From contig JAHBBC010000007.1 in assembly GCA_019915015.1 (NCBI GenBank), forward strand, positions 1,364,001-1,428,000: DNA of 64,000 bases, read 5' to 3'. Under the pieces are notes generated by a model, which saw only the letters and a program-made list of their open reading frames with translations, did no database searches and was not told the DNA's origin. This DNA comes from Auriscalpium vulgare (taxonomy: Eukaryota; Basidiomycota; Agaricomycetes; Russulales; Auriscalpiaceae). The stretch's first letter is position 1. Every line of letters starts with the position of its first letter. Positions 1 through 64,000 of this stretch are shown here, piece after piece. Made by a program: the position numbers and the translations under genes.

Positions 1-432
1 TTATATCGACGGGTTTTTTAGTCAAGAGAATTTTCAAGCAGAATTCGTGGTCATCCCAGTTCTTGAACGCCTTGTTGATGATCGGTCCGTATGCATGACC
101 TTTGTGGTGTTTGTTGAGGAGGAAACCGAGAGTAGCCTGCATGATAATCTAAGGATGGATTGTTTTAAATAAATGTAAGGATGCGGACTTACTCCTTCCT
201 TTCGAAGTTTCGGCCAGAAAGGTTTCCGATCCTTTTCCGTCGCTTGAGAGATAGCGTTGGCGGCGTACACGACGCGGGCTTCCAAAACAGCGACGTCGTT
301 GGTCGTTACCGGTTGTGCGTCGCGCTTTGGGATGGACGACATGAGATGATGATGGTTGAGGATAGAGATCGGATTGTCCCGTTTTGGAGAGACGCGTGAC
401 GTCATGTGGTTCACTGACATAACGGAAGTCAC
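1..432 (-). CDS. WW-microexon family, copy 1 (3' part beyond window)
   Basis: Function unknown; the family is defined in this window. Exon 1 runs 432 to 193 on the minus strand (80 codons, ends phase 0 at a GTAAGT donor). Exon 2 starts at 136 after a TGCAG acceptor and is still open at base 1, so the Trp-Trp signature and the later exons lie outside the window. Exon 1 contains a helical stretch (VLEARVVYAANAIS) that aligns with copy 8 (RLETRIVFAATAIS), which is why I assign it to the family. The start could be Met at 432 or Met at 417. It lies tail-to-head downstream of copy 2, with about 210 bp between the copy 2 stop and this start. No signal peptide is visible. Confidence 0.6.
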
Positions 433-642
433 GGTGGTGTTCCCGTCGAACCGTAGAGGGCTTTTCAGAATAGAATAACACCTTGATTAAGTTAAAGAAC
501 ACTTTTACGAATGGACGTTCAAACAGATCAACCGATGCCATTTTCGTGACAAGCGAACAACAAGTACAAATCAACGTAAGCCATGAAACGCGTGTGTAAG
601 GTAACTTAGAACCGCTCGCAGAAAGTCAGTGTTTATTCTATT

Positions 643-2569
643 TCACTGTAAAGCACCAGAGGTGGATTAGAAAAGTAATGTGAATATGAATATAAATTAC
701 TCGTACCTTGGAAGGTCCTGCTTCGTCTTGACGAACGCGGCGACGTTTCCTGGCTTCAACCGTCTCGACGAGAGGCTCCGGTTCCAGCTTTAACTTGAGT
801 GCTTCGACTTTCTGCTCGAGATCTTGGATTCGAGAGAGCAGTTGGCTGAACTGAAATTTTGACTGTCGGCGCAGGAATAACAAATTCTACGTAAACGTGA
901 GCTATCGTTTACATTCAGTATCAAAATTCGAATTTACGGAGAGCCGCAATTCGAGTTCACCCGTCCGCTTGAGGATAGGATTCGACGTCGGATTGAACGC
1001 CGTCTTGCCGATAATGAAGTCCCCTTGCATGTGACGCAGTTCATCGCCAATATTGTTACTGAGTATGTACTCATCCGACACTGGTAAAATATTTAGCAAT
1101 GAGTATGATGAACAAAACAAAACACTTACACGTGCGTGGGGCCATATGTACGGGTACGATGCGAACTATGGATACATATTAGCATGGGGATGGCATGATT
1201 CGCAAAGGACCGCACCTTTCCTTGGTCGGCCGCGACCAGTGGATTGCTTCGCTAACTCTGTGAAGTCGCATTAAATTACGAGTTCATTACTTTAATCGAA
1301 CATACTTGGAACGACGCGCTTGGCTGCTTTAAACATGGATTAAGTTCTGCGTCTATCAACAATGATAGTCAACTGACGTTGCTTGGCTTTTGCTGAAAGG
1401 TAAACATCATGAACATTATTTATGATGGATCGCATACATCGGATCGTACCTGCACGAGTATTCCTTTTTTTTGGTGCAGCGATGGATTCCGCAACTGCGA
1501 CATAATTAGTCGGCCGTTGTGATCTGGTAATACTTTAAAGACGGGTGAATAGATGAGAACACACCGACGCTCTCATCAGATTCTTCGTTGTCGTCTTCGA
1601 CATCGATATAGTTGACGTCGTCAAGCTCAGGGGATCCGTACACGGACGGACCTATAATAAAAGGGCCGGTATTAAAAACGTATCGACACTGGTATTAAAG
1701 AAAAAACAATACGCTTAACGGATTCTGCTGCAAGTCAAGCGTAAGGAATACTTTATGACGTGAAGAGAAAACATTAAATTTACCGCTTTTTTTCACGGAC
1801 TTCTGGACGGTGGGCTCTGCATGACAAGTCGCCTGCCGTTACACAAATACACCGAAATAAAAAATCACATACTGTATTCATCATCGGATTCCTTCCCATC
1901 AGTATGATCGCTGTCGTTGCCATCGCCGTCGTTACCCTGGAGGGCACCGCCCTCAGACGCATCTGTCATAAAAGCATGTCAGGAAAAGTCGGTACGTGAC
2001 GATATACAGTGTACAGGCCTTCGTCTTCATCAGAACGGTTCTCGATATAAAACTCGTCATTGTTACCTGAACCACGGACGTCTAATCTTTATGAGTACGA
2101 TACAATCAGTACTGAAGGAATACACTAACCAAGATTCATCCACCAGCAGTTGTCTCCAAAGTCTTCAACGGTTTCCGCAGGTTCGAGCTGTATCCGCTCG
2201 TACAGTTCGTCGATGACCTCGCGGCCCACGCACGTCTTGCGCTTTTTGTATATGTCGTTCGCCCAGATGCTCAGGTCCGTCTTGACACCACCGTCCTTTG
2301 CGCACTTTTTCGAATGACGACTATACGACCCCTGACATATAATATGAAAGCTGACAGTTAAATAAAAAGAAACAAAAGCGTACCAATTCTTGGTACACCA
2401 GCCCCATGACTTCGTTGGGCACGTCCGCAACATCCGAAACGTTGTAGAAACTCATTGCGATAGCCTCCAATCGTGCGTGCAAGCGTTCGAGTTCACGGTT
2501 GTCCTCTTCTCTCTCTTTGATTTTCGCATGGTCGACGGTCTTGCGCGCACCCTTGCCCAAGCCGGCCAT
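643..2569 (-). CDS. WW-microexon family, copy 2
   Basis: Multi-exon gene of unknown function. Exon 1 (2569 to about 2384) gives a Lys/Glu-rich helix with ELERLHARLEAIA, like copy 7 (VERLHARLYETV). Exon 2 (about 2332 to 2131) ends in DNCWWMNLG just before a GTTAGT donor. Short acidic exons follow between about 2100 and 1200; not all of their borders are settled. The conserved C-terminal block (about 1081-933) contains MQGDFIIGKTAF, nearly identical to copy 7. The coiled-coil exon (about 844-707) has heptad-like LLSRIQDLEQKVEALKLKL and a basic RKRRR tail. The last exon supplies only the stop. It is divergent from copy 3; the 408 bp between the two starts probably hold a shared promoter. Confidence 0.65.
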
Positions 2570-2977
2570 AAGCAGTAGAGTGTGAGGTATGCGATCGGGC
2601 GGGGGTATGGAGAAGGGAGAAGGACAATGAGAGAAACGGCGATGTCGCAGTAACGGAGGAAGTCGCGCGTGTCCTAATCCGGTTGTGTATCGACTTCACG
2701 TTATCTCATCGCGCAATTCACACGCGTCAGGTCATTTGAGACTTGTTTAAGATAGGAAGCGCTGCCTTAAATTGAACGCTGTTGCCTTCACAAGGATGGT
2801 ACATGACAAGAGGAATGTAAATCCGATAGTGAAAGACAGTGAGATTACTTGAAGGGTGAACAATATAGCGATAGATAATATTGACCGCAGCGGATGCATC
2901 ACATGTCACAGTTACTCCGTTGTCACGCAAGTCGCGGTGCGTGTTCGTCGTTCTTCTCCTCTCACTACCAACATAAC
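2570..2977. promoter_or_regulatory. Putative bidirectional promoter of copies 2 and 3
   Basis: A 408-bp gap between two divergent family members with no supported gene in it. It contains pyrimidine-rich stretches (for example TTCTTCTCCTCTCACTACC just before the copy 3 ATG), as is common at fungal starts. No operator-like site is recognised; the regulatory role is inferred from the head-to-head layout. Confidence 0.4.
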
Positions 2978-5180
2978 ATGGCGCTCACCTCCGAAAATCG
3001 TCCTCCCACTCTCGAGACAGACATGGCAAAGGTCAAGGACACATCGACGATTATCGTGCCGAAGTTCTCGTCCGATCTTCCATCAGACGAGAAGCAATTG
3101 AGGGGCTACCTGTACCGGCACGAAATCCGGTGCATGTCGTCTGGTCGTGCAGTGAAGGAACAGCCGGAGTCGTCGTATGGCACTTATGAAACGGCGATTA
3201 AGGCAGAGGTGGTGAGTGTTGCCTTGTTTTTGTACGCGTCCAGAATAATTTAATTTTGTAGGCGCAACTTGTCCGAGCGTTGGGCAAGTGGGATTCATTG
3301 GGCGAAGGCGTCGAGTACGAACGGTACGACTGGATCAACGAAACGCGTACCCTCTATCGTAAGGCAAAAACCACCGAGGGATTCAAAGCTCTCCTCCGAC
3401 ACCTAGCGTCTCAGCCGCTGCCCGAAAACGCGCAAGACGAGTTAGCTGACTCGACCGACTTTTGGTGGGCGACTATTAAAAAAGGTAGGTAGCGAATAAT
3501 CAATTAACTGATTTCTTAATAAATGATTATGCAAACAGAGACGAGCATGAAAGTGCAGGCGACTTTTGACACGGAAGACGAGGATCACGGTGAGTCCCGG
3601 ATGTGAGAATAATGATCAATCCTAATATTCGTATTAAGATAAAATGGACGTTGACGAAACGTCTGTTGGTGACAGTGCCGACAAAGGGGTTGGGCAGCAC
3701 AAAGCCCCTGCAGTGACAGACAAGGGAAAAGGGCGGGCAACGAAGGAAACGGAGGGTACGTCGAGTCGGACCAACATCGTATGTTTAATTCACGGCGTCG
3801 AAAAAACAGGTATAGTCGACAGAGAGGGCTCGCCTGCGAAGAAGAACAAGTCGCCAGATGGTAGGTCATATTAAATAACATTTGATTACTTAAATGACGT
3901 TCTCGCTTTAACAAAACTAGTAGTTGTCAAGGATAACGCGCCTGGAGCGGGCGTGAAGGAGAAAGCGCGTGCAGCGAAAGAGGGTCCAGAGCCAGAGAGT
4001 AAGTGACAGAGAACTAATGTGAATTTATTAAATTGACGTATTCGAAATAAAAACCTAGACCCCACGAAGAGCGTGCATGCGTCGAGGGGTAACTCACCGG
4101 AAGGTATGTCACATTTAAAGACCATCGTCTATGTAAATGACGTTGTCGCATAAACCAATTTAGTTGTCGTCAAGGAGAACGTGTCCGTAGCAAAGGCTAA
4201 GGACCCGGATGGTAGGTTACGTTAAATAAACAAGTCTACACCGCTAAATAAATAATTCTAGTCATTATGAAGTCGCCCAGGACAACCCGCACCATCAAGT
4301 CTAAGGCTATAGTCGAGGGTGCGAGTCACATCCTATAAATTCACTTAATCTAATGCTCGTACAGATAGTGACGATGACGTTGGTGAGTTTTCAACGAACG
4401 TCGAACCGGTTTCCTGTTAAAGTATCACGAGCAGTGGTCGAGGATAATTCCAGTGCGTTTCATATTTTTTCTGTAACACTATGTTTTCTTCATTAATAGG
4501 ATGACTTCAGGGTCAAGGGTGTTGGTTCCTGCCGGTAGACGGGGTCGGTTTGCCAAGGCCAAGGGTAAGTTTAACATCTTACGATTTATATAAATATTCA
4601 CCATGAGTTCAGGATTCCGTGGCGAAGAAAAATATTCCGGTAAGTCGCACATGTACACGCATATGAATTAGATGGTCAACCTGACGCTTAAATAATACAG
4701 ACAAACCAGCAGACCCAATCTACGGAGATACGCCCTTGCGTGAGTGTGTTTTATAAATAAGTTTGTGGGTATTAATAAAGGATTTAGTATCTGGAGACCA
4801 CGTTCTCGGAACATCCGTTCGCGAGGAAGTCGACTATATTCTCGCGACCTCAAAAGCAGTCGAAAACTTTGCGAAGTCAATCAAGACCGGATCAAAGCAC
4901 GTTTCGGAGGGATACATTCGCAGCCAGGTATAATTCTCAAATATTTAATGCAGACATAACGATTATTAACATGTTGTAGCATGTCTCGGTGCTGTGGGAA
5001 GACGAACGCAACGTCATGTTGCAAAGAATCGCCGAATTGGAGAGGGAAGTTGAAAGGCTTAAGGTTTCGTCCGGTAAAACATCCCCGAATGTCGCTGCAA
5101 AGTCGGGAAAGCGCAAGACCGTGAACGCTGCGGAACAACCGGTCGCAGGTTCGTCGAAACTGACTTCAGGCAGGCGTTAG
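2978..5180 (+). CDS. WW-microexon family, copy 3 (best preserved, about 16 exons)
   Basis: Reference copy. Exon 1 2978-3211 (78 codons, phase 0). Exon 2 3262-3484 (223 nt, phase 0 to 1) contains VRALGKWDSLGEG and ends in FWWATIKK. Twelve short exons follow, about 3539-3589, 3639-3755 and so on to about 4739. My counts are 51, 117, 51, 78, 45, 48, 57, 18, 30, 54, 27 and 39 nt, all divisible by three and all phase 1 to phase 1. They encode an acidic/Lys-Ser linker. Two of them look like exon duplicates (VVKDNAPG and VVVKENVS). The penultimate exon carries SGDHVLGTSVREEVDYIL; the last (4980-5180) is a coiled coil (MLQRIAELEREVERLKV) with a basic tail. No signal peptide or membrane segment is seen. 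Possibly a nuclear or scaffold protein, but that is only a guess from composition. Confidence 0.75.
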
Positions 5181-5357
5181 TCAGTGTTTTCGTTTTGAAT
5201 GGTTGATGTACACGGCACGTTCTGGTTGTTGAGGCGTAGACTCTTGTAACACGGTCAATGAATATGAAATTTGCGTCACGGTATGATGAAAAAGTCAGAA
5301 AGTCGAAAATATAAACCATGAAATGAGTTCGAATATACGACGATGATTAAACTAATA

Positions 5358-6297
5358 TTCATTTGTTTTAATTAAATCTGTGTATATATAATCAAGGATG
5401 CCGACCTACCCCAAGCAGTGCGAAGATTACCGGTATTGTTGTCGGGGAGAAGATGCCGACCGGTTGTCATTTCGTCGTAGTAATACCACTGGCTATTGAT
5501 ACGTATTCGAGAAGTGAAATGAGAGCCCCCATAATAAACTATTCCCAGAATACTATATGATCGTCGAACATCGGAAATGTTTACGGTCTAATCTTCATTT
5601 GGTTTAATTAAATCTGTGTATATATAATCAAGGATGCCGACCTACCCCAAGCAGTGCGAAGATTACTGGTATTGTTGTCGGGGAGAAGATGCCGACCGGT
5701 TGTCATTCCGTCGTAGCAATACCACTGGCTATTGATACGTATTCGAGAAGTGAAATGAGAGCCCCCATAATAAACTATTCCCAGAATACTATATGATCGT
5801 CGAACATCGGAAATGTTTACGGTCTAATCTTCATTTGTTTTAATTAAATCTGTGTATATATAATCAAGGATGCCGACCTACCCCAAGCAGTGCGAAGATT
5901 ACTGGTATTGTTGTCGGGGAGAAGATGCCGACCGGTTGTCATTCCGTCGTAGTAATACCACTGGCTATTGATACGTATTCGAGAAGTGAAATGAGAGCCC
6001 CCATAATAAACTATTCCCAGAATACTATATGATCGTCGAACATCGGAAATGTTTACGGTCTAATCTTCATTTGTTTTAATTAAATCTGTGTATATATAAT
6101 CAAGGATGCCGACCTACCCCAAGCAGTGCGAAGATTACTGGTATTGCTGTCGGGGAGAAGATGCCGACCGGTTGTCATTCCGTCGTAGTAATACCACTGG
6201 CTATTGATACGTATTCGAGAAGTGAAATGAGAGCCCCCATAATAAACTATTCCCAGAATACTATATGATCGTCGAACATCGGAAATGTTTACGGTCA
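5358..6297. repeat. Four tandem 236-bp repeats at the 3' end of the Helitron ORF
   Basis: The motif ATTAAATCTGTGTATATATA starts at 5371, 5607, 5843 and 6079, an exact 236-bp period in each case. The four units differ by only a few substitutions. The rightmost unit is coding: it contains the last 70 or so codons and stop of the Helitron protein. The three units to the left are non-coding copies of that end (236 is not a multiple of three). This looks like recent tandem duplication of the terminal segment, for instance by slippage or by imprecise Helitron termination. Confidence 0.9.
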
Positions 6298-9200
6298 ATT
6301 CTTGACTAACGTCGGCCGCCGAGCCTAATAGGGATACCAATAACACTTTCCCAGCGTTATCTCGAGCATGCAAGCGATTTTGTGTTTCGTGACCACATAT
6401 CCGACACAAGCGTCCCCGGCCCGAAGTTTGATCAATCATGTAGCTCGCTGTCGAATCACAATCCATTGCATGCCATAGAGGTGTGGCCATCTCATTATCT
6501 ACAGTGAGTTCATTACATATCACGCAATATTCTTGCCGGCGAACAGGGCCAGTATTTAATATCGTCGTTGAAAGTTGGTACAGGTCTGTACCGTCTTCAC
6601 GACTTACATCAGGATAGACGTCGGTTACCTTTCTGCGTAAATAGTCTCTAGCGGCTTCCGGTGTTAAGCTGTTATTGCTCCACAGGGTGTGCATATATAA
6701 TGTATACGCATTAAGATTCTTCATAGTAGACATCCAATAACCATTATTGAGTTTGAAGATAGAGTACAAAGTAGTCAATAAACTGTCGTAGGCACAACTG
6801 AGGCTGACGGCATCCCAAATTAAACCGAATTCAACACTATCATCGTGTTGTACATTGACTTCCGTGCGCGAACGCTTTGCAGGAGGCTCGTGCATGATAA
6901 ATATAGATTTACTTCCTTGAGCAGGATTTAACTTGGAGGCAGAGGTAGAGAGTTTTGAATTATTCTTTTTCCGACCATCAATGATTTCCCATGCAACAGG
7001 GGGGATTACAGTGACTTTCTTAAACGGTTTAGATTTGGACCAAGCAATGGAGGAATGAATTCCCGTCGGAACAAATGTCTCCCCTTGGAGATCCTGATAT
7101 TGCCTGATAAGAGCCGAACGGTAGGTCGCGTTTAGTGTAGGACTTAACTCGCCCTCGTATTGCATTTCAGTGATATGATTTAAAATCTCTAACTCACGAA
7201 GTTCTTGTCTAAGCCATCCTGATATACCTGCCTGTATTTTTTGTGCATGAAATCCTCTCAGAATCAGAGTATCCGACAAAGAAGAAGATCGCGATAGACA
7301 AGTGTAGATTGATTGGTGGTTTCTACAATGTTGTAAATCCACGACATTGACTGGTCGCGTTCGGCCTTGAGCTTGAAAGTCCGTCATAGAAAAATTAGGA
7401 ATTATGGGAACCTGTTCGCGAGATATTTGCATGTCGCGATCACTGCGTGTAGCACAACGGACGGATGTGACTTGTTTCGATAAAGGAATAGTATTTAAAG
7501 GTAAGTTAGGGATTTTTATTGGCGTTGGTGGATGCGTCAATTTCAAGAAAACTACCTCGAGAGCTTGATGATTTTTATCCAATGGATAAGACTTCCATCC
7601 GGTAACGGTTGCTTCGGCTCCATTAGTGACGGAGAGTTCAGTCGCTTCGTTCTTTTTGATCATGACTGGTAAACCTATACATAATGACAGTTTTCCTGGA
7701 ATGTGATCCGTAGATGCAGGTCGCAGTTGCCATAATTCGTTCTGATGCTCTTTCACAATATTATCCGATGATCGCAACGGATCTACTAAAGTACGTTTAC
7801 CACGCTTACCAGTGGCTTTCTTTTCTTTAGTCGTCCACTTATCCTTTGAATAAAAGTCTTGTAGTTCTTGATTAGTTTCTCGAGCAAAGCGTTTAACCCC
7901 CACGGCGTTAATGGCATCTCGCTGGACATTAAACGCGGTTATAACCGATATATTGCGAAACTTTGGGTCGGAATGTTTAGGTTGATGAGCAGCAGGACCC
8001 GCAACTCGAGTCATCAGTAAGGCAACATCCTCGTCGGTACATGCAGCATACCGCATATTCTCTAGTGCTGTTCTGAAAGCGAGATCCTCGTCAGACTGTA
8101 TATTTTGTCTCATATTCTGCTTCAAAATAACCACCACCGTGAACTGATGCCAGAGTGCTTTTCCTAAAACACATTGTTGGGTAATATGGCTGTTAGTCGT
8201 ATGTATAATACTTTGTGCTTGAGGTGCATACAACGAAGGATGTCTTCCTGGTGGTGGGAGCTGCGCAAAATCTCCGGCAAAAACCATGTTGATACCACCG
8301 AAGGGGTCGCCGGGCATACGCATGGCATTGCTCATTTGGGCCGAAATGGTATAAAGATTATGACAGTCGACCATGGAAATTTCGTCCAAGAAGATATATT
8401 TCACGTGTTTGATGCGATCATATATTTCACCCATTGTCGTGATATTTTGCTGGGTGGTAAAGCCATTGATGCCGAGAACTGAATGATAAGTTGAGCCAGA
8501 TATAAGGGCAGCAGCAGCACCAGTTGGTGCTAGAGTTAGAAATTTATGTGATTCATTTCTTTGGGCAAACCATTCCATCAAGGCTTTTATAACCTGTGAC
8601 TTTCCTGTGCCAGCCATTCCACCCAGATAAAATTTTAATTGACTAGCTTCTGGATCCAGAGAATGTTTAGTGATTATACGGAAGGCACGTCTCTGATCGG
8701 AATATAACGTAAAGTCTCTTTCGATTTTATCCATCAACCGTCTTTCTTTCTTGGTCCCTATAATATATCTTTTATCCAGGTACTTTTTATCAACCATTTG
8801 AACGACGTTAGTATTGTAGTGTGGATATTCCCCGCGTCTCAAGTCTTTATTTAAATGAGCAGTTTCTTTCTGACGGTTATCAAGGACCTTTTGTTTTTCT
8901 TTATTTAATATGCCCTTCCACTCGTTGGGAGCGTGCGCGCCGCCGGATTCAAAGGGTACATTGAAGGATGCACTTGTTTGAGCTGTTGCCCAACCATTAT
9001 TCTGTAGTAAACTTTCCATTTGCTGATATTGTATCAGCTTGCGCTCTTCCCTCTTGCCAATTTCTTCCCAGTAGCTCTTAATGACTTCTTTAAAACCGAC
9101 CTCATCGATTTCGGCGGCGCCTATCGGCTCGTCTTCATCGCCACTGTCATTGAATGCAAATTTATTATTTTCGTTGTTCATGTTATGTTTACCTTCTCTT

Positions 9201-12200
9201 CGTTGCGCGGCGTAGTCATCATGGGCATCTCTGCACTCATGCCTGATTTGGAAATGATTCATAATATCTTTTTCCCGGTTTGAAAATTGATGGTTATTAA
9301 ACGCATCCTCCCATGTTTGGTCGGTAGATTTGAGATCTTCTGGGTTTCGCCAAATTTTAAACAAAGTCAACATCGTCATGCAATACATCTCCCTGTTTCC
9401 CTTATCCCTTCTTGGTAAAGACCTACCTACGAAATTGGGAATTATATTTTGCTCCTCAGACACAATGCTAACTTCTTGTGTTGAATATTGAGGATGTTCA
9501 TCCGTGAAACGATAGAATTCTTTTCGATGACGTCGCTTACGTTTTTGAGGACGCTTCCGTACTGGTTCATAATCGCTATCGGAACCATTGTCACTGGACT
9601 CCGACGTCGTGTTATCAGAGTCAGCGGGTTCGGCGTCGTCAACAATGAAAGGAGGCAGTTCGTATGAATCGTTATTATCAGGGTGCTTCTCATTATTATT
9701 TTTTCGGCTCTGTGGAATTCGACGCTTCTCGTATTTTCTACACCACTCATAAACATTCATATTTGACAGCAGGATAGGACGGTACATGTAATCCATGGCT
9801 GTAGTATGAGGCACTATTCTTCCTTCTACATTCTTTAAGACGACTTTATCTTTTTCGCCTTCGTCGTGTAGATTCCAAAAGATTCGAACAGGTACCGTAT
9901 AATTTTGCCAGTATACACGACGAAATTCTTCATTAGTGACATGACCGCGATATCCCAAGTTGAACATTGACGCCATTGGACTGCCGATTTCCATTTTTAC
10001 CGTCATCAGGTTCACCATTTTAACAAGTATTCGCCGGGCGCTGCTGATATTATCGTCATCACCAGATATAAATTCAGTCGTTTTAGTTAATATTGTTTGC
10101 ACAGCATCCATCATGGTGTGAGTATTCAAGCCTGTTTTTGTTATGTATTCAGTCACATATTGCACAATGGCCTTTATTGCCGTTCCAGAGAGCATGCATG
10201 CGACATCTGTATTGCAACGCATGAGAAAGGTCAATACATAATTGAACGTGTTCATCCACGACTCACCCTTTTTCATGTCGATGCTTCCCGTATCAGAATT
10301 TATCATCGTGTTTTCAAAAGAATCTCTGGGAAAACGGGACTTGCAAGATTCATATCGCTTATCGTAACAACCAGCATGGTGATTATGGACGTTGGATCGG
10401 TATAAGATGTCATCCACAACGTCGTTGTACTTTAATTTCCATAACACCCATTCATCACATGCACTGCAGTCCGCAGCTTTCTCTTCGTGTACATTGCAGA
10501 GTGGAGGCGGCATAGATGGCAGGGTAAGAGTTGGCCTCAGGTACTCAGGGTTTTCTTTTTCTTCTTCTTTAACGTGTGCTTGTATATCATCGAATGTCCC
10601 TGTTATGAAATCACCTGCATGAGCACTTTCCAAATATTCAATTAACTCACGTTGAAAATTCGACGATGGATCTAACATTCTGTTACGTATCTCCTGAGGT
10701 GGTAAGCTGTTAACAATCCAGAGAATGAGGTGCATGTGTAGAGTAAGACGTCCTTGTTGCTCGACAGTTCCATAATATGATCTAGTTGTGCCCCATAAGC
10801 CTTGGTGATCTGTACCATATCCCAAAACATGTCTTACGAATAAGTCTACCATGTGCATAAAGAATTTAGCACAAGCAACTGAATTATTTGCGATTGCGCG
10901 TATTCTATTATCGCGTGTCTCATGTATAGGATAATAGGTCTTGTTATCTCCAGCAAAATAAATCGCAACAGGATGATTGACATCTGCGGGAGCGAAAGTT
11001 ATATACCAAAACGGTGCCCCCACATAGTTTGTTATTGCCCAGATCTCGCTACGGTCAGACTTTCTCTGAGTTCGAGAACCAGGTACGTGCGCACCAACGT
11101 GATCCATGTCATCTAAAATTTGAAAACACAACTGTTCTTCTGGTGTTTTATCAGTGATAGTTTCATTATCCGCCAAACGCCGAATAATATCAGAGAGAAC
11201 ATTTCGATCCACCCTGCGTAGTCTGTCTGCAATACGCGGGTAGTTTTCTCGCGCCGCCATGATGAAACCCCCAGTTGAGCTACTTTTGATTTGCTTGTGA
11301 TGAAAACATAGCAAGGAGAACATAGGATCTGTTTGAAATCTCTTATCATGATATAAAAGTAAAGACTTGACACGAGCAGCTTCAGGGACAGGTTTAAAAC
11401 CATTGTGATTGCCAAAACCACCTAAACCGTATGGAAACAGCCATGGAAATATTTGTGGATACAACTGTGGATTTTGATACAGGGACAAAGGTTCGTCTTC
11501 GTGGCCTATTCCCAAGGCACTTCCACCTTTATTTAGATGATCAAGCGCGATGGCTCGTAATTGTTGTGTTGTTTTGTTTGGTATTTCCGACCCCGTTAAA
11601 GCATGTACAATAAAAGGGCTTTCACCGTATAGCACAGAGGGATCTTCTTCTGCGTGAACAGCGGTCTGTTCTGCATAGCGTTCTTCCTGGGACAAGCGAT
11701 ATTCCGTAACAACGGGAACACCTTCAATGTCGTAAGTCATCAGATTCTCCATAGATATATCAACATCTTCATAATCGATATGATTAAATTTCAACCAATT
11801 TAAGGCATCCAATACCTTTTTCCGTCGCACCAATAAAGGGGTACGCCTATATTCAACGTTGGTTGGCTTTGTAGGTCCGATATATACGAAACCAATGACG
11901 TCTTCCATTTCCCGGCGCGGGGGAGGCAGTGCCGCATATATTTTTGGTACAGGCGTTGAGAAAAACACAGCGTTTGCAGACATTTTATGTAGACCCGAAT
12001 TCTTTACTCTCACTATGCAACGGTTATGACACACGCGGGAAATCAACATCTTCTCAGCCCAGGAAAGCTCTTTCAAAACAGGAGGAACTGCTCCTATCCA
12101 ATTACCATTAGCAAGGGCTTGCAGAGGGATTTTATTCTTTTTCAATTCTTTGAAGCACCCCTCACAAATGTAATGGCTATTTCGTACTAAAATGCCTTCG

Positions 12201-13210
12201 GGGTCAGCTTCTATATTGTCTGTAGAGGTAAGACGTTCCTTTCTAGTTACATATGTACTAGGTGAATATAATATGTCCATTTCTACGGGACGTTTGTTCA
12301 AGTCAACCATATCTTTCTTGAGATACAGGCACCCGCATACTTTACAACTTTGCTCAATAATACGATCTGCCGACAAATCATTGCAGAAATCGGTTATTAT
12401 ACGATGCATCAGTCTATCGGACATGGGTCGAGGGGGAAACCTAGTTTGTTCAAAATTCTCTTTTTCTTTCTCACTATGTCGTTGACCAGTTCGTCTATCC
12501 GTGTCCGACACAATGTTGTGTATACGAAATCGAGAGACGTGAGTATCACAAGCAGTACACTGTTCATGATTCGACAGTCGTTCGCGGATGATGTCTACTT
12601 TAATGTTATGATCGGCAGGAATTTTATGAATGACACATAACTCCAGAAGGACAGATTTGTGCAAAGTTTGAAGATGATGAAGGGGTATCTTAGCATATAG
12701 GTAGTTTGGGTTATTATATACTGATTTATTGAATGCTATTTGACCAACAAACTCATACGAACAAAAGCGACTGGGCACTGATGTGTTAGGTATAATAAAT
12801 TCGCTAAGTGAATCGAATGACCAAACAAACAACTGAGTGCGCCCGCCTCCTCGAATGGCAACATCTTTTGGTATAGGTTGTATTATTGTAAGGAATATGT
12901 AGTACATGGAGCTCACGAAGACCACGAACAAAAATAACGTTGATCTAATATTGTTTTCATACGACATCGCCGCAATTGTTTTTACGTTGAGCTCATTTAA
13001 GAAAGTAGCGCATTGTTTGATTTCACTTTGTCCAATTGCACATTGGCTGATTGCATATTGGTTGATGGCACATTGGCTGATTGCACTTTGGCTGATTGCA
13101 CTTTGGCAGGTTGCACTTTGGCAGGTTGCACTTTGGCAAATTACGCTTTGGCAGATTGCACTTTGGCAAATTGCACTTGGGCAGATTGTAACTTCTGATA
13201 TGAGAGGCAT
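6080..13210 (-). CDS. Helitron RepHel transposase with C-terminal cysteine-protease-like domain
   Basis: Single 2376-codon open frame, the transposase of an autonomous rolling-circle transposon. In order: a 15-nt-repeat-coded N-terminus (about residues 5-65); a SAP-like stretch with an HEQCTAC motif (about 180-230); a DUF6570-type region with paired cysteines (about 280-450); the HUH nickase motif HMH (about residue 825) and two tyrosines in YVTEY (about 1018), the Helitron Rep signature; and a Pif1-type helicase with Walker A GMAGTGKS (about 1530), LDEISMV, FAGDFAQLPP and a late TDFQAQGRT motif. The C-terminus (about 2130-2376) has LSCAYDSLLTTLY and later GGSHFTSRI followed by WYYYDG, arranged like the Cys and His/Asp boxes of ubiquitin-peptidase folds. 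No stop or frameshift interrupts it, so it may be active. Element termini were not determined. Confidence 0.9.
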   Translation of the reverse strand: MPLISEVTICPSAICQSAICQSVICQSATCQSATCQSAISQSAISQCAINQYAISQCAIGQSEIKQCATFLNELNVKTIAAMSYENNIRSTLFLFVVFVSSMYYIFLTIIQPIPKDVAIRGGGRTQLFVWSFDSLSEFIIPNTSVPSRFCSYEFVGQIAFNKSVYNNPNYLYAKIPLHHLQTLHKSVLLELCVIHKIPADHNIKVDIIRERLSNHEQCTACDTHVSRFRIHNIVSDTDRRTGQRHSEKEKENFEQTRFPPRPMSDRLMHRIITDFCNDLSADRIIEQSCKVCGCLYLKKDMVDLNKRPVEMDILYSPSTYVTRKERLTSTDNIEADPEGILVRNSHYICEGCFKELKKNKIPLQALANGNWIGAVPPVLKELSWAEKMLISRVCHNRCIVRVKNSGLHKMSANAVFFSTPVPKIYAALPPPRREMEDVIGFVYIGPTKPTNVEYRRTPLLVRRKKVLDALNWLKFNHIDYEDVDISMENLMTYDIEGVPVVTEYRLSQEERYAEQTAVHAEEDPSVLYGESPFIVHALTGSEIPNKTTQQLRAIALDHLNKGGSALGIGHEDEPLSLYQNPQLYPQIFPWLFPYGLGGFGNHNGFKPVPEAARVKSLLLYHDKRFQTDPMFSLLCFHHKQIKSSSTGGFIMAARENYPRIADRLRRVDRNVLSDIIRRLADNETITDKTPEEQLCFQILDDMDHVGAHVPGSRTQRKSDRSEIWAITNYVGAPFWYITFAPADVNHPVAIYFAGDNKTYYPIHETRDNRIRAIANNSVACAKFFMHMVDLFVRHVLGYGTDHQGLWGTTRSYYGTVEQQGRLTLHMHLILWIVNSLPPQEIRNRMLDPSSNFQRELIEYLESAHAGDFITGTFDDIQAHVKEEEKENPEYLRPTLTLPSMPPPLCNVHEEKAADCSACDEWVLWKLKYNDVVDDILYRSNVHNHHAGCYDKRYESCKSRFPRDSFENTMINSDTGSIDMKKGESWMNTFNYVLTFLMRCNTDVACMLSGTAIKAIVQYVTEYITKTGLNTHTMMDAVQTILTKTTEFISGDDDNISSARRILVKMVNLMTVKMEIGSPMASMFNLGYRGHVTNEEFRRVYWQNYTVPVRIFWNLHDEGEKDKVVLKNVEGRIVPHTTAMDYMYRPILLSNMNVYEWCRKYEKRRIPQSRKNNNEKHPDNNDSYELPPFIVDDAEPADSDNTTSESSDNGSDSDYEPVRKRPQKRKRRHRKEFYRFTDEHPQYSTQEVSIVSEEQNIIPNFVGRSLPRRDKGNREMYCMTMLTLFKIWRNPEDLKSTDQTWEDAFNNHQFSNREKDIMNHFQIRHECRDAHDDYAAQRREGKHNMNNENNKFAFNDSGDEDEPIGAAEIDEVGFKEVIKSYWEEIGKREERKLIQYQQMESLLQNNGWATAQTSASFNVPFESGGAHAPNEWKGILNKEKQKVLDNRQKETAHLNKDLRRGEYPHYNTNVVQMVDKKYLDKRYIIGTKKERRLMDKIERDFTLYSDQRRAFRIITKHSLDPEASQLKFYLGGMAGTGKSQVIKALMEWFAQRNESHKFLTLAPTGAAAALISGSTYHSVLGINGFTTQQNITTMGEIYDRIKHVKYIFLDEISMVDCHNLYTISAQMSNAMRMPGDPFGGINMVFAGDFAQLPPPGRHPSLYAPQAQSIIHTTNSHITQQCVLGKALWHQFTVVVILKQNMRQNIQSDEDLAFRTALENMRYAACTDEDVALLMTRVAGPAAHQPKHSDPKFRNISVITAFNVQRDAINAVGVKRFARETNQELQDFYSKDKWTTKEKKATGKRGKRTLVDPLRSSDNIVKEHQNELWQLRPASTDHIPGKLSLCIGLPVMIKKNEATELSVTNGAEATVTGWKSYPLDKNHQALEVVFLKLTHPPTPIKIPNLPLNTIPLSKQVTSVRCATRSDRDMQISREQVPIIPNFSMTDFQAQGRTRPVNVVDLQHCRNHQSIYTCLSRSSSLSDTLILRGFHAQKIQAGISGWLRQELRELEILNHITEMQYEGELSPTLNATYRSALIRQYQDLQGETFVPTGIHSSIAWSKSKPFKKVTVIPPVAWEIIDGRKKNNSKLSTSASKLNPAQGSKSIFIMHEPPAKRSRTEVNVQHDDSVEFGLIWDAVSLSCAYDSLLTTLYSIFKLNNGYWMSTMKNLNAYTLYMHTLWSNNSLTPEAARDYLRRKVTDVYPDVSREDGTDLYQLSTTILNTGPVRRQEYCVICNELTVDNEMATPLWHAMDCDSTASYMIDQTSGRGRLCRICGHETQNRLHARDNAGKVLLVSLLGSAADVSQELTVNISDVRRSYSILGIVYYGGSHFTSRIRINSQWYYYDGMTTGRHLLPDSNTSNLRTAWGRSASLIIYTQI
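13023..13195. repeat. 15-bp minisatellite
   Basis: About a dozen copies of a 15-bp unit of the type ATTGCACTTTGGCTG, with scattered substitutions. Because 15 is a multiple of three, both strands stay open. The minus strand reads as CQSAI pentapeptides at the N-terminus of the Helitron ORF. The plus strand reads as LADCT/LANCT pentapeptides. Confidence 0.85.
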
Positions 13211-13493
13211 GGTTGAGTGAAAGCCTGATACGCCAACCTGCAGATGTTTTATAACCAGTTGCCGTGGGAAAAATTACATAATGCGATATGGGATGTTCCG
13301 GCAGGGATCTTTTCCAGTAGGCGATACGGTATTCAACAGTCATTCTCAGGCTAGCCTGTAGTCTGTATGGGTAGATTCGGTTCTTTGTTATGGGCCTCGT
13401 TATATAATAACATGTAAAACAATCCATACCCACAGGGAGTAGTAAGGGACTAATAGATACGGTTGTCATTATATATCTGTAATCCAAGCATAT

Positions 13494-13814
13494 TCAAATG
13501 CGTAAGTTGTAATGACGCCGTAGCATACACTGACCGACATGTGATCTAAACTGTGTTCGGGATCCGAGGGTGATCATTAAACAAATTCATGCGCGAAGGT
13601 AAAGAACACACGGAGAGCATTCAATAAGGGTATACAAGTAATGTTTTATACTTACACGATGATCACCACATTTCTTATTCGGGGAGGCGCCAGGTGAACA
13701 TTTATCATTCAGAATGATTTGCACAAATGTATAATATTCAAGCCTCGCAAACGAATTGTTTAATGTCATAGGTATTAAGATTGTCAGGGCGGTTACAATG
13801 TATCGTGACATCAA
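13494..13814 (-). CDS. Possible small secreted cysteine-containing protein
   Basis: The minus-strand frame from 13814 begins with a basic residue and a hydrophobic run (SRYIVTALTILIPMTL) that looks like a signal peptide. A short mature part contains KCSPGASPNKKCGDHR, and the codon for that Arg abuts a GTAAGT donor. A plausible acceptor (CACAG) about 106 bp downstream leads to a second exon with one more Cys and a stop near 13494. Size and layout fit the small secreted proteins common in basidiomycetes, but there is no family match and the splice is inferred. The frame could instead be chance. Confidence 0.35.
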
Positions 13815-13819
13815 TAAAA

Positions 13820-14256
13820 CGAGCGAGGTAAAAATCCGGACGAATTGAACAGAGCAAGGTGAACGATTCTGAAGGACTCGGGTTTTAAAAGGAAGATATA
13901 TAAAACCATCATTTATTGCTTTATATTTGACTGTTCTCGTCCGAGCGTCTCCAATCGGACAAAGAATCGAGTGGAACTGAAAAGATTCAGATCTTTATTT
14001 TAATATGTCATACGAAAGAATGCAGTCACAGGAGATTATTTAATTGAACAAAGGATCGAGTGGATGTGAAGATATTAAGTTTCTGTTTGGTTTTTTATTC
14101 GAAGGAACAATAAATGGGAAGCTAATCCTTATACTAATTTATTCATCTTTTTAGGCAAAGTAAAGCGAATACCGCCATAGGTCGTTAAAGGTACAGAAAA
14201 TTGAACGATACTGACGAGGCAAGTTAAAACATCGCAGAAATGTTGTGTAATATGAA
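13820..14256. other. Intergenic, AT-rich
   Basis: No supported gene. The stretch contains repeated short phrases (for example CAAAGAATCGAGTGG and CAAAGGATCGAGTGG at about 13960 and 14050), suggesting a local duplication of roughly 90 bp. It otherwise reads as flanking or promoter DNA. Confidence 0.4.
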
Positions 14257-15421
14257 TCACGTAGGTTTCACGAGTATATATACGGCTTGAATGTTGAAGG
14301 AGATCTTGTCCTCCTTATATTTGTTCGCGGTGTGTACAATTCCGACCAGGGAGTTAGGAGGTATCTCCTCATTTCGCACCTCCTTGCCTATAAGTTTCCG
14401 TCTTCGAAAAACGCTGAGGAAAAAGTCTTCATTGACGTCACTTTCGTTTATCCCGTCGTGTTCGTCTTGAAAGATCGACGATATATCCCAAACAGTCACT
14501 GTAGAATATAAGTGTACGCCGAGTATTAGCCAGACAAGTTCACGCACCCATCTGATTGTGTTGCAAAGGAGCACGAGGAAGATCATCGAACTTTTCAATA
14601 GGACGACTCGAGCGCGGAGTCGTGTCTATACCAGGACTGGTAGTTGTTGTCCACTGATCGTTGCTTTGCGGCCCCTCCTTCCCTGTTATTATATAAACAT
14701 TAACCCTTTGTTAATATAACATGTGAACCCTTACCCGTTTTGGACCCCTGTCGCGTTGAAAACTGCACAGAGTTCCCAAACTCGTATACAGAAACTGTTC
14801 TCTGGGGAAATTTGAGAACTTGTCCATAGAACGCCAATCCCCGTTGCCACTCGGTAAAAATAGGATACATGGACAATTGACGGAATTGCTTCTGATTTGT
14901 TTCCACGTGGTTGATTAAATTTGCCTCGCGAACGTAACCGAATTTGATGAGGAGTTCAACGCGTTGACCGCGGCCTACCGTTGGCTGGAAGGACCTGCCT
15001 TGGCTGGCAATGTTAAAAAGGGCGGGATTGGCTCTGGCGGGATTGACCAAAATATCGGGTTTTCCTCGAAAAGTGACAGCTTTAACAACTCGCCTGCGTG
15101 ATGTTATATATTGAACCAAATGAAATGCTGCGTAAAGACTTACTGCATATTCACGTAACCGTAGTTCCCACTGTTAAGCAGCCGTCCCAAGTCTCCGGTC
15201 TTAAATATTGCGTCGGCATCAAAATTCCTGCGATCATTCAACGAAGAGAAAGATGTGTGCCCATTATTATACATACAGTAGAGGAGGCAAATTGCCATAA
15301 GTGTTAGCAAGATAGCTACACATGGGGTGTGACCGTGCCATAACCTCACATGCGGCAGGCGCCCTAGAACATATAATTGAGAATAAGCACGTCGGGACAT
15401 GGCGATGAAGAACAAACGCAC
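14257..15421 (-). CDS. Single-pass (type II) membrane protein, unknown family
   Basis: Four exons on the minus strand. Exon 1 (15421 or 15400 to about 15152) has a basic N-terminus, then a hydrophobic segment (VAILLTLMAICLLYCMY) at about residues 29-45 with no cleavage-like site, suggesting an N-in anchor. Exon 2 (about 15099-14737) encodes a beta-rich-looking domain. Exon 3 is Thr/Ser/Pro-rich (about 14688-14555). Exon 4 (about 14501-14257) ends in VYILVKPT and stop. All introns have GT-AG borders and about 50 bp length. The final exon (PPNSLVGIVHTANKY followed by AVYIL) loosely resembles the end of the 17828-19014 gene (PGHVVEIQCTF followed by AIALL), so the two may be distant relatives. 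Function unknown. Confidence 0.6.
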
Positions 15422-15631
15422 TCGGGGTTGATAACACTATCTATGTCCGTTAATATCTTCGATCCGGATGATCCGAAAGAGAATGCGTTCTTAATGTCAA
15501 TTCTATAAATAAAGTATTAAGCGAATAATAACATAATCACGATACTAACTCACTGTTCGTCAGGTGAGTCGACATTTACAGGAACCTTCTTCTGATAAGA
15601 ATCCAAAGTGCTTTTATTGATGGGTTAATAT
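15422..15631. other. Intergenic between the membrane protein and the RS gene
   Basis: About 210 bp with no ORF of note. It is presumably the promoter of the membrane-protein gene, which reads leftward, and the terminator of the RS gene, which also reads leftward. Confidence 0.4.
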
Positions 15632-17557
15632 TCACAAAGGAAAATGAAAACAAAGTAATTGTCGCACTTTGTCTGCTCTACCCTGTAGAAACATATTAAC
15701 GACAGTGTAAGTGAACAACGCGATCACGTACTTCACGGCCGAACGGTCAACGCCCTTCCCCTTGGCCGACTTTCTGTGAAAAATGAGATAAAAAACACTA
15801 ATATATAAAACTTATATACTTACGAAGAAGCAGGCGCCGTGTCGGGATGCATTCCCGGGCTATGACAGAATTATTATAATCAATGAAAAAATAATCAACA
15901 TAAACATAGTTTACTGACGATGGGTAACGAATTTGCTCGGCTACAAAATTCGGAGCCGAAAGCTTATCTTGCCCGTCCTCGAGGGGACTATGCATCGGAG
16001 ACAACGAGCGAGGCCTCTTAGATGAGGAAGCTTTCGGAGAATATGATTGCTGCCTCCGGGATTCAGAAGGTTTCGGCGAAAGCGAACGATTACGGTCATA
16101 GCTGGAGTAACTACACAGTTCCATCAACGTTGTTACAAGAATGTATATAATAATAACGTCACCTTGAATGTCTTTCATGACGACGGCGTTTGTGCGATTC
16201 TTTCTTTCCGCGGTGACTTCTGTTGCATATATTAAAAATAAACCATCAAGGACCTAGTATATTTAATTACTTGCGACCCGTTCTCTTTTCCTTGCGTCTT
16301 CAAATATTGTTAGCAAATACCCGGCATCGTCATTATCAATCATTACCTTCTGGAGTGCGAACTTTCGGATCGCGCACTTGAACTGGACCGCGAACGCGTT
16401 GAAGACAAAGACGTAGACGGCGACCTCCTATGTGAACCAGTCAATTAAAAAATAGGATGCACAGGGGTACAAGATGCATACTTTCGGCGGCGAGAGCGAT
16501 GCTTTTTGTCGCGATCTTTAGCATCTATACGAGATCTAACCCGCGAACCATGAGTAGAATGAATACTTATATATAGTGGAAGATACTTTTTTGAACGCGA
16601 CCGGGAACGGCTGCTATGCCCCATGTATTAAGTTTGAACTTGGACGCGACTCTATCGTCTACCCACCTTTTAGAACGCGATCGTGAACGGCTCCTTTATA
16701 TTAATGAGTTGAATTCAAACTTATATAGCCAGACACACCTTTTATAACGCGATCGCGAACGGTCTCTTTTTCGTTTGACCTGTTCCTTGCGTTTATCCTT
16801 CGAGCTAATTTATATATGAGTGAGCAAAGGTATGTCATATATAGATATGTTACGTGTCATACCCAATAGAATCCGATCGAGAGCGGGTTCTTTGTTTTTC
16901 AATGAGCCGTGTTCATATTTAATTCCAAGTCAGACGCACCTTCTATTACGCGATCGAGAACGGCCTCGTTTTCTGATTTGTCGATCCAGGTGTCTTTCCC
17001 TCAACCTAATTTGCGTATCAGCCAAGGTATGTGACCTACGAATACTTTACCTCTCAGGCTCAACGGCATTCTCCTCCATCCTTTTATCCGATCTACCGCG
17101 ATCATTCGGAGGATCGGGGGTTTCGTATTTCTTAAATATTCTATGGTAGATAATCAGTTTAAATATAAATCGAAATCAAATGATCCGTGCTTTTCGACTT
17201 CATTGGATTCACGTTTGCTGCCATGAAATAGTAAACAAATGAATATCCAGAATGCAAAGGCCACGGTACCTTTTGTTTCCCACGCTTTGAACATTATCGC
17301 TAAGAACAATAAGCATTGTTAAATGATGTAGCAACAAACATACATACTTGTTAACAGTCGCGGTGGTACGCTTTCTAAAATGTTTTTTTTAACAATCGGT
17401 TTCAAGGAATAAGAAACAAACTCCTACTTCTTTTTCTTCTTTCGCTTATCCTCATCCCTGACGGAACATAAAAGGCAGGAAAGGTACGCAGATGAAATAC
17501 TCACGTCGAGTCTTCGGTAAGTTCGATGACTTCCTTCTGCTGTCTAAGGGATGACAT
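15632..17557 (-). CDS. RS-repeat protein encoded by symmetric microexons
   Basis: Starts at Met 17557 (SSLRQQKEVIEL) and can be followed through a series of GT-AG microexons to a TGA at 15632-15634. Most exons keep phase 2 at both ends and have lengths divisible by three. Counted cases are 30, 27, 15, 66, 27, 27, 54, 81 and 27 nt. At least five encode variants of the same peptide (RDRSRSRYKR, SRSRSRSK, RDRDKKHRSRRRK), so the RS domain seems to have grown by exon duplication. A longer exon (about 16117-15916) has SP/RS motifs (RSLSP, PRSLSP). The last exon ends with a hydrophobic stretch. RS domains generally mediate splicing-factor contacts; no RNA-recognition motif is visible here. One or two internal borders (near 17,080-17,150 and 16,860-17,000) are uncertain. 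It is head-to-head with the 17828 gene. Confidence 0.6.
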
Positions 17558-17827
17558 AGTGAAAACGATAAAACTTGTATACAGCAAGACACTTACTGTG
17601 ATTTCTGTCGCGTCATCATCGTGGTGAGAGTGAGAGGAAATGGATACCCGTCGTTGCAGGCATCTTCTTCCAAGTATATAAGGAGTCTAAGTTCAAACCC
17701 CGCTATGTGACCGGAAAAGGAAAGGCTGGGAGTAACGAGACCATTGGTAGCGTAAGGTTAGAACGCCGCGATATAAAAGCAGTTCAATGAACACCTCCAA
17801 TCTTCTCCTCCTATCTCGACTACAATC
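17558..17827. promoter_or_regulatory. Putative bidirectional promoter with TATA-like box
   Basis: A 270-bp gap between divergent genes. AGTATATAAGGAG at about 17673-17685 reads as a TATA box for the rightward gene, about 150 bp before its ATG. A CT-rich run (CTTCTCCTCC) lies shortly before that ATG. Confidence 0.45.
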
Positions 17828-19014
17828 ATGTCGCAAGCCATGAGTCCAGAGTTCCGTCAATATTTGGAGAAGTATACGGGTAAGAATGAACACTCTAGAG
17901 TATCATACTTGACACCTAAACACAAAACAGATGAGGCTAACCAGTTAATGGACACTGCACATACTGCACGGGCAGGTCAATATCTGTTGGCTGACCTTTG
18001 CGAAGTTGGTGTTATCCACACGTATCTGAAAGTTTTTTCTTCTCAACCATTATAAATTGCACAGGACGACTTTATCAAGAAGAGTTTTGAAATTCAACGA
18101 GAAGGAGGGATCGGAGCATGTGCAATCCAGATCAAAGGCTCTGAAAGCGCAGATGAACCGGTCTTTGTTGTCCGAGGAATTCTTACTGCATATGACTTAC
18201 CTCCGGTGAGGGACAAAAAACAGTACGTGCGAATATTATTTCAGACGATGGTGTATTAATTAAACTTCAAAGAGTGGGACATTTTGCATACGCACGGCAA
18301 CAAGTCGAAATTCAAGGATTTGGTTCGGCAACGTTCGAGCGGGCGGCCAACGGATTATTCTCGATTCATCAACAAATGTCCGCACGGTTTGGAAAATCGG
18401 AGTTAAGTTCCTTGGATCTTAAACAAAACGGAGAAGATTATTGTCTGCAATTCTCAAACCGATATTTTACGAACAAATCCCAGGCTGGTAACATGAAGGC
18501 CATTGGGTTCTCTGCGCAAGTCGATCCCGAGGACGTACTAAAGAACGCGCCGCCGCAATTTGTTCATTTGGAAGAAAATGAAGTATTATACTATGAACAG
18601 ATCAAGAATGAAAAGTTAGTAACATACATATAACTAGTTTGATGGCTATTCTGATACGCAGTAGTAAATCGCAACCTGCCTATAAACGGTTGAATCCTGC
18701 TGAATTCCGACCAGGACATGTTGTTGAAATTCAATGCACCTTTGCAAGCGTCCCCCTGTCGGGGAGTACGAGCAAACACAAAATGTTATGCCAATTGAGA
18801 GCAATAGCATTGTTGGATAGACAGTTATGCGAGGTATATTCAGTCATTGTATTGAATGGACTTTATTAATCCGATCACGCAGATATACGACAACCTCACC
18901 GTTATCTCACCGCCAAAGATACCAATTCGTAAAAGAAAGACTGGATATGATGCAGGGGATGAGGAGATTACTAAACGAAACAAACCTAACGATAATACGA
19001 TGGATGAATCCTGA
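17828..19014 (+). CDS. Unknown protein, six exons
   Basis: Exons about 17828-17879, 17931-18009, 18064-18206, 18271-18614, 18661-18830 and 18893-19014, all with GT-AG introns and a continuous frame to TGA. The central part is mixed alpha/beta with no clear motif. The fifth exon carries NPAEFRPGHVVEIQCTF followed by MLCQLRAIALLDRQL. This type of segment (Pro-x-x-Phe-x-x-Gly-x-x-Val-Glu, then a hydrophobic strand ending ALLD) recurs, from memory, in many unannotated Agaricomycete proteins. The C-terminus is basic then acidic (IPIRKRKTG, DAGDEE) and could be a nuclear-localisation tail. No signal peptide is seen. Function unknown. Confidence 0.65.
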
Positions 19015-19531
19015 GTTAAGCCGCCGAGGTACTGAGTTCGCCTTTTCGTTGGTTCAACATGTAAACATTACTTTTAAACGTGTACTCGTAATATTTTCAG
19101 CAATACCTTCCTTTAAACTTGACGTATGTTATATGGGAAGGGTACCCAAGAATATCTCCTATGTATAAGACAAATGACCACTTACGGTCTTAACGAATAT
19201 AAAACTCGCTACGCATGTACGCCGTCACAATAATTCAATCATGTCAACATTAATACCCAATCAAATCGTGACACAGAATAAGGCGTTGTACAAAGATCAC
19301 GTAAGAGGACACCCGTCACATGACCCTAGCACGCCACCGTTACCAACGACGTACGTTAGCCGTCGGAGGACTTCGTCACTACCTTCATCCTCACCTCCAT
19401 CTCGTCTCACCAGAAGTAACCAAAAGAACCATGGAATATAAAAAGCTCGATGCAATATCAATCACGCAAGTGCCGGCCACATACTACCGCCGATCTTCCC
19501 TTCCACCCTGCCAGAGGATGCAGACAAATTA
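19015..19531. other. Upstream region of copy 4
   Basis: About 500 bp. The frame immediately before Met 19532 continues upstream as PPIFPSTLPEDADKL, which matches copy 3 (VPKFSSDLPSDEKQL), so exon 1 of copy 4 originally extended further left. That frame meets a TAA five codons above the conserved stretch. An alternative frame from Met 19241 is Ser/Pro/Arg-rich and unconvincing. Confidence 0.4.
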
Positions 19532-20749
19532 ATGGCTTACACAGCCTATCACGAGCTCCGTGTCATTACAAGCAGCCGCGTGTTAAGGAAGAATCCACAG
19601 GAGGTTCGTAAGAAATGCGAAAAGGCGATGAAAGCTGAACTTGTGAGTACACTTTTCGCGAGATACATTGAATATATGACCATCATATATTATAATCTGG
19701 CACTCAATATGTATCAGGCCGAATTTGTCCGCGCGCTTGGAATGTGCGATAAAGTAGGTCAGGACTACGAAGCGTCCGTTTGGGTACAACAAGTGCGCAA
19801 GTATTCTCAAAAATCAAGAGATACCGAAAGCTTCAAATATTTAGAAGAATTGCGATGCGTTTCAGAGAATGTGCACAACGGCACGTCGTATTGGTGGATG
19901 ACAGTGCAATTCGATGGTGAGTACAATGACGGCGCAATCAAATGCTCACTAAACATTTTCTGTAAGGCGAGGCACCGCAGCCATTCGTATCAGCACTAGA
20001 TGTCAAAAATAAACAATATATACAACATCATGGTGACGTATTCGCACGCAAGAGGGAAGGTATGAACTTAAATATTTACAAAATAAAAAACAATGACGCT
20101 TTCTTTACAGACAGTGAAGACGATGAAGGTACGAATACATATAATCCAGTTGATTTTGCACCAAATCTTAACCTTGTAATAAAACCAATAGCTGAAGTCA
20201 TCGATTTACGTAAGTGACTCAAAAATCCATACTTATAACCTATATCCTAAGTATTACCAGTGGCAGTAAAAGAAGATCAAATCATTGTAACAAATGAACT
20301 CTCTGAGGGTATATCAAATAGTAAGGTTATATTCGATAGTATTTAATATTTTGTAAATGAAATTTATTTGCAGAAACGAACACATCTGATAAAGATTGTA
20401 CGTGTACAGTTTAGTGTGAGGTCTATAATCTGAGCTCTATATCCAGATTACAGCAAATATGGTTCCACAATGAACCTTGACGAGGAAATACACCGTCTGC
20501 TCGAAAACGCCAAAACTTTTGAAAACATCGCCACGTCATCAACATCCGCCCTTACCCATTTAATTAATTCACACGTACACAGTGAAGTATGTATTTCGTT
20601 ACAGAATTATCTATGTGCTGATTGCTCCTTCATAGCCCGCTAAGATGTGGCAAAAAGAAAGAGATGCTTTCTGCAAAGAGATAGCTTCTCTCAAAGCAGA
20701 GATTTACCATCTTAGGGAAAGCTCCCATAACACAGCGATGTATATCTAA
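19532..20749 (+). CDS. WW-microexon family, copy 4
   Basis: Exon 1 ends at 19642 (phase 0). Exon 2 19718-19916 (199 nt, phase 0 to 1) has VRALGMCDKVGQDYE as in copy 3, then YWWMTVQFD. Microexons follow: one near 19969-20060, then 18 nt at 20111-20128 coding DSEDDEG, then 60, 48 and 24 nt, all phase 1 to 1. The penultimate exon has MNLDEEIHRLLENAKTFENI. The last (about 20639-20749) has MWQKERDAFCKEIASLKAEI, a short coiled coil like the end of copy 3. The annotated start is the first Met of the intact frame; homology continues upstream (see the preceding region), so the true start is open. Confidence 0.65.
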
Positions 20750-21153
20750 ACCGTCATGAACTAAAATGATATCGAACGATTGCTAGACGTTCCCAGACGT
20801 TCAAAATCCCGGTATTGATTGTATTGTTTAATACGTTGACTTGATCAACTGCTTTAAATATAACAGAAGATACGTTTCACCACAGTGAACATAATCTGGA
20901 GTAAGAACGCATAAACTGTACATCCCCCGCGCTAAAGTCACTGTCATCAATTCTGTTCGCTACGTATGAATACAGGAACACATAGCATCACGTTGCCTTA
21001 CCGTCGTCACGGGGCCGTGAGTATTCGTCCGGGCACTAACGTCCTGACACCAAACTCAGCCAAACAGAGCCTCTTACCTCACAACCATCTCCACCTTGGC
21101 TTTCTCTACGCGTCTTCTTCACGACTCATCCAACCGTCTTCCTCTTACATTCG
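20750..21153. promoter_or_regulatory. Intergenic, promoter of copy 5
   Basis: No supported gene. The 3' half has a CT-rich run with CACCAACTC-type phrases and a TTTCTCTACGCG stretch, similar in character to the starts of copies 6 and 7. Confidence 0.3.
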
Positions 21154-22562
21154 ATGGTCAGATTACATGGATCCCACGCAACTGTCCCAATCCAGAAAGC
21201 GGCTAGGAATACTGACAATCACCTCGAACAACGTAGCCGCTCTCATGCCCGTCTCCAAGCGATCACGGAGGAGTTTAAGCTACTAGAAGATGATATAGAC
21301 TTAACCAGCGACATACACTTGATGCTTCTCAAAGAAATTGTACGTCACATAACGCACGCTCACAAACATGACATTAAATAAATACCTCTTTTAATTAGAG
21401 TGGATATTCATATGCATATTACGAGAGTGTAACGAATGATGAGGTCGAGACTCCGTTCGCAGCGTGGAGCCGTGCTACGACTATAGCCAAGACCAAACCC
21501 AGCACTCGAAACATCATACTGCAATTGCGTATGTTTCTTAAAGATTTTCCTGCAGATGAGGTCAAGGACTTGGGTAGAAATCAGTGGTGGGACTACACGA
21601 GTGAGTTCTTTATATCTACAGGTTAAAATACGTGTACTATCCAATTCAGCAGAACCTATTGAAGAATGGGAAGATGGGAGGGAATCCACAGTAAAAAATG
21701 AAAAGGAATCGGAAAACGGTTAGCAATATCTACTTCGTAGTTCATATTAGATTAAACGGACGTCACTTTAAATACAGTGCCATGGTATATGACCAAGGAG
21801 TCTCAGCCACAATACCATAGTAGGTTTTTCTTTAAAATGGGGCACTTAAATCTCAATGAATTACAAAACAGATAGTGAAAATCAAACGTCTCCGGAAACA
21901 AACACGCACCACGGTAGTCATTTAATGCATTCAATTTCATAATATATTATGTGAACGTTGATTAATGTTTACAGAACCGGCTATAATAACACGAAAAATG
22001 ACGAGAGAGCGTGCGCGAAGATCGATTAATACACCCAAGCCATTAGATAATAGTAAAAGTTCAGCTTGGGTTATCAGACAATATCTCATACCTTTCACGA
22101 TAGGCCACTCTTCTCATCTTACGATGGCTCCTCGCACACGTTAGTATTCGACTTTCCGACACGCAGGGATTCTCCGTATTCAATCTGAACAGTATCCGGC
22201 AACATGATGCTTACAAACGACGTTAAGAAGGAGATCATGCATACTCAAGCTGATTTCTTAATCGGAAGAAACGCTTTCAACCGCAGAATCAATTCGGGGG
22301 AGAAGCACGCAAAAGAACTGAAGATACGGTGTGACGTACGTTGATCACACATAATATAATAATCGTTTGATTCATAGTTATGCAGAACTTAATGGTACTA
22401 CGGAACCGACAGGATGACTTGTACCACGCAACCCTCAACCGCATTGAAACACTCAAGAAAATAATTGCGAATCTCACGGCCCAAATTCAACCAGATCATA
22501 CCGATGTCGTTGATGACACAATGAAAAAACGTCCACGCATAGAATCAGACGCCCCGAGGTAG
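21154..22562 (+). CDS. WW-microexon family, copy 5
   Basis: Exon 1 21154-21339 (62 codons, phase 0) includes RSHARLQAITEEFKLL. Exon 2 21399-21600 (202 nt, phase 0 to 1) ends with KDLGRNQWWDYT. Symmetric phase-1 exons of 69, 42 and 42 nt follow, coding an acidic Ser/Glu linker. A larger Arg-rich stretch near 21975-22080 is less certain. The conserved block (about 22190-22335) reads MMLTNDVKKEIMHTQADFLIG, and the last exon (about 22380-22562) is a coiled coil (LNRIETLKKIIANLTAQI) with a basic KKRPR tail. The exon 2 length equals that of copy 7. Confidence 0.65.
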
Positions 22563-22779
22563 CCACAGCTCGTCTACATAACATTTATATCTGACATATG
22601 GTATTTAAAAACATGAACTTTGTTTTGCATTTCTTCGTATCGTCGGCGCTTCGGCGCTGTAAAATCAACATGACTTGTCACGCTAGTTGATTACGTTTAG
22701 AATACCATAGTTTCGCTGACGGAGAACAGTGTGAAGTGCGAATGGCAACCACCGTTAGAAATAATACGCCTTTGCAAAA

Positions 22780-22971
22780 TTTGGTCACGGGACAACCCAA
22801 ACAACCCAAACAACCCGACCCGTTCCGTATAGGTGTACTCACGCCTTAACCTCTTACCACCAACTCCACAGTAGCTGAAGACGACCCGTATATTTCGTAC
22901 ATCGATTCAATCACTCTACTCCATCAGTCGCAAACAACACCCACCATTCGCTTCTTCATTCGTCCTTTTTA
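22780..22971 (+). promoter_or_regulatory. Duplicated promoter segment, unit A
   Basis: Upstream of copy 6. It shares an ordered series of phrases with the region upstream of copy 7: CACGGGACAA, a short AACCCAAACAACCC-type repeat, CTTACCACCAACT, GTAGCTGAAG, TATATTTCG and TTCACTCTACT-like runs. TATATTTCG may act as the TATA element. Likely a promoter copied together with part of a gene. Confidence 0.6.
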
Positions 22972-23795
22972 ATGATGGCTTCAAAACAATTCGACGACGT
23001 CAAAGGGACGCCCATTGAGTACGAGGAACTGGTCAAACAGCAACAGAAGAGGAGTGAGTTGCTATAGAACTTATAAATATATGTTGACTAATGTAATACA
23101 CAGAAAAAGAAATAATGGCAGAGATGAGCGACGGTAAACTTATTTATTTGCTCGTTGATAACATATTAATATTCTATTATCAGCCACCACCGGAAGCATT
23201 AAAAGTAACAAACGATGATATGAAACAGGCATATGAATTAATCGGTGATATAGGGCCGAGATTTGAGCAAACGCATTGCAATAAAACAAAGAATACTATA
23301 CCTGACAAAGGAAAAAAACGAGTTCAGGCAGGGAAAGGTACGCATCACGATTGCAAATGATATAACATATAACCCATAGTATGCCAATCCTCACAGGTCA
23401 AGTCACACCGATTAGCATGGCACTGCGAACCAGTAAACTGAATTAATATGTAACGCGAACACGTCTACTAATATGCGGATCATAGTGAAAGGAGAAATTA
23501 TTTTCTCGAATGACCTCCAAGATAAAGTTTCCTTCATGCAGGGGGACATTATCATTGGCAAGATGGCTTTCGACTGGAGGGCGAATGAACTCGGCAAATA
23601 TACAAAAGAACTGATCGTACGTTTAGAGGTATGTCTAATTCAAATGACCGATAATATTATAATATGCATTCGGCACAGAACATCCTAGTTATGCATAAAT
23701 ATCGGCGTGCACTGTACGAGGAGACTCTGAACCGTATCTCTGTACTGGAAGAACGTATTGCAACGTTGAGGGCCAAATTGGAACCCGTCAACTAA
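22972..23795 (+). CDS. WW-microexon family, copy 6, lacking the WW exons
   Basis: Begins ATGATG at 22972/22975. Its first exon (KQFDDVKGTPIEYEELVK) corresponds to an internal exon of copy 7 (KQFYDIKGVPSEFEELVK), not to a family exon 1. Next come a 30-nt exon, then a 144-nt exon (about 23185-23335), a short exon, then the conserved block (about 23480-23628: NDLQDKVSFMQGDIIIGKMAF) and the coiled-coil exon ending at 23795 (RRALYEETLNRISVLEERI). Exons 1-4 of the canonical layout are absent and the promoter sits directly before the internal exon. It is either a functional short isoform gene or a 5'-truncated duplicate. Confidence 0.6.
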
Positions 23796-24124
23796 ATAAA
23801 GGTAAAATAGCCAACAAATAATGTCACAATTATTGATCACTATATTTGTTAGAATAGGGAATAACCAATTCATGATTGAAGGTGTGAATGGCAACGAGGG
23901 TTTGTTGAATGAATAGCTCACAAGTTTATGGGTCAGGCAATACTGCAAAATCAATGTTCAATTGGTTGAATTTGCTACTCTCGATACGTTGTTACTTCGT
24001 ATTCTCCGTCTACTTGATTGGTACAAATAGAAGATATCAATGTACACGCAATCACAATCTGCAAGGCATTACATTGACAGCAATTGGTTCCTGTCATATG
24101 TCGTCTGAAACATTAGCCCGATGT
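23796..24124. other. Intergenic between copies 6 and 7
   Basis: About 330 bp, AT-rich, with no supported gene. A 103-codon frame opens here (from 23909) but has no family similarity or splice context. Confidence 0.4.
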
Positions 24125-24316
24125 GAGACCTGGTCACGGGACAAACCAAACAACGTCCCGACCGATGCGTATAGGGGTACTCGTGGCTTAACCCCTTACC
24201 ACCAACTGCCGAGTAGCTGAAGCTACCCCTATATTTCGCACATCAATTCTTTCACTCTACTTCATCAATCGACGAACCAGACCTATCACTCGGTACACTA
24301 TTTCCCACACGGCACA
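24125..24316 (+). promoter_or_regulatory. Duplicated promoter segment, unit B
   Basis: Matches unit A at 22780-22971 in phrase order: TGGTCACGGGACAA, CCAAACAACG, CCCCTTACCACCAACT, GTAGCTGAAGC, TATATTTCGCACATC and CACTCTACTTCATCAATC. The conserved run ends shortly before the ATG of copy 7, so transcription probably starts within it. Confidence 0.6.
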
Positions 24317-25989
24317 ATGAAGGGTTACCCAACGAAGAACATTGAAACGATAAAAGAACAGTACGCAATACATCAGCGACAGGAAGTTGAACGGTTGCAT
24401 GCCCGTTTGTACGAGACAGTAAAGATGCTTCAAAAGGATAAGAGCGCTGCATCGAATAAGTATGTCTTGAAGATGATCTTCAGGGAAATGGTACGAGTTA
24501 TTTTATTGTATCTTCACATCTACATTTTATTTCAGAGAGAATTTTATCGCGAGTACTTCAACTTCATTCAAGCAGGCGGAGTAAAGATGCCGATTGGACC
24601 ATGGTGCCGCAACGCGTACAAATTACGAAATACATGCGACGGCAAGAAAGTTATCAACGAATTATGCCAATTCTTTTCGGATCCCGTTCAAATTGACATC
24701 AAGGATTTGGGTGCGAACCAATGGTGGTTAAACATAGGTAAGCTTCAATCTACGTTTCATGGACAGCATGCAATTATTCAGCTATGCATGAAGCCGAGGA
24801 GGTTGTCGACGACGGCGTCGATGACGATGAAGATACCGACTATGCAGAAGGTGAGTTAGAATAAGACGGTATTACTTTAAGTTTGAATAATCTATCACTC
24901 ACATTGGATCAATTTATCATTATAGACTCGGACACCAGCAGCAACGAAGATGTTAATGAAAATAACAAAGGAGATGAAGCAAAAGGTATAAGCTTCAACA
25001 CCGAACGCGCATCACGTGTTCTGAATGTTTAACAGACACGAATAATTTGTCCCCTTTAATGACGGCCGTGAAACAATTCTACGACATCAAAGGGGTGCCC
25101 TCTGAGTTCGAGGAACTAGTCAAACGCGCGCAGAAGCGAAGTGAGTTGGTGTATAATTTATTAATACATGGTAAATGACACGATACACAGAAACGGAGAG
25201 GGAAGAAATAAACAACGGTGAACATATTTATATGCTCACCGGAAATATATTAACGAGGAATGTGATAGCGCCTACAGAGATTATTAAACGTAACACGCGA
25301 TTATACAAATCGTGCATGATAATTTATTCGTGATACAGGGCCGGAAAATCAACAAAATGATCGCAAAAAAACAAAGACAATTGTTCCCGACAAAAGGATA
25401 CAGCGGCCTCATGCAAGAAAAGGTACGCTTCCCGATTATAAATAACTTTATGTGTAACCCACAGTACGCTATTCATCACAGTTCAAGTCACACCGGTTAA
25501 CATGGCACCACGAACCCGTAAACTCATTTAATTCGTAAGGCAAATGCATCTAATAATGCGATATGTAGTGAAGGGAGACATGATTTTGACGAATGACCTC
25601 AAAGATGAAATTTATTTCATGCAGGGGGACTTTATCATCGGCAAGACGGCCTTCGACTGGAGGGCAAACGGACTCAACAAGTATATAAAAGAACTCAATG
25701 CACGTTTAAAGGTATGTGTATTTCAAATAATACATCGTGTTATATTATGCACTCGGCATAGAACCTCTTAGCACTGCTCAACCGTCGACGTGCATTGTAC
25801 GAGGCGTCATTGCACCGTATCTCTCTCCTTGAAGAACATATTGCGACGTTGCGGTCCCAATTGGATCCCAACACTTTCATTGAACCAAAGGACTTTTTCA
25901 ATAAACGACGTCGCATGGATCCACACAAGCAGCCCTCTGATCGGACAGAGAATGGCACCGCAATTGCCAGCGACAAGGGAAAGCCCTAA
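24317..25989 (+). CDS. WW-microexon family, copy 7 (possible frameshift)
   Basis: Exon 1 24317-24490 (58 codons) includes VERLHARLYETVKML. Exon 2 24536-24737 (202 nt) ends KDLGANQWWLNIG. Phase-1 symmetric exons of 69, 60, 105 and 27 nt follow. The 69-nt exon is strongly acidic (DDGVDDDEDTDY). The next segment (about 25270-25425) aligns with the 144-nt exon of copy 6 but does not keep frame: it contains an in-frame TGA near 25335. It is rescued only by a further splice whose left part (43 nt) is not a multiple of three. The conserved block (about 25570-25711, NDLKDEIYFMQGDFIIGKTAF) and coiled-coil exon (RRALYEASLHRISLLEEHI) are intact. It may be a recently damaged gene, or the exon may be skipped. 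Confidence 0.6.
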
Positions 25990-26309
25990 ATAAAGGTAAA
26001 ATAGTCAGCGATTAATATGCACATTCATTGACAAATACTTTTGTTGAATACAGGAATAAACAATTCGTCAATGCAACGGATACTCCTATGAATAAATAAA
26101 AACGCGTAGCCAAACAATTAGCCTATGACAGGAACTCGTTCTATAATATATCCCGTTTCTCCGCGATTTGATCACACGGGGTGTACTATACTCATCACAC
26201 TTCTAACTCGCAAACACGTGACTGGGCCTCAACGCCCCTATGATGACATGGAGCGGATAAGCGAACGTGCTGACATCTCTTTCATTCTGACCGTCACGAG
26301 CAATCCACC
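25990..26309. promoter_or_regulatory. Intergenic, promoter of copy 8
   Basis: About 320 bp with no supported gene. GTGACTGGGCCTCAACGCCC and CATCTCTTTCATTCTGACC-like runs before the ATG loosely resemble the duplicated promoters. Confidence 0.3.
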
Positions 26310-27817
26310 ATGTCAAGCAATATCCCTGATTTCAATCGCAACTCAGAATCCTGCGAGGTGGGAATATTCTCGTATCTAATGTTTGCCTATATCTGTAACC
26401 AACGAACCATAGACAAGTATAGGTTTCGACATTCAAAGATTAGAAACACGAATTGTGTTTGCCGCGACCGCCATATCAACCTTACCAGCAGATAAAGTAA
26501 CTAAAGATATGTGGGATAAACTTTTACATGAAACGGTAACTGTCATAAACAATACGTCGCAAATGCCAATCATGTTCACCTCTATCACAGCGCCAATTTG
26601 GTCGAACATTGTTGAGAGCAGAAACATATAATATTCAGAAAACCGAATACCAAGAAGCTATCATAGAGGGCTACATAAAGAGAAAAGACAAAGTCACGCT
26701 GCTAAAAAAACTAACATCCAAACGAAGGAGTGACGTCACCTTCAGTGGGAATCTAGGAGAAGACATATGGTGGGATAACATCGGTAAATACATTTATTTT
26801 GACGAATATTCTTAGAGATTAAAGATTGAATGAATGACATTAAAAGCAGCCAAGCAGCTTGTAACACCGAAGACGAATGACGAAGAAAACAAGAGGAGAA
26901 CGTCAAATGATTCGACAGACAAATTTATTGCTCATACTCAAGGTGCGAAGACAAAGAACATAAGTCATACATACTCACGTATTTCCAACAGACGTACAAT
27001 ACCAATCGTCAAATGAACCAAGTGAGTACATAATAAATGACGACAGAACAAATATCGACAAGATGTGTAACAGATGAATCAAGCAATAAACCCGATGGAG
27101 ATCAGACTTGTGCTACAAGCAGTGGACGTATATTGAACGGTACGCTACCGCATGATAACGACGAGCAATATTAAAATCTGAGATCGCCAGCAGACATTTC
27201 AGACATACCTACTGAAATATGTAAGTTGACACAATACTGATAAATAATCACATTATTAACAATTGGCAGATCAAATAAAAAACAATCTCACTGACATCGC
27301 AATCGCGGATTTAACGCAAATGGAACAAACGATTGAATTCGTCGAAAAAACGAACACGCCGTCGTTCTTCAAAGTGGTAAAAGCAGTACAGACCTTGAAA
27401 AATACCGTGGAGGTTAGACATGCCATCTACTGCATTTAAAGTACTCAACAACCACACCTTGTTTAAACATAGCATCTATGCATGACATGCGAGCGAGATG
27501 AGGACGCATTGAATACACGAATGAATAACATAAAGAAGCTAGAAGCATTGAGCACGACATTATCAAACAAACTTCAAGTTATGAAGACGAATGTTAAACC
27601 TGCTAAACATAAAATCGATCAAGATAATATATCCAACGCAAGTAAAAAACAAAGTGAGCATCTACATATACAATCCATGCACCTACTAATAAATAGAATA
27701 CAGAGATTCAAAAGTGATCCAATTTCTTCACCAGGATGGTCATGTATTAGATTGTTCGTCAATACATCGCCCCACCCTTCACACATGTTATCCCAAACCT
27801 TGCACTACGGCAAATAG
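26310..27817 (+). CDS. WW-microexon family, copy 8 (diverged)
   Basis: A short leader exon (from Met 26310) is followed by an exon with DIQRLETRIVFAATAIS, aligned with copy 1. Exon 2 26591-26783 (193 nt, phase 0 to 1) ends GNLGEDIWWDNIG. The region to about 27,250 is AT-rich, with short Lys/Asn/Glu-rich exons whose borders I could not fix. C-terminal exons at about 27271-27414 (LTQMEQTIEFVEKTN) and from about 27493 (MNNIKKLEALSTTLSNKLQV) give the coiled coil. The frame runs on to 27817 with unusual composition after about 27,660, so the original stop may be lost. Confidence 0.5.
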
Positions 27818-28394
27818 GGAAGGCCAACGTTATTAAATCGTAACCTTAATAGTTTACAACATCTGAATATAAATTAAATCATAAAGTCCACACGGACGAC
27901 CAATCCAAACAGTTTCGAACATCGGAATATAAATTAAATCATAAGGTTCATACGGACGACCAATCCACATGCATTCTATTAATGCATGTTCATGTGAACT
28001 AAAAAAGAATCACTCAGTGCTACAGCACTGCAGACAGCGTAACACTATAAGTAAAAAATTGAGTAACTTTTATCAAATGAAGTATCGGTGAATAATAAAT
28101 TTGCCAGGAACGACTAAACCAAATACATTATAATAGTCCGAATAGAATACGAAGAATTATTCTGTTCATCAGACTCAATTTCGATCATGGTACATGACCA
28201 CTATAATGTGGTATTGTGTTTAAATTATTTATCAATTCAACGCTGTACAGTGTACACAGAAACCACGTATGAGATCAAGTACAACCTGCGCTAATAAAGA
28301 ATGCGTTAGAAATCACAATTCCTATGCTTTTTCAGAGAGTGTTGCATCTTCAACCAATCTATTCGGAGACCCTATTGCACCAAGGACGGTAATG
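27818..28394. repeat. AT-rich intergenic with a short direct repeat
   Basis: A stretch of about 60 bp containing ATATAAATTAAATCATAA is repeated in tandem at about 27866 and 27926 (each followed by ACGGACGACCAATCCA). The rest is AT-rich and holds no supported gene. Confidence 0.6.
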
Positions 28395-29241
28395 TCAGAA
28401 TACGAGTAGGACTGTCTTAATAACTCGAACCTTGTAAACTTCAGTCAGGTAATTGAACTCTTCGTTGAGCGCATCACTCGCAGATATCAGTTTCTGGAAT
28501 TGTTTAAGTGAAAAAAAACGCGCTATTGTATTGATTATACGTACCAGAGACCGACGATCATTCCGCCATACTTCATCCTCGACAGACTTCATGTTTGACT
28601 TCAGTTCGTTCAGCAATTGGTGACAATCCGCGAGCCTCCTTTCAACATCATCTAAGCAAGAACACATTACATGTGAATAGTGAACGTGCAAGTCCTGAAA
28701 TATAAAATATACCTATTTGCATTGTAGGCGGAGGAACAACATTAGACGACGAAGCAAGAGGTAACGTGATTTTGACACGTTGTCGCCTTCCCTCCTGGTC
28801 GGTAAATACACGATGTATTTTGAGAGGCACTGAGAAATGTTAAACAAAGCAACCACATAGAAACATTAAGAAACACCTTGTTCCCACCACCGATCTTCAC
28901 CCAAGTCTACTTCTTTATATCGAGGAGGAGCATCGGAAAGAAAATCGGATACGGTCAAGGAAATATTGTCGCCGTCCCGCGCGCGATAGGCATCCGCGAT
29001 AATACGAAAAACTTTGTCCATGTACGGAGGTATACTATGATCATCTTCCCGCGTTGCCAGTCTTGCATTAAACTAAAGCATGTACTATTAGTAGCGAAAT
29101 AGCAAAACCGAAAACAAACTTTACCGCTTCTGTCAATAATCGACGCAACCCATCACACTGCTCGTCCCGGCCCATACGTGATAAGGACAACGCAGCGACG
29201 TAAAGTCGACATTGAAGTTGATTCAGGTCAACTGATGACAT
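28395..29241 (-). CDS. WW-microexon family, copy 9 (compact, minus strand)
   Basis: Five exons. Exon 1 from Met 29241 (or Met 29307) ends LLTEA at a GTAAAG donor. Exon 2 (about 29077-28880) contains DKVFRIIADAYRARDGD and ends VDLGEDRWWEQG. A linker exon (about 28829-28712) is Lys/Arg/Pro-rich. Two C-terminal exons follow: DDVERRLADCHQLLNELKSN and KLISASDALNEEFNYLTE. It has only one linker exon, against twelve in copy 3. It is divergent from copy 10 with about 150 bp between the starts. Confidence 0.6.
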
Positions 29242-29393
29242 GTTGCGGAGAAGAAGTCGAGGTTTGATAGCCCCTATCACGCTCCGACTTCTCAAAGAAC
29301 GTGACATGGATTTGTAAGCGATCGTACGATCTGCGCCTTGTTGGCCCCTTTAGAGCCTTGCCCGGGAAATGTGACTTGATCCTCGCCACCATC

Positions 29394-30423
29394 ATGCCCG
29401 TACCAGCTCATATTATCGCAAGGGAAACACGCATTGCATGTGTTATAAAGGCATTCAGGTCTCAAAAGAACAAATTGAAAACATCGGATATCAAACGAGT
29501 CGTTGCAGAAATAGTATAGTTTTCGTCATTAAAAACCAAGGAGAAAAACTAACACCAAAAATAGTTAGACGCATACAATGATATTCCAGATTATACAAAT
29601 CAAAGCGAATTTATTCTCCCTCCATACATTGCCAAAAGCATCCGATATATATCAACAATTGCTCTAGCAGGAAAAAGCGTGTTTGAGCAGTTCGATATCA
29701 CAAGACTGGCAGATATTCCCATTGAAGTCGATATACGATGCTCAAGTTATAAGGGAGAAAATATGTGGTGGAATGAGAAACGTAAGTAAACAATATGTTC
29801 TACAACAATATTCATACCGATATACGGTCAATGTAGATAATGAAGTAATCTTAATCGAAGATACGGAAGAAGCGATATACAGTAAGCATTTATGTTTCAT
29901 CTTCAATTTTATCGCATTAATTCTACCACTCAGTATCCAGCGGCGGTACAGAAGCTACTCCTTAAATCAAAATATTCATATGAGGGACTTATGAGCGTAC
30001 AGATGAATCTGCAATAAGACCTATGCAATGTACATCAAAAAGTAAGCGTTGAATAAATATCAACAAATTCAAAAGAAACCTAATAAACAAATAGATGGAT
30101 CTGTAAAAGAACTTAAAACAAAAGCGCTGGAAGGTAAGTAAACGATCGATTTATTAAACATGACAGAATGAATGTTTATGCAGATAATCAAATAAAGAAT
30201 GATGACTCAGAAATGCAAGCAAACCACATACAATATGACGCGGACAAAACTGAGACCAAAGGTAGATCCATAAATAAGAACAAACCAAGGCAATAAACTA
30301 AACTTAACATGGTTAGATCGCAACTTCAGTGAAGACATTGTACTGGAAATGGGGGAACTTCATCAAGACCTTCTTCACACATTGAAATACTTACAACATC
30401 TTAAACAATTAATTTCCAACTAA
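29394..30423 (+). CDS. WW-microexon family, copy 10 (short C-terminus)
   Basis: Exon 1 (Met 29394, or 29301 in the same frame) to 29513 includes ARETRIACVIKAFRSQ. Exon 2 29565-29781 (217 nt, phase 0 to 1) ends GENMWWNEKR. Several Lys/Asn/Glu-rich short exons follow between about 29,830 and 30,270 with uncertain borders. The last recognisable exon (about 30319-30423) reads RNFSEDIVLEMGELHQDLL and stops; the separate coiled-coil exon found in other copies is not evident. The codon bias is AT-rich, like copy 8. Confidence 0.5.
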
Positions 30424-31103
30424 TAATGACGAATAGTAACAAAAGGACATTATACACAATAAGACATTGACATGTAGTAACTAGGTTGTTTTCTTTACAG
30501 CGCCGGTATGCCGTTTCCAGTATTCCGGGTCTTCCATACGTTTCACTAAACAGACAAAGATATCATGAATAACAGTATCCGTTTTAGAAAATGAAACACC
30601 CACGAAGAACTTTTAAACATGAATTAACAATTTAGTTGATACGAAAGAATCACGTACATACCATCAACATCAGTGTCGCGATCTACCCCATAACATAAGA
30701 AAAACGAAATAATTGATATGAGACGTACAAATTCTTACCATGCATCTCACCAGGATCCAAATTATTCCAGTCCGCCGCTTCCAACAAAGACAAATCAACA
30801 GCTACACGAATCAAAACCATTAAGGCACCAGATATATAGTGAATTGAACAGGGCCACGATACCTTCATTCTTTCCTTTGGACTTTAAACTAACGATAACA
30901 GCATCTTGCTAAAATGATAAGTTTCCAACACTACGGACGCTTGAGATCCGTACCGCGAGGTTCAGGCATCATGGTAAAGATTGAACACGCGACAGTATCA
31001 CCAACCGAAACAGGGGTATTGAGCAAGCATGTACAAACAACGTCGGCATCTGAAACACCAACTCAGGGGGTCAACGGTCGCTTTCCCCGCTTGGCTACGT
31101 AAC
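30424..31103. other. AT-rich intergenic
   Basis: About 680 bp. Short frames occur on both strands (for example 30718-30912 and 30914-31102), but none shows family similarity or splice support. The right end serves as the promoter of copy 11. Confidence 0.4.
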
Positions 31104-31952
31104 ATGTTGTCGACGTACAAAGAATCTATGAAATCCGAAACAAAGACAGAAAAACTGAAAAAAGACATCAATACACGTCAAAAACAACTGAAACAGCTAA
31201 TAAGAAAGTATCAACATGACCCTTCGCAAATAAACAACGATTCAATTCGAGACCTAATGTCTTTAATAGTACGTTCCTCACTTTTATAAATAAGCATCGC
31301 GTTAAAATAAACGACAGGCAATTGTTGGCAAAAAAAACGCTCTATTGGTTCAGCTCACGGGAATACCGACAGAACCAGAACTAGGCGCCATCATAATGTT
31401 ATTCCACAACCATCAATATCTCTCACCACACGCCATATCACGAAAAATAAGTGAATTAAATATGTCGAATGATGCAAAACCAAAGACGGTAAGACCATGA
31501 GATGAAACATTGAATATCTTGTACTAAGACGATTTCAGGATATACATTCAGAAGAGATTGCAACCATCGAATACACGGATGGCAGTAGGGAGGCACCAAT
31601 CAACAGTAGTGAAGGTGTGTGATGAAACACAATAAATAACGACGTGGTTACGATTCAACGCCAGAAGTGAAAGTCAACCTGTCGATGCTGAAGAAAGACG
31701 CGGAATTTATACACAAAAGAATGAACGAAGAAATAGACAAAAGAATAACTTTGACGATTAATATGATTACAAGGATAGAGGTACGTAATAAATCTTTCAG
31801 TTTACATCATATAAAATCTGGTACAGGTCATCAAGAAATTATACGCACAAAAAGTCATCGCATGCAAGGAAAAATCCCTTGAAATAACGAAATTGGAGGA
31901 ACACATCCGCCGGCTGCAAGAACAAGTCGATAGTTACGACGAACTAGTATAA
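31104..31952 (+). CDS. WW-microexon family, copy 11 (WW motif lost)
   Basis: Exon 1 (Met 31104 to 31268) is a Lys-rich helix (KKDINTRQKQLKQLIRKY) ending at a GTACGT donor. The second exon (about 31319-31489) occupies the exon 2 position (IPTEPELGAIIMLFHNHQY) but ends in KPKT without the Trp-Trp motif. A 76-nt acidic exon follows. The conserved-block exon (about 31667-31780) is weakly similar. The last exon (about 31827-31952) is a clear coiled coil (ITKLEEHIRRLQEQVDSY). Either exon 2 has been truncated by a shifted donor or the motif has decayed. Confidence 0.45.
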
Positions 31953-32600
31953 AATAATCAAAGTAATAAAATAATAATGATATCGTCGGGTTCTTGCCAG
32001 CGACTCTAGTTTATTGACCTCTCGCTAGAGTCAAAAGATAAACAGAAAATAAGTTAGTTGGGTTTATGAAATATGAAGACTATTTAACATTTCACAACAA
32101 ATTTATATTCCAACCGTATGTATCTGTTTGTGTATGTATTGTAGGTGATTGTTCACACACAAAAGCTAGTTGGTGCAATGACAAACATCCGAGTCCGCGT
32201 AAGTCCATCTATATTCTGCAGATCAATCTCAACATACAATTTGTATTTGACTCGGTCCGAGTTGTGACTTTCACATTAAGTCCAGCTGCTTAGGAAAATA
32301 CCGGTCTGTATGCAAAAAAAGGTTTTTTGAAAGTTAAATGGGGTGACAAATAATGTATGCTGCTCCTTTATCGCGAGTTTGTGCAACAAAGTGTGCATTA
32401 TTCCAAGTCTAAGCTTGTGTATATATCTCTTGCGGAATTTTGTGTGTGTATCCTTCTGATGCAGCCTGTGCAACAAAGTGTTTATTTATTTAAGTCAAGC
32501 ATGTCCATATATCTCCTGCAGAATATTGTGTATAACGCCCTGCAGGTCAGCCCTGTTTAAACTCATATCAAGCAGTGTCTACATCTCAGTCAACCTCTCT
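31953..32600. other. Intergenic, no gene seen
   Basis: AT-rich and T-rich on the plus strand. Two related phrases (CAACAAAGTGTGCATTATTCCAAGTC at about 32387 and a variant at about 32470) suggest a degenerate duplication of roughly 80 bp. No supported coding region. Confidence 0.4.
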
Positions 32601-32611
32601 CTCGACTCAAT

Positions 32612-34125
32612 ATGTTCCAGAAGGCAAATGATGTAAAGAGTAACCTGATGCTTAATTTACTCTCATGGTTTGACTTTCTCAGGCCCAATCACTGTGTCTT
32701 TGATAATGTCAGAGGCTTTCTATGCTTCAGCCTCAATACAGTGCAAGCAGACCAATACAGAGTTGAGGACGGCATTGAGATGGGGGGATTGAAGTTTGTT
32801 GTGCATGCTTCGGTGTCTACGAAGTATGTGTTTGATTTTTGCCTTGTATCTGACCCTGCGGCTTTTCTTCCTTGTACCTTTGTTGTCAGAGTTTGATGCG
32901 GAGCTCAGGCCGCCCTGCGGCCTTTCCCTGCAGTCTTTCTTCCTCGGGCCTTCTTTGTCGGCAGAGGTTGATACAGGCCGGCCTGTGAGCACCCTTGTTG
33001 GAAGTGAGAAGTTGATGCAGGCCAACCTGTGAGCACCTTTGTTGGGAGTTCTTGCTCAGAGCTCACAGGCAGTGCAAATCAGGGCAGTGAACTGTAGGTC
33101 TCTTTCCTGACTGCAAAGTATTTACTCTCATGAGTTGACTTTCTCAGGCCCAATCACTGTGTCTTTGATAATGTCAGAGGCTTTCTGTGCTTCAGCCTCA
33201 ATACAGTGCAAGCAGACCAATACAGAGTTGAGGATGGCATTGAGATGGGGGGATTGAAGTTTGTTGTGCATGCTTTGGTGTCTACGAAGTATGTGTTTGA
33301 TTTTTGCCTTGTATCTGACCCTGCGGCTTTTCTTCCTTGTACCTTTGTTGTCAGAGTTTGATGCGGAGCTCAGGCCGCCCTGCGGCCTTTCCCTGCAGTC
33401 TTTCTTCCTCGGGCCTTCTTTGTCGGCAGAGGTTGATACAGGCCGGCCTGTGAGCACCCTTGTTGGAAGTGAGAAGTTGATGCAGGCCGACCTGTGAGCA
33501 CCTTTGTTGGGAGTTCTTGCTCAGAGCTCACAGGCAGTGCAAATCAGGGCAGTGAATTGTAGGTCTCTTTCCTGACTGCAAAGTATATTGTTTTTGAGCG
33601 TTAGACGCAGTAGCCTGATCCTTAATTTACTCTCATGGGTTGACTTTCTCAGGCCCAATCACTGTGTCTTTGAGAATGTCAGAGGCTTTCTATGCTTCAG
33701 CCTCAATACAGTGCAAGCAGACCAATACAGAGTTGAGGATGGCATTGAGATGGGGGGATTGAAGTTTGTTGTGCATGCTTTGGTGTCTACGAAATATGTG
33801 TTTGATTTTTGCCTTGTATCTGACCCTGCGGCTTTTCTTCCTTGTACCCTTGTTGTCAGAGTTTGATGCGGAGCTCAGGCCGCCCTGCGGCCCTTCCCTG
33901 CGGTCTTTCTTCCTCGGGCCTTCTTCGTCGGCAGAGGTTGATACAGGCCGGCCTGTGAGCACCCTTGTTGGAAGTGGGAAGTTGATGCAGGCCGACCTGT
34001 GAGCACCTTTGTTGGGAGTTCTTGCTCAGAGCTCACAGGAAGTGCAAATCAGGGCAGTGAACTGTAGGTCTTTTTCCTGACTGCAAAGTATATTGTTTTT
34101 GAGCGTTCGACGCAGTGATCTAATA
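32612..34125. repeat. Three tandem units of about 465-505 bp
   Basis: GACTTTCTCAGGCCCAATCAC recurs at 32672, 33137 and 33642, giving spacings of 465 and 505 bp. The units are nearly identical apart from about 40 bp missing at one junction. Each keeps open frames of about 75-110 codons on both strands. The minus frame is basic (KKSRRVRYKAKIKHILRRH); the plus frame is hydrophobic. Because the frames lie on both strands and the units are near-identical, I treat them as by-products of recent duplication and not as genes. Confidence 0.85.
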
Positions 34126-34189
34126 AGTAACAACTAATATTGGCTGCGTCTTTCTGGTCTGGCATGCTCCTTCCACGCCAGGTGTTCAA

Positions 34190-35440
34190 AAGACCCTGTT
34201 TTCATTCACATCATGCCACCGGGCAGAATATTTTATTCAAAGCACAACAAAATGCACTCAGCCATGTTGATATTCATATCAGACGACCAGGGTGGATTTT
34301 TAATTCAGATCATACCAAAATGCACTCAACCATGTTGATATTCATATCAGACGACCAGGGTGGATTTTTGATTCAGATCACACCAAAAAGCACTCGGCCC
34401 CTGTTTTAATTCACACCATCCCACTGGGATGAATACTTAATACAAAGCGCAACAAAATGCACTCAACCCCGTTTAAATTCACATCAAACCACCTGGCTGG
34501 ATTTGTAATTCAGATCACACCAAAATGCACTCAGCCCCTGTTTTAATTCACATTATGCCACCGGGCTGGATATTTAATTCAAAGAACAACAAAATGCACT
34601 CAGCCATGTTGATATTCATATCAGACGACCAGGGTGCATTTTTAATTCAGATCATACCAAAATGCACTCAGCCATGTTGTTTGGGCAGAATATTTAATTC
34701 AAAGCACAACAAAATGCACTCAGCGATGTTGATATTCATATCAGACGAGTAGGGTGGATTTTCAGTTCAGATCACATCAAAATGCACTCAGCCCCTTTTA
34801 AATTCACATCATGCCACCGGGCTGAATATGTAATTCGAAGCACAACCAATGCACTCAGCCCTCTTGATATTTATATCACACCAAACCAGAATGCACTCAG
34901 CCCCTGTTTTTAATTCATATCACACCACCGGGCTGAATATTTCATTTAGATCACACTGAAATGCACTCAGCCCTGTTTAAATTCACATCAGATGACCAGG
35001 GTGGATTTTTAATTCAGCTCACACGGAAATGCACTCAGCCCTGTTGAAATCTGCATCACACCACTTGGATGAAATTTCAATTGAGATCACAAAAAAATGC
35101 ACTCAGCCTTGTATAAATTCACATCATGCCACACCAGAATGCACTCAGCCCCTGTTTTAATCTATATCACACCACCAGGCTGGATTCTTAATCCATATCA
35201 CCAAAATGCACCCAGCTCCTATTTTGCGTTATATCATACCACATTGCTGGATTTTCAAGCTAGGTTATACCAAAATGCATTCAGCCTCTGTTTGAATTTA
35301 TCTCAATTTATATCACACCGCAAGGTTGAATATTTGTTTCAGATCACCCTTCAGCCCCTGTTTGGATTTATATTATACAACAAGCGTCAATGTTTGATTC
35401 ATATGCCACTGAAATGTTCAGTCTCAGCGCCTTCCTAGAT
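34190..35440. repeat. Degenerate satellite, period about 66-72 bp
   Basis: About 17 copies of a unit built on AAAATGCACTCAGCC, then TTTTAATTCACATCA and a CCACCGGGCTGGA-type phrase. The phrase TGCACTCAG or a close variant recurs at about 34252, 34321, 34457, 34525, 34594 and 34662, and onward. Divergence increases to the right. No coding potential is supported. Confidence 0.8.
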
Positions 35441-36044
35441 TTATATTGACTATCTATGCTCACTGTTCAATCAAATTCAAACCGGACTACACCTGGCCCC
35501 AGTTTCGATATATATTGCACCAGAGTCTCAATTTTTAATTTATATTGTCAGCCCCGCAAAGAGCAGAGGTGACAATACTGAATTCTTAATTCAAAAGCAT
35601 AGTCTCAATTTCATAAAGCAACACCTCACAGTGTGCTCATCCAAATATCATGAAAGCAAGAGATTAAGTGACAAGGAATGCACAATCTTGCAACTATTGT
35701 TGATATGTTCACAATGTCATCACAATAAATTCAACGATTAAAACAGCAAGCGATCTTTTTAGTATTTAAGAAACATGAAGATAACAGCCTGAACATCATA
35801 AACTAACTCCTCACGATCTGCTCATTCAAATTTCATGAAACAACCACCATTCGAAAGCTGTTCCTCGTACCTTCCCAATGGTACAAAGCAATCGCAAATC
35901 CAACTCGTTTCCACGAAGATATAAGAGTAAAACTGTCGACCGGAAAAACTCGGGTGTGTGCCCGGGTGAAACCGTAAACTGTACTTTACTTCGGACTCCG
36001 ACGGCATATTTTTCTGCTCGAAAGAACTGATTCCAAATATGGAA
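35441..36044. other. AT-rich flank downstream of the interrupted Gag-like gene
   Basis: No supported gene. A 61-codon minus frame at 35822-36007 begins just after the stop of the Gag-like gene and could be a remnant of its element. No reverse transcriptase or integrase motif follows, so a pol region is not visible. Confidence 0.4.
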
Positions 36045-36568
36045 TCAGAACACGCCTACGGCTGACATTCCGGGGATAGAAGTGCGCTTCCTCTTTAATT
36101 TGATGATCTCCATCTCAGGCGTTTCGGCTTGCAATGCCTCAATTCGTTCTATGAGACTGCCGTCGCTAGGACTTGGTCGACCGTGGAGCCTTAATTGAGT
36201 GTAATACTCGTCTTCCACTTCCTCTACTGTAGGAGAGGGGGTCCGTACGATTTTCTCGAGGTTTCCTCGAGTACGTGCTGTCAGCACTTCTCGTACGGAC
36301 GGGATTTCCTGCCCAATATCTACCTGCTTCTCAATGGATCTATTTTCTATCGTCTCATGGTCGGCTTCCGACCATTCGCTCTGGCGCGATACGATATAAG
36401 CTGAAGAAATAGCTTCCATTAGGTACGCTTCAAACAAAGTATTATACATGAGTTCATCCTCCGGAGACCTATCCGACTCTAATCCCGCGCTCAAAAGATT
36501 TACTTCCTTCTTCTTGACGTAAGTCGGCCAGTGAGGGCATTCTCGGTCCCAATGATGTTTACTCCCAC
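36045..36568 (-). pseudogene. 3' part of a Gag-like gene, separated by the Gypsy insertion
   Basis: The minus frame from 36568 to the stop at 36045 continues, in the same reading frame, the gene that breaks off at 46447 when the inserted element and one copy of the 5-bp target are removed. It begins with the second half of a CCHC zinc knuckle (KHHWDREC), followed by an acidic, Glu-rich tail of about 150 residues ending in VGVF. It is almost certainly untranslated in this position. The alternative, an independent small gene, is unlikely because no start fits. Confidence 0.75.
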
Positions 36569-36793
36569 TGTAAGGAATATTGATCTTGATGACTTGCTGT
36601 TCACTCAGGATGAACGGAATCCACGTTTATTCGAGTAGAATCGATGGATGCCGAAGCGGTAGAGTGGATGTACAAGTGAAGAAGATGCCTTCCCATAATG
36701 GGAAGGCGCGCTACTATGCTTCGGCATCCAAACAGTAATAAACAGTCCCAGCAACTTGGTGCGCGCGCGTATACCCTACGCGCCCTCGTTACA
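36569..36793 (-). repeat. 3' LTR of the Gypsy element
   Basis: 225 bp, TG...CA ends. It contains a nested inverted repeat: outer arms GGATGCCGAAGC (36647-36658) and GCTTCGGCATCC (36719-36730), inner palindrome GCCTTCCCAT/ATGGGAAGGC (36688-36708, 1-nt loop). Confidence 0.95.
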
Positions 36794-36805
36794 CCCTCCC
36801 CCTCT
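36794..36805 (-). other. Polypurine tract of the Gypsy element
   Basis: Minus-strand AGAGGGGGAGGG directly precedes the 3' LTR, the expected place and composition for the plus-strand DNA primer of an LTR element. Confidence 0.8.
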
Positions 36806-36828
36806 GGACCGAACCACGGTCCACGAAA

Positions 36829-39036
36829 TCAGTCCGTTGCATCCATAGGCGTCGCCGAACGGGAGGCCGGGAGCGGTTGCGATGCGGGATCGACGGCCGA
36901 GTCGACAGTAGACATGTTATTCACATCATTCTCCTGTTCGACGTCAGCGGGCAATTGCGCGGTGCCAACCAGCGTGGACGCGATCATGCTGTTACTCACA
37001 GCGTAAAGGTCGTCCGCCCAGGAAGCATCCTCAACGGGGAGCGGCCCAGCGACTGCATCGGACAGCGGTAGGAACTGAGGCGTGGGTGGAACATAGTGAC
37101 TGGGGAAGTCCGGGGACAACGAGCCGTCGTGCGCTGGGAGAGGGGGCCCTTCAGGGGTCTGTGCACGAGTAGTACCGCTCGCCGTACGCAGGTCTAGAGA
37201 CATATTAGGGTACAGGTTGCGGTGTGGCCCTGCAGTCTGCGCGGGCGCGTGTACTGGGGGATACAATACGTTCATTTCCGCCAGTGTAGGGGATGACGTC
37301 CACTCGGCGGTGGATGATAGCGGGCGGTTCTCGGTGATGTTTCGACGACCGGCGGCGTATTCCTCGATCTCGGTAATCGTCAGCGAGCGAGGGTGGTATC
37401 CTTGGTTCGCGAAGTGCCGCGCAACGTCCTCCATGGATAAGTTGCGGGTATCGCCTTCGAATGGGCGTGCTGTAGGTATCGAGCCACGCACTGGGATAGC
37501 CCGGGCCGCTAGTATGCGGCCGAAGAGCCCGCGGATAGAGAATAGTTGCGTGGTGCGTGATACCCAGTGTCCGCGGCTCGATCGCTGGATCTGGCCCCGG
37601 CCCTGGGGACCGTTCAGTCGCATCTCCAGGTGTCGTACCATCATGCGTCGTAGCGGTAAACCACTAGGGAGCAGAGGGACGCCTGGTGGGCACCGTGACG
37701 GGTTATTGCGGTAGTACTCTAGCCAATCTTCGACTGGGTGTTCGTACTCCGGGATAACTTGACGTGGGGGCGCCGGTTCTCGTGCGGCGGCGGCGCTCTG
37801 GGACGATGCGCGAGATGGAGCGACGTCAGTGCTATTGACTGCTCGTCGTTTACCGTGCGCTACCGTCGTCCATTCGTTGGGTGGGGCGTGTCGCGGTTCC
37901 CCGCTCGGGCGTTCGCCGCGCTGTTCTTTGCGCGAGCTGCGTGAGCTGCGATCGTTCGAGTCGGGCCCTCCCCCTTTAGAGGACGGCGCAGGGGTGGTAG
38001 TCGACGGGGCTGGCGGCGGGGTGGCCATCAGCGTGTTGCGGTGAGTACCCCACTGTTGTACCAGAAATCGCATGACGGGCGTACGGTTGTGGACGGCTAG
38101 GTCGCTGGCCGATAGCGCCAGTTCGCGGATGCGGGCGGCTGCGTGGGGGTCCGTCGTGGCGCACTTGAACGCCATCGAAACGTCCTCGTGCGTGACGGGC
38201 ACCCAAGGTAGCCATTGGGCGCCCCGAATATTGCCCCACGTAGACGACGTCCAGCTGGGCGGTGCACGACCGGAGCGCACGGCTGACGATCGACGAGTGC
38301 CCTCGACGGCTGGAGCCGGGGACGTGCGCCGGCGTTTGCGAGTGGAGGAGTGCGGGGAGCGACGGCGTTGGGATTCGGGCGATGACGACGCGGCCGATGG
38401 CGGGCGAGTGGGGGGCTGGGAGCGGGCGCGGTCCAGTGCCTGCGTAGTGGTCGCATGGTCTTGGACAAGCGCCGCGTGTTCCAATCTGATGGTTTCCAGC
38501 TGGGCCCGCAGATCGCTGATCTTTTCTTGAGCGGCAGCCTCCGATTCGCGCGCAACATTGCGCTGGCGAGTCAGGCGTTGTACATTCTCCTCGGCGCGTC
38601 GTCGTAGCCCTTCGGAGGTGGCAATGCGTTCTGCAGCGACCGCTAAGCCGCGAGCCACCCCAGAATCGAACTGCGCGCGCCGGTGAATCCGATACTGTTC
38701 CTGGACATGTGTCCACGACGGGTGTGTGGGGTCCTGGTGGGTAAGAAACGCAGTACAGACGGCGCATGCACGTGCATGCACGGGTATCTTGAGTAAGGAA
38801 TGCAACATCCAGTGTTCGTCGCTCTCGGTGAGGAGGCGATCGATCACAGCTGGTGTAGTCGCGTTGGGTGCCAAATGCCCAGATTCGGCGGTGCCCGCAA
38901 TGGACAGAGGGAGGACGGGTGGCTCGAGAGCGGTGTCCAAGATGGGGGCAGTGTCCTCCGAGTCGACGTTCATGAGATCAGGCGTAGTGCCGGAGTCGGG
39001 CGGAGGATCATCTCCTGGAGGTTCAGGAGGTAGCAT
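36829..39036 (-). CDS. Third ORF of the Gypsy element, coiled-coil protein
   Basis: 735 codons from a clear ATG at 39036, placed after pol where envelope genes lie in some elements. The protein does not look like an envelope: there is no signal peptide or membrane segment. The N-terminus is acidic/Pro-rich (PPEPPGDDPPPDSG). A short Cys motif (ARACAVC) follows, then a long Ala/Glu/Arg coiled coil at about residues 130-215. Then come Ser/Arg/Pro-rich basic tracts (RRRSPHSSTRKRRR) and a C-terminal half of unknown fold with WVSRTTQLFSIRGLFGRIL. Composition suggests a nucleic-acid-binding or structural accessory protein. Because the frame is intact, it is probably under constraint. I do not recognise a family. 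Confidence 0.8.
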   Translation of the reverse strand: MLPPEPPGDDPPPDSGTTPDLMNVDSEDTAPILDTALEPPVLPLSIAGTAESGHLAPNATTPAVIDRLLTESDEHWMLHSLLKIPVHARACAVCTAFLTHQDPTHPSWTHVQEQYRIHRRAQFDSGVARGLAVAAERIATSEGLRRRAEENVQRLTRQRNVARESEAAAQEKISDLRAQLETIRLEHAALVQDHATTTQALDRARSQPPTRPPSAASSSPESQRRRSPHSSTRKRRRTSPAPAVEGTRRSSAVRSGRAPPSWTSSTWGNIRGAQWLPWVPVTHEDVSMAFKCATTDPHAAARIRELALSASDLAVHNRTPVMRFLVQQWGTHRNTLMATPPPAPSTTTPAPSSKGGGPDSNDRSSRSSRKEQRGERPSGEPRHAPPNEWTTVAHGKRRAVNSTDVAPSRASSQSAAAAREPAPPRQVIPEYEHPVEDWLEYYRNNPSRCPPGVPLLPSGLPLRRMMVRHLEMRLNGPQGRGQIQRSSRGHWVSRTTQLFSIRGLFGRILAARAIPVRGSIPTARPFEGDTRNLSMEDVARHFANQGYHPRSLTITEIEEYAAGRRNITENRPLSSTAEWTSSPTLAEMNVLYPPVHAPAQTAGPHRNLYPNMSLDLRTASGTTRAQTPEGPPLPAHDGSLSPDFPSHYVPPTPQFLPLSDAVAGPLPVEDASWADDLYAVSNSMIASTLVGTAQLPADVEQENDVNNMSTVDSAVDPASQPLPASRSATPMDATD

Positions 39037-39197
39037 AGTCGCGATGGAGTAGGGGAAAATTGGGCAATTAGATCGAGCATTGGTGGGGTATTTATCGCGG
39101 GCAAAGAGGCGTGCAGGGTCAGTCGTAGCCGAGCGGACTGTCGGAGAAAGTCTAAATCAGATCTTTCCCCGGCATCTCAGATTGAAGATCCGGGCGT

Positions 39198-42100
39198 TTA
39201 GCGGCGCGCGGCGGTCCTAGCCGTTGCGGGCCGGGGTCGCGGCAACGCGCGCCAGTCCTCTACGCCGGCGAGCTGCAGGTACGCATCGAGCGCTGCCAGT
39301 TCGTTCACGTTTCGCAGCGGCTCCCAGGTATAATCTCCCAGGGCCCAGCGCACTTGAAATTCAACACTCCGTCCTTTCCACTGGTGGGCGACTATTGCCT
39401 CCACCACCCATTCGTCGTCCTGGTCAGGTTCTCCGAAGTCGTACGCAGTGGTGGCTTCACGATTGGGAAACAGGGCGTCATCGTTGGGCTCGTGGGGTCG
39501 CAGTAACGACACGTGGAATACGGGATGAATGCGGCGTTTCAGCAGTGCCTCTGGTAAGTCCAGCTTATAGCTAGAGCTACTGGGATGCGCCTCAATCACA
39601 GCGTATGGCCCTACGTACTTGGGCAGTAGTTTGCTCGCGCGGCCCCTAGGGAGCCGCAGATTCGCAGAACTAAGATACACTTTGTCACCCACTGCGATAT
39701 CGGATTCCGCACGGCGTCTCTGATTGGCGTGGTACGTCTGTCGCACTCTGCTTTCTATTATTGCGTCATGCGCTTGTGATAGATTCTCCACTGCTGCACG
39801 CGCAAACTGTCGCACTCCCTCGAAGGTCCCGGTTGGTCGCAACTCGGTAATCATGGATGGCATATATCCATAATTGAGTTCAAAAGGTGCGAATCCAGAG
39901 CTTGAGCTTATGCTGGAGTTAATCGCGAATTCGACCAGTGGAAGTTTGGAAACCCAATCGCTTTGATCGGGTTTCACGAGTCCCCGGAGTATCTGGGCAA
40001 TAGTGCGTATTGCTCGCTCCGATGCTCCATCCGTCTGCGGGTGGAATGCTGTTGACATCAACAGCTTGGTTCCCACCAGTCGATGCAATTCCTTCCAGAA
40101 CAGTGCAGTGAATTTAGAGTCGCGATCTGACACGATGGACTGCGGAATTCCATGTAGCCGAACGATCTCACGGAAGTATCGCTGAGCGAGCTCCGTCGTG
40201 CGTGTAGTGGTCACTATTGGGATTAGATGGACCATGGAGGTGAGTCGACATATTACAATCCAGAGGTAATTGGCGCCTTCGCTCTCTGGGAAAGGGCCCG
40301 CAAAGTCCATTCCGATTGAGTCCCAAGGTCTCGCGGGTATCGGCATGGGGTGTAGTAAGCCTTGCGGCGGTAAGTTACTCGTCTTCGTGGTCTGACAGGT
40401 CACGCAGGTGGCGCAAAATCGTTCGATCTCTCGACCGATCTTTGGCCACCAATACCATCTCCGCACATAATCCGCGGTCTTTTGAAATCCTAGGTGGCCT
40501 ATTATCGAGTGCGCGGTGTCTATGATGATCTCGCGTAGTCGGCGGCCGGTCACTTCCATCTCTGGGATGCACAGTACTTGTCCTCCGGCTCGGGACTCGA
40601 CCCAGACTAACCCATTCGACACTTCGAATGCGGGGAAGTGCTCTGGGTGCTCAAGGATTCGTGCTAGGAACCCATCAGCGCGTGCTCCCTTACGAATGGC
40701 CGGTATCCACTCGTCCATTTGCTGTACTCTTTCTGGGAGTGACGGGACGGCCTCAAGTACCTCCGCTATCGACGCATCCTGGTCTGGTTCGCCGGGTACG
40801 CTGGCCGGACTGGTATGTGTCGATGGCTGTGCGGCCTGGGCTAATATCTCGGCCTCATGGTCCCGAGGTAACTTCGCCTCCTCTATCTGTCGCTCCCGCA
40901 GTGCCCTAATCGCTTGAACTCGGATTTCTAGCAGCCGATCAGGTGATAGATCCTCCCCCTCAGGGTCGAGTATCGAGTCTACACTGACTGTTTCAGCGGA
41001 GGGGTCGTCAAGGGACTCGTAGTACCGCGAGAAGCAGTCAGCGACCCGATTTAATTTGCCCTCCACATAGATGACATTCATGTCAAATTTGGATAGGAAT
41101 TCAAACCAGCGTACTTGGCGGGGGGACAGATTGCGCTGAGTATTGAAGAACTCGAGCGCCTTATGGTCTGTCACCACCGTGAATTTACGCCCGATCAATT
41201 TGTCCGACCACTTATTCAGTGCTTCCAGGATCGCAATCGTTTCTTGTTCGAACGTGCGGTAATTCCGCTGCGCGTTCGAGAATTTCTTGGACATGAATCC
41301 GGCTGGGCGGCACGTATTCCACTCAAGACCTTGGCCGTATACCGCCCCGACCCCGTACGTGGATGCGTCACATATGACCCATACGGTGACACCGGATCTT
41401 GGGTCGATAGGTCGCAATATAGGCGTGCGACAAGCAAGAGCCTTAATCATTTCGAAGCATCGCTCGTGCAATGGCCCCCAAATGAATGGCCGCCCGTTGG
41501 ACGTGAGTCCAGCCAACGGTGTCGTGTATGCACTGACATCCGGCATGAACTGTGCCAGGTATTGTACCAGGCCAAGAAATCTCTGCACCTCCTGGTAATT
41601 GCGCGGTCGCGGCCAGTGGCGCACGCGGGCCATTTTATCCGTGTCGGCGTGGATACCCTTGTCGTCCACGACATGGCCCAAGCAGTCGAGGCGCGCAGAG
41701 TAAAGGTCGCACTTTTCGCGGCTAAGGAAGAGGTGATTCTCGCGCAAGCGGTCGAATACCAATTTCAGGTGCCGTTCATGTTCCTCCGTTGTATCCGAGT
41801 ATATAAATATATCGTCTAGGTATACATGGATGAACAATCCGATGCAGTCCTGAAATATCACAGTCATGAGGCGCTGAAATGTGGCGGGTGCGTTGCAGTC
41901 GCCCTGCTGCATTACCAGGCTAACGAAAGTGCCGTATACCGTGGCAAACGCAGTCTTCCACACGTCAGCGGATTCTACCCGGATCTGCTCATAGGCGTCG
42001 CTCATGTCAATTTTTGACCGGTATTTAGCTCGAGCAACGTCCATTCGAATTTGATCTTGGTCGGGGAACGGAGTAACGTCTTTGTACGTGTTATCATTCC

Positions 42101-42497
42101 GTTTCCTGGCGTCCACAACCGTGCGTAGCTTGCCTGATTTTTTCGGGATGCACAATAGCGGGGCAGCCTCAGGCGCCACCTGCCGTTTCCACCAACCAGC
42201 GTCTACATAGCGCTGTAATTTCTCCGCTAGCTGGGGCTTCAGCGAGTCCGGGCATCTGGGGAGGTGGTAACGTATCTTCAATGATTCGTCTATCAGTGAT
42301 ATGTGATGATTAACCGCCCTCATGGGAGGGAGTTCAAGCGGCACCGGACACATAATATCTTCGGTGCGTGCATACCACTCGTGTCGCAGCTCCGCGACGC
42401 CATCAGCATTATCGGGTGGCTTTGCAGGGGGGCGTGCGCTTGATGACACGCGGTCAGATGTGGCAGGTTCCACGTCAGTGGATCCCACCGCGCGCCC
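39198..42497 (-). CDS. Gypsy Pol: reverse transcriptase, RNase H, integrase, chromodomain
   Basis: Frame of about 1100 codons in the same phase as Gag-PR, separated from it only by one TGA. There is no ATG near its beginning (the first codons are GGG CGC GCG GTG), so it is probably made by stop readthrough. Reverse transcriptase has YLDD at about residue 224. RNase H begins with VICDASTYGVGAVYG. Integrase shows the H-H-C-C zinc site (HSIIGH at about 660, CATCVTC at about 698) and the D,D,E residues in GMDFAGPF, SDRDSKF and TDGASERA (about 728, 789 and 823). Near the C-terminus, EWVVEAIVAHQWKGRSVEFQ followed by YTWEP is a chromodomain, typical of chromoviruses and thought to guide integration to heterochromatin. 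Numbering is from 42488. Confidence 0.95.
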   Translation of the reverse strand, partial: GRAVGSTDVEPATSDRVSSSARPPAKPPDNADGVAELRHEWYARTEDIMCPVPLELPPMRAVNHHISLIDESLKIRYHLPRCPDSLKPQLAEKLQRYVDAGWWKRQVAPEAAPLLCIPKKSGKLRTVVDARKRNDNTYKDVTPFPDQDQIRMDVARAKYRSKIDMSDAYEQIRVESADVWKTAFATVYGTFVSLVMQQGDCNAPATFQRLMTVIFQDCIGLFIHVYLDDIFIYSDTTEEHERHLKLVFDRLRENHLFLSREKCDLYSARLDCLGHVVDDKGIHADTDKMARVRHWPRPRNYQEVQRFLGLVQYLAQFMPDVSAYTTPLAGLTSNGRPFIWGPLHERCFEMIKALACRTPILRPIDPRSGVTVWVICDASTYGVGAVYGQGLEWNTCRPAGFMSKKFSNAQRNYRTFEQETIAILEALNKWSDKLIGRKFTVVTDHKALEFFNTQRNLSPRQVRWFEFLSKFDMNVIYVEGKLNRVADCFSRYYESLDDPSAETVSVDSILDPEGEDLSPDRLLEIRVQAIRALRERQIEEAKLPRDHEAEILAQAAQPSTHTSPASVPGEPDQDASIAEVLEAVPSLPERVQQMDEWIPAIRKGARADGFLARILEHPEHFPAFEVSNGLVWVESRAGGQVLCIPEMEVTGRRLREIIIDTAHSIIGHLGFQKTADYVRRWYWWPKIGREIERFCATCVTCQTTKTSNLPPQGLLHPMPIPARPWDSIGMDFAGPFPESEGANYLWIVICRLTSMVHLIPIVTTTRTTELAQRYFREIVRLHGIPQSIVSDRDSKFTALFWKELHRLVGTKLLMSTAFHPQTDGASERAIRTIAQILRGLVKPDQSDWVSKLPLVEFAINSSISSSSGFAPFELNYGYMPSMITELRPTGTFEGVRQFARAAVENLSQAHDAIIESRVRQTYHANQRRRAESDIAVGDKVYLSSANLRLPRGRASKLLPKYVGPYAVIEAHPSSSSYKLDLPEALLKRRIHPVFHVSLLRPHEPNDDALFPNREATTAYDFGEPDQDDEWVVEAIVAHQWKGRSVEFQVRWALGDYTWEPLRNVNELAALDAYLQLAGVEDWRALPRPRPATARTAARR

Positions 42498-45400
42498 TCA
42501 TTCCGAGCGGGCGACTAATGCGTTGATTTGCGTAGTCGTGCGGTGCGTCAATGCTCTGCCGCGCCGCTTCATGACGTCGCGCTCCTCTGCTACGGTGAGC
42601 GCCGGAATATCGACAGTGCCCACACGCGCAACGTTATGATCGAAGTCAAGGAGTACCCGGTGTTCTTTCAGAAACGGTGTTCCCAGTATAACATCGTAGT
42701 GCTCAATATTGACGATGTCTAGGTAACATGGGAGCGCTCGTTTCCCAACCGTCACGGTTGAACGCGTCCCAAAATTGACGCGCGATCTGCTGCCTACGCA
42801 TCCCAGTTGCAATGTCATGGGCTCTTTCAGTGGGAAGACATCCATTTTTGCCACATGCGCTGCTTCATGACTGATGCCATTTGTAGTGCTACCGCTATCG
42901 AATAGCACATACAGATCTGCGCTTCCCATGCGCATATTGGCGGCAAGCACCTGGTGCAATTGCGGGTCGCGTACTGGTTGTTCCTCAGACGACGATTGAC
43001 GTCGAAGGTTTGCCGTATACGCCCATTTGGGGATCGGCGTCAGCTCGCCCCGGGACGTACGGGTAGCCATGATCTGCAACTCTGATATTTCGTCGATGGG
43101 TGGTGAGTCCTCTTCGACCTCAGTGATCTCCACAGCGCGTATGGCTGGGGCAGGTTGTGCTCCCGTGGTAGACGGGGCAACCGGTTCTGCAACCTCGTTC
43201 GGTAGGTCCTCTAGTGCTGGGATATCGTCGGGCTCGTCGCCATTATCCTCGTTGATTGGCACCCTCGACAGCGCGTCTGCCCTATTGGTTCGTTGGTAGG
43301 GTCGGTCAGCCAGGAGGTCCAGTACGCTGAGGGCGAAATCCATGCCCGCCGTTCGTGGATCACTGGCTCCCAGTTGTCCCATCATGTTGTTCACGGCACG
43401 CTGCGACATCTGGATCCCTACGGCGATACCATTTTGGTATGACTCCTCGATCTCATTTTCATTCACGTTCACTACATTGGGAACGATCTCATATTGGGGT
43501 GTCCCGCTACTTGACGCATTCACAGGTATCAGCGTGTCGTCAGGGTACGCGATTGGCACCTGCGATTCTGGCCAATTAGCCGCGTCGTTCGTCGACCAGT
43601 TCTGCAGCGCTGCCGGGTCGGGGGGTGAGTAGTTGCCCCATTCTACTGGTGGCCCTTGACCCCATCCCCCAGTGACTGTTGCGCTGTTCAGTCCTGGTCC
43701 TACGGCCTCGGCTCCATTCCACCCTTCTTCTGGGGTGGATCCCAGCGGGGAGTGTGATCCGGCCGCCCCGTTGGTGGCGATCGCAATCGGTGCGGCTAGT
43801 GTCACGCTACCCTCGACCTCGTCGTCGCCGTTATTCGGCGTGTCTCCTTCGGAGCCGTCATTGTCGTCTGATTGGGGGATCATGCGCATGGCAGCCATGC
43901 GCATAGTCGCCAGACGCATAGGTGGGCCGATTTCATCCTCCTCGATGTCTGATGCATCAATTTCATAGTCCTCCGCGTACTCCTCTGCAGACTCGTACTG
44001 GGCACCAATGGGGCCGTCACTTTCGTCTGCGCTCTCGCTGTCTGATTCTTGGGTCTCCGCTACTGCTCCTTTCTCGGTCGCGGCATTCCTTGCCGTTGTT
44101 GGATCAGATTCTGGTAGCGGGTCCTCCCCCTCTGAACCGTCCACCATGCGGGCCGCGAATACGCGCGGTTGTCCGGATTTTGGACACTCTGCGTCACTAG
44201 CGTAATGACCGACACCTCCGCAGGCAAAACATGTTATCGTTTTACGGTCGGGTTTAGGTCTGGGGGCAGAGCGATCACGACCACGATTCGCGGGATAGTT
44301 CCCGCGCCCTCGAGTCGTCGAGGATGCCTCCTTGGCCACGCTATCCTTGTCGCCGCCTCTGATCGTTGCGCCGTTCGTCGGGCGGGGTGACGCGGAGTTC
44401 TTACGCGTCGTGCGCGGCTCAGTATCAATCGCACGATTGCCCCTTGAACTGGTGGGCGTGCTGGTCAGTGCCACTGCGCTGGCACGCCCGGCACTCTCAA
44501 TCACTTGGCGGTACGCACGTGTGCCTGCCTCTGCTTCCAAGGCAGCGGTGAGGATCTCACTCATGGTCCCCTCTTCGGCCACAATGCCTTTGTGCTTGTA
44601 TAATATTTCCACAATATCAGCCGGTAGTCCACTAACGAACAACTTCCGGAAGGTGTAGTCGTTCGGCAACTCCACGAGTCGGGTCGAGCGCGTCCGAAGT
44701 TCGTTGTAGAAATCAGCCACCCCACCCTTGCGGGAGAATCGGGTGGCCATGAAGTGCTCCAGCGCGGTCTGGTCACTGCGGCCAACTACGAAACGGTGGA
44801 ACAGTGCTAGCACGGCATCGAGGAATGTCCAGTCGACTTGGGATCTGGAAGGTGACTCAATTTCGTCGTTGTACCATTTTTCCGCTCGTCCACTAAGACA
44901 CTGTCCTAACACATCCAGTCTCAATGCGTCGTATTCAGGGCCGACGGCCTGACTAAGGCGCAGCCAGCGAAGCAGCGCGCCTAGCCACACTTCGAACGTA
45001 ATGAGATCATCTTTTCCATCGTACGAGCTGGGCATACTAAATTTTAGGCCTTTTATTTGAAGTCCCAGACTCACGACCTCGCTGACCCGGGACAGTACCA
45101 TCTCCTTGATACGCTCCGATGGGTCCAATACCCCGAGTATCCCCGCCTTGGGCACCGTCTGGGGTGGGAGAGGCCTCACTCGAACTTTCGCAGGGGTCAC
45201 ACTGTACGGCGACACGCTGGTGTACGGCTCGGCGATACGGATGCGTCGGTCATTCGATTTGTCGAGCTCACGATCGAACTGCTTCGTTTGCAGACGGACG
45301 CGATCACGCTCAGTCATGTTGGCTTTGTCGTCGACAGCGCTATGTGCGGTCTTGCCAACGTGCGTGGTTTTTTGGATCATATCGGCCATCCGGGCCCGAT

Positions 45401-46148
45401 GTTTTTCTAGGTTACGACGCCCTTCTTCTGGCGTACGATCGCCGAGTCCGGGGGGCGTCCCGGGTGCTACTCCATCGGGGACGCTCGGAGGCGTAACCAC
45501 AATGCTGACCGGCGCCGTCGCCATAGGGATTTGACTCAAGTCAACGTCCTCTTCCTCGCGCTTGATCACGCGAGGTTCATACTCTCGCGGTGGGCCGTAT
45601 TGCTGCATAATTGCTCGTATTATATTATCTATCTGCGCTCGAGCTACGGTGGCCGCCTGAACGGACAGTCTGGCTTCCTCAGCTACCACGGACGCCGTCT
45701 CCAGTTGGGAGGCGTGCGCGGCAACATTCAGCTGGAGGTCGTCCAGCATCGTGATGAGGCGGGGGTCCATGAGTTGTGTGCTCATGGGCCCAGTGCCGTC
45801 GCTCAATGCACGGTCTTTGCCCTTGTCTCGACGTGACGTGTCCTGTGCGTCGTCGTCCGACTCGTCAAGGGCGTTCTCAATCTCGGTGAGTGACGTGCGA
45901 GCGCTGCCCCCGACACTAGTGTCCGGGTTGGGGAGCGTCGACGAGCCCGAGGGCCCCGGTGTCGCGTCTGGGCGGTTATGCTCGACGACGACGGGGTTCG
46001 GATCGCGTGGGCGCGAGTCGTCGGTGGGCGTGTCGTTCCGCTCGGTAGGGGCAGAATTATTCGGCACGCTCACCTGTTTCCCACCAATGCGTGGGGAGAC
46101 TCGCGGTTCTTTAGGTTCTTTAGGTTCTTTAGTACGACTGGGTGCCAT
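42498..46148 (-). CDS. Gypsy Gag-protease polyprotein
   Basis: 1216 codons. The N-terminal third is charged and disordered. A retrotransposon Gag (capsid-like) domain lies at about residues 370-560, with WLGALLRWLRLSQ and a following HFMATRFSRKGGVADFYNELR stretch. A zinc knuckle (CFACGGVGHYASDAEC, about 641-656) has six residues between His and the last Cys, where four is usual. A long acidic spacer follows. The aspartic protease has LFDSGSTTNG at about residue 1083 and a later VILGTPFL motif near the C-terminus. The stop is TGA in the context GAA TGA GGG, immediately before the in-frame Pol. Gag would form the particle and the protease would cleave the polyprotein. Confidence 0.9.
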   Translation of the reverse strand: MAPSRTKEPKEPKEPRVSPRIGGKQVSVPNNSAPTERNDTPTDDSRPRDPNPVVVEHNRPDATPGPSGSSTLPNPDTSVGGSARTSLTEIENALDESDDDAQDTSRRDKGKDRALSDGTGPMSTQLMDPRLITMLDDLQLNVAAHASQLETASVVAEEARLSVQAATVARAQIDNIIRAIMQQYGPPREYEPRVIKREEEDVDLSQIPMATAPVSIVVTPPSVPDGVAPGTPPGLGDRTPEEGRRNLEKHRARMADMIQKTTHVGKTAHSAVDDKANMTERDRVRLQTKQFDRELDKSNDRRIRIAEPYTSVSPYSVTPAKVRVRPLPPQTVPKAGILGVLDPSERIKEMVLSRVSEVVSLGLQIKGLKFSMPSSYDGKDDLITFEVWLGALLRWLRLSQAVGPEYDALRLDVLGQCLSGRAEKWYNDEIESPSRSQVDWTFLDAVLALFHRFVVGRSDQTALEHFMATRFSRKGGVADFYNELRTRSTRLVELPNDYTFRKLFVSGLPADIVEILYKHKGIVAEEGTMSEILTAALEAEAGTRAYRQVIESAGRASAVALTSTPTSSRGNRAIDTEPRTTRKNSASPRPTNGATIRGGDKDSVAKEASSTTRGRGNYPANRGRDRSAPRPKPDRKTITCFACGGVGHYASDAECPKSGQPRVFAARMVDGSEGEDPLPESDPTTARNAATEKGAVAETQESDSESADESDGPIGAQYESAEEYAEDYEIDASDIEEDEIGPPMRLATMRMAAMRMIPQSDDNDGSEGDTPNNGDDEVEGSVTLAAPIAIATNGAAGSHSPLGSTPEEGWNGAEAVGPGLNSATVTGGWGQGPPVEWGNYSPPDPAALQNWSTNDAANWPESQVPIAYPDDTLIPVNASSSGTPQYEIVPNVVNVNENEIEESYQNGIAVGIQMSQRAVNNMMGQLGASDPRTAGMDFALSVLDLLADRPYQRTNRADALSRVPINEDNGDEPDDIPALEDLPNEVAEPVAPSTTGAQPAPAIRAVEITEVEEDSPPIDEISELQIMATRTSRGELTPIPKWAYTANLRRQSSSEEQPVRDPQLHQVLAANMRMGSADLYVLFDSGSTTNGISHEAAHVAKMDVFPLKEPMTLQLGCVGSRSRVNFGTRSTVTVGKRALPCYLDIVNIEHYDVILGTPFLKEHRVLLDFDHNVARVGTVDIPALTVAEERDVMKRRGRALTHRTTTQINALVARSE

Positions 46149-46221
46149 CGTAGTGATCTAGACCGCAGTCGTCAATGTCAATGGTGATTTTCGATAAACG
46201 TACTTGTGGCGTTCAAAAAAC

Positions 46222-46446
46222 TGTAAGGAATATTGATCTTGATGACTTGCTGTTCACTCAGGATGAACGGAATCCACGTTTATTCGAGTAGAATCGATGG
46301 ATGCCGAAGCGGTAGAGTGGATGTACAAGTGAAGAAGATGCCTTCCCATAATGGGAAGGCGCGCTACTATGCTTCGGCATCCAAACAGTAATAAACAGTC
46401 CCAGCAACTTGGTGCGCGCGCGTATACCCTACGCGCCCTCGTTACA
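46222..46446 (-). repeat. 5' LTR of the Gypsy element
   Basis: 225 bp, the same as the LTR at 36569-36793 by direct reading, including the nested inverted repeats. The transcript would start here and run toward lower coordinates. The sequence just inside (GTTTTTTGAACGCCAC on the minus strand) should be the primer-binding site, but it does not begin with TGG and I cannot name a tRNA for it. Confidence 0.95.
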
Positions 46447-49400
46447 CCCACAAAGCTTGCAAGGTGAAGGAGGTGGTTTGACAAGGGACTTCGTGCCATC
46501 AGCTTTAGGAAAAGGATAACCTCCTTTCGGAGGAGCCCTCTGCCGTTTAACCAACGTAGCGAATACTTGTGCTGATACGGCGGGGTCGACTTGGTCCGGG
46601 GCACTTAGATTCTCCTCGTCATCTTCATTAACGATAGGGAATTCAGCTTCTTCAGCTTCATCCCCGTTCCCGGAAGCTAGATGGACGGACGCTTGGCCTC
46701 TATCATTACGGCCGCGGAATGCTCTAGGCCGGAAGGGCCGGGCATTCTCTTCACGTATCGCTTGCCGGACTAACTGTGGTATCTCTTCTTTAGATACCAA
46801 ATCGCTGGAATTACGCGAAGCAGCAATTAGAGCTAAGGCGTTATCCTGAGCCCTTCGAGTGAGATCGTCCGTGCTTAATGGTAACGGCACATTCAGAGTC
46901 GTCATCCAGCTAGAGGGTACGTTGCGAAGGACGATCTGGGCTTCTTCGGGTCCTCCGTTATCCGTGTTCAGGAGAGCGCGAGCATACATAATGCGCCTCT
47001 GTAGGTAATCCTCGGGCATTTCACGTTCATGTCCCTTTTGACGGAAGAACATCTCCGTGAATTCCATGTTCCGTTCCAACTGCCATTGACGTCCCAGGAA
47101 TACGGATTTGAGACCGTTCAGCCAATTCAAGTGGTTGGCCATCATGTAGGTTTTCATGCGCCTCGACACCTGGATCCACCACCGCTTCACTCGCGAGTTG
47201 TCCTTGAGCTGCGTCCATAGCCAACGTCCCATGGCCGCGGGAAGCGACTCATTCATTACCGCTAATTCCTGAACATCGGCGAAGTATGCAATAGCGGTAT
47301 GTTTGTTCCCATCCCAGCTGGGCAAATGATCGGGCCTTAGCTCTTCCTTTAACCTCGGCCCGAGGTTCAGGTTACCTTGAGGATTGTTGGGATAACCGTG
47401 CCACTGCCAAGGGTAACCCCACCACGGAGGCGGCCCTCCGCCTCCACCGGGTGGCCCTCCAGGTGGTCCTCCACCTCCAGGCGGTCCATAGGGTCCACCC
47501 GGAGGCATTCCTTCGGGATATCCTGGAAAATTTCCAGGCAACCCTCCTCCAGGTGGTCCTCCGCCACCTCCAGGCATTCCAGGATATCCGCCGGGCGGCC
47601 CTCCGCCCGGAAATCCTGGGGGACCTCCAGGGGGTCCACCTCCCGATCCTCCTGCTCCTCCTAGTGAAGGAGGCCATCCCGGGGGTCCTCCTCCAGGAAC
47701 TCCTCCGCCAGCTGGTTCAGCCGAGTCTCCGTGGTTCGAGTACCCGGCTGATGGATCTTCAGGAAGAGGATCAGGTTTAGAGGGAAAACCGGTTACGAGG
47801 GTGTTCCGGCGAGGCGCGAATGGGAAATTACTGCCCCATGGTGGAGTAAGATTCTGCTGATCGGGTTTCGGCGGTGAGCTCCGGGGCCATTCTCCTTTGA
47901 GGAGAGGTAAAGAACTGGAAGGCCCGGTAGGGATTTCGTCACCATTGTCTCTAGCCATACGCTTGTCCCAAGGTACACGTTCCTCGAAGTTCACCGTGCG
48001 CTCAACGCGTGTAGGTTGAGTCGCGAAATTATTTAAATTCGCGCTTCGAAGGTGTGGAGGCGTTGGACGGTCCGGTAAGCCTTGGGTGATAGGCTGCGTC
48101 TTTACGCCCATGGCATCTAAGGAGAAGGCCGGCTGAAGCGGAGGTTGAGCGTAGAGATTGCGTTTGTATGGCATAGCCGAGACACTTCCTGTTTCCGCGT
48201 TGTACATCGATGGAGCGAGGTACGTCGCTACTTCTTTGGAGGAAGTATCTGCCTCGGGTGTTCTCTGCACTTGAATCTGCTCGGCGACATTTTCCGGTTC
48301 TGAAGGGAGCGGGTCTGCTCCCGGTATATCCCCGGGAAGCCCCAATCCTTGGGTGACGTCGCCTCTGGCCATAGAAACCTGAGTGGCCGTGCGTACTGGC
48401 GTATACGGTAACACCTGTGACACGTACGTAGCCGATGGTTTATTGAACCGTTCAAAGAAATCTCCAGCTTTTCGAAAAGGCGGATGCTCCACATTTTGAA
48501 GAGTTAACTGCGCAGGTAGAGAAGAACGAGGCCGACTTGAGGCTCCTGTCGCAAAGCTTTCGTACCGAGTATGTTGCTCTCCGATGATAGTCTCGTCCTC
48601 TCTTCCTTTACCCTTATTTCCCTGTCCCGAGGCTTCCTCGGGCTCATCTCGTATACGAGGTGGGGTTATAAGAGTATTCTGTCGAGGAGAGGGCGCTAGA
48701 GTTCTTGGAGGCGGCTGCGATTCGGCCGCTATGACTTCATCGAGGAAATTGTCTGGGAGAGGCCAGACTTCGTGAGGTAGAGCTTGTGCGTTTGTCCGTA
48801 GTAAATCCATGATGAATTGATCCATACGCTCTCTCAGAGCAGGCCGCTGTAAATACTCTTTGAGAACGTTAAGAGTACTTAGTCCGTGGAGTCGCACTGT
48901 CTCGGATTGCGTGGTTGTGGCTGGCGAAGCGATTCTGACCGACCCTACTATTTCCTCTCTAGCTTTCTCCAAGTGTTTGACAGCTAAGGAAAGCCGGTGT
49001 ACGAGGATTTCCCAGGCTAAGTCGAGCTCGTTCAACGTACGGGATCCTCGCAGCGCAACAATTAGATGATTGTTATAGTCAATGACAAAGCTCGACCTTG
49101 GGGGATCCAGGAGCGCATAGAGTTGTGAAATTAAATCCTGAAGCTCTGCGGCTACTCCAATAGCAGGCCACAACGCATGAGATTTCAACGAATATTGCTC
49201 CGATCCTACGGGTAATAGAGGTCCATCTCGTAGAATATATCGTTGTGACAGCGGAGCACTGATCAAAGCCTCCACTCGTGCTTCTAGAGATGGTTCGTAG
49301 TCGTCGGGAGAAGTGCGAAATTTCGCGTAAATGCTGTCCGCAATTTCCGCACGAGACGCATTGTCCAAAGTAATGTCTTCCTCTGACTGAGGGGCTGCTG

Positions 49401-49512
49401 GCAAATGTCGCGACTGGGCTTTCACTTCTCCAGCGCGCCTGGGAGTGAAAGAATAATCCAATGTAGCCGCTCTGGAGGGAGTCTGTAAATGACTTGGGCT
49501 AGGCGGCGGCAT
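46447..49512 (-). pseudogene. 5' part of a Gag-like gene, split by the Gypsy insertion
   Basis: About 1020 codons from Met 49512 up to the insertion point. The N-terminal half is disordered and Pro/Ser-rich. A Gly/Pro-rich, collagen-like tract lies at about residues 597-704. It is followed by a Gag capsid-type domain (from LKEELRPDHLPSWDG at about 730, through WLWTQLKDNSRVKRWW and FLGRQWQLERNMEFTEMFF). An Arg-rich stretch comes next, then the first half of a zinc knuckle (CKLCG). The insertion falls between the two Cys pairs of that knuckle. The other half is at 36568-36045. Joined, the two parts restore a C-x2-C-x4-H-x4-C pattern. No protease or pol is attached, so it is either the gag of an older retroelement or a domesticated Gag. 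Confidence 0.8.
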
Positions 49513-50200
49513 ACTGTTCCCGACTTGCGAAGAAAGTTCCTCAGGACCGGTCTTCGTGTCCTACGTTCCGGATGTGTCCACCTTTGAGACGCCTCTGATA
49601 GGTGAGTCTCGAGATTCGGGCGTAGGACGGGCGAGAGACGAGCCCAGGGAGGAACCAAAGGTGTGTAGTCCTGTCGGTACGGGGCTTCCCCGTGTTGACA
49701 GACCTCCTCCGTAGCACGGAAGGAGTGGAGGGCGAGGAGATGTGATCACGCCCGTAGGCGCAAGGCCCGAGCGGGAGCTCAGTCGTTAGGAGGCTTCCTC
49801 CTGGTGACTGGCTCGAGAGAGAGAAGGGCGAGGCGCCGACGGCCCAAGTGCGTCGCGCGTGTGTGGTTCTGTGGGCGCGCTGTTGGCGCTCGAGAAGCCT
49901 CACGCGCTCGTGACTCGTCGCGTCGTCGCGTCGTCGATTCTCGTAGTCGACTAGCAACTACTTTGCCTGAGGGAGACTTGAAGAGAATTGAGGAAGGCGA
50001 AGAGACGAGAAAAAGAGAAAGAAAAAGAAACACGTTGTATTGATGATGCACGATGCTGTCAGTACACGACTTATATACTTACAGACATCTTCAAACTCCG
50101 ACTAATCTAATCTATTGTACAGTAATCTAATAGCGTCCTGCGTCGAGACTGATGACCTTCTGCCCGCGTTACCTCCGGGCCTCTTTCTCCCGTCACAACA
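49513..50200 (-). promoter_or_regulatory. Leader or LTR-like region of the Gag-like gene
   Basis: Read on the minus strand it starts TGTTGTGACGGGAG at 50200, a typical LTR opening. It has a TATA-like AAGTATATAAG at about 50070 and a CT-rich run (TTTCTTTTTCTTTCTC) further down, then a GC-rich leader to the ATG at 49512. No second copy is present in the window to prove LTR identity, so this is inference. Confidence 0.4.
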
Positions 50201-50235
50201 CGCATTGTACGCTTGCATTGATTGTATGACTAGCC

Positions 50236-50655
50236 ATGGACGTGTATCACCTTGTACCTGACGACTTAGATGTTGATGACTTCTCCTTGTCGTCTTCCTT
50301 CCGATCCGTTACGGTTTTCCAGTTGAACTCGTGGTATGACTTTCGTCGTGTTGTAGTAGATAGCCACAATGCTGTTGAGCCAGAAGTCGGCGTCGTCAAT
50401 GTGCTTGTGCCTGCTCTGCATCGGCTCATTCAGGGCTTTACTCGGTGGCGCCGAGACGACTTGATTCAAATATTGAAAGCTCATGGTATAGCCATGCGGT
50501 CGAGATGGACGATCAGGCAGTTGAAGGCAGAGTTACTCGAGGGCCACCTGTGCACGTCGTCTTGCAGGTCCATTCATTATCTATTCAAACAACGCACTGA
50601 AATAAATTCATCTGGAAGTATGGCAGATGGGACTGTGGAGGCAACTGCAGAATAG
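50236..50655 (+). CDS. SAP-like fragment related to fungal transposon proteins
   Basis: 139 codons, ATG to TAG, no intron needed. Residues about 75-110 (RRDDLIQILKAHGIAMRSRW, then LLEGHLCTSSC) look like a SAP-type helix-turn-helix followed by a His-x-Cys-x3-Cys motif. The Helitron protein in this window has the same pairing (LLELCVIHKIP then NHEQCTAC, about residues 180-215). It is therefore probably the N-terminal fragment of a larger Helitron or DUF6570-type gene, cut short. Expression is unknown. Confidence 0.45.
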   Translation: MDVYHLVPDDLDVDDFSLSSSFRSVTVFQLNSWYDFRRVVVDSHNAVEPEVGVVNVLVPALHRLIQGFTRWRRDDLIQILKAHGIAMRSRWTIRQLKAELLEGHLCTSSCRSIHYLFKQRTEINSSGSMADGTVEATAE

Positions 50656-51236
50656 CTGATCCCCGTCCCAGCACTGACTTGATAGCTTACATTGTTTAAC
50701 CCTGCCTCGCTGACTGACAACCACTACTCTATATATAACATATAACGCTGTATAGCCCCCGTATTGCTACGAAATCCACCACACCTTACTATATACAGGT
50801 CATTTTGACGTTAAATCGTGCCATACTAGATACACCAAACTGGGAACCGTAGGCTTAGGAACCAGGTTCGCCCGGAGGGCCAATGCTATTTCACCCAGTG
50901 AGTTAACATAGTCGTCCCGAAGCAGTAATTTCTTTGAGTAACTCTCTTTCATGCTTTGCTTCCGGCTTTGCTCTTGCCAATCACGATCACCACGAGGCTG
51001 CAGCAATGTTTGAGTATGCGTTGTCGCGTGCAAACAACGTGTCCACGGGCTTTGGGCCGCTAGAGAGTTCGGGCCCATAGATATTCTTCATATTATTCAG
51101 CAGGAAGAACGTCAGCGGTCCGAGGTGCGAGTTCTCACTCCCCGACAAAACGTGGTTGGCGTGCCCATGTGCTCTGCCTTCAACCTGCCTTCTAACGAAC
51201 ACTCATCTACACCCATCTACGCTTCTAACGACTGAC
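50656..51236. other. Intergenic upstream of the GH16 gene
   Basis: No supported gene. CTCTATATATAACATATAACG at about 50730 is TATA-like and could serve either flank. Confidence 0.35.
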
Positions 51237-53028
51237 ATGCTTCACGACCTCACTCCCCTTCTCCTACCGCTTCTTGTGCTTCCGACGCAAGCTACCGCAT
51301 ATCCGAACTCTATGTTTGCTCCCCTCACCGAACACGAAACCCGCGGTTCTCGCCTGTCTATAGGAAAGAGGCAAACCAACAGCAACGGCAGCTCCAGCTC
51401 ATCCCCTTCTAACAACGTCACAACAACACCGAACGAATCCGACTTCCTGTGGATCATACAGGATACCTATGACGCTACGAACTTCTTCCAGTGAGCATCC
51501 GAACTCATTTCAACGAAGTCAAAGCTTAGACAATATACTCGGGTATCAGGGAGTTCTCTTTCTTCAATGGCTCGGACCCTACCCAGTGCGTACGCACATC
51601 CTTCAATGTCAAGTCTTTGCTCATTCATCCTCGCACAGCGGGACCGTCACGTAAATGTTTGCACCTTTAGGTGTACGTCCGCCGGCTGACAAGTCACGCA
51701 GCTATGTTGATCATGACACGGCATTTGCCCACAACCTCTCCTACATATCTTACGACGGAAAAGTCGTGATGAAAGGTGACGATACCAACTGGTTGGCTGA
51801 AGGGCAGTACCGCGAGAGGTACAGTAATTCGTCTGCCTAGTTGAGTGCCTCGACCTAAAGCGTAACAGCGTTCGAGTGTCGAGTAACACCATCTACAACG
51901 GCGGACTCTTCATACTAGATACCGACCGTGCTCCGTGGGGATGCGGTGAGTGCCCAACCTGCGGCTGTACTCGTTGGTCTAACTTGCCCTGTAGGTGTCT
52001 GGCCAGCATTCTGGACATTTGGCGTCGAAGAGACATGGCCGGGGGTGAGTCGTCCGTGTTAGCGCAATTCATCTCGTCTGATCAACCGTAGGGTGGTGAA
52101 ATCGATATCATCGAAGGCGTTCACGACAACGAACACAACCAAGTCACCTGGCATACGAACCCAGGTCTGAAATTTTCACTTCCTCGCAACTTATACTTGT
52201 GTCCTCTTACTCAAGTCCTCTTAGGGTGTACTCTCAATCCGAGTGCTAATTTCACAGGCTCAATAGTGGTAGGAGCTTAGCTACTCCTTTTGACCCATCT
52301 TCTTGCTGAAGAGTAGAAGGGGTCACCTAGCCCGAACCTAGACTGCACAGGAGGTCCCACACAACCAGGATGTGGGATTACAGAGTGGAGTCAGGCATCG
52401 TATGGTCCAACTTTCGACGCACAGGGTGGAGGAGTGTTCGCCATGAAATGGGATGAGGATGGCATCGCGGTCTGTCCGTGCCGGGCTTGCTTGCAGCTGT
52501 TTCTAGGTGACTGATAGTCTTGCAGGGTCGTTTTACCGAGTAGCCATCCCGCAGGACATCCAAGACGGAACGCCGAACCCAGCCAACTGGCCAACCCCCG
52601 TAGCTGCGCTCGCGCCGACCACCTGTGACCCTGCGACGTACTTCTCAAACCACTCCATCATCTTCGGTAAGTATTACTCTGAATGAGATGCTTTGATGTC
52701 ATTTCATGTGTCCTTAGATATCACATTCTGTGGTGATTGGGCTGGCAACTCGTATGCCACATCAGGCTGCCCAGGGACATGCAACGATCGCCTCATAGAC
52801 CCCAGCAACTTTGTTGTATGTCTCCTTCAACCTTTAACCCATTATTCAACTTAATCCTCTCGCCAGAATGCTTCGTGGGATATCAACTGGCTCAAAGTGT
52901 ACCGTCGTCAGACAGTGAAAGGCGTCGTTTCGAGCGCTACCGGCCTGCATGCGGGGCCCCGCTCATTTGCATTGCTCGCTCTCGCTGCCGCGTTCTTCGT
53001 TGTCCCTGGCTGGTTAGCGGTGTTTTAA
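51237..53028 (+). CDS. GPI-anchored GH16 beta-glucanase
   Basis: Multi-exon gene for a family 16 glycoside hydrolase (endo-1,3(4)-beta-glucanase/laminarinase type), acting on beta-glucans at the cell wall. Met 51237 is followed by a signal peptide (LTPLLLPLLVLPTQATA). A Ser/Asn-rich linker leads to the catalytic domain: DFLWIIQDTYDATNFF, DHDTAFAHNLSYISYDGKVV, GGLFILDTDRAPWGCG, WPAFWTFG, and the signature GGEIDIIEG. In that signature the two Glu are nucleophile and acid/base, with Asp between. Later come WSQASYGPTFDAQGGGVFAM and ITFCGDWAG. The last about 20 residues are hydrophobic after SATGLHAGPRS, fitting a GPI signal. At least eight short introns were followed (exon 1 ends 51490; next exon 51554-51585). 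TAA at 53026-53028. Confidence 0.85.
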
Positions 53029-53172
53029 CGAGTGCTGGGGTTCTTGGACTTGCGGACAGCGACTTAGACACGGACACGTTACTGTATGTAGAGTACGATT
53101 CATCATGCATCATCGGTGGATAATTGACACACACAATCCTCAGACTGTACCAGATCTTCAAAGTATTACAAA

Positions 53173-54618
53173 TTATAATTTCATCTTCCATATCCTGTCA
53201 TGCAACTTGCCGTCAACCACGAACGCATCCTCCGACGCCGGCTCAGCGAAGCTCGCGCGCATGGGCGTCACGCTGACCCAGCCCTTCTCCATAGCCCACC
53301 CGTCAGTTCCCTCGGGCAGCAACGATACCGATACGCCAATGAGGCCCTTCATATCCGGCGCGAACTTGAACACCAATCGCCCCACCTCACTTGGCTCGAC
53401 ATCGCCGCGTGAGGAGCCAGGCGCCAGTGCGGGCGTCGGGTCTGTGCCCGGTGTGTCTGGCCCTGCATTTGACGTCGACCGCTTCAGCGCGGGCTCCTGC
53501 TCGGCCGCGTGCGCCTTGAACAGCCGACCATACGAATTGCGCCACATGCGCGTCCAGAGGATTGGCAAGCCCTCGTCGCCGAGCAACCCCTCAACCATCG
53601 GGATGTTCACGTTGTATAGGTCGACCTCGCCCGCGCGTAGCCCGCCCGCATCCGCGCCCCAGTTGTCCCAGAGGTGCCCGACGATGCGCGCGGAGAGCGC
53701 GTGCGCGGGCTCAAAGAAGGTCGTGGGTGTCGGCCCAGTGTGGATGACTGTGCCGTAGGAAAGTGCGATGGAGCGGACGTGGGAGAGCGAGGAGGAAAGG
53801 GCGGCGCCGATGGTTCCGGAGGAGAGGGCGAAGGCGGCTGCGACGGGGCAAGTTAGGACGTGGTGTATGCACAGGAAAGGCGCGAGCACACACAGGACGT
53901 GTTCCTCCCTAAGTTAGGGCCAGAGAGCTGAAAGCCAATCAGACTAGGATCGGACATGCGCGCAATATGACACGTACAAGAAGGTCAATATTTCCTTGGT
54001 AGAGGTTGTGCAGGCCAATGTTGGCGCACGTCGCGGGGGTCTTTGAGTTTGAGGAACTCGCATAAGTACCCAATGGATACCGAGGACCGGCAGGACTTAC
54101 GCCATCTAGCAGTATCCATTCTGCAATTTCCCCATGTTCCAGGGGTCGCGACGTGGAGGACTTCTCCCCGTTCCCATCTACGAAGTACTTAGTTCAATGA
54201 ACCATACCCATCCCCTGGAGCGCCGACCCACTGACCATGATCCCTGGGGTAGTAGTACTGCCCGTGCACTATCTCCTTGATCTGGTGCGCCTTGCCTGCA
54301 TCACGATCCCGGTCAGTGTCCGTGCGTTATGAAACGAGCAGACGTCCGCATCACGATGCTCACCAATCCACGATTTCTGTGAGCTTGGTATCACCACATT
54401 AACTTCCCAGCCTGCCGGGGTGTAAGCAGTCTGGAGCCAGAATGCAGAAGGAGTACGCACCAAGGTCCTGCGTGAGGTGCTTGTAGAGCCCGTATATGTA
54501 CGGCGAATCGGGTCCAGGAGGTCCGTCGTCGTTCTGCCTGACGTCAGATCTAGAGCACGGTCCTCTGCACCGGAGAAGGACATACAGTCAGAAGAACGCG
54601 TAGCTTTCTTGTAGACAT
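53173..54618 (-). CDS. SurE-like phosphatase/nucleotidase (Pby1-type)
   Basis: Minus-strand gene of about seven exons. Exon 1 encodes MSTRKLRVLLT. The next opens with NDDGPPGPDSPYIYGLYKHL, the metal-binding NDDG motif of SurE. Later short exons give GWEVNVVIPSSQKSW, VHGQYYYPRDHG, TPATCANIGLHNLY and SGPNLGRNTS (the conserved SGPNxGxN motif). The large last exon (53842-53173) starts AAFALSSGTIGAAL and includes VDLYNVNIPMVEG. SurE enzymes are metal-dependent phosphatases acting on nucleoside monophosphates or polyphosphates. Fungal relatives such as Pby1 join this domain to a tubulin-tyrosine-ligase-like part, which is absent here. Some internal borders are approximate. Confidence 0.85.
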
Positions 54619-55054
54619 TGGGGGAGAAAGGGAACGGATATATTGACTCTCAGGGTGCCAGCGCTCGCTGCTCAAATATACGACTGCATTGGTGCGGGCG
54701 GAGCGACCGAGACCGGTACGCGTACGGATCAACCCACCGGCTCACGAACGGCTAAAAGACATTGGTCACTAAGAGTGCGTGGGCTTTCACAGCGTGTATT
54801 CGAGATCCGTATACTATACTATAGCCCAACCAGTATGCTGCGTTCGGTGCGTCCAGAACCTGGCCAGCCCTCCGACAGGGAGCCTCCGCAGATTACGGGG
54901 CAGTGCGGTCAAGCGCACTCATCCGGAACCCAAGTCCGGTTAATCCTGCATGATGATGCAGGATACCTCAGAGGTTCTGAGGTCGATTGCTTCCACCTTC
55001 CTTCCGACGTCATTACCACTTTCGTGCGCCCGATTCCGCACTCGTGCTTGCGCT
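54619..55054. other. Intergenic, promoter of the SurE-like gene and 3' end of MYG1
   Basis: About 435 bp; no supported gene. ATACTATACTATAGC at about 54810 is the only TATA-like run noticed. Confidence 0.35.
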
Positions 55055-56303
55055 TCACAATTCCAGCGCCTTCTTCGCCATCGCGAGCGCGCCGTCCTTG
55101 GTCTGGTTGCCCCCGATGAAGCCGGACGCGTGCACGAAGATGCCGCCGTCTATTCCGGTCACGCGCGAGAGCTCGTCGTCGCGCACGCCACGCCACACCT
55201 CGGGGAGCGCCTTGCGACTATCAAAGCTCTCGGGAGAGACGGGCACGGCTTGGATACGCCAGTTTCCGCCAGTCTCGTCGGGGTAGATGACGTAGAACGG
55301 CTTGGCGAAGACGGGTACGTCCGCCTCGGTTTCGAGCTCAAAGAGGTGCTCCTGCGCGGGCGAGGAAAACGAATCAGTATTATAAGATGGAAGGTGACCT
55401 GCATTGCGCACGTACCTTCCAGGGAGCGAACTGAGTGAATAAGATGATGCGCCCGCTGCCGTCCACTTTGGTACGGTCGTACAGAGCTGCTGCAACGAGA
55501 TCGCGTGCGGGGAGCCAGGCGCCACCGTAGTAGGTCAAACGGCCCACAAACTCTTCGCCCGTGAGAGAAGAGGCTTTCTCGAACAAAGCCTATGCCCGTC
55601 ATTGAGAAGAGATTCCGACGCCAAGAACATAACAACGTACATCAACACCCGACGACTCGACAGACTCGTTCCACGCGGGGTTCAGCCATCCAACGCGACT
55701 CGAAAGATCAGTGCGGTTGCGGTATTTGGGCTCGACGTCGTTGGGGTACTGGGAGACGCCATTGTCGATCCCGTCGATAGCCTCTATGAACTCCTGCGAC
55801 GGAGTCAGGAATAGCCAATAAGATGCGAGGGCTTCGTACCTTGTAGAGCTTCAACCAGAGCGTCTTGACTTTCGGTTCGTCCAAAGCGAGGTGGAACTTG
55901 TTTGCGATGATTTCCTTGCCAAAGTGTCTGCAAGCAGCGCTAATGTCAGCAAGGCCTACGAACAGATTGGGATTTGCCAGAAACCAGACGCACTTGTATA
56001 TCAAGCCAGCAGAAGACAGCTTGGTCGTAAAGCCGTGCCCAAAGACTTCGGTGAAACCACGCTGGTGATGGTCGAACAGTTGCTTGCTCTCATCATAAAC
56101 CGCGCCCACATCCACGACGATGTCGCAGGTGTTGAGAACAGCGGGGTCGCGGCTGCGTTTGACAGCTGCCGGGGACTTAGCGGAGCTATATGTGTTTGAC
56201 ATTGAGGAGGCCTACCAGCGTCGCGGTACACTTCAGTCTGACGGAGCAGGTAAACCGCTAGGGCCTCGTCGCAGTGGAATGTTCCATTGTGGGTGCCGAT
56301 CAC
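55055..56303 (-). CDS. MYG1: MYG1 family exonuclease
   Basis: Conserved eukaryotic protein of the DHH-like superfamily; in mammals it is a 3'-5' RNA exonuclease of nucleus and mitochondria. Exon 1 begins [20 protein letters not shown], the family's N-terminal His/Asp motif. Exon 2 has [20 protein letters not shown], containing the DHH metal ligands. Later exons give [15 protein letters not shown], then [19 protein letters not shown] and a final exon ending [11 protein letters not shown]. About five exons with short GT-AG introns. Met 56303 is the only suitable start and directly precedes the motif, so a mitochondrial presequence is not visible unless an upstream exon exists. Confidence 0.9.
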
Positions 56304-56918
56304 CTATGGATGAGACGTTTGGTGGAGGTAGAGAGACAGTGTGAACGCAAGCAGACCTTGCGCTGGTCCTGCCTCTTCGCGGGCTGTTGTGCAGACATTC
56401 TGGTCAAGATCAGAGAAATATTGCGACGCTGTGCTGCTGGATACACAGAGAGCCTGGCGATGGAAAACCGTGGCGAAAGGGCTCGCGCGGCTCGTACGGT
56501 GATGATCGATGACGGAAACAGCCGCTGCATAGCTAAGGGACAAGGGCCTTGCTGGCGGAACGTACACAGTAAGTACCCACCCCGTCGACACTGCTGATAT
56601 GAAGATGGTCACCAGTCTAGGCAGAACGAGTGTCAACCGCTCAAGGTCGGCAACTGAGGCTAGGACAAGGGCCAACAAAGTCCGGAGCTCATTCTGCATG
56701 TACAACAGCGCCAGTCCGCAGTGATTGCGATGAAAGGCGACGCAACGCACAAGTAATAAGGTAGTAGTGGTAAGGATATCCGAGTCGATGCGTGATGCGA
56801 GTATATGTGATAGTAAAACAAAGCAAATGTCCTGGGTGGTGGTCATAACGAATGCAAGTCTACCGGGCGACGTCCAAGACACTGTCCAAACATCCTCCTG
56901 GTCCCTCTCCCTCACAGT
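56304..56918. other. Intergenic with a long minus-strand open frame of doubtful status
   Basis: 615 bp between MYG1 and the next gene. A 203-codon minus frame fills most of it and has hydrophobic stretches (LLALVLASVADLERLTLVL, VTIFISAVSTGWVLTVYV) that could be membrane helices. It ends right at the MYG1 start, shows no introns and no recognisable domain, and may be chance. The MYG1 promoter must lie here. Confidence 0.3.
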
Positions 56919-57471
56919 CTAGGCTAACGCAAGGAGGATGGCCAGCGCCATAGCAGAGGTAGCTATGGCTAGGGCACCCCGCTCACGCAGGGGTAGCCCG
57001 CCGGAGGTGTAGCCATCATCCGGACCATACACGCCACCACCGCCAGGACTGGGGGCGCCTTGTGCACCATTCCCTCCCCCATCGACGCCGGTGGGTGCAG
57101 TGGGAAGAGGGCCCGTGGAGGTGGGCGCAACGCTGCTGGTGGCGTTGGAAGCGGGTGCGGTTGCGTTGCCGGCCGCAGAACTGTTACCTGCGGATGCAGT
57201 CGGCGTCGGGGTGGCGGTGAGGGTGATGTTGAACGCCTGAGTAACGGTGATGGGCTCGCGATTTGGGCCGAAGGAGATGCCGGTGGAGAAGGAGGTGGAG
57301 ACGAAGACGGAGGGGGTGGGTGATGCGGAGGAACTGCTTGGAGGCGCGCTGGTGCGCTGCTGTTGGACTGGGTGAGAAAAAGAGAGAGCCACCGGAGAAG
57401 ATAGATACCTGGGCGGCGGAGAGCAGAGCGAGGGAGAGGACGAGGAGAGCGGCAGCGGGGATGGGAGCCAT
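56919..57471 (-). CDS. Small GPI-anchored Ser/Thr-rich surface protein
   Basis: Two exons, 57471-57409 and 57367-56919. Residues 1-20 (MAPIPAAALLVLSLALLSAA) are a signal peptide. The rest, about 147 residues, is Ser/Thr/Pro/Ala/Gly-rich with several N-glycosylation sequons (NIT, NSS, NAT). It ends in a hydrophobic tail (ALAIATSAMALAILLALA) that fits a GPI signal. Proteins of this kind sit in the fungal cell wall or plasma membrane; no enzymatic domain is present. Confidence 0.75.
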
Positions 57472-57646
57472 GGTGGCCAGCTGCAGGTGGTGGCGGAGGA
57501 AAACAGTGTCCGCGAGCGTGCGAAGGGAAGGGGGGATCACGTGTGTCCGAAGTCGCGACGCGCAGTGGCCCACGCGGGCCGATCGAGGCCAGAGCGTCGT
57601 TGTATAAATCCCCGCGTTCTTCCCCACACAGACTCTACCAGACACC

Positions 57647-58979
57647 ATGCCGACCCCCATCCTACCCTACTCTATCAACCTCGTCCTGCAGTACATCTCC
57701 CCGCCGTCCCAGCTCGACGCCCCTGTCCCCCCGCACCTGCTCTCCCGCCCCCTCCTCCAACGCCACCTCTTCCTCGACATCTCCCCTGAGGACTCCCCAT
57801 CCTACCTCGCTTGGGCCTCGCCCCACCGCGACCGCGCCATACAGCTCTTGGAGTCCCTCCCAAAGCCCATCGACGATCACACCTCCTCTCGCTTCCCCGT
57901 CCGCTACACATCAGACGGCGAGGAGACCTATGCCCATGTACACATAGACGTCACCCCCGGCTACAGCGACAGCCTGCGCCTGGTCTTCCTTTGGGACGGT
58001 GAGAGCACCTGGGCCTACCACGACGCCGGCCTCATGCCCTTTCCAACCAATGCACGTCCCTCTCTCACAGAGGCCATCGCCACGGAAGACTTGGCCATAC
58101 ACGTGCCCGTCAATGGCCACCAATCGGACTCTGCGCCTGACCGCAGTGATAGCGGCGATGACGACGATTATTGGAACTTGTATGCCTATGAGGACGGCGA
58201 GGATGCTCCTACTCACCTGACCACGCGTGCCAGTAAAGATCCGTCCGAGACCGGAGAGGATGCGTACTGGGCACAGTACGCCTCTGTCCAAGGTATGTCC
58301 AGCTTTCCTGTTGATCCTCGCTTGTGGGCTCATATGTTACCAAGGAACCGCGGATTCTACGATCCCGTCACCTGTGCAGAAGACGCGCAAAAGGCTGCAC
58401 CCCGCCACAGACGAAGATCCGCACCATATTGCCGCCGAGGTCATCCTCCCTATCCCGCCCGCGTCCTTCCACCATCAGCGCGCAAAGAATGATAAGGAAC
58501 CGCCGTCGCCACACTCGTTGACCAGACGACTGCACGCCATATCTCCCAGGAACAGCCGGCCGCCATCCACTCCAGCGTCACAACTTGATCCTGTCTTCGA
58601 CGCGCTGACGGAACAGGCGCCCGGTGGTGACGCGGAAGGGGACGCGGACGCGGACAAGGCGTCGGAGAGCCCAGATGATGAGAGCACGCCGTCCCCGGCG
58701 GAACTGTCGGTGGGGGCGTCCAGTGACAGTGCGGCCCGCCTGGACACGGAGCGGACGCCCGAGCCGGACACGCGGGAGCGCATCCTCTCGCCGCAACCCC
58801 GCAAGGCAAACGGCGTGTCGTTTCTCCGTGAGTCGCAGGATGAGGATAGCGATCAGGTTGCAAATGACGGAGTTAAAGAGGCGATACGGGGCGTCTATCG
58901 CTTATGGAAGGCGACAGGCGGCGGGCGGGGAGCCGACGAGTTCCTTCGCCTCGTCAGTGAGGTCGTCGAGCAGTCGTAG
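57647..58979 (+). CDS. Unknown acidic basidiomycete protein
   Basis: Two exons, 57647-58292 and 58345-58979, joined by a 52-bp intron (phase 1). The N-terminal half is a possible globular domain (YSINLVLQYISPPSQLDAPVP, later YLAWASPHRDRAIQLLE). This is followed by Asp-rich stretches (SDSGDDDDYW) and a long disordered Pro/Ser/Asp region. A short C-terminal helix (VKEAIRGVYRLW, EFLRLVSEVV) resembles a protein-interaction tail. No domain is recognised; localisation is probably cytosolic or nuclear. It is divergent from the GPI-protein gene, with about 175 bp between starts. Confidence 0.75.
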
Positions 58980-59113
58980 GTGTAAATTATATTTATCTGT
59001 GTGAGAAGTTATACACGTTTGTAGCACTACATATCCATTCGTATTGGAGATTACTGGTACTAGTGGTGGCGGACTGCGGCAATTTCGCCAGCAAATTCCT
59101 GCGTCGCAAGGTT

Positions 59114-61053
59114 TTAATTGAATGTGTAGGCACCCTGGAAGGACGGGGCATTCGGATTGAGGACTGAAGCCGCTGGTGCATCCCATGCGTCGGGCGACTG
59201 TGACTGCGACGCGGAGTCGTCGGTCTGCGACACGTCTGGGGAATCGGCCCTGTCTGAGGCGCTGACTTTGCGTATACCACGTGGCTTGCCCGGCGGGTCT
59301 TTGTGTGCATCCTCTTGCAGGATCATATGAGCTTGGTCTCATGCGACTTAGGCGGAGGAAAGGCACGCACTTCCTGTAAACTTGCACGATCCCGACTTCA
59401 CGAAGCCGCATTTTGACAATTTGGGACACACGTGGCCTAATATGCAGTCATCGCCGTCAGGGCAGGATTTATCTGTGGCCAGGAAAATGTCAATACGACT
59501 GGCAAATGTAGATCATAGGAGCACCTCCGACCATTCTTCACGTGCGGGCATGGCATTTTCTTTGCATGCGCTTGGAGCTCTTCCACATGTCGCGGGGCGA
59601 GTACATAGTCATGCCGGTAGCGGCATTTTTCGCCCGTGTTGCAATGTGATAAGTGGAAGAACGTGCAGGGAAGGACGCTGAGATTCTCTAAACGGGGGGT
59701 GAGATGTATGACCATAGATGAAGCGACCAAGAGTGCCAACGCTTATATATGGACTGCAAGAAGACGAGAAGTCAGTGTCAAGATGAAATATCGAAAGCTA
59801 AAGACCTACGCGGGTGGGATCCAAGACCTCCCCTGCCGTTGACGATGATGATGTTTGCAGCTGCGGTTGCCGACTTTTCGTCGGTCGCTCTTTACTTGTT
59901 GTCCGTGACCTGTTCTTAAACTTGTCGAAGTCCTGCAGCTGCACAACGTGCGCTGGAGGCGTCGCGGTGGGGCTTTTCCGGTGCGGATTCGTCTGCAGTT
60001 TGTTCATCATGAAGAGGCCCGCGACCTCGAGGTGGGCGATGTCAATATTCTTGAGCTCAAAGGCGACGTCCTTATAGCCGCGCAGTAACACGACCTTGCC
60101 CAGGAGGCCTTCGTTTTCGAGAAAAGTGAGGGTAGAGAAGTAGCCGTTATCGTGGGCACCTGGGAAGCGCGTGAGTTGTGGAGGTTGCACTGCAAGATTA
60201 TCTTCTCACCTCCGAAATAGACACGGGTAGTCTGTGGAAAGCGAGTAAACACCCGCAGGTATTCTGCCCATCATATATCATATGCATCGTACAACGCATC
60301 TCAAGAGGACGCACCTTTGATTTTGGCATCGGCGGCTTCCTTGCCATTCCCCACGTCAACGACAGAGAACAGCGGCGACGCCTGGCTGAATCCCTGCAGG
60401 AAGTCCTCGAACTGCGCGATAGAGCAAATACTGTTCCGCAGCAGCACGTCCATGAGGCCGCTTTTGTTGCAGAATATGCTCAGCCACGTCTGGCAGCGGC
60501 TCGCCACGCCCTTGTCTGCGCTTCCCGCGTGGTCTGTGATTCCTTTCGTCAGCATCAGCGCCGCCTGCCGCCCGCCGTTGGTACCGAGACGCCATAGCTC
60601 CTCAGAAAATATTGTTCCGTCTCCGTCGATGAGACATATCAAGAGCGGGTTGTCGTCCTGCAACGTTTGCTTTCGTCAAGGCGGAGCGCGGAAGAAAGGC
60701 TATGCGCACCTTCAGCGCCTCGATGTTGCGCTCGAGACGCGCGATGGTTTTCTTGTCGATTTTTTGCGTTTCATCGGCGGTCTTGAGAGCACCTTTCCAT
60801 ACAGAGAGCTCTCTCCGCAGTTCTTCTACCTCAGCCGCGAGGGCGGCATTTCTTGTGATTGTGCTCCGAAAGATCGCTGATGACAAACTATTGTCAAGAC
60901 AAAGGAGAGTGCAAGGGATAAGTACACACCAGTTTGCTCCTCCAGCAGATGTTCCCTTCAAGAATGCCGACGTCAAGGGACATTAGTCTGCCTAATATGA
61001 ACACCTCACCATCGATCCGGATCGCGTGCATTCGTCGCGTCGTCGTCTTCCAT
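59114..61053 (-). CDS. C3H zinc-finger protein with DUF7923-like domain
   Basis: Start Met 61053 (MEDDDATNARDPDRW); the short first exon splices to WEHLLEEQTAIFRST, giving a coiled coil (AALAAEVEELRRELSVW). A globular domain follows (DDNPLLICLIDGDGTIF, LGTNGGRQAALMLTKGI, then FEDFLQGFSQASPLFSVVD), matching the DUF7923 type often found in fungal C3H proteins. Next come an exon with HDNGYFSTLTFLENEGL and a basic linker. The zinc fingers are CTFFHLSHCNTGEKCRYRH (C-x7-C-x5-C-x3-H) and a second (CPHVKNGRRC, then CPDGDDCILGHVCPKLSKC). The protein ends in a Ser/Asp-rich tail at 59114. It probably binds RNA; its process is unknown. The exon between the linker and the first finger is approximate. Confidence 0.8.
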
Positions 61054-61867
61054 CGCCTTGCGCCTCTGACGGCGCGTCTTGACAAGGCAGCTGCTCAGAA
61101 GAGACCAAAGCAAAACTTTACGAGACCTAGCCTGGTGGTAGAGAAAGACATGCGGTAGGCGGAGCGCCCGAGTGCGCGATACAAAGACATGAGGCGGCCC
61201 GGGGTAGCCGAAACAACTCTGTGCCGCCGCCGCGCGCGGGCGCGGGCACACTGCAGGCGCGCAGTCGAGTCGGCCGGCCAGTGAATGATGGTGATCTCTC
61301 GCGACAACCCACAGAGTGCGAGGTAATCCTTGACGGACTCGGAGGTGCGCCGGTGTGGAAAGCATATGTCGAGCGCACGGACATTGTGACGAATGTGCGG
61401 AAGAGCGGGTGCTTGCTATGGATCGTAGCAAGGAGCTCGAGGGCTGTATTTTTTATATGTAGAACGACTATCCTCTGATACCATGAGGTCCAAAACAAGC
61501 TACGGAGACTAGGATGTAGTACTGAAACTGCGCGGGCTAGCGCAATGCACAGGAAGGACCCTTGAATGATCAGAGCTAGCATCTCGAAAGGGAGGTCTGA
61601 GTCGTCCATCGTCTGTTCTACGATGATCTGCTTGAGCAAGCCAAGGGCGCAGTAATGTTGTGTTGTAGCTACAGTGTGCGCGATGTCCATCGGGCCACCA
61701 CGTCAGTCTGCATCATCATATCAGGCGCGAGAAGTACTACTCAGATAATAAATAACGGTTGTAGGGCGCGTATAAGTACTACGATATGATGGCGTCTACA
61801 ACCCTAGTCCCAAAGAGAAGATCTCCCAAAGCGTCGTGAGCGAAGCATGTGCAAGATGCGAAAGCAT
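61054..61867. other. Intergenic between the C3H gene and SEC9
   Basis: About 810 bp. A 187-codon minus frame (61690-61127) has some hydrophobic segments (MLALIIQGSFLCIALARAV) but overlaps the region that should hold the C3H promoter and has no recognisable domain. I do not call it a gene. Confidence 0.3.
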
Positions 61868-63044
61868 CTACTTGATGCGCTTGAGCTATAGGCCAGAGCA
61901 GTTAGGACAGAGAGCAGCAATAAAGCGAGGGCAAACGCACTCTCTCTGTGTTCCGGAAGACCCTGTTGTCCAAGCTGACGGTCTTCTCTTCGATGCGCTC
62001 AATGCGGTTGTTCTGCTTGTCGAGCTCCTGACCCATGGCGCTACCGAGAGCCTTGAGCCTCTTCGTCATGTCGGATATTTCATCCAGGTTATCATCAAGC
62101 TCATCCTCCAACTCGTCATCAGAAGCTGTGGCCTCGAACTGGTAGCGCTTCCTCTGCTCTTGGCGCATAGCCTGCTCGGCACCAGTCTTGCCGCGCCGGC
62201 CATAGCCCTCCTCCTCGCGACCGTACGTTTGCGCCCGCCCAAGGCGGTTCTGCGAGTCGCGAATGTCCGACATCCCCTTTTCGCGCTCCTCGCGCTCTTC
62301 CTCATACTGTTCCTGGATCTTCGCCTCCTGCGCCGCACGTTTGGCATCTTTGTTGAACGTGATCACTGGTCGGAAAATAGAGCGATTGAGCTGCTTAAGC
62401 TCATCCGTCCTATCCTCCGCCTTGCGCGAATGCCCCTTGGCAACGTCGAGGTGGCGTTCGGTATTAGCCAGTTTCTCTGATTTCGAGCACGATCAGCGCT
62501 CGCCACGATAAGCTGTGAGGGAGGGTAACGTACCTGACTGATCTCCAAGCCTGTTTACCGTGTTCCTTGCCGTCTCTTCTGCCTCGCGGGCCAGCCGGAG
62601 GGCATTGCGAGTAGAGTTGACACTGTCCTGCTTGATGAACCGCGTTTCCTTCTTGATACCTTCCACATCCTCATCATTCTCCTCGCCCGGAGCCGCGCCT
62701 GACGATGGTCCGTCGTCGCGGAAGCGTCCCGAACCACCTTCCCTGGGCTTGTACCCTGAGAAGAGCTCGTTGCGGTCGTTATCGACGTTGCCGCCGCCCC
62801 GAGAGTAGACGTCACCCACGGGGGCGTTTCGTTGGTAGCGGTCGCGCACAGCTGGGTACGAGTCTGCCGATGGAGTGCCACTAGCAGACCTGCTGCTGTA
62901 CGGGTCGTCACGGCTGGCGACGTAGGATGTGGCTGCAGAGCGGGCAGGCGGACGAGGAGATGTGCTGGTGGACCTGTATGAGTCGGGCCCGTCGTCAACT
63001 GGGGGTATAAGGTTCTTCTCCTTGCGTTTGTTGAACCAAGACAT
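61868..63044 (-). CDS. SEC9: SNAP-25 family t-SNARE Sec9
   Basis: Three exons. Met 63044 starts MSWFNKRKEKNLIPP, followed by a disordered Ser/Arg/Pro-rich N-terminus. The first SNARE helix (ETRFIKQDSVNSTRNALRLA, TVNRLGDQSEKLANTERHL) spans the first intron. A charged linker leads to the second SNARE helix (DDNLDEISDMTKRLKALGSA, NRIERIEEKTVSLDNRVF). After a second intron the last exon is only 18 nt (61885-61868) and completes NTERLKRIK, the typical end. Sec9 supplies two helices to the plasma-membrane SNARE complex for exocytosis. No cysteine-palmitoylation cluster or membrane anchor is seen, as usual in fungi. Confidence 0.9.
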
Positions 63045-63224
63045 GATAGTAGAAGGAAAGGGATGAAAGTTGAGAGCTTGAAGATGGAAGCGTGAGTGAA
63101 GCACAAGCCCGTGCAGCACGAGCCCACATCTGTGGCTGTGCGTTGATCAGCCGCCCGCGTTCGTGTCCCACCTTCATCAAGCTTCAAGCTTCAAGAAGAC
63201 AGAGCGTATATAACAACGGGGTAT
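63045..63224. promoter_or_regulatory. SEC9 promoter / MPP10 3' region
   Basis: 180-bp gap between two genes read in the same direction. GAGCGTATATAACAACG (about 63203-63219) reads TATA-like. Confidence 0.35.
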
Positions 63225-64000
63225 CTAAGCCTTTCCTTTACCCTGTCTTACAAGCTGGCTCTTTTTGCCCACAACAGTGACACCTTTCCCACTCTTGACC
63301 ACGCTCTGCAAGGCTGCCGCCTTCTGAGCCTTGACACCCTTCACGCCCCTCGCCTTCGCGAACTTGTCGACACTCTTGTCCAGCAAGTCTCTCGTCTTTC
63401 TCTTCGCCTTCTTTTGCTTGTTATGCAGGGCGCGCTTCTCGACGGGTGTAAGCTCGCCACGCGCACGAAGATCGGAGGGTGTGGAGCTGAAGATCTCTTC
63501 TGGCGCGAGCATCGCGGCAGCAGATTTGCTCGTAGGAAGCGCGGACTCCAAAGTCGTCGAAGCAACGTTCGTGACGGTGGAAATCGTAGCCATGGGCTAC
63601 CGAATCTTGTCAATGACACGCTGGATGGCGAAAACAAACGATACTCACAGCTTTTGGCGTAAAGTGAGCATTCGAAAGCGCGTCGAGCTTCATAGAAACG
63701 CCGTCCCATATCCTTTCAATCTCCTCGTGTTCCTTCTTGAGTTGGCCATCGCGATCTTCACCGGTGACGCCGCCGGTCTGTACAGCAGAGTAATCGTCCT
63801 CGTAAATTTGCGCTAAAGATTGACTAGACTTGGTGTCTTGTAGTTCGAACAGACGAGAGGGCAAGTAAGGTTTGTCGTCCACGGCCCGTTTCCGCACAAC
63901 ATCGTCGAAGCGGTTATCCATTATTCGACTTTTGATTCTATCTTCAAGACCGACCACTGTTTCCTCCGTGATGACGGGGATGGCCTTCATGACGCGCTCG
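63225..64000 (-). CDS. MPP10: U3 snoRNP protein Mpp10, C-terminal part
   Basis: The frame is open at base 64000, so the N-terminal two thirds lie outside. The visible part has the conserved Mpp10 segment (DNRFDDVVRKRAVDDKPYLP, then FELQDTKSSQSLAQIYEDDY) and an exon junction at about 63648/63597. The last exon has PEEIFSSTPSDLRARGELTP and a Lys-rich tail (RALHNKQKKAKRKTRDLL). Mpp10 works with Imp3 and Imp4 in the nucleolar small-subunit processome for 18S rRNA maturation. Confidence 0.9.

What the first reader, a model, noticed from the sequence alone, without database searches (positions are those of the whole stretch)
1..31952. An eleven-copy, apparently undescribed gene family with a fixed exon grammar
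Eleven copies share one layout. Exon 1 is helical and ends phase 0. Exon 2 goes phase 0 to 1 and usually ends in Leu-Gly-x-x-x-Trp-Trp. A variable set of tiny exons follows, then a conserved MQGDFIIGKTAF-like block and a coiled coil. Copies differ greatly in sequence but keep lengths and phases (exon 2: 223, 199, 202, 202, 193 and 217 nt). Such rapid divergence with preserved structure resembles families under diversifying selection (recognition, allorecognition or effector-type roles), but no function is shown.
Basis: partly seen in the sequence, partly recalled or inferred. Interest (0 to 1): 0.9.

Follow-up and report, generated by a model that had tools for sequence, protein, structure and literature searches.

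The report
Giant Helitron carrying private gene family
The eleven look-alike genes are not a free-standing fungal gene cluster but the private, still-maintained gene family of an unusually large (about 37.5 kb) rolling-circle jumping gene that has spread to several places in this genome, which makes the unknown job of these proteins part of the question of how giant jumping genes succeed.

Summary
The family is real. In seven loci 41 of 41 small internal exons are phase 1-1 (shuffles 10 of 85); with the other four loci, 46 of 51. Nine of eleven copies carry Trp-Trp in exon 2. No Pfam family passes its cut-off for four members scanned.

The context was missed. The cluster lies inside a 37,746-bp mobile element (window -1695 to 36050) with sharp ends, terminal hairpins, no target duplication, an open 2,397-aa Rep-helicase and short derivatives sharing both ends: a giant Helitron2-type transposon, nine copies or parts, five end to end.

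RepHel and a neighbouring OB-candidate gene form a conserved core: 24 of 25 relatives of that gene lie divergently within 30 kb of another RepHel. The family itself was not recognised in 15.4 kb beside one relative's core; a diverged relative lies on contig C18.

Diversifying selection is not supported: 44 nonsynonymous to 34 synonymous differences between copies, omega 0.36-0.52, no family exonic indels. Best guess: nuclear coiled-coil accessory proteins serving the Helitron, perhaps against silencing. Function untested; no transcripts.

The parts
1..36050 (-). Part of the giant Helitron that lies in the window (whole element is C7:1362305 to window 36050, 37,746 bp; RepHel sense is the - strand, so its 3' end lies left of the window and its 5' end is at 36050)
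   Evidence: same block at other genome places with sharp shared ends
36004..36050 (-). 5' end of the element (Rep sense TTCTGATTCCATATTTGGAATCAG...), terminal hairpin
   Evidence: identical in five giant copies and nearly so in 20 short derivatives; hairpin z -5.1; inverted repeat GATTCCAT shared with the other end at offsets 4 and 36
6080..13273 (-). RepHel open frame, 2,397 aa (first Met that I looked for at residue 103)
   Evidence: Pfam DUF6570, Helitron_like_N, PIF1 over cut-off; HUH, YVTEYITK, Walker A/B motifs; the same 2,397-aa frame in C19, C9a and C13, shorter or broken in C9b and C58a
14257..17616 (-). RS-rich many-exon gene (model, 25 exons; 16 of 20 small exons phase 2-2)
   Evidence: weak relatives between RepHel and OB-candidate gene in other RepHel loci
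17828..19014 (+). OB-candidate gene (possibly RPA-like by position; no Pfam or PDB support), core gene of this Helitron group
   Evidence: 24 of 25 relatives sit divergently within 30 kb of a RepHel relative; no Pfam hit
1..342 (-). family copy c0, exons 1 and 2 begin here and the gene continues left of the window (last exons around -518 to -825)
   Evidence: ends LGEDLWWEKI
707..2569 (-). family copy c1 (13 coding exons; exon 2 2331-2130; block exon 1080-938, MQGDFIIGKTAF; stop codon placement uncertain)
2978..5180 (+). family copy c2 (14 exons; exon 2 3262-3484)
19532..20749 (+). family copy c3 (9 exons; exon 2 19718-19916)
21154..22562 (+). family copy c4 (8 exons; exon 2 21399-21600)
22975..23795 (+). 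family copy c5, lacks exons 1-2; 79% identical to c6 over a 300-nt stretch of its last exons
24317..25989 (+). family copy c6 (10 exons; exon 2 24536-24737)
26310..27717 (+). family copy c7 (exon 2-type exon 26591-26783, 193 nt; start of gene uncertain, two models)
28322..29307 (-). family copy c8 (exon 2 29072-28877; end of gene uncertain)
29394..30385 (+). family copy c9 (exon 2 29565-29781; end of gene uncertain)
31029..31952 (+). family copy c10, no Trp-Trp exon; last two exons match the family profile
5352..6303 (.). four tandem 236-bp repeats at the end of the RepHel gene
32380..35298 (.). non-coding repeat end: 465-bp direct repeats and 68-bp tandem arrays, CpG-depleted (observed/expected about 0.4 from 32805 on); the part from about 34190 on is kept in the three short derivatives read

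Best explanation
The eleven genes are the private accessory gene family of a giant Helitron2-type rolling-circle transposon of about 37.5 kb. Shown: the block recurs as a unit with fixed ends, RepHel and the OB-candidate gene are a conserved core, and the family exons are kept open by purifying selection while the element spreads. Inferred: the products are nuclear proteins with an N-terminal helical domain (exons 1-2), a disordered charged linker (small phase-1 exons), a short helical block, a coiled coil and, in six of the ten last-exon sequences examined, a basic cluster that could be a nuclear localisation signal. They oligomerise and act on the element's own DNA or chromatin to help it propagate; the most attractive specific job is to counter silencing, or control replication, through the repeat-rich non-coding end (the way VANC proteins do for VANDAL transposons in Arabidopsis). 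The uniform exon phase fits growth of each linker by tandem duplication of exon-plus-intron units. My step-wise odds: family belongs to the Helitron 0.93; it serves the Helitron rather than the host 0.75; nuclear coiled-coil proteins 0.65; anti-silencing specifically 0.3.
For: Repeated block at C9 (twice), C19, C58 (twice), C13, C33, C2; sharp ends with unrelated flanks; RepHel motifs, open over 2,397 aa in four copies; terminal hairpins and asymmetric inverted repeat; pre-insertion site without duplication; short derivatives with both ends; OB-candidate and RS gene beside other RepHels; family 44 nonsynonymous: 34 synonymous, omega 0.36 (P 1.2e-5) with equal rates and 0.52 (P 0.0036) with transitions weighted sixfold, and 0 indels in 9,139 exonic bases, like RepHel 11:11; phase test 41 of 41 in seven loci, 46 of 51 in eleven; basic clusters after the coil in c0, c1, c4, c6, c7 and the C18 relative; CpG observed/expected 0.94-1.42 in 22 of 25 bins, 0.85 in one, and 0.43/0.39 in the two bins of the repeat end.
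Against: No transcripts or proteins. Gene models are mine. No family member was recognised in 15.4 kb beside the core of one relative Helitron on C23, so the family does not look like part of the conserved core. c0 shows no constraint (13:3), and new stop codons occur in some copies (C2 c0 and c1; C9b c4). A basic cluster was not found in c2, c3, c5, c10 with the pattern used. CpG depletion of the repeat end may simply mirror repeat composition. The anti-silencing link is an analogy.
Confidence: 0.6

Rival explanations
1. Structural or replication subunits: the family proteins are parts of the rolling-circle transposition machinery itself (for example single-strand or hairpin binding), duplicated to build a hetero-oligomer.
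For: Purifying selection of a strength like RepHel's; coiled-coil ends; located with RepHel and a conserved second core gene.
Against: The family was not recognised in the part read of a relative whose locus has the same core; 24 other RepHel loci keep the core pair and the family queries did not find them.
Confidence: 0.25
2. Passenger genes: a host gene was captured once by the Helitron and multiplied by local duplication; it has no role for the element.
For: Helitrons capture genes; a diverged relative with the same 39/140-nt exon pattern lies in GC-rich DNA on C18, where one search lists no RepHel relative.
Against: Family exons are under purifying selection between element copies and hold no indels; passengers should decay. 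Few possible host relatives in the genome.
Confidence: 0.12
3. Selfish-drive, incompatibility or allorecognition cargo: a recognition-type family under diversifying selection riding on a giant element (like spore-killer genes on large elements in Podospora, recalled).
For: Many diverged paralogues with kept structure; symmetric phase-1 exons would allow combinatorial splicing; c0 shows 13:3.
Against: omega 0.36-0.52 between copies and 0.44 between c5 and c6; no known toxin or recognition domain; likely nuclear (inference).
Confidence: 0.1
4. The gene models are over-split open frames in AT-rich repeat DNA.
For: No RNA data; several copies have unclear ends; small exons of c0, c8 and c10 do not share the phase (1 of 6).
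Against: 41 of 41 small exons in seven loci share one phase against 10 of 85 in shuffles; third codon positions vary most, no exonic indels; the C18 relative keeps the last three exon borders.
Confidence: 0.03

Closest known systems
Helitron2 / FoHeli non-canonical Helitrons (Fusarium oxysporum, PMC5148889, passages seen)
   Same: RepHel, asymmetric terminal inverted repeat some tens of bases from the 3' end, hairpins at both termini, no target duplication
   Different: FoHeli elements are given as about 5-11 kb; different terminal letters; their TNAT/T target preference is not seen here
Pleurotus ostreatus HELPO1 Helitrons with cap genes (PMC4289320, abstract and parts of the results seen)
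   Same: basidiomycete Helitrons carrying genes of unknown origin found only on Helitrons
   Different: 1.5-13.7 kb, one to four cap genes, no multi-copy family reported in the sections read; I could not compare cap sequences
Maize Helitrons up to 39 kb (as reviewed in PMC6431247, passages seen)
   Same: similar length
   Different: those carry up to nine captured gene fragments; here many-exon genes of one family under purifying selection
VANDAL/VANC anti-silencing transposons of Arabidopsis (abstracts of PMC5735166, PMC10398659 seen)
   Same: transposon-encoded, diverging proteins; tandem repeats in non-coding element DNA as targets (analogy only)
   Different: different transposon class, no sequence relation found; binding and demethylation untested here
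Plant Helitrons with an RPA-like gene (abstract of PMC4683698 seen)
   Same: a second conserved gene beside RepHel, possibly single-strand binding
   Different: the OB-candidate gene here has no Pfam or PDB match, so RPA kinship is only a guess
Micro-exon genes of schistosomes (recalled)
   Same: runs of tiny symmetric exons
   Different: no sequence relation known; not tested

Membership tests
Helitron superfamily | Rep (HUH and two Tyr) plus PIF1-type helicase in one protein | tested here: met
   Pfam hits over cut-off; HMH, YVTEYITK, GMAGTGKS, LDEISMV (motif meaning recalled)
Helitron superfamily | no target-site duplication, precise insertion | tested here: met
   four pre-insertion sites leave one ambiguous A/T, by combining the C7 right and C58b left flanks; of 20 short elements 6 show 1-3 nt matches of the flanks, 14 none
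Helitron superfamily | non-autonomous copies sharing both termini | tested here: met
   20 short elements with both ends compared; 3 of 20 read in full
Helitron1 (canonical) | 3' end CTRR and insertion between A and T | tested here: not met
   3' end ...CAACATGT; flank bases G in 13 of 26 left and C in 18 of 24 right flanks
Helitron2 | asymmetric terminal inverted repeat and hairpin at both termini | tested here: met
   GATTCCAT at offsets 4 and 36; hairpins z -5.1 (0 of 200 shuffles) and -2.1 (12 of 200); the repeat is short and the second hairpin weak
Helitron2 | RepHel groups with Helitron2 proteins in a tree | not tested
   no reference Helitron proteins were at hand
VANC-type anti-silencing proteins | homology to VANC / its Pfam domain | tested here: not met
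   no such Pfam match for the four family proteins scanned
VANC-type anti-silencing proteins | binding to own repeats and loss of DNA methylation | not testable with these tools
   needs ChIP and bisulfite data
Family under diversifying selection | excess of nonsynonymous change | tested here: not met
   44:34, omega 0.36-0.52; c5-c6 0.44; c0 alone 13:3

The most novel reading that the evidence does not exclude
A giant Helitron maintains an in-house family of about ten diverged nuclear coiled-coil proteins, built from uniform-phase micro-exons, as a silencing-escape or replication-control system matched to its own repeat-rich end: a fungal, rolling-circle counterpart of VANC/VANDAL.
Probability: 0.25. 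Interest if true: 0.87.

Novelty: new variant of a known kind. Interest (0 to 1): 0.72.

Why it matters
A review gives fungal Helitrons as typically 6-7, up to 14 kb, and whole-gene cargo as exceptionally rare (PMC6431247, passages seen). A Helitron of about 37.5 kb, present in several near-identical copies, with a conserved core and a private family of selected, many-exon genes widens what rolling-circle transposons can carry and keep, and offers a ready set of unknown proteins to test for transposon self-defence. The uniform-phase micro-exon layout is a clear, testable case of linker growth by exon duplication.

Tried and rejected
Pfam for four family proteins (c1 cut short, c2, c4, c6): best E 0.032, all far under cut-off; NCBIfam for two: none over cut-off; PDB by a profile of eight: designed helical proteins (best E 0.0012) and a weak match to YkuI, dismissed as coil and composition. 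OB-candidate gene: no Pfam hit, PDB E 0.29 or worse. Exon-2 model by AlphaFold2 from eight rows: four helices, three of them long, mean pLDDT 72.7, pTM 0.36; Foldseek gave one match, E 5.2, so no fold claim. Viral contigs for a RepHel piece: no relative confirmed. Family in a relative Helitron (C23; 9.4 and 6.0 kb beside its core, element ends unknown, so part may be host DNA): a Trp-Trp stretch that looks alike but has no profile support; the best profile match had E 0.019 among 470 ORFs and lies elsewhere, so nothing is claimed. The weak match on C41 (E 0.33) gave no family gene. The whole-family alignment has only 14-31% identity to c1 and is weak in the linkers. Selection was first judged with equal mutation rates and rechecked with transition weights: weaker, same direction. 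In one search I kept one row per locus (secondary pieces of a locus and this element's own copies dropped); several of the RepHel loci are near-identical copies, so the 24 pairs are not 24 independent cases, and the seven RS-gene matches stand for about three element families. Papers searched for an earlier description; 'giant Helitron' gave 0 papers. Repbase and most subscription papers are not searchable here, so absence in print is not shown.
Full report
What was checked. The window is C7:1364001-1428000 of a 51.6-Mb genome in 96 contigs. Its host is a fungus by inference: short introns, a Helitron RepHel, a SEC9 match beside the element (E 3.6e-5); probably an agaricomycete, not shown. I wrote a small splice-model programme without any phase preference and ran it on each copy. 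It gives eleven copies, here c0 to c10, c0 running out of the window to the left.

More than chance. In seven loci (c1-c4, c6, c7, c9) the programme called 41 small internal exons and all 41 are phase 1-1. The same loci antisense give 0 of 3, dinucleotide shuffles 10 of 85 and host DNA, with base frequencies adjusted, 7 of 81. The other four loci give c5 4 of 4, c8 0 of 1, c10 0 of 1 and c0 1 of 4: 46 of 51 in all. Leave-one-out profiles find the held-out exon 2 in 8 of 9 cases at E 0.0088 or better (c9 0.32) and the last two exons in 9 of 9 at 0.0031 or better, for a set size of 8,802 ORFs; the alignments had been made with all rows, which helps the held-out row. Limits: c5 lacks exons 1-2, c10 has no Trp-Trp exon, the ends of c1, c8 and c9 are uncertain, and Leu-Gly is present in 5 of the 9 Trp-Trp exons.

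What it sits in. Searching the genome with c6 returned c6 itself (94-98% identity over its first exons) on C9 twice, C19, C58 and C33, and other members of the cluster on C13, a second C58 place and C2 (likewise c2). Comparing fetched copies gives one unit from C7:1362305 to window 36050, 37,746 bp, with sharp ends and unrelated flanks. Five copies have both ends (C7, C19, C9a, C9b, C58a; the last read only in part, its middle known from search hits); C58b, C13, C33 and C2 are partial: nine in all. Differences from C7: C19 32 bases over 37,746 compared, C9a 44 over 35,812, C9b 134 over 29,234, C58a 38 over 7,488, C58b 2 over 4,575, C13 24 over 3,747, C2 92 over 4,521. C9a and C9b hold later insertions.

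Which kind of element. The 7.2-kb open frame at 6080-13273 on the minus strand carries DUF6570, Helitron_like_N and PIF1 with the HUH, two-tyrosine and Walker motifs. It is open over 2,397 aa in C7, C19, C9a and C13, shorter in C9b and broken in C58a. In Rep sense the element begins TTCTGATTCC and ends CAACATGT, with a strong hairpin at the 5' end, a weaker one about 14 nt from the 3' end (z -5.1 and -2.1; 0 and 12 of 200 shuffles fold as well) and the inverted octamer GATTCCAT at offsets 4 and 36. These are Helitron2-type features as described for Fusarium Helitrons (PMC5148889, passages seen); the canonical 3' CTRR and A/T target are not met. Short elements of 2.7-8.3 kb share both ends: 20 were compared at both ends, out of 43 right-end and 52 left-end matches listed, which include the giant copies and partial matches. 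The three read in full match the giant element over 61 bp of the left end and over the right end with the 68-bp repeats.

Insertion. The right flank of the C7 copy is a repeat found at eleven other places at 98-100%. In the four of these that I read, the sequence continues leftwards into what is, over the 30 nt compared, the left flank of the C58b copy. Together they give an insertion with no duplication beyond one ambiguous A/T. It also means that the left and right flanks of the window's copy come from different sites, so the C7 contig is either mis-joined inside the element or recombined there.

A conserved core. The gene at 17828-19014 (OB-candidate, a name from its position and my recall; no Pfam or PDB support) has 25 relatives outside this family of elements, and 24 of 25 lie within 30 kb of one of 43 RepHel relatives, all 24 in divergent orientation (chance about 5% per gene); 24 of the 43 RepHels have such a partner and 19 do not. 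Several of these loci are near-identical copies, so they are fewer independent cases. Seven weak matches (E 0.008 to 0.31) of the RS-rich gene at 14257-17616 all fall between RepHel and OB-candidate gene in the RepHel orientation, in about three element families. So a group of multi-gene Helitrons seems to live in this genome. The eleven-gene family does not look like part of that core: 15.4 kb beside the core of one relative on C23 (both sides, core itself not read, ends unknown) gave no profile support, and c2, c6 and c8 used as queries hit this element's copies, plus C18 (E 9.5e-5) and negligible matches on C41 and C1.

Origin. On C18 a diverged relative keeps the 39-nt phase-1 exon ending in APRT, a 140-nt phase 1-to-0 exon and the coiled-coil exon (profile E 6.8e-9 and 3.2e-4), with traces of a second unit (E 0.003). 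Its exons 1-2 were not recognised by the exon-2 profile. No RepHel match is listed on C18. Whether this is the captured ancestor or an old escapee cannot be told.

Selection. Across the fetched copies, each compared with C7, the family exons show 44 nonsynonymous and 34 synonymous differences; 78% nonsynonymous would be expected with equal rates (omega 0.36, P 1.2e-5) and 71% with transitions weighted sixfold (omega 0.52, P 0.0036). Without C2 25:18 (P 0.002); RepHel 11:11 (P 0.003 to 0.03); the RS gene 6:4 and the OB-candidate gene 0:1 are too few to judge; c0 alone 13:3, no constraint. No indel falls in 9,139 family exonic bases, against 5 events in introns and 27 outside genes; the 3 exonic events lie in other genes. 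Variants per 100 sites in the family are 0.56, 0.76 and 1.25 at codon positions 1, 2, 3, introns 0.91, intergenic 0.98. Three new stop codons exist (C2 c0, C2 c1, C9b c4). c5 against c6 gives dN/dS 0.44. Thus the genes have on the whole been kept working while the element spread; diversifying selection was not seen. Differences are few and the shared ancestry of copies was not modelled.

How it may work. Exons 1-2 look helical; exon 2 alone predicts as helices at mean pLDDT 72.7 and pTM 0.36, not good enough for a fold claim. The linker made by the small exons is 72% charged, polar, Gly or Pro residues in c1 and c6; a basic cluster follows the coil in c0, c1, c4, c6, c7 and C18, not in c2, c3, c5, c10 by the pattern used (reading it as a nuclear signal is inference). 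Uniform phase, and local self-similarity inside c2 (one 48-nt pair) and the RS gene (four pairs), fit growth by duplication of exon-intron units. CpG observed/expected is 0.94-1.42 in 22 of 25 bins, 0.85 in the next and 0.43 and 0.39 in the last two, where tandem repeats lie. This resembles, by analogy only, VANDAL transposons, whose VANC proteins bind non-coding tandem repeats and undo silencing (abstracts of PMC5735166 and PMC10398659). My commitment: nuclear, oligomeric accessory proteins that serve the Helitron (0.75), anti-silencing in particular 0.3.

Known or new. A review gives fungal Helitrons as typically 6-7, up to 14 kb, and maize up to 39 kb with gene fragments (PMC6431247, passages); Pleurotus Helitrons carry one to four cap genes (PMC4289320, abstract and parts of the results). 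Other fungal Helitrons carry TET/JBP dioxygenase genes (PMC12730594, passages), a precedent for transposon genes thought to counter silencing. I found no description of a Helitron with a private multi-gene family in the searches made, but the library lacks most subscription papers and Repbase, and the protein database was switched off, so novelty is provisional.

Noticed in passing
C7:1362304 / window 36050-36051 and C58:76430: The right flank of the window's element copy and the left flank of the C58b copy are the two halves of one insertion site, so contig C7 (or C58) is probably mis-joined or recombined within the 37-kb repeat.
   Followed up: partly
window 14257-17616 (-): RS-rich gene whose small exons are mostly phase 2-2 (16 of 20), a second case of near-uniform-phase micro-exons in the same element.
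   Followed up: partly
window 32805-36050: Sharp drop of CpG observed/expected (about 0.4) confined to the non-coding repeat end of the element.
   Followed up: partly
genome G000 (C1, C4, C9, C10, C22, C23, C24, C47 and others): 24 RepHel loci outside this element family have a divergently placed OB-candidate gene 8-30 kb away: a group of multi-gene Helitrons.
   Followed up: partly
C18:825-827k (L020 4025-5828): Diverged, possibly degenerate relative of the family, GC-rich, with no RepHel match listed on that contig.
   Followed up: partly
window 36567-46449: Gypsy-type retrotransposon frames (by eye) between 230-bp direct repeats that are 100% identical, so probably a recent insertion.
   Followed up: no
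window 6080-7222 (-): C-terminal part of RepHel reads like a cysteine peptidase (SCAYD ... GGSHF), from memory; Pfam finds nothing.
   Followed up: partly
L069 (C6:258742-267251): An 8.3-kb short derivative with both Helitron ends; the origin of much of its inside was not examined.
   Followed up: no
L080 (C23:495300-501300): A long spliced frame beside the relative Helitron reads, by eye, like a transposase of another kind.
   Followed up: no
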